Below, in pieces: positions 1 to 36,087 of a stretch of 36,087 bases of DNA; the stretch's first letter is position 1; each line of letters begins with the position of its first letter. Position numbers and translations under genes: made by a program. This stretch comes from Phaeodactylibacter luteus (GTDB lineage: Bacteria > Bacteroidota > Bacteroidia > Chitinophagales > Saprospiraceae): positions 1 through 36,087 of the forward strand of contig NZ_VOOR01000051.1 in NCBI RefSeq assembly GCF_007993045.1. Direction: 5' to 3'. The notes beneath the pieces were generated by a model. It made no database searches and was not told the DNA's origin. It saw nothing but the letters and a program-made list of their open reading frames with translations.

Positions 1-348
1 TAGCAGCAGCACCTTTGTTTGGTGGCTGCCGCCGAAATGCTTTTCTTTGCGGCGCCTTTCCCGGGTGCATTCCTGCAGGCAGGTGTTAAAATCCGGTTAA
101 AGGGCAAAGGAGCGCGAACCGCTGCGTTAAGACTCAGGAAAGCCAAAACCTGTGGGGGTGCCAGCAGCCTAGCGGCTGGCCAGCCGGCAGGGGCTAAAGC
201 ACAACAAACCTGCATTTGTCACTACAACGGGTGCTGAGCAGCGCCCTTCCGTTTTTTCCATCGCATTTTGACCCGTGCAATGAAGCGGATCAAACGGCTA
301 CAATGCCCTTGGATAGGCCTGGAACGGGCCGCCCAACTAGTTTTGAAT
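1..348. other. Leader region upstream of sprA, no gene recognised
   Basis: I see no convincing coding region before sprA. Short open frames exist on both strands, but none resembles a known protein. A small inverted repeat (GCCAGC at 160-165 pairing with GCTGGC at 175-180) lies in a GC-rich stretch ending in GCCGGCAGG. A TAGTTTTG string at 338-345 resembles a Bacteroidota -7 box, but it abuts the chosen sprA start and has no well-spaced TTG box, so I do not call it a promoter. Confidence 0.4.
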
Positions 349-3300
349 ATGAACCGACTACTTCTACTTTTTGCCCTGTCTGCTGCAACGGCACCTTTCG
401 CTTTCGCTGAACCGGACAACCTGAGCGACCCTTACCGGAAAGCTATGGTTGTTGCCTTAGACACTTTCCCCGATTTGGACGAGCGGTTTGGGGACTTTAT
501 CACCAACCCCAACGCCAACCCTTTTGACCTGCAGGACCCCAACGCCATAGAGCAAAATGTGGAGTACGACCCTGCAACAGGCCAATATATCATTACCGAA
601 AAAATTGGGGACGACTACTACCGCCCCCCTACTTTCCTCTCTTTCGATGAATACATGGAGCTGCGCCGCAAACAGGACGAACAGCGCTACTTCAGCGAGC
701 TCTCCGGCGCTTCTTCCTCCGGCTTCGGTGGCGCTAATGACCCTATCGCAGAGATCGACGTCAAGGAGAACCTCCTCGAACGCCTCTTTGGCGGTACTCA
801 GGTAGACATCCGCCCTCAGGGCAATATCGACCTCACCTTTGGGGTGCGCTCTAGCCGCACTGAGCGCCCTGACTTGCCCGAACGGCAGCGGAACCTTACC
901 AATTTTGACTTCGACATGGACATCAATATGAACGTCGTCGGCAAGATTGGGGAAAAATTGAACCTGACTACCACCTATAATACCAATGCCAATTTTAATT
1001 TCGATAACCAGATCAAGCTCGACTACAATTCCGACAACTTTGCCGGGGGCGAAGATGCTATCCTGCAAAAAATTGAAGCGGGCAACGTGAGCCTGCCGCT
1101 GCGCGGCAACCTTATCCAAGGCGGGCAGAGCTTGTTCGGGCTAAAAACAGAACTGAAATTTGGCCACCTCCGCCTGACGGCCATCGCCTCCCAGCAACGG
1201 TCTCAGCGGGAGAATATCCAGATCGAGGGCGGAAGCCAGGTACAGGAGTTTGAAGTACGTGCAGATGAATATGACGAAAACCGCCATTTCCTGCTTACCC
1301 ATTACAACCGGGACAACTTCAACCGGTCCCTGCGCAACCTGCCTCAGGTCAACAGCCTCTTCAAAATCAAGAAGCTGGAAGTCTGGATCACCAACGACCG
1401 GAATGAGGTGACGGATGTCCGAGATATTGTAGCCCTGGCCGACCTGGCCGAGCCCACTTTGCTCGTCAGCCCTGATAAAGTCACGCCCAACCCCAATTGG
1501 AACCGCCTTGACCTCATCGACCGGAAGCCCCTGCCCGATAACGCAGCCAACGACCTTTACAGCCGTATCATCAGCCAAGGGGAAAACATCCGCAATATCG
1601 ACCGTGCGGTGGCGACTTTGAGAAACGAATTTGACCTGCAGCAAAACCGCGACTTCGAGAAGGTGAGCGCTCGTAAGCTGCAGCCTTCTGAGTATACTTT
1701 CCACCCCGAGCTTGGCTTCATTTCGGTCAACATCAATGTACAGCCCGATCAGGTGCTCGGTGTGGCTTTTGAGTACGAGTACAATGGCAATATCTACCGC
1801 GTGGGGGAGATGTCCATCAACAACAGCACCGTAGGCACAGATACCACCAACCTGACCCCGAAGGTGCTCTTCGTGAAGATGCTCAAAAGCATGACACAGC
1901 GCACGGATGTGCCAACCTGGGACCTGATGATGAAAAACGTCTATTCTATTGGCGCTTTTCAGGTCAATCAACAGGACTTCCGGCTCGACATCTTCTACGA
2001 TGACCCAGGGGCTGGGCAGAAGCGTTTTATCCCAGAAACGGAGATCGCTGGCATCCCCCTTTTGCGGGTGTTCAACCTCGACAACCTCAATACCCAAGGC
2101 GACCCGCAGCCCGATGGTATTTTCGACTTTGTGCCGGGGGTGACCATCAACCCGCGCAACGGCCGTATTATGTTCCCGGTCTTAGAGCCCTTTGGCTCCG
2201 ACCTTTCACAGGAGATCAACGATGAAGAGCTCCGGCGGAAATACGTCTACGATTCGCTTTACGAAACCACCAAGTTCCTGGCACAGGAATCGGCAGAACA
2301 GAACCGTTTTATCATCCGGGGGGAGTACAAGTCCAGCGTTTCTTCAGAAATCTCGCTTGGTGCGTTCAACATCCCGCAAGGCTCGGTGAGTGTCCGTGCC
2401 GGTGGGCAGGAGCTAAAAGAGGGCATCGACTATGAAGTGGACTATGCCATCGGCAAAGTCCGCATCCTCAACGACGCCATACTGCAGTCTGGGGTGCCGG
2501 TCAATATCTCTTTTGAGGACAATACCTTGTTCGGTTTTCAACAGAAAACCATGGTCGGGCTCAGGGCCGACTATCAGGTAGACGAGAACTTCAATATCGG
2601 AGCTACTTTCCTCAAGCTTTTCGAGCGGCCCTTTACCCAAAAGGTGAATGTAGGCGATGACCCCATCAACAATAACATCTATGGCCTGGATATGAACCTA
2701 AGCCGTCAGGCTCCATGGCTGACCCGCGCGGTGGATGCCCTGCCAGGGATTTCTACTAAGGAGCCTTCAAGCATTACCGTGGCGGCTGAAGTAGCTGCCA
2801 TTCAGCCTGGGCACGCCCGTGCCATCAACCAGAATAGCCGGGACAAAGGCGGTGTCGTTTATATAGATGACTTTGAGGGGAGCGGTAGCAGCTTCGACCT
2901 CCGGGCACAGGCCAACCGCTGGCGCTTGGCGAGTGTACCCGGCAACGATGCACAGAACAACAACCCCCGTTTCCCGGAAGGGGAGCTGATCAATGACCTG
3001 CGCTACGGCGCCAACAGGGCAATGCTCAATTGGTACCGCATTGACCAAGTTGCACGGAATGGGGCTGATAACGACAATATTTTCACCAGCCAGGTGATGC
3101 AGACTGAAGTTTTCCCCAACCTTCAACTGCAGCCCAATCAGCTGCCCAATATCCAGACTTTCGACCTGCGCTACTACCCCAATGAGCGGGGGCCTTACAA
3201 CTTTGATGTGCCCGATGGGTACCCAGGCTTTTCCCGAGGGGTCAACCTTTCCAACGGGCAAGTAGAGCTGAATGACCCCAGTACCCGTTGGGCAGGCATT

Positions 3301-6300
3301 ATGCGCGATCTGACTACCAATGATTTCCAGTCTGCCAATATCGAATTCTTGGAATTTTGGATGCTTAGCCCTTTCCTGGACGAGTCTGGAGATGGCGCAG
3401 CCCAAGATGCAGCCGGGCGGGAGGGCGATCTTTACATCAACTTGGGCAATGTCTCTGAGGATGTCCTCCGTGACTCCCGCCTGTTCTTTGAGAATGGCTT
3501 GCCTGGCCCGGCCAACCCCAACCGGCGGACCAACGAAACGGCTTGGTCTAGGGTGCCGGTCTCCCAGCAGATTACCCGTGCTTTTGACAACGACGAGGAA
3601 ACACGAGCCTTACAAGACGTTGGCCTTGATGGCTTGTCAGACGAGGATGAGCGCGATAAGTATGCCGATTACCTCGCCGCACTTTCTGCAGTGAATGCTG
3701 TGGTAGCCTCTCAGGTGGCTGTCGACCCCGCTCAAGACAATTTCCGCTACTATAACGACGGGAACTGGAGCAATGAAGAAGGGGTGTACGACCGTTACCG
3801 CCAATTCAACAACCCGGATGGCAACTCCCGCTCGGCTTCTCAGAATACGGGCAACCAAAACCTCCGGCAGACCGGCACGAACGTCCCAGATTCTGAGGAC
3901 CTTAACCAAGACAATACCCTGAACGAATCAGAGGCTTACTTTGAGTATAAAATCCCTTTGCGCCGTAGCCAGGAGCGCCCCGGCGAAATTGATACGGATC
4001 AAACCCCGTTCATTACCGATCAGCGTGTTGCAGATAATGGCCGGATCTGGTACCGCTTCCGTATTCCGCTCGACGGCCCGCAGAAGCGCTCCGTAGGGGG
4101 GATCCGGGACTTCCGCAGCATCCAATTTATGCGGATGTACCTGCAAGAGTTTGAAGCACCGGTAACCTTGCGTTTTGCCCGCCTCGAACTGGTGCGCAAC
4201 CAATGGCGCCGCTATCGTCCGGACCTTTCCGAAATTGGCGGCCCGGCTATCGCCAACTGCAATGATGACGAAACGGCTTTCACCGTTGACAACGTCAACA
4301 TCGAAGAAAACAATGGCCGCCTTCCGTTCAACTATGTCCTGCCCGATGGAATCCAGCGGGAGCGCGCCGTGGGGGTGTTCACCAATCTGCAGAACGAGCA
4401 GTCGCTCACCATGGATATCGAAGACCTTTGCAATGGTGCGGAGCGCGCTATCTTCAAAGTGATCAATATGGACATGCGGGTATATGAGCGCTTCAAAATG
4501 TTCATCCACGCAGAAGAGACCAATGGGGCCACCATCCCAGATGGGGCAACCTCCATATTTGTCCGTTTGGGCAGTGATTTTCAGGGCAACTACTACGAGT
4601 ATGAGATCCCGCTAACGATGTCACAAGTGGAAGACCTGATGGGCAGCCCGAATAGCCCGGAGTACAAACGTGCCGTTTGGCGCCCTGATAATGAGTTCGA
4701 TTTTGGCCTGCAGGAGCTGGTGGACCTCAAAAAAGAGCGCAATGCCCAAGGCGTTAGCTTAGCTGATGAGTACAGCATCGAAAAACAGGTAGGAGAAAAA
4801 ATCCACAAACTGAAAATCAGGGGCAACCCTAGTGTCGGACAGGTCAAAGTTTTGATGGTAGGAGTGCGAAACCCCTATGACTTCAATACCGATGACGAGC
4901 TCTACGATCTAGAGGTCTGGCTGAACGAGCTGCGCCTGACCGGGCTGGATGAGCGTGGCGGAGCAGCAGCTACCGCAAGGGTAGATGCTCAGCTGGCGGA
5001 TTTTGGTTCGGTGACCATGGCGGGCAATTTTAGCAGTATCGGTTTTGGTGCACTGGACCAGAAGGTGCAGGAGCGGGCCAGAGAGCGGATAACAGGCTAC
5101 GATTTCGCAGTCAATTTCAACTTGGATAAGTTCCTGCCCGAACGTTGGGGGCTCCGCTTGCCGCTTTATGCACAGCTGTCCAATACCACCACTACCCCTG
5201 AATTTGACCCCTATGACCTGGATATCACCCTGGATGATAAGCTGCGAGATATCGACAGCCCAGAAGTGCGGGATTCCGTCAGGTCTGCCGCACAGGAAGT
5301 GACGACTATCCGTAGTGTCAACCTGACCAATGTACGCAAGGAGCGTACCGACAACTCCAAAGCGCCTATGCCCTGGGATATTTCCAATTTCAGTGCGTCT
5401 TATTCTTATACAGAAACTGAATACCAAGACCCCATCATTGAGTTCAATGAAGAGGAGCAGCATACTGGGGCCATCGATTATTCCTACAGCCGCCGCGCCA
5501 ATTACATTCAGCCGCTGAAGGCGATCAACGTAGATGCCCTGAAGCTGATTTCGGAGTTCAATTTCAACCCGCTGCCCAACTCCTTTACTTTTAGCTCGGT
5601 CATGAACCGGACCTTTGAAACGACGAGTTACCGCTTCACGGATGTAGCCCCGCAGTTCCGTACGTTTTACAACAAGCGCTTTACCTGGAACCGGGATTAC
5701 GACTTACAGTGGGACTTGACGAAGTCGCTCAAGTTCAACTTCAATGCGACCAACAGTGCGGTCATCGATGAGCCCGACGAAACCGCCTTGGTAGAGCAGT
5801 TTGGGTTTGAGCGGGCCCGGCAGATCCGGAGGGACAGCATTTGGACCAACATTCAGCAGTTTGGCCGCCCGAAGAATTACCAGCACAACATCAGCGTAGG
5901 CTATGACCTGCCCATTAAGCACATTCCCTTGCTCAAGGGCTGGGTGACTGCCAAGGTGCAGTACCAGGGCAACTACAACTGGTCAGCTGCAGCCCTGAAT
6001 GTTGACAGCCTCGGCAACGTTATCCAAAACAACCAAAACCGTACAGCAGACTTGGACTTTGACCTAGAGCGCCTGTACGACAAAATTGGCTATCTCCGTA
6101 AAATCAACCGGGGCAACCGTGGTGGTGCTTCCCGGGGGCGTGCGCCCAGCCCACGTGGCCGCGGCCGTGGCAATGCGGAAGAGGAAGGGCAGGATGAGGA
6201 TAAAAAAGACAGGGACCCCTCCACCCTCGAGCGGGTGCTTGTCCGGCCGCTGCTTTCCGTAAGGAGGGTGCGCTTCAACTACAATGAACAATTCTCTACT

Positions 6301-7734
6301 ACCGTGCCGGGCTATATGCCCCGTTCTGAAATTTTGGGGCTGAACAACTTCGAGTCCCCGGGATGGGATTTTGTAGCCGGCCTACAGCCAAATATCCGCA
6401 ACCTAACGGAAGACCAGCGTTTCAACCCCAATGCAGACAACCTTTCCGGCGACTGGCTGCGGGAAAATGAACGGTGGATCACCGGCAGCTCTTTCTTGAA
6501 TCAGGAAGTACAGCAGACCTACTCCGAACGCTTTGATGCTAAGGCTACTATAGAGCCTTTCCAAGACTTCCGCATAGACTTGGAGCTGAACCGTACGTTC
6601 CAAGAAAACTTCTCTGAGTCATTCAAGGATACCCTTCCGGGCGATGGGGTAAGGAATTTGGTGCATACGGTGCCCTACCGTACTGGCAGTATGCAGATTA
6701 CCTACAACGCGTTGAGCACGCTGTTCAATGATAGCGATGACGATATAACAGCCTTGTTTAGCACTTTCGAAGCGAACCGGATCATCATTTCCCAACGCCT
6801 TGGAGAGGGGGTCCACCAAGATGAAAACCTGGGGCAGCAGGGGTATTCGGACGGTTATGGCAACACTCAGCAGGAGGTTATCCTTCCTGCCTTTATCGCG
6901 GCCTACAGGGGGGAAGACCCCAACAATACCCGGTTGAATATTTTTGACCAAATGCCCTCGATCAACTGGCGCTTGCAGTATAATGGGCTTTCGAGGGTCC
7001 CATTTTTCAGCAAAGTTTTCCAGAATTTCTCTCTTTCCCACGGCTACAATTCTACACTGAGCGTAAATAATTTCCGGACGAGCCTGCCCTATCTGGCTAC
7101 CCGGTCTACATCTCCTATAGATACGGGCTCGTTCAATTTCTATCCAAGGCTGGAAATCGCGGACGTGGTCATCCAAGAATCTTTTGCTCCTCTCATTGGC
7201 TTGGATATGACGCTGACCAATGGCATCAGCTTCAATGTGGATTATAAAAAATCCAGGACGCTGGCTCTGAGCACCGTCAATTATCAGCTCAATGAAACTC
7301 AGTCTGAGGAGTTTACCGTTGGCTTTGGCTACCTGATCCGGAACGTGGATATCCCATTCCTTACAGGTAGCGGGAAACGGAAAAACAACCGAAGGGACGA
7401 GGAAGAAGCCGAAGAGGAGAACCAGTCGGGCAGGAATAATAACCGGCGAGGGGGCGGCGGTGGGCGTGGCCTGCAAGGGCAGGACCTTGACATCAACTTC
7501 GATATGTCGATCCGGGATGATGTTACTTTTGCGCACCGCTTAGACGAAGGCATCCGTGAACCAACGCGAGGCAACTACGCCCTGTCGCTTTCGCCTTCTG
7601 TGGAGTACGCCATTAGTCAGCGCTTGTCGCTGCGGCTGTTTTTTGACTACCGCCGCACAGTGCCTGCTACTTCTGCTGGTTTCCCACGGACCGACGCATC
7701 GGGCGGTGTGATTGTACGGTTCCAGTTGAATTAA
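349..7734 (+). CDS. sprA: Type IX secretion outer-membrane translocon SprA
   Basis: SprA is the very large outer-membrane beta-barrel through which type IX secretion cargo (gliding adhesins, secreted enzymes) leaves the cell; the P. gingivalis homologue is Sov. The 2461-residue product has the family's usual size (about 2400), an N-terminal signal peptide (LLLLFALSAATAPFAFA), many alternating aromatic/polar strands such as FNFNATNSAV, and a barrel-like C-terminus ending in VRFQLN. The chosen ATG gives a clean signal peptide. In-frame ATG at 280 and TTG at 268 would add an atypical N-extension, so the exact start is uncertain. Two low-complexity Arg/Gly plus acidic stretches (about residues 1923-1957 and 2341-2380) interrupt the C-terminal part and may be loops. 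A strong terminator follows the stop. Family assignment is firm; topology is inferred. Confidence 0.95.
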   Translation: MNRLLLLFALSAATAPFAFAEPDNLSDPYRKAMVVALDTFPDLDERFGDFITNPNANPFDLQDPNAIEQNVEYDPATGQYIITEKIGDDYYRPPTFLSFDEYMELRRKQDEQRYFSELSGASSSGFGGANDPIAEIDVKENLLERLFGGTQVDIRPQGNIDLTFGVRSSRTERPDLPERQRNLTNFDFDMDINMNVVGKIGEKLNLTTTYNTNANFNFDNQIKLDYNSDNFAGGEDAILQKIEAGNVSLPLRGNLIQGGQSLFGLKTELKFGHLRLTAIASQQRSQRENIQIEGGSQVQEFEVRADEYDENRHFLLTHYNRDNFNRSLRNLPQVNSLFKIKKLEVWITNDRNEVTDVRDIVALADLAEPTLLVSPDKVTPNPNWNRLDLIDRKPLPDNAANDLYSRIISQGENIRNIDRAVATLRNEFDLQQNRDFEKVSARKLQPSEYTFHPELGFISVNINVQPDQVLGVAFEYEYNGNIYRVGEMSINNSTVGTDTTNLTPKVLFVKMLKSMTQRTDVPTWDLMMKNVYSIGAFQVNQQDFRLDIFYDDPGAGQKRFIPETEIAGIPLLRVFNLDNLNTQGDPQPDGIFDFVPGVTINPRNGRIMFPVLEPFGSDLSQEINDEELRRKYVYDSLYETTKFLAQESAEQNRFIIRGEYKSSVSSEISLGAFNIPQGSVSVRAGGQELKEGIDYEVDYAIGKVRILNDAILQSGVPVNISFEDNTLFGFQQKTMVGLRADYQVDENFNIGATFLKLFERPFTQKVNVGDDPINNNIYGLDMNLSRQAPWLTRAVDALPGISTKEPSSITVAAEVAAIQPGHARAINQNSRDKGGVVYIDDFEGSGSSFDLRAQANRWRLASVPGNDAQNNNPRFPEGELINDLRYGANRAMLNWYRIDQVARNGADNDNIFTSQVMQTEVFPNLQLQPNQLPNIQTFDLRYYPNERGPYNFDVPDGYPGFSRGVNLSNGQVELNDPSTRWAGIMRDLTTNDFQSANIEFLEFWMLSPFLDESGDGAAQDAAGREGDLYINLGNVSEDVLRDSRLFFENGLPGPANPNRRTNETAWSRVPVSQQITRAFDNDEETRALQDVGLDGLSDEDERDKYADYLAALSAVNAVVASQVAVDPAQDNFRYYNDGNWSNEEGVYDRYRQFNNPDGNSRSASQNTGNQNLRQTGTNVPDSEDLNQDNTLNESEAYFEYKIPLRRSQERPGEIDTDQTPFITDQRVADNGRIWYRFRIPLDGPQKRSVGGIRDFRSIQFMRMYLQEFEAPVTLRFARLELVRNQWRRYRPDLSEIGGPAIANCNDDETAFTVDNVNIEENNGRLPFNYVLPDGIQRERAVGVFTNLQNEQSLTMDIEDLCNGAERAIFKVINMDMRVYERFKMFIHAEETNGATIPDGATSIFVRLGSDFQGNYYEYEIPLTMSQVEDLMGSPNSPEYKRAVWRPDNEFDFGLQELVDLKKERNAQGVSLADEYSIEKQVGEKIHKLKIRGNPSVGQVKVLMVGVRNPYDFNTDDELYDLEVWLNELRLTGLDERGGAAATARVDAQLADFGSVTMAGNFSSIGFGALDQKVQERARERITGYDFAVNFNLDKFLPERWGLRLPLYAQLSNTTTTPEFDPYDLDITLDDKLRDIDSPEVRDSVRSAAQEVTTIRSVNLTNVRKERTDNSKAPMPWDISNFSASYSYTETEYQDPIIEFNEEEQHTGAIDYSYSRRANYIQPLKAINVDALKLISEFNFNPLPNSFTFSSVMNRTFETTSYRFTDVAPQFRTFYNKRFTWNRDYDLQWDLTKSLKFNFNATNSAVIDEPDETALVEQFGFERARQIRRDSIWTNIQQFGRPKNYQHNISVGYDLPIKHIPLLKGWVTAKVQYQGNYNWSAAALNVDSLGNVIQNNQNRTADLDFDLERLYDKIGYLRKINRGNRGGASRGRAPSPRGRGRGNAEEEGQDEDKKDRDPSTLERVLVRPLLSVRRVRFNYNEQFSTTVPGYMPRSEILGLNNFESPGWDFVAGLQPNIRNLTEDQRFNPNADNLSGDWLRENERWITGSSFLNQEVQQTYSERFDAKATIEPFQDFRIDLELNRTFQENFSESFKDTLPGDGVRNLVHTVPYRTGSMQITYNALSTLFNDSDDDITALFSTFEANRIIISQRLGEGVHQDENLGQQGYSDGYGNTQQEVILPAFIAAYRGEDPNNTRLNIFDQMPSINWRLQYNGLSRVPFFSKVFQNFSLSHGYNSTLSVNNFRTSLPYLATRSTSPIDTGSFNFYPRLEIADVVIQESFAPLIGLDMTLTNGISFNVDYKKSRTLALSTVNYQLNETQSEEFTVGFGYLIRNVDIPFLTGSGKRKNNRRDEEEAEEENQSGRNNNRRGGGGGRGLQGQDLDINFDMSIRDDVTFAHRLDEGIREPTRGNYALSLSPSVEYAISQRLSLRLFFDYRRTVPATSAGFPRTDASGGVIVRFQLN

Positions 7735-7748
7735 GTGCCTTACAGGTT

Positions 7749-7790
7749 AAACCGGGCTACAGCTTCATGGTTGTAGCCCGGTTTTGTTTT
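7749..7790 (+). terminator. Rho-independent terminator of sprA
   Basis: A perfect 13-bp stem (7749-7761 with 7772-7784) and a 10-base loop are followed by TGTTTT. It begins 15 bases after the sprA stop codon, so sprA is probably transcribed alone or as the last gene of its unit. Confidence 0.9.
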
Positions 7791-7848
7791 GTGGCCAGTT
7801 GGGCGAAGGGCGGAATGACATGGCTGGGCTGTGGTATGCAAGCAGAAA

Positions 7849-8018
7849 TTAGTGCCTTAAGCCATAAATCTCTGATACTTAAGTTGAAGTTACTTTCCGG
7901 CTAATCAAGGCGAAGGTTCGCGACTTTAGCCCGAGCTAAAGGAGCGGTTCTTTAACGAAGAGTAGGCGGAAAACAACGAAACTTGGGGTGTCAAGGATTT
8001 ATGGCTTGAGGCACTAGG
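7849..8018. mobile_element. MITE-like 170-bp self-complementary element
   Basis: The outer ends are imperfect inverted repeats: TAGTGCCTTAAGCCATAAATC near 7850-7870 and, on the other strand near 7997-8017, the same sequence with one change in the TTAA part. The similarity continues inward through AAGTT, TTTCCG, CTA and TC blocks to a central hairpin, TTTAGC (7925-7930) pairing with GCTAAA (7935-7940). The midpoint of the ends and the midpoint of the central hairpin agree within about one base, so the whole element is one long imperfect palindrome. It has no gene. A miniature inverted-repeat transposable element or a folded RNA element are the two readings; only one copy is present in this window. 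Confidence 0.65.
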
Positions 8019-8053
8019 TAAAAAAGGAGCGCGATGGATTGGTCAAATCAGTA

Positions 8054-9160
8054 CTATTGCCAGCCCAGCGCGCGCACCATACGGTGGAAGATATCCGTAT
8101 TATCATACATCCCCCTGAAGTAGCCTGCCCCGGGGCCAAATGCAAATACCGGTATCATCGTAGCGGTATGATAATCCGTAGCGAAGGCTGCGATCAGCGA
8201 ATCTTGCGTGGAGCCTGGCTGGATAGCGAGCCCTCCGGTTTCATGGTCTCCGGTTACAATGACCAGGGTCTCCTTGTTTTTTACAGCAAACTTCAGCACC
8301 TCTCTGACTGCAAGGTCGAAGTCGTTCAGTTCGGAAAGAAGGTAGTCAAAATCCTGTTTATGCCCCCCCCAATCGATCTGTGCCCCTTCAATCATCAGGA
8401 AGAACCCCTTGTCCGATGCCCGCTCGAGAAAACGGGTGGCCGTACGGCTGGCAAAAGGGAGGTAGTCCCGTCCTGCTGAAAATGCTGGCGGGTTTTCCAT
8501 GGCAGTGAAGTAGCCGAACTTTTGGTTGAAATTGGGCTGCAGGGTAGCAAAAGGCTGTTCGTATACGCTGGAGATCAGGTACCCGGAGCGCTGCATGATT
8601 TCAATCAAATCGTTTTGGTCTTGTGAGCGTTGGTTGAAATACTTCATGCCACCGCCCACAAAAAAATCCACTCCGGACTGCGTCAGCTGCACCGCAATGT
8701 CTTCATACTGCCCACGTAGGGGGACGTGCGCAAAAAAAGCGGCGGGGGTCGCATGTACGATGGGGGCTGTAGTGACCAGCCCGGTCGCCAAGCCTCGTTG
8801 CTCTGCCATTTCGAGGATGGTGGGCACAGATTCCAAGCGCTCGTTGAGCCCGAGCGCGGAGTTGTTAGTTTTGGAGCCTGTGGCAAAAGCAGTTGCCCCT
8901 GCAGCAGAGTCGGTGACCAAGTTGTCAGCAGAATGTACTTGCTGAATGCCGGTCACGGGGAAGCGCTCTATGCTTAGTGGTTTCCCCTCGTGATACATGC
9001 TAGCTGTGATTTGAGCGATGCCCATGCCATCGCCAATCAGCAGGATAACATTTCTGGGCGCTGCTTCCCCTTCGCTGAGCGCAGGCAGGGTAGCAGGGGA
9101 CGGGCAGCCCATAGCGGTCAGCGTAAGCAGGACAAGAAAATACCGTAGATAATATGCCAT
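8054..9160 (-). CDS. Alkaline phosphatase, PhoA family lipoprotein
   Basis: A phosphomonoesterase releasing inorganic phosphate from organic phosphates outside the cytoplasm. The 368-residue protein starts with a lipoprotein signal ending in LTAMGC (Cys19), so it is likely anchored in a membrane. The active-site set of the family is visible: Asp44 in IGDGMG, nucleophile Ser85 in VTDSAAGATAFATG, Glu258 in EGAQIDWGGH with Asp263 and His267, Asp305/His306 in VTGDHETGG, and His331 in TDYHTA. Length is somewhat short compared with E. coli PhoA, as expected for compact bacterial members. The gene stands alone on the minus strand between the MITE-like element and repeat copy A. No pho box was recognised upstream. 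Confidence 0.93.
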   Translation of the reverse strand: MAYYLRYFLVLLTLTAMGCPSPATLPALSEGEAAPRNVILLIGDGMGIAQITASMYHEGKPLSIERFPVTGIQQVHSADNLVTDSAAGATAFATGSKTNNSALGLNERLESVPTILEMAEQRGLATGLVTTAPIVHATPAAFFAHVPLRGQYEDIAVQLTQSGVDFFVGGGMKYFNQRSQDQNDLIEIMQRSGYLISSVYEQPFATLQPNFNQKFGYFTAMENPPAFSAGRDYLPFASRTATRFLERASDKGFFLMIEGAQIDWGGHKQDFDYLLSELNDFDLAVREVLKFAVKNKETLVIVTGDHETGGLAIQPGSTQDSLIAAFATDYHTATMIPVFAFGPGAGYFRGMYDNTDIFHRMVRALGWQ

Positions 9161-9178
9161 AGCCTAAGTTGTGTGTCT

Positions 9179-9370
9179 GGGCGCAAACCAGATTGTCATT
9201 TTTTTGGAGGGCCTGCCCCTGCCTGCGGACAGGTGCCGCTATGCTACGGGGCTCGCTGCCCGCTCGGCCCTGTCGGGCTTGCCACCCCTTCGCAGCGCTA
9301 GGCCGATGCCAGGCTGTCAGGCTATAAAGCCCGAAAAGCATAAATGCCTGCGATATTTTGGTTTACGCCC
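9179..9370 (+). repeat. Dispersed GC-rich palindromic repeat, copy A
   Basis: The fullest copy of a family found five times in this window. It starts GGGCGCAAACCAG, runs through CCTGCCCCTGCC, GCTATGCTACGGGGCTCGCT, CGCAGCGCTAGGCC and GCCTGCGATATTTT, and ends TTTACGCCC. The first hairpin (CCTGCC, four-base loop, GACAGG, around 9222-9233) has one mismatch here; the second is GCCC-TGTC-GGGC. It fills most of the gap between the phosphatase start and the dprA stop. Open frames crossing it are artefacts of the repeat. Just beyond it, CCCGGG boxes at 9381-9386 and 9413-9418 enclose a small GGCT/AGCC stem. Confidence 0.85.
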
Positions 9371-9484
9371 GGGTGTCTTTCCCGGGAGGGGGCTGTTTTG
9401 TAGAGCCAACTGCCCGGGAGGACATCAAAGATACTCTGCTGAGTTTATGGAACACAAATTTCCAGCGGCTTATTCCGTTGAGGC

Positions 9485-10585
9485 TTAGGCCAACAGCGTG
9501 TACCTTTTGCCCGGCAATGATTTTATCAGCCCTTTGAACTCGAGTTCTAGCAAATCTGCTGCCATTTTTTGTGGGCTGCGCTGTAGCTGGTGCACCAATT
9601 CGTCAATGCTTCTGTTCTCTTTTTCTTTGAGCAGTTGTACTACGGCATCTTCCTCTGGAGAAAGGTCAGGGAAGAGGGCCTGTTGAATACCATGGCCGGG
9701 CTTTTTTTCTTCCCATTGCATCACGTAGGCTAGGTCTCTAGCCTGTTCAATCAGGGAAGCACGGTGGCTTTTGATGAGCAGGTTGCACCCTTCTGTACTG
9801 CGTTCCTTGGGGCGCCCTGGCACGGCAAAAACATCTTTGTGGTAGTCATTGGCCATTTGAGCACTGATCATGGACCCACCCTTGCGCTGTGTTTCTACGA
9901 CAATGAGCGCATCACACAGGCCAGCGATAATGCGGTTGCGCATAGGGAAGCGCTCGCGGTCGGGCGGTGTCGGGCTGGGGTATTCCGACAATACGCCTCC
10001 TGCCTCCATCATTTCCCTTGCAGTATGGATGTGCTGTGGCGGGTAGATATGCCTAAGCCCGTGGGCTACGACCCCGATTGTGGGTATGTTCATGGCCAGG
10101 GCCGTACGGTGGGCGGCAACGTCGATGCCATAAGCCAGCCCGCTGATGATGGTCACTCCATATGCCTGAAGGCCCTCCACAATCTCCTCACAGGCCCTGA
10201 CCCCTTGGGGTGTGGGTTTTCGGGTGCCAACAATGGCAACACTGCGTTCTGGGTTGAGGCTGGCTTCCCCCTTGTAGTAAAGCATAGGGGGGGCATCGGG
10301 CAGGTGGCTGAGCCGTTTGGGGTAGCCCTTATCCAGATAAAACACTGGCTGTATGCCATTTTCCGTCATAAAGGCTATTTCTTGGTCAGCCAGGTCTAAA
10401 AGGTCCGGTTGCCGGATGTGGGAAACGATTTGTTCTCCTATACCAGGCACGGTAGCGAGCATTTTAGGGCTGGCCTCAAACACGGCACGGGCACTTCCGC
10501 AATAGCTCATCAGGTTGCGGGCTTTCACTGCACCAACTTTGGGGATGAGGGTGAGCGCAACGCGGAAGCGAAGATCATCTGACAT
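9485..10585 (-). CDS. dprA: DNA-processing protein DprA
   Basis: DprA binds incoming single-stranded DNA during natural transformation and loads RecA onto it. The 366-residue protein shows the expected order: an N-terminal helix-hairpin-helix-like region (LIPKVGAVKARNLM and TVPGIGEQI), a central Rossmann-type domain with VAIVGTRKPT (about 115-124), SGLAYGIDVAAH and MRNRIIAGL, followed by GGSMISAQMA and FAVPG, and a C-terminal winged-helix segment (about 300-366) ending GLIKSLPGKRYTLLA. All core motifs are intact, so it should be functional. It is a single gene with a good Bacteroidota promoter about 180 bases upstream, implying a long leader. No other competence genes are in the window, so I cannot say whether the organism is transformable. 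Confidence 0.95.
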   Translation of the reverse strand: MSDDLRFRVALTLIPKVGAVKARNLMSYCGSARAVFEASPKMLATVPGIGEQIVSHIRQPDLLDLADQEIAFMTENGIQPVFYLDKGYPKRLSHLPDAPPMLYYKGEASLNPERSVAIVGTRKPTPQGVRACEEIVEGLQAYGVTIISGLAYGIDVAAHRTALAMNIPTIGVVAHGLRHIYPPQHIHTAREMMEAGGVLSEYPSPTPPDRERFPMRNRIIAGLCDALIVVETQRKGGSMISAQMANDYHKDVFAVPGRPKERSTEGCNLLIKSHRASLIEQARDLAYVMQWEEKKPGHGIQQALFPDLSPEEDAVVQLLKEKENRSIDELVHQLQRSPQKMAADLLELEFKGLIKSLPGKRYTLLA

Positions 10586-10761
10586 GTGCGATATAGTCGA
10601 AAGGTGGAGTGGGGGCGTATACGAGTGGGAACCGGGCTGTACCCGTTAGTCATCATTGAGGGGCACTGCTTTTTGTGCAGTGGGCATTTTCCACCAAGTG
10701 GCTAAAAAAACGTGCATTAACCAATTCGCTTTTCAAAAATCATAAGGTTTCTGCACTTTTG

Positions 10762-10791
10762 CAAATATATGCCCGACAAAGTGTGCCACAA
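10762..10791 (-). promoter_or_regulatory. Bacteroidota-type promoter for dprA
   Basis: On the minus strand the -33 TTG (10789-10791) is followed after 19 bases by the -7 box TATATTTG (10762-10769), matching the TTG-N19/20-TAnnTTTG consensus. Predicted transcription starts near 10755, leaving a leader of about 170 bases before the dprA ATG. Confidence 0.6.
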
Positions 10792-10831
10792 GCTTGGGGC
10801 AAGTGGCCAGAAAGATTAAAGCCTGAAAACG

Positions 10832-11359
10832 ATGAGTGAAAAAAAGAGTGTACTGCCCAAAGTAGAAATCCTGATTATCGGGGTGTTTTTTATGGCTTTT
10901 GCAGCCTGGGCCATTTCCCGTTGCTCTGCTACAAGCAATGCTTATGAAGAAGAGGCCCGCCTATTGGATGCTGAACAAGCGAAAGCAGATTCTATCGCAG
11001 CAGCTGAAGCTGGCCTCATCCCCGAATATCAGCCCAAGGATACCCTGCTAGCCAGGGAGGCTGAAAGCCCGACAGCTCCTCCGGGCGAAGCTTATACTCC
11101 TTTATATGTCGTCACTCCCGCCCTAAACCTTAGGACTGGCCCCGGGCTGAAATACAAAGTGCTGGAGCGGCTTGCATTGCATGATGAAGTGGCCTTCCTC
11201 AATGAGGTGACCGATACAACACAGCTGATCGACCTGGGGGACATCATCGCCGAAGAGCCTTGGGTAAAAGTCCGCTCGGCCAATGGAAAAGAGGGCTGGG
11301 TTTTTGGCGCTTGTGTAGACTATTACAAACATACCTTGGAAGGAGTGGAGGTGGATTGA
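10832..11359 (+). CDS. Membrane-anchored SH3-domain protein
   Basis: A 175-residue protein with a short cytoplasmic N-terminus, one membrane segment (about residues 11-29, VEILIIGVFFMAFAAWAI), a charged linker rich in Glu, Ala and Pro (about 38-88), and a C-terminal bacterial SH3 domain (about 92-170: YVVTPALNLRTGPGLKYKVL, then EPWVKVRSANGKEGWVFG). Bacterial SH3 domains of this type usually bind peptidoglycan or cell-wall peptides, so a periplasmic envelope role is inferred; no catalytic domain is attached. The gene is divergent from dprA. A small perfect hairpin with no U tract covers its stop codon. The exact function is unknown. Confidence 0.8.
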   Translation: MSEKKSVLPKVEILIIGVFFMAFAAWAISRCSATSNAYEEEARLLDAEQAKADSIAAAEAGLIPEYQPKDTLLAREAESPTAPPGEAYTPLYVVTPALNLRTGPGLKYKVLERLALHDEVAFLNEVTDTTQLIDLGDIIAEEPWVKVRSANGKEGWVFGACVDYYKHTLEGVEVD

Positions 11360-11375
11360 GGCTTTCAGAGCCTCA
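11357..11375 (+). other. Small hairpin over the SH3 gene stop
   Basis: TGAGGCT (11357-11363, containing the TGA stop) pairs perfectly with AGCCTCA (11369-11375) around a five-base loop. There is no U tract, so it is a weak terminator candidate at best. Confidence 0.35.
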
Positions 11376-11620
11376 TCAGGCTTGCCGTGGGACAGGTGGC
11401 TCCGGGCCTATGCTTTCGCCTTTAGAAGACATACCTATAGGATTATTTTGGCTTCTTGTTTTTGGCCTAGCGCCCGGGGCTAAGCTCTGCCCATAGCCTG
11501 AAGGGCTACTCTGCAAGCCAAAGGCCTAGCGCCACCGGCGTTTGGCCCTTGCCGTTTGGCAAAGCACCCAAGCCGGCAGCAGGCCCCTTTCTGGTATTTC
11601 TCAAACAGGTGCATGAACCA
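11376..11620. other. GC-rich intergenic region with internal repeats
   Basis: Between the converging SH3 and glucosaminidase-like genes lies a GC-rich stretch with no supported gene. GGCCTAGCGCC occurs twice about 58 bases apart (near 11467 and 11525), and short inverted repeats such as TTGCC-GTTT-GGCAA follow. The GGCCTAGCGC word also occurs in the dispersed palindromic repeat, reverse strand, so this may be a decayed relative, but I cannot align it fully. Confidence 0.35.
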
Positions 11621-12352
11621 TCATTCAAGCCCGTAACGGTCAATAACTGCTAAGAGCTGCCGGGCCAGTTCTGGCTCGGCAGAAAAGCCTTTTTGCTCAA
11701 GCGCTTCTGCCCAGCCCTTAATATCAGAAGAAGGGATCTGCTGCAAGGGGCTGTAGGTACCTGTTGTAATGAAAAAGCTGTGGTCGCGGAAGCTAGTCCA
11801 TGCATTATGGTACTGCCTTAGGCAACGGCCATCGTAGTTTTTTTGTTCTCCCTGCCAATCCGGAGTGCAGGGGATCAGGAAGTGGTTGTTGCGCCCTTCT
11901 TTCGCCCAAAGCGCTTCGCCTGCTTGGCTGTGCAGCAGGGCATTAGCTAGGATGATAGCAGCAGGGATGCCGAATTTCTCCTGTTCTTGTTTGGCCACCT
12001 TGCCAAACCGCTCGATGTACTGTTCAACCGTCGCCTTGTTGAGATCGGCTAAGCGCCCAAAAGCGGTAGGCTGAGCGCGGCCGCCCCCTGCACCGCTGAA
12101 GTCGAAACGGTCTGTTGCAGAAAGGGAGGAGGAAAAGCCTGGCCCTTGATCGGGACCTTCGGTATAGCGCTCCACTTTCACCTGTTTTTCCGGCACAGCG
12201 GGGGCTTCTTGCCTTGGGGTCGCCGGGGTATTCAGGTTTAAGTTAAAGCTTAGGTCTTTTCTCAGTGCAATGAATGCGAGGATTGAGATGATGCCTATTT
12301 TTAGGGCATTGCGCCGGAGGAAGGGCTGAATGTGTAATCGTAGAATTTCCAT
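11621..12352 (-). CDS. Glucosaminidase-fold (GH73-like) protein, catalytic Glu apparently missing
   Basis: Family members are peptidoglycan hydrolases (FlgJ/autolysin-type N-acetylglucosaminidases). The 243-residue protein has a membrane segment near residues 18-30, a Pro-rich linker (about 42-75) and the domain from about 108 to the end: YIERFGKVAKQEQEKFGIPA, GRNNHFLIPC, YHNAWTSFRDHSFFI, IKGWAEALEQKGF. In active members the helix after IPA reads roughly LAQ-x-ILESG-x-G, with the Glu as general acid; here it reads LANALLHSQAGEA, placing His141 where Glu is expected. It may therefore be inactive, use a nearby Glu (146 or 152), or only bind glycan. I chose the ATG at 12352 because the longer frame needs a TTG start inside AT-rich promoter-like sequence. 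Confidence 0.82.
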   Translation of the reverse strand: MEILRLHIQPFLRRNALKIGIISILAFIALRKDLSFNLNLNTPATPRQEAPAVPEKQVKVERYTEGPDQGPGFSSSLSATDRFDFSGAGGGRAQPTAFGRLADLNKATVEQYIERFGKVAKQEQEKFGIPAAIILANALLHSQAGEALWAKEGRNNHFLIPCTPDWQGEQKNYDGRCLRQYHNAWTSFRDHSFFITTGTYSPLQQIPSSDIKGWAEALEQKGFSAEPELARQLLAVIDRYGLE

Positions 12353-12388
12353 GCGACAACATTTTGTTTCAATTACTTTCGTACACAA

Positions 12389-12396
12389 CAAATATA
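12389..12396 (-). promoter_or_regulatory. Candidate -7 box of the glucosaminidase-like gene
   Basis: TATATTTG on the minus strand matches the Bacteroidota -7 consensus TAnnTTTG and lies about 37 bases before the ATG in an AT-rich stretch. No well-spaced -33 TTG is evident, so the call is tentative. Confidence 0.4.
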
Positions 12397-12440
12397 AATC
12401 AAAAAGTTTTTAAATGGAATAAATGAAACAAATAGTTGTT

Positions 12441-12477
12441 AAAAAAAAAGCGCGCTTCCCTGTCAAGAGAAGCGCGC
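12441..12477 (-). terminator. Rho-independent terminator of the trans-sulfuration gene
   Basis: On the minus strand GCGCGCTTC pairs perfectly with GAAGCGCGC (12469-12477 with 12450-12458) and is followed by nine T residues (12441-12449). It lies 49 bases beyond the stop of the PLP enzyme gene and separates it from the glucosaminidase-like gene. Confidence 0.92.
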
Positions 12478-12525
12478 ATTTACTGGGATCATAGCAGGTT
12501 AAGCGCTCTAAATATGCGCTTGGCT

Positions 12526-13671
12526 CTACAGCTGGCCCAATGCATGTTTGAGGTCTTGCTGCAGGTCCTCCACATCTTCTACCCCTACGCTAAGTCGGAT
12601 AAGAGAGTCGGTCAGCCCCACTTTTAACCGTTCAGCACGGGGTATAGAAGCGTGTGTCATTGAGGCAGGGTGGCCGATGAGCGATTCTACGCCCCCGAGG
12701 GATTCGGCAAGCGTAAACAAGTGAGTGCCGCTGAGGGCCTTGACCGCATCATCGAGCTTTCCTCCTTTCAGGTCGAAGGAGACCATTCCGCCGAACATAC
12801 GCATTTGCTTTTTTGCGGTTGTATGGCCAGGATGATCTGTAAAGCCAGGATAGTAGACCTGGTCTACTTGAGGCTGTGCTTTTAGGAATTCGGCAATCTG
12901 TGCAGCATTCTGGCACGCCCTCTCGACTCTAAGGTGGAGGGTCTTCGTGCCGCGGAGTACCAGGAAGCAATCCTGAGGCCCTGGCACAGCCCCTGCGGCA
13001 TTCTGGAAAAAGTGGAACTGCTCGGCGAGCTCATCCTGATTGGTGATCAAGGCGCCCAAGACCACATCTGAGTGGCCGCCGAGGTATTTGGTAGCTGAAT
13101 GCAGTACGATATCAGCTCCGAGGTCAAGTGGGTTTTGCAGGAAGGGCGAAGCAAAAGTGTTATCGACGCAGCTCCAGATCCCTTTCTCGCGGGCAAGTTG
13201 GCAGATGGCTTCAATATCGACAATATTGAGCATAGGGTTGGTGGGCGTCTCCACCCAAAAAAGGCGGGTTTTATCGTTGACAACGGCCTTCACTGCTTCC
13301 AGGTCATTGAGGTCGAGGAAGTGGGCTTTGATGCCATACTTGGCGTAGATCCGGGTCATGAGGCGGTAAGAGCCGCCGTAAAGGTCATTGGTGGAGATGA
13401 TCTCGTCTCCAGGGCTGAGGAGTTTGAGCACGGCATCCATAGCGGCCAGGCCTGACCCGAAGCAAATGCCATGCTTCCCGTTCTCCAGAGCGGCGAGGTT
13501 GGCTTCCAGGGCCGTCCGGGTGGGGTTTTGGGTACGGGCATATTCGTACCCTTTGTGCTGTCCCGGTGCGTCTTGTGCGTAGGTAGAGGTTTGGTAAATG
13601 GGGGTCATCACGGCGCCGGTGGTAGGGTCAGGGCTGACGCCAGCATGTATGGCTTTGGTTCCAAATTTCAT
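12526..13671 (-). CDS. Cystathionine gamma-synthase/lyase family PLP enzyme
   Basis: A cytoplasmic pyridoxal-phosphate enzyme of the Cys/Met metabolism family. It makes cystathionine from activated homoserine plus cysteine (MetB-like) or cleaves cystathionine to cysteine (gamma-lyase). The 381-residue length is typical. Visible motifs are YARTQNPTR (phosphate contact from the neighbouring subunit, about 44-52), FGSGLAAMDA, NDLYGGSYR with Tyr98, CVDNTFASP with Asp170, the PLP lysine Lys195 in HSATKYLGGHSDVVLG, and ESLGGVESL near the C-terminus. Sequence alone does not separate synthase from lyase, and no met or cys partner genes are adjacent, so I leave the symbol blank. It is a single gene with its own strong terminator. 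Confidence 0.9.
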   Translation of the reverse strand: MKFGTKAIHAGVSPDPTTGAVMTPIYQTSTYAQDAPGQHKGYEYARTQNPTRTALEANLAALENGKHGICFGSGLAAMDAVLKLLSPGDEIISTNDLYGGSYRLMTRIYAKYGIKAHFLDLNDLEAVKAVVNDKTRLFWVETPTNPMLNIVDIEAICQLAREKGIWSCVDNTFASPFLQNPLDLGADIVLHSATKYLGGHSDVVLGALITNQDELAEQFHFFQNAAGAVPGPQDCFLVLRGTKTLHLRVERACQNAAQIAEFLKAQPQVDQVYYPGFTDHPGHTTAKKQMRMFGGMVSFDLKGGKLDDAVKALSGTHLFTLAESLGGVESLIGHPASMTHASIPRAERLKVGLTDSLIRLSVGVEDVEDLQQDLKHALGQL

Positions 13672-13749
13672 ATCGTTCAGGGCTACTGTGTGCCCGGGCT
13701 AATGGGGCACGAGGTTAAAAAAGTGTAAGCGCTTTTTTGGAGGAGTTTT

Positions 13750-13844
13750 ATTTTGAAAACCAAGGGTTAATACCCGGCTGTTGTGCCAGCATGACCGGCA
13801 GGCAGGTATAAAGCATTGATTAGCAATAGGAACGAGCTCCAAGC
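13750..13844. repeat. Second dispersed repeat family, short copy
   Basis: Three blocks resemble, in the same order, blocks between 21282 and 21656: an approximately 52-bp block (13751-13802) ending TGCCAGCATGACCGGCAGG, an AGGTATAAAGC...AAT block (13804-13827), and AGGAACGAGCTCCAAGC (13828-13844, 16 of 17 matching). In the other copy the blocks are separated by extra DNA. The first block matches about 39 of 52 positions by eye. Confidence 0.5.
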
Positions 13845-13855
13845 TGCGCTAAGAG

Positions 13856-13891
13856 AAAGGGCAACCTGTTCCGAAAATCAGGTTGCCCTTT
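13856..13891 (-). terminator. Hairpin terminator downstream of the HU gene
   Basis: A perfect 13-bp stem (13856-13868 with 13879-13891, AAAGGGCAACCTG arm) with a ten-base loop lies 45 bases beyond the HU stop. The following minus-strand sequence is only moderately T-rich (CTCTTAG). Confidence 0.7.
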
Positions 13892-13936
13892 GGGGTGCAC
13901 AGCGTGCAGTAAAGCTTTATTATACGAAGCTGTAAA

Positions 13937-14212
13937 TTAAGCGTTTACAGCGTCAGAAATTTCTTTGCCGGGCTTGAACTTTACAACGTTCTTAGCTGCA
14001 ATTTGAATGCTTTCACCAGTTTGTGGGTTACGGCCGCTGCGTGCTTCGCGGTGGGAAACTGAAAAAGTGCCGAAGCCGATGAGGGTCACTTTGTCGTTGG
14101 CTTTCAGCGAGTCAGTGATGCCATCCAGAACTGCATTGAGTGCATCGGTAGCTTGGGCTTTAGACAGGTTCGCGCTTTCGGCGATTTTGTTAATAAGATC
14201 TCCCTTATTCAT
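13937..14212 (-). CDS. HU family DNA-binding protein
   Basis: A small histone-like nucleoid protein that binds and bends DNA without strong sequence preference. The 91-residue product covers the whole family length: an N-terminal dimerisation helix pair starting MNKGDLINKIAE, the signature LIGFGTFSVSHREAR (about 43-57), the DNA-intercalating arm with RNPQTGESI (about 61-69) and the closing strand KFKPGKEISDAVN. Homodimers or HU/HU-like heterodimers are usual. It is a single gene with one of the clearest promoters in the window (14244-14274) and a hairpin terminator, consistent with strong expression. Which HU paralogue it is cannot be told from the sequence alone. Confidence 0.97.
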   Translation of the reverse strand: MNKGDLINKIAESANLSKAQATDALNAVLDGITDSLKANDKVTLIGFGTFSVSHREARSGRNPQTGESIQIAAKNVVKFKPGKEISDAVNA

Positions 14213-14243
14213 TTCTGAATGTTTTAATTAGTTAAACGTGGAG

Positions 14244-14274
14244 CAAATTTATACGCTTGCTTTATGAAAACCAA
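14244..14274 (-). promoter_or_regulatory. Bacteroidota-type promoter of the HU gene
   Basis: On the minus strand TTG (14272-14274) is followed by a 20-base spacer and TAAATTTG (14244-14251), an exact match to TAnnTTTG. Transcription would start near 14237, giving a leader of about 25 bases. Confidence 0.75.
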
Positions 14275-14329
14275 GCTTTGCGAATCAAAAAAAAACTGGA
14301 ATCCCATATTTTTCAAGGGTTTTGGGCGA

Positions 14330-14361
14330 TTTGCCTACCTGTAAATTAAGCCTTACTTTTG
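14330..14361 (+). promoter_or_regulatory. Bacteroidota-type promoter of the small lipoprotein gene
   Basis: TTTG (14330-14333), a 20-base spacer, and TACTTTTG (14354-14361) fit the -33/-7 consensus exactly. The predicted start near 14368 leaves about 36 bases before the ATG at 14405 and supports that short gene as real. Confidence 0.7.
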
Positions 14362-14404
14362 AACGAGAACTTTAACACACGATTTCAAAATTATATTCTT
14401 GCCC

Positions 14405-14614
14405 ATGCGCGCTCTGCTCCGCTTGTTTAGTATTTGTGTGGTAGTGTCCTTTATCGCCCTGCCAGTATCCTCTTGCAACCGCAAAGTGGGGTGCCCTGCC
14501 AATGAGTCTGCCCATGTTAAGCCCAACCGAAGAGGGGAGCTGCCGACCAAAGGGGGGAGCTCGCAGTTGTTCCCGAAAAGCTTCAACAAAAAGAAAAAGC
14601 GCCGGAGGAATTGA
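14405..14614 (+). CDS. Small predicted lipoprotein, 69 residues
   Basis: I recognise no named family. The protein has a basic start (MRALLR), a hydrophobic stretch and a lipobox-like ALPVSSC, so the mature form would begin at the Cys with CNRKVGCPAN. The rest is short and very basic, with KGGSSQLFPKSF and a C-terminal KKKKRRRN. It would be a membrane-attached, positively charged peptide of roughly 45 residues; the role is unknown. The ATG was chosen over an upstream TTG because it follows a good promoter by a normal leader and starts the signal peptide directly. The gene converges on the opp operon with seven bases between stops, and its last codons overlap the operon's terminator. Confidence 0.7.
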   Translation: MRALLRLFSICVVVSFIALPVSSCNRKVGCPANESAHVKPNRRGELPTKGGSSQLFPKSFNKKKKRRRN

Positions 14615-14633
14615 GGGTCCTTTACTTCCGGCG
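14588..14633 (-). terminator. Terminator of the opp operon, inside the small lipoprotein gene
   Basis: On the minus strand CGCCGGA (14627-14633) pairs with TCCGGCG (14600-14606), extendable by a G-U and a G-C pair, and is followed by CTTTTTCTTTTTG. The T tract is the complement of the Lys codons at the end of the convergent small lipoprotein gene, and the loop contains the oppC-like stop. Confidence 0.75.
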
Positions 14634-15932
14634 GGGGTCAAGCGCATCAGCCAGCCCTTCACCGAGGAGGTTGAAGATGGTGACCGTTACAAATATGGCC
14701 ACCCCAGGGAAAATGGCCAGCCACCAGGCCGAGAATTGAGAACGGGCCAGATTGAGCATTGAGCCCCACGTGACTTGTTCAGCCGGCACCCCAATGCCCA
14801 AGAAGGAAAGGAAGGCTTCTAGCAGAATTGCGCTGGCAATCCCAAAAGCTATAGTGATCAACACAGGCGTTAATGCATTGGGGATGGCATGCCGGAATAT
14901 GACCCGCCATTTGCTGTACCCAAGGGCTTGCGCAGCTTCGATATATTCTAGGCTTCGGACCCGCAGCAGCTCCGCTCTGATAAAACGCGCGATCCCGGTC
15001 CAGCGGATCAGCCCGATAATGGCCATAATGTAAATAATGGACTGTGATTCGATGATGGCTACAACGCTCAATATCAGAAGGAGGGCGGGGATGGAGTTCA
15101 TGACTTCTATCAGCCGCATTACGATCAGGTCCATAGGCAGGGTGATGGCTCGCCCTAGTACAGGTGACCTCTTCAGGAGTGTGGCTAAAAGGTTGAGCAG
15201 CAAGAAAATACCAAGGGCAATGCCTATGCTGATCAGGGCTTCCCTGCCGAAATGGCCTTCCTGCAAGGCGTAAGCCCGGGCACTGACAGCATAAAAATAG
15301 GCTAGGAAAAAAGCCAGTAGGTTGAGCCATAGCCTGGCACGGCTCACCCTCAGCCGGTCATCCCCAAAATAGCCGGCCAGTGCGCCGAAAAAAACGCCAA
15401 TCAGGGTAGCGATCGACATAGAGACCATCCCTACGATCATAGCGGTCCGGGTGCCCGATACCATGCCCGCGGCTATATCTCTGCCCAGCTGATCGGTGCC
15501 GAGCCAGTGCCGGAACCGCCAGGAAGGGACATCCTGTGTTTCCAATGGGCTTACAAAATTGTTGTTCTTCCTGTCCATTGTCCCAGCGGAGTAAGGGATG
15601 AGCGGCCAGATGACCGATTCATAATCGTGCTCGTGCCAGCCGTACTGGAAAAACCGGGCTTCCCAGCTGTCCAGCCCTAGCCCGATCAAGTAGGACCTCA
15701 GCACAGGGAAGTGCGTTTCTCCGTCCAGTTTGCAATATATGGGCTTCTCATTGGCGATGAAATCGGCTGTGATGGCAATGAATGCCAGCACATAGAGTAC
15801 CCGTAGCGACCACACCGCCATGCGGTTTTTGCGGAACTGCCGTTTTACCACAGCCCGGTAGCTCTGATCCTGATGCAGTGCAGTGCCTGCCAGCTGGGCT
15901 GCTTCTCTTTCTTTTTGAATACCTATCAGCAT
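14622..15932 (-). CDS. Oligopeptide/dipeptide ABC transporter permease, OppC/DppC type
   Basis: An inner-membrane permease subunit for peptide import. The 436-residue protein is far longer than the usual 300. A first membrane segment at about 40-58 is followed by a soluble stretch, then HWLGTDQLGRD, the typical start of the transport domain, and TM2 at about 161-187. Between TM2 and the rest is an insertion (about 191-262) with two further hydrophobic segments (about 201-217 and 231-249). The EAA coupling loop that contacts the ATPase is present as IEAAQALGYSKWRVIFRHAI, and the end reads GEGLADALDPR, a family hallmark. The start overlaps the OppB-type stop by one base (TGATG), indicating translational coupling. 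No ATPase gene follows; the operon ends here at a terminator. Confidence 0.93.
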   Translation of the reverse strand: MLIGIQKEREAAQLAGTALHQDQSYRAVVKRQFRKNRMAVWSLRVLYVLAFIAITADFIANEKPIYCKLDGETHFPVLRSYLIGLGLDSWEARFFQYGWHEHDYESVIWPLIPYSAGTMDRKNNNFVSPLETQDVPSWRFRHWLGTDQLGRDIAAGMVSGTRTAMIVGMVSMSIATLIGVFFGALAGYFGDDRLRVSRARLWLNLLAFFLAYFYAVSARAYALQEGHFGREALISIGIALGIFLLLNLLATLLKRSPVLGRAITLPMDLIVMRLIEVMNSIPALLLILSVVAIIESQSIIYIMAIIGLIRWTGIARFIRAELLRVRSLEYIEAAQALGYSKWRVIFRHAIPNALTPVLITIAFGIASAILLEAFLSFLGIGVPAEQVTWGSMLNLARSQFSAWWLAIFPGVAIFVTVTIFNLLGEGLADALDPRRK

Positions 15933-17350
15933 CAGGCTTTCTTTTTTTGGTAATTCACCCGTGGGTCCACCCAGGCATATAGCACATCTGCAATGAGCAT
16001 GCCCGCCATCGTAAGCAGCGCAGCCAGCATCAAAACAGTATAAACCACTGGCCAGTCCCGCTGGAAAATGGCATCCACGGTCAGCTTGCCCATACCTGGG
16101 ATATTGAAGATGACCTCAATGACGAGCGAGCCGGCAAAGACTGCGGGGAATAAACTGGCAAACATGGTGATAATGGGGAAAAGGGCGTTCCGGAAGGTGT
16201 GCTTCCAAATGACCTGCCGCGCATTCAGCCCTTTCGCCCATGCGGTGCGGACGAAGTCTTGCCGGATGACATTCAGCATCCCTCCCCTTACCTGCCTGCT
16301 GATGAATGCCAAGGCGCCATAGGTCAGGCAAAAGATAGGGAGTATCAAATGTTCGGCGGCCTCAACAAACCGCTCCCAAAAAGGGGCGCCCGGCGGCAAA
16401 TCCCCCAGCCCAAGAGAGGGGAACCAGTCCATACCGTACTCCGGGGTCGTGAAAAATACCACAAGCATGGTTGCAATCCAGAAGTTCGGCAGGGAATACA
16501 GGATGAACAGCAGCAGGGTAGAGGTGCGGTCAAAAAGGCTGCCCTTGTATACGGCCGAATAAACCCCTAAGGGGATAGAAAGGAGGTAAGCCAGGGATAT
16601 GGCCAGGATGTTCATGATCAGGGTCCACCTCAGGGCATCTTTCATTTTATCTGCTACGGGCCTGCTATCGATATAAGACTTGCCAAAGTCGAGCAAAAGG
16701 AAGCTGCTCAGCCAATTGTGGTACTGATTGTCAAAACCATACCACTTCAAGTCGGGCAGGTACAAGCGCTCGGGCTTAGCTCCTGCTTTCACCGCTTGAT
16801 AGTGTTGCTGCAGCTGTACCACATCGGGGTGCAGCCGTGCCAGTTGTGCGGTATCCGTCCCTGTGATTGAAGCGAGCTGGTCGAGCAAGCTGGTAATGCG
16901 GCTGTCCTTGTAGCCAAGGTACAGCTGCTTGATAAGCGGGCGGACCTTCCTACGCGCTACATCGTCCGGCACGGTTGTTTCCGAATTCCGGTCGAGCGCT
17001 CTCAACTGATGGTAGTAGCTTGAAATGAGCGGCCAGTTGCCGTATTGGGCGGTTAGCTTTTCAAGGGTTTCCCGCTCATCTCGCTTCAGGATACGGTAGA
17101 GGGTATCAGGATAGGCAGCCGGGGCAATGCTGAAGTAAAAAACGGGCTTGTCGAGCCCCAGGTAGGCCGCGGTTTCCCGGTATACCCGGTCAGCATTGGC
17201 CAGGCTCCGTTGAGCTTCATCCCCCAATCCCCGGTTGCGCTGCTCCACGGGGTCGCCCGGGGCAGCCTTGCTCAGCCCAAACGCCAGCAAGGAGATGACC
17301 AGCAAGGTGGGCAGAAAAATAAGGATCCGTTTGATAAGGTACTGTAGCAT
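15932..17350 (-). CDS. Oligopeptide/dipeptide ABC transporter permease, OppB/DppB type
   Basis: The partner permease of the OppC-type subunit. It begins with the classic MLQYLIKRILIFLPTLLVIS membrane segment and AAPGDPV motif, and its C-terminal half shows LPNFWIATMLVV, the coupling loop RTAWAKGLNARQVIWKH and the ending FNIPGMGKLTVDAIFQRDWP then DVLYAWVDPRV. At 472 residues it exceeds the usual 310-340 because of about 150 extra residues (roughly 60-205) between the first membrane segment and the region WLSSFLLLDFGKSY; these are probably periplasmic and could contact the binding proteins. The ATG at 17350 is chosen because the longer frame adds a Cys/Pro-rich stretch that fits no family member. 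A hairpin separates it from the upstream binding-protein gene. Confidence 0.93.
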   Translation of the reverse strand: MLQYLIKRILIFLPTLLVISLLAFGLSKAAPGDPVEQRNRGLGDEAQRSLANADRVYRETAAYLGLDKPVFYFSIAPAAYPDTLYRILKRDERETLEKLTAQYGNWPLISSYYHQLRALDRNSETTVPDDVARRKVRPLIKQLYLGYKDSRITSLLDQLASITGTDTAQLARLHPDVVQLQQHYQAVKAGAKPERLYLPDLKWYGFDNQYHNWLSSFLLLDFGKSYIDSRPVADKMKDALRWTLIMNILAISLAYLLSIPLGVYSAVYKGSLFDRTSTLLLFILYSLPNFWIATMLVVFFTTPEYGMDWFPSLGLGDLPPGAPFWERFVEAAEHLILPIFCLTYGALAFISRQVRGGMLNVIRQDFVRTAWAKGLNARQVIWKHTFRNALFPIITMFASLFPAVFAGSLVIEVIFNIPGMGKLTVDAIFQRDWPVVYTVLMLAALLTMAGMLIADVLYAWVDPRVNYQKKKA

Positions 17351-17414
17351 GGATTCCTGAAGTAAGGGGGCTTTCCCGGGCCTTGTTACCGGGCAATTGC
17401 AAAGGCAGGGGGGA

Positions 17415-17440
17415 GTGGGGCATACATTTGCATGCCCCAC
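17415..17440 (-). other. Intergenic hairpin between binding protein and permease genes
   Basis: GTGGGGCAT (17415-17423) pairs perfectly with ATGCCCCAC (17432-17440) around an eight-base loop. On the minus strand it is followed by a C-rich run, not a T tract, so it is more likely an RNA 3'-end stabiliser or processing site than a full terminator. Confidence 0.6.
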
Positions 17441-17452
17441 GTTTCCATTACG

Positions 17453-19243
17453 TTAGTTGGCTTGTTCCAGTTGCAACAAAGGGGCAACATATCCTGGGAA
17501 CATTGGGGTGATCGGTGTAGTGTACCGCTTGTGGATGGCCAAGCGGCCTGTGGGGACAATGAGGGGTACGATCGGCATCGCTTCGTATAGCTGTCGCTGA
17601 AGGTCAAGATATAATTTTTTGCGGTCTTCAGGATCGAGCGTTTGTTGGATCTGATCGATGAGGGCATCGGTCTCAGGAGTGGCGAACCCCGTGCGGTCGT
17701 CCCCTTCAGAGTGGAAATCCTGCTTGGGCTCCCAAGGTGTAGGGGGGATGCTTTTGGCGCCAGCCACCAGCTCAAAATCTCTGCGCTTGAGGTCGTCCAG
17801 ATTGACGGTGTGCTCCTGAGGGGTCAGCTTGATGCTGATGCCTGCACGCTTGGCGGATTCCTGTAGGATGAGGGCAATGTTCTGCCCTACAGCCCGGCCG
17901 GCAGTGAACTTGTATTCGAGCTCGAGCTCTGTGCGCTGCCCGTCAATTTCTTTGTCTACGATACCGTTGTCGTTGGTGTCCGTCCAGCCTGCCTCTTCCA
18001 GCAGCGCCCGTGCCTCTTCGGGGGCATACGCTAAGGGCTTTACAACAGGGTTGTAATAAGAAAAACTGGGGTGGACCGGGCCAGTAGATGGCTCTCCTAA
18101 GCCAGAGAAGGCCGTCTCTATCATGGTGCTCACATCGGTGGCCATAGCCAAGGCACGCCTCACCTTGGGGTCGTTCAGTTTGGGCGAACGCGTGTTGGTG
18201 TAAATGAAGGTGTGGACCAGGGATGGTGGCGTGTGAAGGTTGTAACGGCTGGTGACAAAATCGGTCTTCTGCAGGTCTAGGAACTGATCTGGCGGGATGT
18301 TGGGGAGGACGTCGAGCTGGCCATCTTTCAAGGCTGTAACGGCTGCGGTAGGGTCTTTTACAGGCCGGTAGATGAGCTTTTCAGGGTAAGCCTGAAGGGT
18401 CACAGACTGCCCCTTGGCCTGGTCGCCCCACCAGCCCTCTTTCCGGCTGAGGACCAGCCGCTGGCCGGTTTCCCAGCGCTCCAGTTTGTACGGCCCTGAG
18501 CCGGAAATGCCATTGGGCTCCCGGCTGTGGAAAGGGCTGGCAAATTGCTCTGCAAACTGTACGATGTTTTCATTGTCAGACAGTGCTTTTGCCCGTTCCT
18601 CGTCCATGAGGTCTGCCAGGGGGATATCGCTCATCAGGCCAAGGGAATCATAGTGATAGGCTGGCAGTATGGGCAGGGCGGCACTAATGGCCTCAGCTCC
18701 GATCATGTAAGGGCGGTTGGTATACACGGTGAAACGGCGGGGGTTGGCAGCGTCTTTTTCCACCTCCCCAATAAAGGAGAGGTAAACCCGGTAAGCTGGC
18801 GCAGGCACCTTCGGGTTGAATGTGGCCTTTAGGGTAAAGACGAAGTCATCCGCAGTTATGGGGCTGCCGTTGTCCCAAACCGCCTCGGGCCGGATCTCAA
18901 AAGTATAAGCTACCCCACCGGCAAAGGGCCCTTCTTCAATAGGAGTAATATCTGGCTGTGACACGGCCAACTGCGGCTCCAGTTCCATTGTTTCTGGGTT
19001 GATGGACTGCAGGTAAGAGAACAGGTTGCCGATCACCGTATTGGAGTAGTTGCTCAGCGTCAAGACCGGGTTCAGCCGGTCGGGCTCCGTATCCAATTGC
19101 AGTACAGCTTCTGTTGCCGGCCGTTCGAGCCCATAGTCATCAGTTGGGGTTTCCTTTTTTTCTTTAGGTTCTCCTGCACAGCTCCAAATGAGGGCAAAGG
19201 AAAGCGCCAGTGGCAGGTAGCGGAGGGTAATCTTCATGTTCAT
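17453..19243 (-). CDS. Peptide ABC transporter substrate-binding lipoprotein (second of a pair)
   Basis: A family 5 extracellular solute-binding protein that captures peptides and hands them to the OppB/OppC-type permeases. The product (596 residues) has a hydrophobic signal ending in ALIWSC, so a lipoprotein anchor is likely although Trp before Ser is unusual. Family blocks are DTEPDRLNPVL, LEPQLAVSQPDI, FEIRPEAVWDNGSPITADDF, ISGSGPYKLERWETGQRLVL, RRALAMATDV and EEARALLEEAGWTDTNDNGIVD; the last contains a DxNxNGxxD calcium-type loop. It is clearly paralogous to the adjacent upstream gene over its full length. Start codons at 19243 and 19237 are both possible. Substrate specificity cannot be read from sequence. 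Confidence 0.93.
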   Translation of the reverse strand: MNMKITLRYLPLALSFALIWSCAGEPKEKKETPTDDYGLERPATEAVLQLDTEPDRLNPVLTLSNYSNTVIGNLFSYLQSINPETMELEPQLAVSQPDITPIEEGPFAGGVAYTFEIRPEAVWDNGSPITADDFVFTLKATFNPKVPAPAYRVYLSFIGEVEKDAANPRRFTVYTNRPYMIGAEAISAALPILPAYHYDSLGLMSDIPLADLMDEERAKALSDNENIVQFAEQFASPFHSREPNGISGSGPYKLERWETGQRLVLSRKEGWWGDQAKGQSVTLQAYPEKLIYRPVKDPTAAVTALKDGQLDVLPNIPPDQFLDLQKTDFVTSRYNLHTPPSLVHTFIYTNTRSPKLNDPKVRRALAMATDVSTMIETAFSGLGEPSTGPVHPSFSYYNPVVKPLAYAPEEARALLEEAGWTDTNDNGIVDKEIDGQRTELELEYKFTAGRAVGQNIALILQESAKRAGISIKLTPQEHTVNLDDLKRRDFELVAGAKSIPPTPWEPKQDFHSEGDDRTGFATPETDALIDQIQQTLDPEDRKKLYLDLQRQLYEAMPIVPLIVPTGRLAIHKRYTTPITPMFPGYVAPLLQLEQAN

Positions 19244-19284
19244 GAAACAGGATTTATTGGCGACGAGGACCAAAGTTCAGCAAA

Positions 19285-19301
19285 CCCGGCCTGCGGCCGG
19301 G
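19285..19301 (-). other. Intergenic hairpin between the two binding-protein genes
   Basis: CCCGGCC (19285-19291) pairs perfectly with GGCCGGG (19295-19301) with a three-base loop, nine bases beyond the stop of the upstream gene on the minus strand? It actually sits in the middle of the 66-base gap 19244-19309. Only TTTG follows on the minus strand, so leaky termination or RNA stabilisation is likelier than complete termination. Confidence 0.6.
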
Positions 19302-19309
19302 GTATCTTT

Positions 19310-21106
19310 TTATTGGATGTTTTTTTGTTTGAAGTCATTGACAAAGAAGCCTGGCCGGCGGGCGGAGGTTTTGGCCTCAAACCGCTTGCTGATGGCGATG
19401 CGCTCCAATGGCGCAAATAGGAAAATATAGGGCTGCTCTTCATAGATCAACTCCTGGAATTTAAGGTAAAGTGCATTGCGCTTTTCTTCGTCCAGGGTCT
19501 CCCGGATCTCATCGATCAGGCGGTCGGCTTCCGCGTTGTTGAAACTCACCCGGTTGCCTCCGGAAGGGGTATCGCTCTCGGAATGCCAAAGCTGCTTGGG
19601 GTCGTCCACTACAGGGTCTTGCCCCCATGCACCGGCATACATGTCGTAATCACGGCGCTTGGCGTGGTCGGTCAGCACCGTAAACTCCTTGGGGGCGATG
19701 GTAATCTCCACACCGGCTTTACGGGCGTTATCTTGGAAAATGAGGGCCATATTATTGGCAAACTTGCTGCCCGCACTGATCATGTACTCGAGCGCTAGCT
19801 CTGTCGGCATTCCGTTGATGACCTTGTCCACGATGCCGTTGCCGTTGGTGTCTTCCCAGCCTGCCTCTGCGAGCAGCGCCCGTGCTTTTTCCGGGTTGTA
19901 GGCGATGAGCGGCAGCTCGTCATGGTAGTAAGGCTTGGTAGGGTGGAAAGGGCCTACTGTGCGCTGTGCCAGCCCGTAGTACAGGGTGTTGATGAGCTCG
20001 TCTACATCGAGGAGGTGTGCAATAGCCCTGCGCACCCTTTTATCTGCCAACTTCGGGTTCTTGTTGTTGAGCCCCACATAATAGTAAACCATAGATGGCG
20101 GAGTTTGGAGGGAAAACCTGCGCGTCATTTCCTCGTTCGCTTGGAGGTCGGTAAAGTCTTTGGCGTCGATTTGGCTGACTACATCCACCTGTTCGTCTTT
20201 GAGCGCAGCCATGGAGGCGACTTGGTCCGGTATGATCTTGAAGGATAGGTTTTGCGGGTAAGCGCTCAGCAGGGGATCGTTTGGGGCTATGCTTTCTCCC
20301 CACCAGCCCTCTTTTTTTTCGAGTACCAGTTCCTGCCCGGTCTCCCAGCGCACAAAGCGGTAAGGGCCCGATCCAGAAATAAAATCCTTCTCCCGGGAGT
20401 AGGGCGCGCTATTGAAGGCTTCCGCAAATGCTTGCAGCGCTTTAGACTCCTTGGCAAGGCGTGAGGCTTTTTCGGCGTCTGCCAGTTCGCTAAATGGGAT
20501 GTCGTCCAATAGCCCGGAAGGGTCGTAGACTGCCTTGGGCAAGACAGAGATATTACTGACCACAGGCTCGCCAATGATGTACTTTTCGTTGGTATACACG
20601 GTGAATGCCCTTGGGTTGGAAGGGTCGGTTTCAAAGCCGCTCACAAACTCCATGTAGGCGCGTACATGTGCAGCATTGACTAAGGGGTTGAAGATGGCTT
20701 TCATCGTGAAGGCCACATCTTCTGCCGTAATAGGGGAGCCATCGTCCCATACTGCTTCCTCCCGGATGTTGAACGTGTAGCCAACACCGCCTGCGTACTT
20801 CCCATCGGCTACTTCCCTTACGACAGGGCGGGCGGCTGCAAGCTGAGGCCGGAGCTCCAGGGTGTAGGGGTCAAAGTGGAGGAGGTTCTGAAAAATCTGT
20901 TCATTGATCGCCCGTGCATAGGCGCTTGTGGCCAGGATGGGGTTGAGGCGGTCGGGCTCTGCAGGGAAGCGTGCGAAAACTGTGTTGCTGGTTTGCTTGA
21001 AAACCAGGGCTGCCTGCTGACTGCCGCTGTCAGCATCGCTGCCACAGCTCACGGCAATAAACAACAACAAGAATAACCAGCTTTGATTTTGGGATGATAA
21101 TTTCAT
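19310..21106 (-). CDS. Peptide ABC transporter substrate-binding lipoprotein (first gene of the operon)
   Basis: First gene of the peptide import operon and full-length paralogue of the next one. The 598-residue protein has a lipoprotein signal ending in FIAVSC, a better lipobox than its paralogue's. Matching family blocks include FPAEPDRLNPILATSAYARA, FNIREEAVWDDGSPITAEDV, ISGSGPYRFVRWETGQELVL, RRAIAHLLDVDEL and EKARALLAEAGWEDTNGNGI, again with a calcium-type DxNxNGxxD loop, and it ends in a typical C-terminal lobe (LYLKFQELIYEEQPYIFLFA). The ATG at 21106 starts the signal peptide directly. The tandem pair suggests either two binding specificities sharing one permease or dosage; which is not resolvable here. 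Confidence 0.93.
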   Translation of the reverse strand: MKLSSQNQSWLFLLLFIAVSCGSDADSGSQQAALVFKQTSNTVFARFPAEPDRLNPILATSAYARAINEQIFQNLLHFDPYTLELRPQLAAARPVVREVADGKYAGGVGYTFNIREEAVWDDGSPITAEDVAFTMKAIFNPLVNAAHVRAYMEFVSGFETDPSNPRAFTVYTNEKYIIGEPVVSNISVLPKAVYDPSGLLDDIPFSELADAEKASRLAKESKALQAFAEAFNSAPYSREKDFISGSGPYRFVRWETGQELVLEKKEGWWGESIAPNDPLLSAYPQNLSFKIIPDQVASMAALKDEQVDVVSQIDAKDFTDLQANEEMTRRFSLQTPPSMVYYYVGLNNKNPKLADKRVRRAIAHLLDVDELINTLYYGLAQRTVGPFHPTKPYYHDELPLIAYNPEKARALLAEAGWEDTNGNGIVDKVINGMPTELALEYMISAGSKFANNMALIFQDNARKAGVEITIAPKEFTVLTDHAKRRDYDMYAGAWGQDPVVDDPKQLWHSESDTPSGGNRVSFNNAEADRLIDEIRETLDEEKRNALYLKFQELIYEEQPYIFLFAPLERIAISKRFEAKTSARRPGFFVNDFKQKNIQ

Positions 21107-21124
21107 GGCAGATGTGTTCTTCCT

Positions 21125-21159
21125 CAAAGGTAATGCTTTTTGGCGGGCTGCCCGTGCAA
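21125..21159 (-). promoter_or_regulatory. Candidate promoter of the opp operon
   Basis: On the minus strand TACCTTTG (21125-21132) fits the -7 consensus exactly; the nearest TTG-type -33 box (21157-21159) is 24 bases away, longer than usual. The predicted start lies about 12 bases before the first ATG. Confidence 0.45.
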
Positions 21160-21281
21160 AGAGGGAGGATTGGCCCCGCTGGTTGAAATAGGCTAAAATA
21201 AAGGGTTTCTGACTTTTGTTATAGCGGCAGGAATGTGAAATTCCGTCGGGGGGCAGTTTTTAGCCGATTGGCGTGGTTTTG

Positions 21282-21656
21282 TTTTGAAATCAAGAATTTA
21301 CGCCTGCCTGCTGTGCCAGTATGGCCGGCAGGGTTCTGGCGAAGCCGCTGCGTTGGCGTTTGGCGGGCTAAGTGGAAAATTAGCAGGGAAGCCAGGTTTA
21401 TAAACGCTATTAAAGCCAATCCGGTGTTTGTATTTTAGGCTTTAGGCTGGCATCGGCCTAGCGCTGCGCAGGGGTGGCCGAAGGCCAGACCCGAGGCCTG
21501 TAGGGCGAGGGGCCAAGCGGAAAGCGAGCCCCGTAGCATAGCGGCACCTGCCATCGGGCAGGGGCAGGCCCCTCAGGCGAAGCAAGCTGGGCAGGCAAAA
21601 AAAACGGCAACCTGGTTTGTGCCCTCTTTGATTTGTGACAGGAACGGGCTCCAAGC
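21282..21656. repeat. Second dispersed repeat family, long copy interrupted by repeat B
   Basis: Blocks matching 13751-13844 appear here at 21282-21332 (ending TGCCAGTATGGCCGGCAGG), 21394-21420 (AGGTTTATAAACGC...AAT) and 21640-21656 (AGGAACGGGCTCCAAGC). The last two blocks are adjacent in the short copy but here are separated by about 220 bases that include dispersed repeat copy B, consistent with an insertion or with a mosaic of shuffled units. Confidence 0.45.
21436..21624 (-). repeat. Dispersed GC-rich palindromic repeat, copy B
   Basis: Reverse-strand copy in the gap between the opp operon and the epimerase gene. It retains GCACAAACCAGG at its start, CCTGCC-CGAT-GGCAGG (perfect arms, different loop from the other copies), GCTATGCTACGGGGCTCGCT and CGCAGCGCTAGGCCGATGCC. 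The middle is altered: the GCCC-TGTC-GGGC hairpin is replaced by a longer segment with its own GGCC-TTC-GGCC hairpin, and the TATTTTGG tail is not recognisable. Confidence 0.8.
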
Positions 21657-21713
21657 ATGCCCTTAAACCTTGGGCATAGCCCGGTGTTATATGACCAATC
21701 AAACGCACAATCC

Positions 21714-22625
21714 ATGGCAACGGTACTTATTGGTGGGGGCTCTGGCCTGATCGGCGCTCGCCTTAGCCACCTGCTCCGGGAAAAGGGCTATGAGGTTTGG
21801 CACCTCAGCCGCAAGCCCCGCCCTGATGCGGCTTATCAGGCTTTTCAGTGGGACCCTGTAGCGGGCAGCATAGACGAGGAGGCTGTTCAGCAAGCCGATT
21901 TTATCATCAACTTGGCTGGGGCAGGCATTGCTGATAAGCCTTGGACCAAAGCCCGCAAACAGCTCATCATTGATAGCCGTGTAGAGGGTACGCGTTTGCT
22001 GCGGCAAGCCATGGAAAAGGCCGCTGTGCCGCCTAAAGCCTTCATCTCGAGCTCGGCCATAGGTTACTACGGTAACCGGGGCGATGCCCTGCTCCGGGAA
22101 GATGCCCCTCCGGGCCAAGGCTTTTTGTCGCAAAGCACTATGGCTTGGGAAGATGCTATACGCGAGGTGGGGCAAATAGGCGTACGGACTGTAGGGCTGC
22201 GAACGGGGATTGTGCTCTCCACAAAGGGCGGGGCCTTGCCTAAGATGATGATGCCGTTCTCGTTTTACGTAGCCCCTTATTTCGGCAACGGCCAGCAGTG
22301 GTATAGCTGGGTGCACATCGATGATATCTGCCGCTTGTACATTTTCGCTATAGAGAACAGCGGCATGAGCGGTTTTTACAACGGTACAGCTCCCAACCCT
22401 GTTACGAACAAGGGCTTAGTAGAGAGGCTGAAGGAAGTGCTGCGCTCTCCTGCTCTTTTGGCCCCAGCGCCAACCTTCGCCCTGCGGCTGGCACTCGGTG
22501 AAATGGCCGATGCCATCTTGGAGAGCACCCGCACTTCAGCCGACAAGGTGCTGTCGGCAGGTTTCCATTTCGAGTTCCCTAATGTGGGGGAAGCGCTCAA
22601 AGATGTTATCCAAAAGGGGAAATAA
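21714..22625 (+). CDS. NAD(P)-binding epimerase-like protein, SDR39U1/YfcH family
   Basis: An extended short-chain dehydrogenase/reductase fold protein of the TIGR01777/SDR39U1 group, whose substrate is generally unknown. The 303-residue product opens with the nucleotide-binding loop VLIGGGSGLIGARLS (about 4-18), then NLAGAGIADKPWTKARKQ, a hallmark of the group, SSSAIGYYGNRGD (active-site region with Ser and Tyr), RTGIVLSTKGGALPKMM, WVHIDDICRLYIFAIEN and a C-terminal DUF1731-like part with SADKVLSAGFHFEFP. The ATG at 21714 is chosen because the longer frame adds 19 residues unrelated to the fold that run into repeat-family DNA. It stands alone, so context gives no substrate hint. Confidence 0.93.
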   Translation: MATVLIGGGSGLIGARLSHLLREKGYEVWHLSRKPRPDAAYQAFQWDPVAGSIDEEAVQQADFIINLAGAGIADKPWTKARKQLIIDSRVEGTRLLRQAMEKAAVPPKAFISSSAIGYYGNRGDALLREDAPPGQGFLSQSTMAWEDAIREVGQIGVRTVGLRTGIVLSTKGGALPKMMMPFSFYVAPYFGNGQQWYSWVHIDDICRLYIFAIENSGMSGFYNGTAPNPVTNKGLVERLKEVLRSPALLAPAPTFALRLALGEMADAILESTRTSADKVLSAGFHFEFPNVGEALKDVIQKGK

Positions 22626-22687
22626 GGGCCTGTTGGGGTGTTAACATAGCATCTCAAAAGCCCAAACAGGCTTCAAGGCAGCGCACC

Positions 22688-23590
22688 TCAGAATTTAATG
22701 TACTCAGTAGGGTCTACCGGCTTTCCCTTGTGCCACAGCTCAAAATGAAGATGAGGCCCATCCGTCAGTGTGCCGGTATTGCCGATGATGGCCACTGCTT
22801 CCCCTGCTTTGACATAGCTGCCGGACTTTTTCAGGAGGGAGGAGTTATGCTTGTAGAAGGTAATGGTGTTGTTGGCGTGCTGTATGCCGATGGTGTTGCC
22901 CGTCTCGAGCGTCCAGTCGGCGAAAAAGATAAAGCCGTCCATCGCGGCTTTGATCGCTGTGTTTTTGGGGGCGAGCACATCAACCCCATAGTGCTTTTTG
23001 TCTGGCATGAAGATAGCGCTGATTTCGCCAGTCACCGGAGGAGAGAAGAACATTTGCTCTAAGGGGACATCCCCCGGCGAAAAGCTTACGTTTTTGCCCT
23101 GACGGGCAGCCTGCCCCACTTCTTGCAGTTCGAGCTCCTGCCGGAGCTGTTCTTCTTCCGGGGAGCGCTCTACTTCCGCGAGCGTATCTGCTCCTACTTC
23201 AAGTTGTTGGGATTCCACCTCTTCCGCCGTCTCATAATCGCCGATCAGTACCCGCTTGATGCTCTCAGAGTATTCCCGTTGGGCGTTGAGCTGTTCGCGC
23301 AGCCCATCCACTTCCCGGTACAAGCGCTCTACCTCCCGCCGCCCGTCGCCACCTTGCCCGTAGCCCGGCACATACCTGCGGATGGGCGTGAATGCGATAG
23401 CGAGCACGACCAAAATAGCGACCAATACCACGATAGTGCTCGCCGCTACATACACGTTCATGAGGGTAAGCCGGTAAGAGCCTACTTCCTCGAAGGTGTC
23501 ATTGTTCATGATGATGAACCGGTAAGTGTTCTGCAAGCGCTTGCGCGTCCGGTCCCACCATTGCTTCAGTCGTTCGCCTGTAGTTGCCAT
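22688..23590 (-). CDS. M23 family (LytM) peptidase, membrane-anchored
   Basis: A zinc endopeptidase domain that cuts or binds peptidoglycan cross-bridges. The 300-residue protein has a cytoplasmic N-terminus, one membrane segment (about 45-67, NVYVAASTIVVLVAILVVLA), a predicted coiled coil (about 84-160, REVERLYREVDGLREQL) and the LytM domain at about 195-300. The metal motif HYGVD (HxxxD) and the downstream HLHFELW (HxH) are both present, so catalysis is possible, unlike in degenerate EnvC/NlpD-type LytM proteins. It is divergent from the PorW/SprE gene across a 368-base gap, making an envelope role near the secretion machinery plausible but unproven. Short downstream space (22626-22687) has no obvious terminator. 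Confidence 0.92.
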   Translation of the reverse strand: MATTGERLKQWWDRTRKRLQNTYRFIIMNNDTFEEVGSYRLTLMNVYVAASTIVVLVAILVVLAIAFTPIRRYVPGYGQGGDGRREVERLYREVDGLREQLNAQREYSESIKRVLIGDYETAEEVESQQLEVGADTLAEVERSPEEEQLRQELELQEVGQAARQGKNVSFSPGDVPLEQMFFSPPVTGEISAIFMPDKKHYGVDVLAPKNTAIKAAMDGFIFFADWTLETGNTIGIQHANNTITFYKHNSSLLKKSGSYVKAGEAVAIIGNTGTLTDGPHLHFELWHKGKPVDPTEYIKF

Positions 23591-23958
23591 AAGCCTGATG
23601 ATTGCGAAATCCTAATAATTAATCAGCTGAGTACCTGAAACGGTTTGTAGTCTGTTAATAATAAAATAATTTTGCCCTTTAACGTTTAAGTAGTGTCGGT
23701 CCCGGAATGGCCCGCCGCAAAAGGGCTGGGTCTCTGCCATCAGGCGCTGCTGAAAGCTTGCCTGTGGAACACCTTCGCCTACACCCCGTAAAACGCGGGT
23801 AAAGGTAGGTATAGTCGGAGTGGCAGTAAAACATCGGGGCTAATTCTTTTGATTTCTATCCGGAACACGTTGTTGCGCTGCTGGCCCCCCTGCCTTGCCT
23901 AGAGAAAAGGAATGGCAAGTGATAGCCGGCGAAGCGGGCATCTTCAAAAACAGCTGTC
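23591..23958. other. Intergenic region between divergent M23 and PorW genes
   Basis: This 368-base gap must hold the control signals for both divergent genes, but I see no exact TAnnTTTG box with a well-spaced TTG on either strand; TTCTTTTG near 23847 is one mismatch away. No tRNA, SRP RNA, tmRNA or RNase P signature was recognised. The sequence is moderately AT-rich near the M23 start and GC-rich elsewhere. Confidence 0.4.
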
Positions 23959-26862
23959 TTGAGACCAAGCTTTAAAATCTACGCAGCCTTTTTGGCTTTA
24001 TTCATTCTCGCTGCATGCACAGCCACTAAGAGCCGGAGCGATATGTCCGCCCTTGGCGAGGCCTACCATAATACCACTGCTCACTACAATGGCTATTTCA
24101 ATGCCAACGAGCTGCTTATCGCAAGCGAGGCCCTTTTGCAGCAAGCGCATATCGACAACTATACCCAATTGCTGCCCATGTACCCTGAGCTCGCTGTGGA
24201 AGATGCCTCGGTCATTGCCCCGGATGCAGACAATGCGATAGAAAAAGTGACCGTAGTCGTCAATCTGCATCCGTACAGCAAATGGGTAGATGATTGTTAC
24301 TTGCTTTTTGGCAAAGCGCAGTACCTGAAGCGCGACTATGAGGCTGCAGAAGAGGCCTTCCGGTATTTCTCTACCGAGTTTAGCCCGGAAGCTATGGAGC
24401 AGAAGGAGAAAAAGGCCGCTGCCGCAAAAAAATCCAGCAAAAAGAAGAAGAAATCCAAAAAACGCAAGCAATCTAAGCGCAAAAAGAATAAGCTCAGCAA
24501 AAAGAAATCCCAAGCGCTCAAGAAGTACAACAAAGCAGTCCGGAAAGCGCGCAAATCAGGCGGGGCAGCCCCGGAGAAACCAGAAATCCTCCGCTCGGGC
24601 AGAGACGGTGCAGCAGAAAGTGCTAAGGAAGAAAAGCGCAAAGCCAACGAAGAAGAACTGAAAGAGGAACAGGCAGCAGAAGATGGCCCAGACGACAACC
24701 CCCTCAAGCACCGCCCTGCTTATCAGGAAGGGATGCTGTACTATGCCAAGACCTTGATCGAGCGCGACAAGTTCGACCAAGCTCAGCGCATCCTGACTGA
24801 ACTGCTGGAGAGCGCGAAAACTTACAAGGACATCCGCGCAGAATTGTCGGCAGTACAGGCTTACCTGTTCATACAGACAGAAGACTATGCGCAGGCAGTA
24901 GCTGCCCTCGAGCCAGCTATCGAACTGCAAAAAGATAAGCAGCGTAAAGCCCGCTATGCTTTCATCATGGGGCAGTTGTACCAAAAATTGGGGAACAGCC
25001 GTGGTGCTTATGCCGGGTTTGAACAGGCACTGGCTTACAAGCCCGACTACACGATGGCCTTCAACTGCCAGCTCAACCTGGCCAAGAATGCCTGGGCAAG
25101 CGGGCAGGGCGGTGCTCTGCAGGCCCGGCAGGAGCTTGAGCGTATGCTCAAAGAAGAGAAAAACGCTGAGTTCAAAGATCAAATCTATTTTACCCTTGCA
25201 GAGGTGGCTTTCGCCGAAAACGATAGAGCGGAAGGCATCCGCAACCTACAGCGGTCCCTACAGCACAGCCTTGGCAACTCGCCTCAAAAAACAGAAGCTT
25301 ACCTCCTGCTGGCCGATCTGTATTTCGAGGATGAGTCTTATGTGGAGGCCAAGCTTTACTACGATAGCACCCTGATGGCTATGGTACAGGCCGATGAGCG
25401 CTACAAGCGCGTAAAAGGAGCTGCGGAAAACCTGACGGATATTGCGGACAACCTACAGATCATCGCACTGCAAGATAGCCTGCTCCGGATCAGCCAAATG
25501 AGCCCTAAGGAACAGGAAGCCCTGGCCCTGCGCATCAAGAAAGAAAGGGACGAAGAGCGCAGGAAGCAGCTCCTCCAACAGGCCAACCGGCAGTCTACGC
25601 AGCGGTTCAATACCCTCAACAACCGCATCAATACCGGTGGGGCGCTCGCCGAGCCAAGTACGTTTTTTGCATACGACGACCGCCGCCTCAAGCGGGGCGA
25701 AAGAGAGTTTGACCGCAAATGGGGCAACCGCGCACTGGAAGACAACTGGCGGCGCTTTGCTGTTACTTCCGATGCGCTCCTGGAAGACCTCCTGGCGGAT
25801 AGCGGCAGCCCGGACATCCTTACTGAAGAGGAGGTGCAAAAGCTCTTGGGCGATGTGCCCCGCACCGAAGCGGACATTAGAACTGCAGAGCTCAAGATTC
25901 AGGAAGCGATGTCGAAGCTTGGCCCGCTGTACCGGGAACGCCTCGAAAAGTATGACAAAGCGATTGAAATACTGGAAGCGCTCAACCGCCGGTTCCCCAG
26001 CAACAACTTCGAGCTGGAATCCTGGTATCAATTGTACCTGGCTTACCAGGAAGTGGGCAATACGGCTAAAGCAAAAGAATACGCAGATAAAATCTTGGAC
26101 AAGTATACCGGTACGACTTATGCCATGCTGATCAAAGACCCGAACTACGGAGATGAAATAGCCGCCGAATCTCAAAGGCTGACCCGTTACTACGATGAGA
26201 CTTACCAAGCTTTTCAGACGGGCAATTATCAGCAGGCATACAGCCGGAGCCTGGGGGCAAAGGAAGAGTTTGGCGCCGGCAACCCTATGCAGGCCAAGTT
26301 TGCTTTGCTCGCGGCCATGAGCGCTGGCAATATTGAAGGCAAGGAGGCTTATATCGAACAACTGCGCAATGTCGTAGCCCGGTTCCCGGATACCGAGGAG
26401 CAGCTGCGCGCCCGGGAGATTCTGCGCCTGCTCGGCGAAACGACGGCAAGCCTGCCCGCAGGGGCTAAGGAAGAGATCGAAAATTTCAAGTATGAGGAAG
26501 ATAAGCTCCACTACTTCATCATAGCCTTCAGCAGCCAAGACCTCAACCTCAACGACGCCAAGGTCCAAGTTTCAGACTATAACGAAAAGTACCATAAGCT
26601 CGACCGTATCCGCATCTCCAACATCTATCTGGGGACAGATGCTAAAAACCGGGTGCCCATACTTGTCTTGCGCCGCTTTAAAAATAAGCAGGAGGCCATG
26701 GCTTACTACCAAGGGGTAGTCAGTAAAAAAGGCGAGTTCATCACAGATGAGGCCGTCGAGTTCGAGCTGTTCCCGGTAACGCAAGACAATTACCGGGAGG
26801 TGCTCAAGGAGCGCACCCTGGATAGCTACCGGATCTTTTTCCAACAATATTACCTGAACTAA
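23959..26862 (+). CDS. porW: Type IX secretion lipoprotein PorW/SprE, TPR protein
   Basis: PorW (SprE in gliding bacteria) is an outer-membrane lipoprotein needed for type IX secretion, thought to link the PorLM/GldLM motor with the periplasmic complex and the translocon. The 967-residue protein has a lipoprotein signal ending in LFILAAC (Cys20), the family's N-terminal block AYHNTTAHYNGYFNANELL, TPR-like helical repeats (about 255-480 and 640-830) and a conserved C-terminal domain starting KLHYFIIAFSSQDLNLNDAK with RFKNKQEAMAYYQGV. Residues about 150-250 are an unusual Lys/Ser- then Glu-rich insertion. The start is TTG: no other in-frame start precedes the signal peptide. It is followed after 24 bases by the desuccinylase-like gene. 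Assignment rests on remembered family features. Confidence 0.85.
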   Translation: MRPSFKIYAAFLALFILAACTATKSRSDMSALGEAYHNTTAHYNGYFNANELLIASEALLQQAHIDNYTQLLPMYPELAVEDASVIAPDADNAIEKVTVVVNLHPYSKWVDDCYLLFGKAQYLKRDYEAAEEAFRYFSTEFSPEAMEQKEKKAAAAKKSSKKKKKSKKRKQSKRKKNKLSKKKSQALKKYNKAVRKARKSGGAAPEKPEILRSGRDGAAESAKEEKRKANEEELKEEQAAEDGPDDNPLKHRPAYQEGMLYYAKTLIERDKFDQAQRILTELLESAKTYKDIRAELSAVQAYLFIQTEDYAQAVAALEPAIELQKDKQRKARYAFIMGQLYQKLGNSRGAYAGFEQALAYKPDYTMAFNCQLNLAKNAWASGQGGALQARQELERMLKEEKNAEFKDQIYFTLAEVAFAENDRAEGIRNLQRSLQHSLGNSPQKTEAYLLLADLYFEDESYVEAKLYYDSTLMAMVQADERYKRVKGAAENLTDIADNLQIIALQDSLLRISQMSPKEQEALALRIKKERDEERRKQLLQQANRQSTQRFNTLNNRINTGGALAEPSTFFAYDDRRLKRGEREFDRKWGNRALEDNWRRFAVTSDALLEDLLADSGSPDILTEEEVQKLLGDVPRTEADIRTAELKIQEAMSKLGPLYRERLEKYDKAIEILEALNRRFPSNNFELESWYQLYLAYQEVGNTAKAKEYADKILDKYTGTTYAMLIKDPNYGDEIAAESQRLTRYYDETYQAFQTGNYQQAYSRSLGAKEEFGAGNPMQAKFALLAAMSAGNIEGKEAYIEQLRNVVARFPDTEEQLRAREILRLLGETTASLPAGAKEEIENFKYEEDKLHYFIIAFSSQDLNLNDAKVQVSDYNEKYHKLDRIRISNIYLGTDAKNRVPILVLRRFKNKQEAMAYYQGVVSKKGEFITDEAVEFELFPVTQDNYREVLKERTLDSYRIFFQQYYLN

Positions 26863-26886
26863 CAGGGGAAGGCCTGTGCTGATGCC

Positions 26887-27900
26887 ATGAAGGATATCTT
26901 TTGGAGTGAAAAAGGGGAAAGCCTGGATATTGGGGCCGTACAGCCGGGAGAGAAAAAGCGTTTCTGGCTCCCCGTAGTGCAGGATGGCATAGGCATGCCG
27001 GTCCGGTTGCCAGTCATGGTGGCCCGTGGCAAAGAGCCGGGCCCGGTGCTGGGCCTCACGGCAGCCTTGCACGGCAACGAGCTCAATGGCATCCCTGTCA
27101 TACAGCAGCTCTTCCGGGAAATTGATTGCGAGCAGCTGAAAGGGACTGTAGTAGGGGTGCTGGTCATGAATGTGCCCGGGCTGATGCTGCAGCAGCGCAA
27201 GTTCAACGATGGGGTCGACTTAAACCGCATCGCTCCCGGGCAGGCGGATGGCAATGTCAGCGAAGTTTATGCCCACCGCCTTATCGACCGTATACTCAGG
27301 CACTTTGATTACTTGGTAGACCTCCACACCGCTAGCGCAGGCCGCATCAACTCTTGGTATATCCGGGCGGATATGAGCCAAGAGGCCACGGCCCGGATGG
27401 CCATCTTGCAAAACCCTGACATCATTCTCCATAACCCGCCCAATGATACGACCTTCAGGGGCGCGGCTGCAAGGCGGGGCATACACGCAATCACCCTTGA
27501 GCTCAAAGACCCCCACGTTTTTCAAAACGATGTTATCGAGGATGGGCTGATCGGCATCCGCAATATCCTTTATGATCTGCAAATGCTGCCTGGGGCGATT
27601 ACCTGGAGTGCTGCCGAAACCATCCTCTGCCGATATTCTCAATGGATCTATACCGATGAGGGGGGCATTCTGCATGTACTCCCACAATTGGGGCAAACGG
27701 TAGGCAAAGGGGACCGGATCGCCGAGGTCCGCTCTATTTTCGACGAAGTCGAAAAAGTGTATTGGGCCCCTTACGATGGGGTCGTGATCGGGCGCAGCAT
27801 CAGCCCCATCAACCCGACTGGCAGCCGTATCCTTCATCTTGGCGGCGACCCTCAGGTCGTACCTTGTGCATTGGAAGGGCTGCCCCTCATCAGCAGCTAA
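26887..27900 (+). CDS. Succinylglutamate desuccinylase/aspartoacylase family protein
   Basis: A predicted zinc-dependent amidohydrolase of the M14-like AstE/AspA superfamily, which removes acyl groups from N-acylated amino acids or related small molecules; the true substrate is unknown. The 337-residue protein shows the metal ligands His62 and Glu65 in ALHGNELNG and His147 in VDLHTAS, plus the substrate-site block FNDGVDLNRIAPG (about 106-118). A C-terminal beta-rich part (about 250-337) contains GDRIAEVRSIFDEVEKVYWA, a barrel-like domain typical of this group. There is no signal peptide, so it is cytoplasmic. It lies 24 bases after porW on the same strand and may be cotranscribed, though a functional link to secretion is not expected from the family. 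Repeat copy C follows. Confidence 0.88.
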   Translation: MKDIFWSEKGESLDIGAVQPGEKKRFWLPVVQDGIGMPVRLPVMVARGKEPGPVLGLTAALHGNELNGIPVIQQLFREIDCEQLKGTVVGVLVMNVPGLMLQQRKFNDGVDLNRIAPGQADGNVSEVYAHRLIDRILRHFDYLVDLHTASAGRINSWYIRADMSQEATARMAILQNPDIILHNPPNDTTFRGAAARRGIHAITLELKDPHVFQNDVIEDGLIGIRNILYDLQMLPGAITWSAAETILCRYSQWIYTDEGGILHVLPQLGQTVGKGDRIAEVRSIFDEVEKVYWAPYDGVVIGRSISPINPTGSRILHLGGDPQVVPCALEGLPLISS

Positions 27901-27946
27901 TGGCTTGCTGATGATACGGCCTGCCTAGCATTTGCCCATCTCTGTT

Positions 27947-28099
27947 GGGGCCTGCCCCTGCCTGATGGCAGGAGCCGCTATGCTACGGGGCTCGCTGTCC
28001 GCTCGGCCCTGTCGGGCTTGCCACCCCTTCGCAGCGCTAGGCCAATGCCAGCCTAAAGCTCGACAAGCATAAGCCCCTGCGGTATTTTGGATTACGCCC
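27947..28099 (+). repeat. Dispersed GC-rich palindromic repeat, copy C
   Basis: Forward copy starting 46 bases after the desuccinylase-like stop. It contains CCTGCC-TGAT-GGCAGG with perfect arms, GCTATGCTACGGGGCTCGCT, GCCC-TGTC-GGGC, CGCAGCGCTAGGCC and the tail CCTGCGGTATTTTGG then TTACGCCC. The GGGCGCAAACCAG start of copies A and D is missing. The remaining 130 bases to the aminotransferase gene hold a TATCTTTC string, one mismatch from a -7 box, close to the ATG. Confidence 0.85.
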
Positions 28100-28231
28100 G
28101 GTTGGGGCTTGGTTTGAGCTCAGTGCGGGCGATGCGGCAAGCCACCGTCCTAGTTTTGCCTTTGGCTGATAGGAGATAGGGCTTTTTTTGCGGAAGCTGC
28201 TTTCCCATTTTGTATCTTTCAGGGAAAAAGC

Positions 28232-29392
28232 ATGCTGAACTGCCAACGCCACTTGTTCAACCTAGAGGATAGCCAAGCCTACCTGAACGGCGCCTATATG
28301 TCCCCTCAGCTTAAGTCTGTGGAGGAAGCTGGGCTGATCGCCTTGCGGAAAAAAAGCCGCCCGTACCAAATCGGGCTCGATGATTTCTTCGGGCCGGTAG
28401 CCCGCCTAAAAGCGACATTCGCAAAGTTGGTCAATGCAGGAGCGGCAGAGCGCATCGCACTTATCCCATCCGTTTCTTATGGCGTTTCAACTGTAGCCCG
28501 CAACGCCCCCGTTGCAGCAGGCAGCCGTATCATTATAGCTGAAGAGCAGTTCCCTAGTAATTACTACGCCTGGAAACGGCTGGCGGATGAACGCGGGGCA
28601 GAGGTCTGCTGCATACCTCCTCCAGACAGCAGCCAACGGGCAGCAGCCTGGAACGAAGCCCTTCTCCATGCTATCGACAGCCGTACAGCGGTGGTGGCAT
28701 TGGGCAATGTGCATTGGGGAGATGGTACGCGCTTTGACCTTAGGGCAGTGAGGGCGCGGGCCAATGCGGTAGGAGCCTGGCTTGTTGTAGACGGCACTCA
28801 GTCGGTAGGGGCATTGCCTTTTGATGTAGCTGAAATCCAGCCTGATGCGCTTATCTGTGCAGGCTATAAATGGCTAATGGGGCCTTACAGTATCGGGCTT
28901 GCTTACTATGGCCCGGCCATGGATGGGGGAATCCCTCTGGAAGAAAACTGGATCAACCGCCATAACAGCCATGACTTTACCCACTTGGCACAGTATCAGC
29001 CGGCTTACCAGCCCATGGCCGGCCGCTACAATACAGGCGAGCAAAGCAATTTTATCCTCGTACCTATGATGCAGGCTGCTCTAGACCAGATTTTGGAATG
29101 GGGGGTGCCCGAGATCCAGGAATACGGCAAGGAGCTGTTCCGGGAAACAGGTGAAGCATTGGCAGGGCTAGGCTGCCAATTGGACCCCGAAGACAGCAGG
29201 GCACATCACTTGGTGGGCGTCCGCCTGCCGAAAGGAGTGGATATGCAGGTTTTCAAGGAAGCCCTTGGCAGCGCGCAGGTGCATGTCTCCATCCGGGGCA
29301 ATGCCATCCGGGTTTCTTGCCATGTTTACAACCAAAAAGCAGAGCTGGAAAGGCTGCTCCGTTGCTTCCGGCAGGTGCTTGGCAGAGCTTAA
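28232..29392 (+). CDS. Class V aminotransferase family PLP enzyme
   Basis: A fold-type I pyridoxal-phosphate enzyme of the class V group (aminotransferases, cysteine desulfurases, kynureninase-like enzymes). The 386-residue protein begins YLNGAYMSP, the usual N-terminal motif for this group, and shows EEQFPSNYYAWKRLA (about 104-118), the cofactor Asp187 and Gln190 in VVDGTQSVGALPFD, and the Schiff-base lysine Lys213 in CAGYKWLMGPYSIG. RYNTGEQSN in the C-terminal half is a substrate-side motif. No Cys-containing desulfurase loop is seen, so it is more likely an aminotransferase or lyase than IscS/SufS. An AGGGA string eight to twelve bases before the ATG is a rare SD-like site here. Neighbours give no pathway clue. 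Confidence 0.9.
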   Translation: MLNCQRHLFNLEDSQAYLNGAYMSPQLKSVEEAGLIALRKKSRPYQIGLDDFFGPVARLKATFAKLVNAGAAERIALIPSVSYGVSTVARNAPVAAGSRIIIAEEQFPSNYYAWKRLADERGAEVCCIPPPDSSQRAAAWNEALLHAIDSRTAVVALGNVHWGDGTRFDLRAVRARANAVGAWLVVDGTQSVGALPFDVAEIQPDALICAGYKWLMGPYSIGLAYYGPAMDGGIPLEENWINRHNSHDFTHLAQYQPAYQPMAGRYNTGEQSNFILVPMMQAALDQILEWGVPEIQEYGKELFRETGEALAGLGCQLDPEDSRAHHLVGVRLPKGVDMQVFKEALGSAQVHVSIRGNAIRVSCHVYNQKAELERLLRCFRQVLGRA

Positions 29393-29515
29393 AGCCACAC
29401 CTGTCGAATTATCCTGCATTTGCGCGCACAAAATCGGACTTTAGCGGTCTCTAATAAGATGCTGCACCGATTGCTGCAGTGGCTTTTATAACCCTCATTA
29501 AAAATAACGCTCAAG

Positions 29516-30289
29516 ATGAAAAAGATCTTCCTTTTACTTGCTGTCTGCTGTGCCTCTTCCTTTTCCTACCTGGCAACTGCACAAACAGCTGAAGAAATCG
29601 TGGCCTCTTACCTTGAAAACATCGGCGGCGAGGAGCAGCTCAACAAAATCAAAAATATGGTGATCACAGGCAAAAGCCAAGCCCAGGGCATGGAATTCCC
29701 CGTTACCATGTATCAAACCGCTGACGGAAAGCAGCGCATGGACCTAGTGTTCCAGGGTAAGGAAATTACCCAAATGGCTTTTGATGGCGAAGTAGGCTGG
29801 GGAGTCAACTTTATGACCGGAGAAGCCGAAAAAATGGAAGCCGAGCAGTCTAAAATGATGAAAGAACAGCTGACTGATTTCCCTGACCCCTTCCTCAACT
29901 ACAAAGAAAAAGGCTATACCGTAGAGCTGGTGGAAGAAACAGAGCTGGAAGGCACACCGGTCTACAAAATCAAGCTCACAAAAAAACCGATCATGGTGGA
30001 AGGTGAGGAGCTGGAAAACTTTAGCTTCTACTACTTTGACAAAGACAGCTACGTTACCCTGGCACAGGAGGAGATTGCTAAGGCGGGCCCAATGAAAGGG
30101 CAGTCTACCATGACTTATACTTCTGATTATGATGAAGTAGCTGGCGTGTACATGCCTTTCAGCATTACTTCCAAGATGAACGGCACGACGATGTTCAGCA
30201 TGGCCATCGAAAAAATCGATGTCAATACAGACATAGCGGAAGGCTTGTTCGCATTCCCTGAAGCCAATAGCGAAGGCGGCGAGAAGTAG
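29516..30289 (+). CDS. Secreted LolA-like fold protein (outer-membrane lipoprotein-sorting family)
   Basis: A 257-residue exported protein with a signal peptide (KKIFLLLAVCCASSFSYLA, cleavage likely after ATAQ) and a body made mainly of beta-strands, beginning TAEEIVASYLENIGGEEQLNKI, the helix that opens many LolA/LolB-like and DUF4292-like domains in Bacteroidota. Further pieces are YQTADGKQRMDLVFQGKEI, MAFDGEVGWGVNFMTG, PVYKIKLTKK and FYYFDKDSYV. These domains bind hydrophobic ligands such as lipids or lipoprotein acyl chains in the periplasm; for this member the ligand is unknown. It is 106 bases upstream of the VPS10-type gene on the same strand, with a strong hairpin in the gap. No lipobox Cys is properly placed, so it is probably soluble. 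Confidence 0.8.
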   Translation: MKKIFLLLAVCCASSFSYLATAQTAEEIVASYLENIGGEEQLNKIKNMVITGKSQAQGMEFPVTMYQTADGKQRMDLVFQGKEITQMAFDGEVGWGVNFMTGEAEKMEAEQSKMMKEQLTDFPDPFLNYKEKGYTVELVEETELEGTPVYKIKLTKKPIMVEGEELENFSFYYFDKDSYVTLAQEEIAKAGPMKGQSTMTYTSDYDEVAGVYMPFSITSKMNGTTMFSMAIEKIDVNTDIAEGLFAFPEANSEGGEK

Positions 30290-30313
30290 CCCCAATTGGT
30301 AAGGCCTGCCTGT

Positions 30314-30348
30314 GACGACTGCCTCTGCGCCCTGCAGGGGCAGTCGTC
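30314..30348 (+). other. Strong 15-bp hairpin between LolA-like and VPS10-type genes
   Basis: GACGACTGCC (30314-30323) pairs perfectly with GGCAGTCGTC (30339-30348), and five further inner pairs (one G-U) leave a five-base loop. GGTAAGG follows instead of a T tract. It fits an RNA stabiliser, a processing site or an incomplete terminator. Confidence 0.7.
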
Positions 30349-30395
30349 GGTAAGGGCATCAGCATGACATTTCCCTGGTAAAACCCTAATTTGAT

Positions 30396-33300
30396 ATGAA
30401 AAGAATAGCTTACTTGTTTTTTTGTGGCTTGTTGTCTTGGACATCCATAAACGCGCAGGAAACGCCCGCCCTTAATGCGGAAGGCTTGTTTGGCGACCTT
30501 TCTGCCCGCCACATCGGCCCGGCGCTGATGAGCGGCCGCATTACTGATTTGGAAGGGCACCCGACCAACTCCCGCATCCTCTACGCTGGGGCCGCCGGCG
30601 GCGGTGTCTGGCGCTCTAATGACGGAGGGATAACCTTCAATTCTATTTTTGATGATTACCCACAGTCCATAGGGGCTATTGAAGTTGACCCTACCGACCC
30701 TGACCTCAGCATTTGGGTGGGCACGGGCGAAACCTGGACCCGCAACAGCGTTTCCGTAGGCAAAGGCTTGTTCAAAACTACCGACGGGGGGCAGACTTGG
30801 AAGCTGATGGGGCTTGAAAACTCAGAGCGCATCAGCAGCATTTTGGTCAACCCAAATAACCCGAAGGAGGTTTTTGTTGGCGTCTTAGGCGCCTTATGGG
30901 GCGATAGCGAGGACCGAGGGGTCTACAAAACGGCAGACGGAGGGCAGAGCTGGGAGAAAATCCTTTATACCAATGCCACTACGGGCTGTGCAGATTTGGT
31001 GATGGCACCGGATGATCCTCAGACTTTGTATGCTTCCATGTGGGAGTTCCGCCGCACGGCCTGGTCTTTCAGTTCTGGAGGGCAGAGCAGTGCACTCTAC
31101 AAAAGCACCGATGGCGGTGCCACCTGGGCTAAAATCCATAATGGCTTTCCGGAAGGGAAGCTGGGGCGGATTGCTGTGGCAGTAGCCCCCTCCAACCCTA
31201 GCCGCCTTTATGCCGTGATTGAGTCGGAAAAAAACGAGGATAAAGGCTTGTACCGTTCTGATGATGCAGGGCAGTCTTGGGAGCATCTCAACAAAGATTT
31301 TGAGCTGACGGTACGGCCATTTTATTTCAGCCGTATTGTAGTATCGCCTGCCAATGCAGATAAGATTGCAAAAGCCGGCCTCAATGGCTCGATCAGCGAA
31401 GATGGCGGCAACACTTTCCGAGCCATCGGCAGCGGAGTCCACGCAGATGTCCACGATTTTTGGTTTGACCCCAATGACGCAGACCGCATGTACCTCGGCT
31501 GCGATGGGGGCGTATACCGCTCTTGGGACGGCGGCCGTGGATGGGAGATGGTCAAAGGCCTGCCGGTATCTCAGTATTATCACGTAGCCGTAGATATGCA
31601 GGAGCCCTTCCGTATTTATGGAGGTTTGCAGGACAATGGCTCTTGGGTAGGCCCTTCCCAAAGCGTAGGCGGCATCGAAGCCCGTGATTGGACAGAGGTT
31701 GGCTATGGCGATGGCTTCCGCGTTTACCCTCATCCAACAGATCCCAATATCTGCTACTCCGAAATGCAAGGGGCAGAGGCCATTTGGCGGGTAGACTTGG
31801 AAAAGCAGCAAAGCAAAATCATCAAGCCTTATCCGGAAAAAGGGAGCCCCGACCTCCGCTTCAATTGGAATACCCCAATTACGACCAGCGCACATCAGCC
31901 CGACCGGCTGTACGTGGGCAGCCAATTTGTCCACCGTTCTGATGACCGGGGGGAAACCTGGAAACGCATTTCCCCTGACCTTACAACCAATGACCCTGCT
32001 AAGCAGAACCAAGAGGACAGCGGCGGGCTGAGCAAAGACAATTCCGGTGCGGAAAACCACTGTACCATTTTTACCATTGCGGAGTCGCCGCTAAACGAGA
32101 AACTGATCTTTGTGGGTACAGATGATGGCAATGTTCAAAGGACTAAGGATGGCGGGCAGTCTTGGGTAGACCTCACTGCCAATTTCCCTGGCCTGCCCAA
32201 AAACACCTGGGCCTACCATATTGAGCCTAGCCATTTTGATGAAAATGTAGTCTATGCAGTTTTTGAAGGGCACACGCAAAATGACCATACGCCCTACGTA
32301 TACCGGTCCAAAGATGGGGGGCTGACCTGGCGCTCCATTACAACCCCTCAGCTAGAGGGCTTTGCCCGCTGCCTGCAGGAAGACCTGGCCAACCCCAACC
32401 TGCTTTACCTCGGTACCGAACTGGGGCTCTATATCACACTTGATGGCGGTCAAAACTGGGCCAAGTTCACCAATAATATGCCTGCCGTCGCAGTGCACCA
32501 CCTTACGCTGCACCCGCGCGATCACAGCTTGGTCATGGCTACGCACGGCCGTGGCATCATCATCATAGATGACGTTACCCCCCTCCGCAAGCTGACGCCA
32601 GAAATGGCTGCACAGGAGGTTGTCTTTATGGAACAGCCGGCTTCTGTGATTTACGAAGCGCCAAGCTTTGGGGGCAACGCAGCTTATGGCGAATTTGTGG
32701 GGGACAATCCCAGCCGTTCTGCCAAAGTGGTCTACTACCTGAAAAAGCGCCACATTTTTGGCCCCATGAAGCTCGAAGTATTGGACAGCAAAGGGGAGAA
32801 GATCGCAGAGCTTACCCCTGGAAAATCCAAAGGCATCAATATCGTCCCTTGGAATTACCGCTATCGTATGCCGAAAGTGGCTAAAGCCAAAACCTTCTCC
32901 CGTGGCGGTTTTGCTGCGCCTACTGTGCCTCCGGGCGTGTATACCCTGCGGATGGCCAAGGGCAAAACAACTTACGAGTCTACTCTGGAGCTGATAGCTG
33001 ACCCCGCCTCTGTGCATACCGCTGAAGAGCGCCTGGCTCAGCATGAAACAGCCATGCAGCTTTATGCGATGAATGAAGAGCTGGCCTACTTGGTCGATCA
33101 GCTTGATCAGGTATCTGCAGGGGTATCGCAACGGCTGGAAGCTGAAGCGCCTAAGAAGCTGAAGCAGGAGCTCATAGGCTATCAGGGAGCTCTCGAAAAA
33201 TTGCGGGAAGGCTTGGTAGTCACCACAGGGGATAACTACGTGGGCGCCGCAGCCCCTCAATTGCGGGAGCGCATGGGGTCATTGTATAGTGAAGTGGTAG

Positions 33301-33491
33301 GGTACGCTGGCCGCCCTTCCAATGCTCAAATGGACAACTTGGCCCTCCTCAAAGGGGAGCTGCAACAAGCAACTGAGGAGGCTGGGCAGCTGATGGGGCA
33401 GCTGCAAACGCTCAACAAGAAGTTGGCGGCCAACGGGCTGGAAGCCCTGAGCTTCCGTTCGAAAGAAGAATTTATGGAAGCTGACCAATAG
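30396..33491 (+). CDS. Secreted VPS10/sortilin-type BNR repeat protein
   Basis: A 1031-residue exported protein with a signal peptide (RIAYLFFCGLLSWTSINAQ) followed by a large repeat region, about 30-720, built from Asp-box (BNR) units such as VWRSNDGGITF, LFKTTDGGQTWKLMG, VYKTADGGQSWEKI, LYKSTDGGATWAKI, LYRSDDAGQSWEHL, VHRSDDRGETWKRI and VYRSKDGGLTWRSI. These form beta-propellers as in sortilin/VPS10 and sialidase-like proteins. A beta-sandwich-like part and a Gln/Glu-rich helical tail (about 870-1031) follow. Databases often label this family glycosyl hydrolase, but I see no catalytic glycosidase residues, so ligand binding is the safer reading. It has no recognisable type IX secretion C-terminal domain, hence a periplasmic location is likely. 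Confidence 0.9.
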   Translation: MKRIAYLFFCGLLSWTSINAQETPALNAEGLFGDLSARHIGPALMSGRITDLEGHPTNSRILYAGAAGGGVWRSNDGGITFNSIFDDYPQSIGAIEVDPTDPDLSIWVGTGETWTRNSVSVGKGLFKTTDGGQTWKLMGLENSERISSILVNPNNPKEVFVGVLGALWGDSEDRGVYKTADGGQSWEKILYTNATTGCADLVMAPDDPQTLYASMWEFRRTAWSFSSGGQSSALYKSTDGGATWAKIHNGFPEGKLGRIAVAVAPSNPSRLYAVIESEKNEDKGLYRSDDAGQSWEHLNKDFELTVRPFYFSRIVVSPANADKIAKAGLNGSISEDGGNTFRAIGSGVHADVHDFWFDPNDADRMYLGCDGGVYRSWDGGRGWEMVKGLPVSQYYHVAVDMQEPFRIYGGLQDNGSWVGPSQSVGGIEARDWTEVGYGDGFRVYPHPTDPNICYSEMQGAEAIWRVDLEKQQSKIIKPYPEKGSPDLRFNWNTPITTSAHQPDRLYVGSQFVHRSDDRGETWKRISPDLTTNDPAKQNQEDSGGLSKDNSGAENHCTIFTIAESPLNEKLIFVGTDDGNVQRTKDGGQSWVDLTANFPGLPKNTWAYHIEPSHFDENVVYAVFEGHTQNDHTPYVYRSKDGGLTWRSITTPQLEGFARCLQEDLANPNLLYLGTELGLYITLDGGQNWAKFTNNMPAVAVHHLTLHPRDHSLVMATHGRGIIIIDDVTPLRKLTPEMAAQEVVFMEQPASVIYEAPSFGGNAAYGEFVGDNPSRSAKVVYYLKKRHIFGPMKLEVLDSKGEKIAELTPGKSKGINIVPWNYRYRMPKVAKAKTFSRGGFAAPTVPPGVYTLRMAKGKTTYESTLELIADPASVHTAEERLAQHETAMQLYAMNEELAYLVDQLDQVSAGVSQRLEAEAPKKLKQELIGYQGALEKLREGLVVTTGDNYVGAAAPQLRERMGSLYSEVVGYAGRPSNAQMDNLALLKGELQQATEEAGQLMGQLQTLNKKLAANGLEALSFRSKEEFMEADQ

Positions 33492-33501
33492 CAGCTTTGA
33501 A

Positions 33502-33684
33502 GGGCGTGGGCTAAAATGTCGCAGGCGTTTATCTTTTCTGGGCTCTAGCCGGGCATTGGCCTAGCGCTGCGAAGGGGTGGCAAGCCCGACAGGGCCGAGC
33601 GAAGAGCGAGCCCCGCAGCATAGCGGCACCTGCCCTTAGGCAGGGGCAGGCCCCCTCCAAAAAACGACTATCTGGTTTGCGCCC
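33502..33684 (-). repeat. Dispersed GC-rich palindromic repeat, copy D
   Basis: A full-length reverse-strand copy between the converging VPS10-type and uracil-DNA glycosylase genes. It shares both outer ends with copy A: GGGCGCAAACCAGATAGTCG at the start and GCCTGCGACATTTT...CGCCC at the end. The first hairpin is CCTGCC-TAAG-GGCAGG (perfect arms, third loop variant) and the second GCCC-TGTC-GGGC. One arm of the terminator at 33704-33739 lies just outside. Confidence 0.85.
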
Positions 33685-33703
33685 GCTTTGAAACATAGCG
33701 GAT

Positions 33704-33739
33704 CAAAGGCCTTGGCTCGTTCGGCAGTCAAGGCCTTTG
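33704..33739. terminator. Bidirectional-type terminator hairpin
   Basis: CAAAGGCCTTG (33704-33714) pairs perfectly with CAAGGCCTTTG (33729-33739), 11 bp with a 14-base loop, 22 bases beyond the uracil-DNA glycosylase stop. T-rich sequence is limited on both sides. It probably ends the minus-strand gene and could also stop reading from the VPS10-type gene. Confidence 0.65.
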
Positions 33740-33761
33740 TCATATTAATAGATGATCAGTG

Positions 33762-34346
33762 TCATTGGCCTTTGCCCAAGATTTGGCTTACTTGCTCTTG
33801 CAGGTAGGGAACGGCCTCCTGCTCAAACCAAGGGTGCTGTTTAAGCCAGCGGTTGTTCAATGGGGAAGGGTGGGGCAGGGGGATGGCCTCCGGTCCATAC
33901 TCCCGAAACGCACGCACGGTCTCCGTAAGGTTGCGTTTGCGCTCTTTTCCAAGGTAGTACCGCTGGGCGTACTGCCCAATGTACAAGCGGAGCTTAGCCT
34001 GCGGCATAAACTCCAGACATTGAGCATGCCACTTTGGGGCACAGGCAGCCGGAGGTGGCAAGTCCCCCGATGAAGCCTTGCCCGGGTAACAGAAGGCCAT
34101 GGGCAAAATAGCAAAGTGCTCGGGCGTGTAGAATTCTGCAGCTGTAACGCCAAGCCACTGCCGCAGGCGGGCACCGCTCGGGTCTTTGAACGCAACCCCT
34201 TTCGAGTGGGCTATCCGGCCCGGAGCTTGGCTGATGAGCAGTATTTTAGCAGCGGGGTGGAGCTGGAAAATCGGCTTTGGCCCCAAGGCCAGCTCCCGGG
34301 CGCAATGTGTGCAGCCTCCGATAAGGTGGGGCAAAGGTGTGGGCAT
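33762..34346 (-). CDS. Uracil-DNA glycosylase family protein
   Basis: A small member of the uracil-DNA glycosylase superfamily (COG1573-like), which removes uracil from DNA to start base-excision repair. The 194-residue protein has the N-terminal CTHC pair (Cys12, Cys15), the glycosylase motif LLISQAPGR (about 36-44), a conserved ILPMAFCYPGKASSGDLPPP block (about 80-99), CAPKWHAQC, LYIGQYAQRYYLG (about 121-133) and the DNA-binding loop PHPSPLNNRWLKQHPWFE (about 159-175). Whether the cysteines hold an iron-sulfur cluster, as in family 4 enzymes, is uncertain. The gene is divergent from the DUF2007-msrB-msrA cluster across 89 bases. Confidence 0.9.
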   Translation of the reverse strand: MPTPLPHLIGGCTHCARELALGPKPIFQLHPAAKILLISQAPGRIAHSKGVAFKDPSGARLRQWLGVTAAEFYTPEHFAILPMAFCYPGKASSGDLPPPAACAPKWHAQCLEFMPQAKLRLYIGQYAQRYYLGKERKRNLTETVRAFREYGPEAIPLPHPSPLNNRWLKQHPWFEQEAVPYLQEQVSQILGKGQ

Positions 34347-34435
34347 AAGCCTTCATTTTGGTGCAGGCGATAACATCCTTTAGGTTTTCAGTGTTTAAAG
34401 AGTGCGAACTTAATAACCTTTAAAATTAAAACCTC

Positions 34436-34654
34436 ATGAAAGAAGATTGGGTAAAAGTATTCGAATCCACCGAAATTTTTAAAACCAAACTGGTGGAAGA
34501 TGCATTAAAACAGGAAGGTATCGAAAGCCATATCCTACAGCGCCCGGACAGCGCGATACCTTCTCTTGGCTCAGCGACGCTGTATACCCCAAGAGAAAAG
34601 GCCGAGAAGGCTATGGCCGTGATCAAGGAAATTGATTTTTCCGCGGCTTCCTAA
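34436..34654 (+). CDS. DUF2007 family small protein
   Basis: A 72-residue cytoplasmic protein of the DUF2007 (putative signal-transducing) family. It follows the family pattern of a beta-alpha-beta fold: [20 protein letters not shown] then [18 protein letters not shown] and [18 protein letters not shown]. These proteins resemble PII-like or ferredoxin-like small domains and have no established function. It is the first gene of a compact plus-strand cluster, with 29 bases to msrB, and probably shares its message. The AT-rich upstream region (34381-34435) likely holds the promoter, but I found no exact consensus box. Confidence 0.88.
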
Positions 34655-34683
34655 ACAGGGCGCCGGGCCGAAAACAGAAGCGC

Positions 34684-35064
34684 ATGAAAGATAAAGCCAA
34701 TTGGAACAAACTGTCTGCCGAAGAAGAGCGGATAATCGTACACAAAGGGACGGAGCGCCCGTTTTCTGGTATCTACAACGATCATAAGGAAAAAGGGACA
34801 TACGTCTGCCGGCGTTGCGAAGCACCACTCTACCGCTCTGAAGATAAATTCTCTTCAGGCTGTGGGTGGCCTAGTTTCGATGACGAAGTGCCCGGTGCCG
34901 TACGCCGAGAGACAGACGCAGACGGGCGCAGGGTGGAAATTCTTTGTGGGAATTGTGGCGGGCACTTAGGCCATGTCTTTACCGGGGAGCGTTTCACCGC
35001 TAAAAATACCCGGCATTGCGTAAATGCAATTTCTTTGAAGTTTATCCCTGCACAAGATGCCTGA
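34684..35064 (+). CDS. msrB: Peptide-methionine (R)-S-oxide reductase MsrB
   Basis: MsrB reduces the R form of methionine sulfoxide in proteins, repairing oxidative damage with electrons from thioredoxin. The 126-residue protein is the single-domain size. It has the structural zinc pairs CRRC (Cys42, Cys45) and CGNC (Cys88, Cys91), the recycling Cys60 in [11 protein letters not shown], the GGHLGHVF motif, and the catalytic Cys112 in [12 protein letters not shown], so the whole catalytic set is intact. There is no signal peptide, so it is cytoplasmic. Its last eight bases overlap the start of msrA in another frame, pointing to coupled translation of the two stereo-specific repair enzymes. Confidence 0.96.
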
Positions 35065-35560
35065 TGGCCCGCTCTACGAGAAGGCCGCTTTTGCCTGCGG
35101 GTGCTTCTGGAGCAAGCAGTACCACTTTGATCGCCTCCCCGGTGTAGTTTCTTCCCTGACAGGGTACACTGGGGGGCATCTGCCCAATCCTACCTACCAA
35201 CAGGTTTGTACAAAAACGACTGGGCACGCCGAAGCAGTGGAAGTGGTTTTTAATCCCAGGCAGCTCTCTTTCGAAGCGCTGTGCCGGTTCTTTTTTCAGC
35301 TCCATGACCCTGGCAGAGACCGCAGGGGCAAAGGTGGGCAGTACCGGTCTGCTATTTTCTGCTACAGTACGGCCCAACTGCACACCGCCCGGCAGCTCAT
35401 CGGTTTGCTGCAAGCAGGCGGGCAGGCAATTTTTACCGAGCTAAGCCCGGCAGACGTCTTCTGGCCAGCGGAGCCCCGCCACCAAAAGTATTGCGAGCGC
35501 CACAACCGAGCACCAGCTAATGGGCCTACTGCCTATCATTGCGGTGATGCAAAGGCGTAG
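35057..35560 (+). CDS. msrA: Peptide-methionine (S)-S-oxide reductase MsrA
   Basis: MsrA reduces the S form of methionine sulfoxide, complementing MsrB. The 167-residue protein has the catalytic Cys16 in ACGCFWSKQ, the substrate-side [14 protein letters not shown] with Tyr47, Glu59 in TGHAEAVEV, Asp84 in [10 protein letters not shown] and Tyr96 in QYRSAIF. The usual GCFWxxE pattern is GCFWSKQ here, so Gln21 replaces a commonly conserved Glu that is not itself the catalytic acid. A possible recycling Cys lies near the C-terminus (KYCERHN or YHCGDAKA). The ATG overlaps the msrB end by eight bases. Repeat copy E starts 65 bases after the stop, and no classical terminator is seen before it. Confidence 0.95.
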
Positions 35561-35625
35561 GAGAGGGCTCGCCCGCTTCGCCGACGCAAGGCAGACGGTC
35601 ATTTCCTTTCCCCTACACTATGTGA

Positions 35626-35742
35626 GGGGGCCTACCCCTGCCAAACGGCAGGGGTCGCTATGCTGCGGGGCTCGCTCTTCGCTCGGCCCTATCGGGCTTC
35701 CCACCCCTCCGCAGCGCTAGTCCGGTTATATTGGCCTACGCC
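35626..35742 (+). repeat. Dispersed GC-rich palindromic repeat, copy E (internally shortened)
   Basis: Forward copy after msrA. The first hairpin is longest here: CCCCTGCC-AAAC-GGCAGGGG, a perfect 8-bp stem with a fourth loop variant. GCTATGCTGCGGGGCTCGCT and GCCC-TATC-GGGC follow, then GCAGCGCTAG, after which about 45 bases present in copy A are missing and the tail TATATTGGCCTACGCC resumes. That retained tail confirms the 3' boundary of the family. Confidence 0.8.
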
Positions 35743-36025
35743 GTTTTCATCCAGCCCAAAGGGCTGTTGGCATTGGCAAACAGGACAAGCCCGCTGCACA
35801 GACTGCAGGGGCTCGCCGTTTTTTGACTTTATGTGCCGAGGGGCATTGCAGGGTTAAGATGGCGCTTTCCTGCCCACGCTATGAACTTACCCCAATCCTT
35901 AGGACAGCTAAATTTAGTTTTTTTAGTTTGAAAAAACAGTGCTGTGTTTTCCACAAATTAATGACCTTGATTTGGCCCTTTTGCAGGCCAAAAATCAAGG
36001 GTGTTAATTTTGTGCGTAAACACAC
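35743..36025. other. Region between repeat E and the transposase end
   Basis: No gene is supported here. CAGCCC-AAA-GGGCTG is a small hairpin near 35752. The DNA turns AT-rich after about 35900. A left boundary of the insertion sequence should lie between roughly 35900 and 36025, but I cannot place its terminal repeat or target duplication because the other end is outside the window. Confidence 0.4.
35965..36000 (-). terminator. Hairpin downstream of the transposase gene
   Basis: CCTTGATTTGGCC (35965-35977) pairs with GGCCAAAAATCAAGG (35986-36000) with two unpaired A residues and an eight-base loop. It lies 25 bases beyond the transposase stop on the minus strand and may be its terminator or part of the element's end; no strong T run follows. 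Confidence 0.5.
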
Positions 36026-36087
36026 TTACGCAGCTTGCCTTAGAGCCTGCTCGTAGACCTCTTTTGGCCTTTGGTCATCCAGTGAGG
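36026..36087 (-). CDS. Partial transposase C-terminus, probably IS3 family
   Basis: Read on the minus strand from 36085, the last codons give SLDDQRPKEVYEQALRQAA and a TAA stop at 36026-36028. The pattern (Ser-Leu, then RP-x-E-V-Y) resembles the end of IS3-type integrase-core transposases, where a YNxxRPHxSL stretch is followed by TPxxVY. The gene continues beyond the right edge, so the DDE catalytic residues are not visible and the family call rests on 19 residues only. Confidence 0.5.
   Translation of the reverse strand, partial: SLDDQRPKEVYEQALRQAA

What the first reader, a model, noticed from the sequence alone, without database searches (positions are those of the whole stretch)
9179..35742. 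Five copies of a GC-rich intergenic repeat whose hairpin arms are kept while loops vary
Copies at 9179, 21436 (reverse), 27947, 33502 (reverse) and 35626 share long blocks such as GCTATGCTACGGGGCTCGCT and CGCAGCGCTAGGCC. The first hairpin has arms CCTGCC/GGCAGG in four copies with loops TGAT, TAAG, CGAT and AAAC, and copy E extends both arms together to 8 bp. A second hairpin GCCC/GGGC has loops TGTC or TATC. Arms conserved with changing loops suggest selection on structure. All copies lie between genes, about one per 7 kb, in both orientations. Candidates are a REP/BIME-like element moved by a dedicated transposase, a 3'-end RNA stabiliser or a gyrase/HU binding site.
Basis: seen in the sequence. 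Interest (0 to 1): 0.75.

Follow-up and report, generated by a model that had tools for sequence, protein, structure and literature searches.

The report
Shape-conserved DNA repeat with swappable hairpins
A short intergenic DNA repeat, present hundreds of times in this bacterium and in some of its relatives, keeps an almost unchanging core and a common folded shape while whole hairpins inside it are exchanged as blocks; in this genome many copies carry the ends of a small transposon.

Summary
The five copies are real: the core occurs 713 times (<=2 mismatches) in the 6.0-Mb draft genome, its reversed control 0. In this genome many copies are MITEs: 27 of 59 sampled copies have both inverted ends, with an 8-bp target duplication (identity 0.80 vs 0.27 shuffled). 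The interior is older: a covariance model finds it in 47 of 298 family genomes but 3 of 395 across the phylum; helices covary. Saprospira G057 has roughly 1,100 copies, without inverted ends or target duplication, starting after a T-tract. Sites are shared between species, but hairpins change as blocks: 48 paired double changes, 0 one-sided changes that stay paired. Here the core stays intact after insertion (0 of 594 sites changed vs 16 of 176 in target duplications). A RAYT or TnpB partner, a terminator role and gene-orientation preference were tested and not supported. The transposase and the function are unknown. Best reading: a DNA-level multi-hairpin element renewed by block exchange, with a constrained core; a structured RNA is the main rival.

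The parts
9179..9370 (+). Copy A: complete MITE-like unit, both inverted ends (192 bp)
   Evidence: end motifs with 1 mismatch each
9171..9178 (.). Copy A left target duplication GTGTGTCT
   Evidence: 7 of 8 match right flank
9371..9378 (.). Copy A right target duplication GGGTGTCT
9208..9304 (+). Copy A structured module (P1-P5, core at 9238)
   Evidence: model R1 89.4 bits
21455..21572 (-). Copy B structured module, long P3 form
   Evidence: model R1 101.3 bits
21605..21624 (-). Copy B 5' terminal repeat; no 3' terminal repeat found
   Evidence: 2 mismatches; best 3' match has 10
27947..28043 (+). Copy C structured module
   Evidence: model R1 93.7 bits
28080..28099 (+). Copy C 3' terminal repeat; no 5' terminal repeat found
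   Evidence: 3 mismatches; best 5' match has 9
33502..33684 (-). Copy D: complete MITE-like unit, both inverted ends (183 bp)
   Evidence: 1 and 3 mismatches
33494..33501 (.). Copy D target duplication, perfect (TTCAAAGC read on the minus strand)
   Evidence: 8 of 8
33685..33692 (.). Copy D target duplication, other side
   Evidence: 8 of 8
33558..33654 (-). Copy D structured module
   Evidence: model R1 93 bits
35627..35723 (+). Copy E structured module, 9-bp P2 arms, no recognisable terminal repeats
   Evidence: model R1 91.7 bits; ends at 7 mismatches each

Best explanation
It is a DNA element with a conserved multi-hairpin fold: outer helix P1, adjacent hairpin P2 of variable length, a near-invariant core in helix P4 with internal loops, mini-hairpin P5, and hairpins P3a/P3b. 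It is largely confined to the bacterial family that holds Saprospira. SHOWN: the fold covaries; copies are intergenic; in this genome many copies sit in a MITE with inverted ends and 8-bp duplications; in Saprospira the free-standing form starts just after a T-tract, sits at the same sites in related species, and has hairpins replaced as whole paired blocks. INFERRED: (1) the standalone module once landed in the T-tract near the end of a TIR element and was amplified with it in the lineage of this genome; (2) renewal happens in DNA, by short-tract exchange between copies and by template switching at hairpins, so both arms change together; (3) the core is held by selection after insertion, most likely because a protein recognises it in the folded or duplex element. 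The function that is selected is not known.
For: MITE: 27 of 59 copies with both ends; 8-bp duplication identity 0.796 vs 0.271, 11 perfect vs 0.36 expected per shuffle; lengths 3-7 and 9-11 near control. Fold: on a MAFFT alignment of 38 copies 103 double-change cells vs 31.5 in shuffles (0/500), slid controls 8-24; on 22 loci of 22 genomes 127 vs 35.3, all 7 helices. Restriction: 47 of 298 family genomes, 3 of 395 across the phylum. Sites: in Saprospira G057/G260 52 of 56 testable sites have an orthologous model hit, and alignments show element-like sequence at the other four. Blocks: 48 paired double changes, 0 one-sided changes that stay paired, 11 one-sided broken, 4 double broken, 1,429 unchanged; 41 block changes in 47 parsed pairs, in 25 both alleles also occur in other sampled copies. 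DNA level: leaving out a fixed G.T pair, G.T is not in clear excess of A.C (20/13, 2/14, 16/26, 6/16); no gene-orientation preference. Core: 0 of 594 core and anchor sites changed in 22 copies whose target duplications differ at 16 of 176 sites.
Against: No transposase for the inverted ends: 0 PF12762 and 0 PF01609 matches in the draft genome; other families not tried. How the standalone form spreads is unknown: no duplication, no inverted ends, no clean empty site. A fixed G.T pair in P3a, a second P2 pair with 13 G.T of 36 in one alignment, and conserved unpaired positions suit an RNA. Core constraint could be homogenisation by exchange. My automatic test for inverted hairpins found 0; one loop inversion was seen by eye only. 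The structure was drawn by me from these copies, and the alignments and 68 are fitted to the model; both lean towards it. Window copies other than E fold no better than shuffles. 32 of 59 copies lack one or both recognisable ends.
Confidence: 0.55

Rival explanations
1. A structured non-coding RNA or mRNA element: each copy is transcribed, folds as RNA and acts on neighbouring messages or in trans; covariation reflects RNA selection.
For: Covariation in all helices; conserved unpaired core; one fixed G.T pair in P3a; some copies fold far better than shuffles (RNA z -6.27, -3.39, -3.56).
Against: Random direction relative to tandem genes; no clear excess of G.T over A.C elsewhere, and 0 one-sided changes that stay paired between orthologues; the opposite strand folds slightly better on average (own copies -57.8 vs -54.4 kcal/mol); very high and patchy copy number.
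Confidence: 0.25
2. An ordinary MITE without further function: hundreds of copies derived from a transposon, structure incidental.
For: Inverted ends and 8-bp duplication; intergenic; patchy distribution, e.g. 0 or 1 hits in three congeners.
Against: The interior occurs in other genera without those ends with covarying fold; the core does not decay with the duplications.
Confidence: 0.1
3. A DNA-uptake-like or recombination signal: competent cells favour fragments with the core, which both preserves the core and supplies fragments for exchange between copies.
For: High copy number, near-invariant core, genus-level core variants, swapped interiors at fixed sites.
Against: Does not explain conserved pairing across genera; competence was not examined.
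Confidence: 0.07
4. A REP/BIME-type element mobilised by a Y1 (RAYT) transposase.
For: The one Y1 gene found here lies between two outward-pointing copies; many relatives have Y1 genes.
Against: Other hairpin arrays adjoin that gene; Y1 in 32 of 47 element-positive genomes vs 209 of 298 overall; at four further Y1 loci the nearest element is 311-1,352 bp away; MITE ends and duplication here.
Confidence: 0.03

Closest known systems
[quoted passage not shown]
   Same: Short, inverted ends, 8-bp target duplication in this genome.
   Different: The interior is conserved in sequence and fold across genera and occurs elsewhere without the ends; the core does not decay after insertion.
REP / BIME / REPIN elements with RAYT transposases (PMC2817692 abstract; PMC3733652 abstract and passages)
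   Same: Many copies, intergenic, hairpins, both orientations.
   Different: A branched fold of about 95-150 nt or more rather than a 20-40-bp tagged palindrome; starts TTTT|GGG in Saprospira; no link to a Y1 gene found.
BOX, ERIC and Correia elements (recalled, not tested)
   Same: Modular or TIR-bounded structured intergenic repeats.
   Different: No sequence comparison was made; I do not recall block replacement of hairpins at fixed sites for them.
Template-switch evolution of hairpins (PMC8794818, abstract and start of the introduction seen)
   Same: Both arms change together in one event.
   Different: Many replaced hairpins also occur in other copies, so exchange between copies is probably involved too.

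Membership tests
MITE | terminal inverted repeats | tested here: met
   this genome: both ends in 27 of 59 copies, one end in 26, none in 6; no shared ends seen in the Saprospira flanks
MITE | target-site duplication of fixed length | tested here: met
   8 bp with a sharp peak; 22 of the 27 match at 5 or more of 8 bases; no duplication signal in Saprospira
MITE | ends shared with an autonomous transposon | tested here: inconclusive
   no PF12762 or PF01609 match in the draft genome; other families not searched
REP/BIME (RAYT-mobilised) | short palindrome with a GTAG or CGTC tag | tested here: not met
   branched fold of about 95-150 nt; Saprospira boundary TTTT|GGGGC
REP/BIME (RAYT-mobilised) | cognate Y1 gene flanked by the repeat | tested here: not met
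   other arrays adjoin the Y1 gene here; no association over 298 genomes
Structured RNA family | covarying conserved secondary structure | tested here: met
Structured RNA family | match to a described Rfam family | tested here: not met
   no match in the window at gathering score; nothing over the elements in three loci at E<=1
Structured RNA family | transcription of one strand | not testable with these tools
   no expression data; direction relative to genes random
Intrinsic terminator | GC-rich hairpin followed by a T-tract | tested here: not met
   Saprospira: TTTT within 12 nt downstream in 6 of 65 copies, upstream in 48 of 65
TnpB guide-RNA element | TnpB gene in carrier genomes | tested here: not met
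   PF07282 in 11 of 298 genomes; 3 of the 47 element-positive ones
IscB/HEARO-type element | IscB gene or HEARO RNA match | tested here: inconclusive
   no HEARO match; IscB not searched
DNA uptake sequence | preferential uptake of DNA with the motif | not testable with these tools
   needs a competent strain; competence genes not searched

The most novel reading that the evidence does not exclude
A previously undescribed kind of genomic element: hundreds to about a thousand position-stable, folded DNA units whose hairpins are cassettes exchanged between sites while base pairing and a near-invariant core are kept, the core being the recognition site of an unknown protein. Exchange across the genome, not single compensatory mutations, drives its covariation.
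Probability: 0.3. Interest if true: 0.85.

Novelty: new variant of a known kind. Interest (0 to 1): 0.7.

Why it matters
Covariation is usually read as evidence of RNA function. Here paired arms change together as blocks, in natural replicates of about a thousand copies at sites shared by related species, so the origin of compensatory change (selection, template switching or exchange between copies) becomes countable. It also shows a structured module expanding with a MITE to hundreds of copies in one lineage while three sampled congeners have 0 or 1 model hits. For annotation, covariance tools would take such a family for an ncRNA. In Saprospira it fills much of the intergenic DNA: in 200 kb of G057, 61 scored copies lie in 60 intergenic regions, and there are 79 intergenic regions of at least 150 bp.

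Tried and rejected
Y1/RAYT partner: own genome, 298 family genomes, and four further Y1 loci. TnpB partner. IS1595 and DDE_Tnp_1 transposases as the MITE's driver: none found. Terminator role. Strand bias along the Saprospira chromosome: the capped listing showed only plus-strand hits beyond 2.1 Mb, although its totals are 83 and 86; fetching those regions showed both strands (53 plus, 59 minus), so that was a listing effect. Target duplication in Saprospira: longest shared word 6.19 vs 6.10 in shuffled pairs. Recurrent neighbour gene: six loci read by eye showed none. Known RNA family: none. Plasmid collection: no match. Literature: seven searches showed no paper on this repeat; the Saprospira grandis Lewin genome paper is not held, so a mention there cannot be excluded.

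Limits: gene calls come from my own hexamer script, which missed at least the ORF 35057-35560. Own-genome stretches were partly chosen around known hits, so their density is biased; 713 is a whole-genome count. The Saprospira figure extrapolates 51 model hits in ten 20-kb stretches set at roughly even spacing (L225-L234). Dropped rows: 3 own copies at stretch edges; 9 of 65 Saprospira elements untestable; 5 of 52 pairs unparsed; 1 of 65 flanks. At most 12 candidates per genome were scored, so its copy numbers are lower bounds. One of the 22 loci (L114) is also in the training alignment (as L082). In one search pairs with over 30% G.T were left out: the fixed P3a pair, and in alignment A5 also a P2 pair.
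Full report
OBSERVATION. The five copies exist at the stated places. The 20-base core GCTATGCTACGGGGCTCGCT is found 713 times with up to two mismatches in the 6.01-Mb draft genome, the reversed pattern never. In a sample of 432,775 bases (window plus 20 stretches) there are 62 core copies: 42 exact, 19 with one mismatch, 1 with two and none with three or four. The model built later also gives 62 hits in that sample.

WHAT IT IS IN THIS GENOME. Side by side, many copies begin GGGCGCAAACCAGATTGTCG and end like CGACATTTTGGTTCACGCCC, an inverted repeat. Of 59 copies examined (3 at stretch edges dropped), 27 have both ends, 20 only the 5' end, 6 only the 3' end and 6 neither. Flanking 8-mers match at 0.796 identity against 0.271 for shuffled pairs; 11 are perfect against 0.36 expected; 22 of 27 match at five or more bases; lengths 3-7 and 9-11 lie near control. 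These are MITEs, 26 of the 27 measuring 179-249 bp and one 399 bp. Window copies A (9179-9370) and D (33502-33684) are complete; B has only the 5' end, C only the 3' end, E neither. No transposase was found with PF12762 or PF01609; the draft has 301 contigs and other families were not tried.

THE INTERIOR IS OLDER THAN THE MITE. The core with its hairpins recurs in other genera without these ends. Constrained folding of 114 copies suggested a common fold: P1, P2, the core in P4 with a 3x3 internal loop, P5, P3a and P3b. On a MAFFT alignment of 38 copies, with the structure drawn by me, 92.4% of cells pair; there are 103 double-change cells against 31.5 in shuffles (0 of 500) and 8-24 with slid partners, though further pair types (27) do not exceed the shuffles (30.2). 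Model R1 hits 47 of 298 family genomes (28 of 112 genera) and 3 of 395 drawn from the phylum: the own genome, one more of the family and a weak one of another family. Of three congeners of the window's genome one has a single hit and two none; G291, a congener of Saprospira grandis, is not among the 47. On 22 loci from 22 genomes all seven helices covary, 127 double-change cells vs 35.3 (fitted to the model).

SAPROSPIRA. In G057 (main contig 4,345,237 bases) the model finds 65 hits in 200 kb and 112 in a further 400 kb. Ten stretches at roughly even spacing hold 51 hits in 200 kb, about 1,100 per genome by extrapolation. The 5' boundary is sharp: 62 of 64 copies have T at position -2 before the element, and there is no target duplication. 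Among 17 further loci the T-rich boundary is common but not universal. By my own gene calls all 62 own and 65 Saprospira copies are intergenic against 14.8% and 14.5% for random placement. Direction relative to tandem genes is random (23 vs 20, 18 vs 19). In the own genome 4 of 57 scored copies lie in divergent regions, which hold 20.7% of intergenic bases; in Saprospira 13 of 61 against 26.2%.

BLOCK RENEWAL AT FIXED SITES. G057 and G260 are 96.3% identical over 184 kb aligned. Of 65 elements 56 could be tested; 52 have a model hit at the orthologous site, and alignment shows element-like sequence at the other four, in one case a different form. Mean element identity (0.936) is like that of the flanks (0.928), but 9 of 52 elements lie at least 10 points below their own flanks and 11 are identical. 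At paired columns 1,429 are unchanged, 48 changed on both sides and stayed paired, none changed on one side and stayed paired, 11 changed on one side and broke, 4 changed on both sides and broke, 107 were unpaired in G057 and 13 had gaps (fitted alignment). Of 47 parsed pairs 12, 13, 9, 9 and 4 have 0, 1, 2, 3 and 4 of the modules P2, P5, P3a, P3b changed. Besides 33 small changes there are 41 block changes: both alleles occur in other sampled copies in 25, one in 10, neither in 6. Six sites aligned in four Saprospira genomes are occupied in all four with mosaic interiors; one copy is cut down by a deletion in G216. The matching regions are 93-94% identical between G057 and G151 in their main parts and mostly 81-91% between G057 and G216.

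DNA OR RNA. With pairs above 30% G.T left out (a fixed P3a pair; in one alignment also a P2 pair), G.T against A.C is 20/13, 2/14, 16/26 and 6/16: no clear excess, as would be expected if pairs changed through G-U. The opposite strand folds slightly better on average (own copies -57.8 vs -54.4 kcal/mol). With random gene orientation this favours events in DNA: exchange between copies, and template switching as described by Monttinen and Loytynoja (PMC8794818, abstract and start of the introduction seen). One loop inversion, TTT to AAA (L087:9965), was noticed by eye; the automatic test counted none. Against: the fixed G.T pair and the conserved unpaired core would suit an RNA. Window copies other than E are not more stable than shuffles; of five copies from elsewhere three are clearly so (RNA z -6.27, -3.39, -3.56) and two less so (-1.47, -1.83).

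CORE UNDER CONSTRAINT. Leaving out the free position 9, the core differs from consensus at 2 of 1,116 sites and the 3' anchor at 1 of 558 over 62 own copies. In 22 copies with clear duplications, core plus anchor differ at 0 of 594 sites, while the duplications differ at 16 of 176 (Fisher p 1.1e-7) and the inverted ends at 30 and 50 of 440. P2 loops come in 26 kinds among 51 parsed copies. So the core is kept after insertion, by selection or by exchange limited to it.

PARTNERS TESTED. The one Y1 gene found here lies between two copies, but other hairpin arrays adjoin it and are its likelier cognates. At four further Y1 loci of carriers the nearest element is 311-1,352 bp away. Y1 genes occur in 209 of 298 genomes and in 32 of the 47 element-positive ones, by my reading of the lists. 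TnpB occurs in 11 of 298 and in 3 of the 47. Saprospira copies are rarely followed by a T-tract (6 of 65; upstream 48 of 65).

VERDICT. A structured, modular intergenic element, nearly confined to one family; in this genome it is carried by a MITE. The description is well supported, renewal in DNA is likely, the selected function is unknown. Seven searches showed no report of it, but the Saprospira grandis Lewin genome paper could not be read.

Noticed in passing
window 7850-8016: A second dispersed repeat, 167 bp with inverted ends TAGTGCCTYAAGCCATAAATC; it recurs in the genome sample and in several copies directly abuts or replaces the 3' part of the element.
   Followed up: partly
L046, about 7867-8710 (around the one Y1 transposase gene found in the genome): A REP-like array (CCGTCCTTACAGGACTG, CGTCCCTCCGGGACTTGG, TTCCGTAGGAACGG and CGTTCGTAAGAGCG units) stands as direct copies on both sides of the Y1 gene and is almost absent from the rest of the sample.
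   Followed up: partly
L087 5286 and 6361 (Saprospira G057): Plain perfect hairpins of the type TTTTGGGGCCCGCGGCCAGC-loop-GCTGGCCGCGGGCCCCAAAA look like P1 plus P2 without the core module.
   Followed up: no
L087, L089, L097, L103 and other Saprospira loci: A second subfamily with core like GGGCTGTGTCGTGGCTCGC and 3' end CCCTCAGCC; some copies are followed by a further shared module AGATTTAATCGCGCTGCTTTG.
   Followed up: no
L206-L209 against L095 and L105: Some copies carry a nested insert GGTTACTCCCTTCGGTCGTCGAACTGCGG...CCTTGTTGTC at the junction before the core, in some Saprospira genomes only.
   Followed up: no
L077, L079, L084 (MAG Saprospiraceae CSSed162cmB_533): P2 hairpins are long, nearly perfect inverted repeats that differ in sequence from copy to copy.
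   Followed up: no
window 17453-21127: Two adjacent paralogous ORFs (606 and 605 aa) that read like extracellular solute-binding proteins; stretches of 142 and 62 bp repeat at 75% and 71% identity. No family search was made.
   Followed up: no
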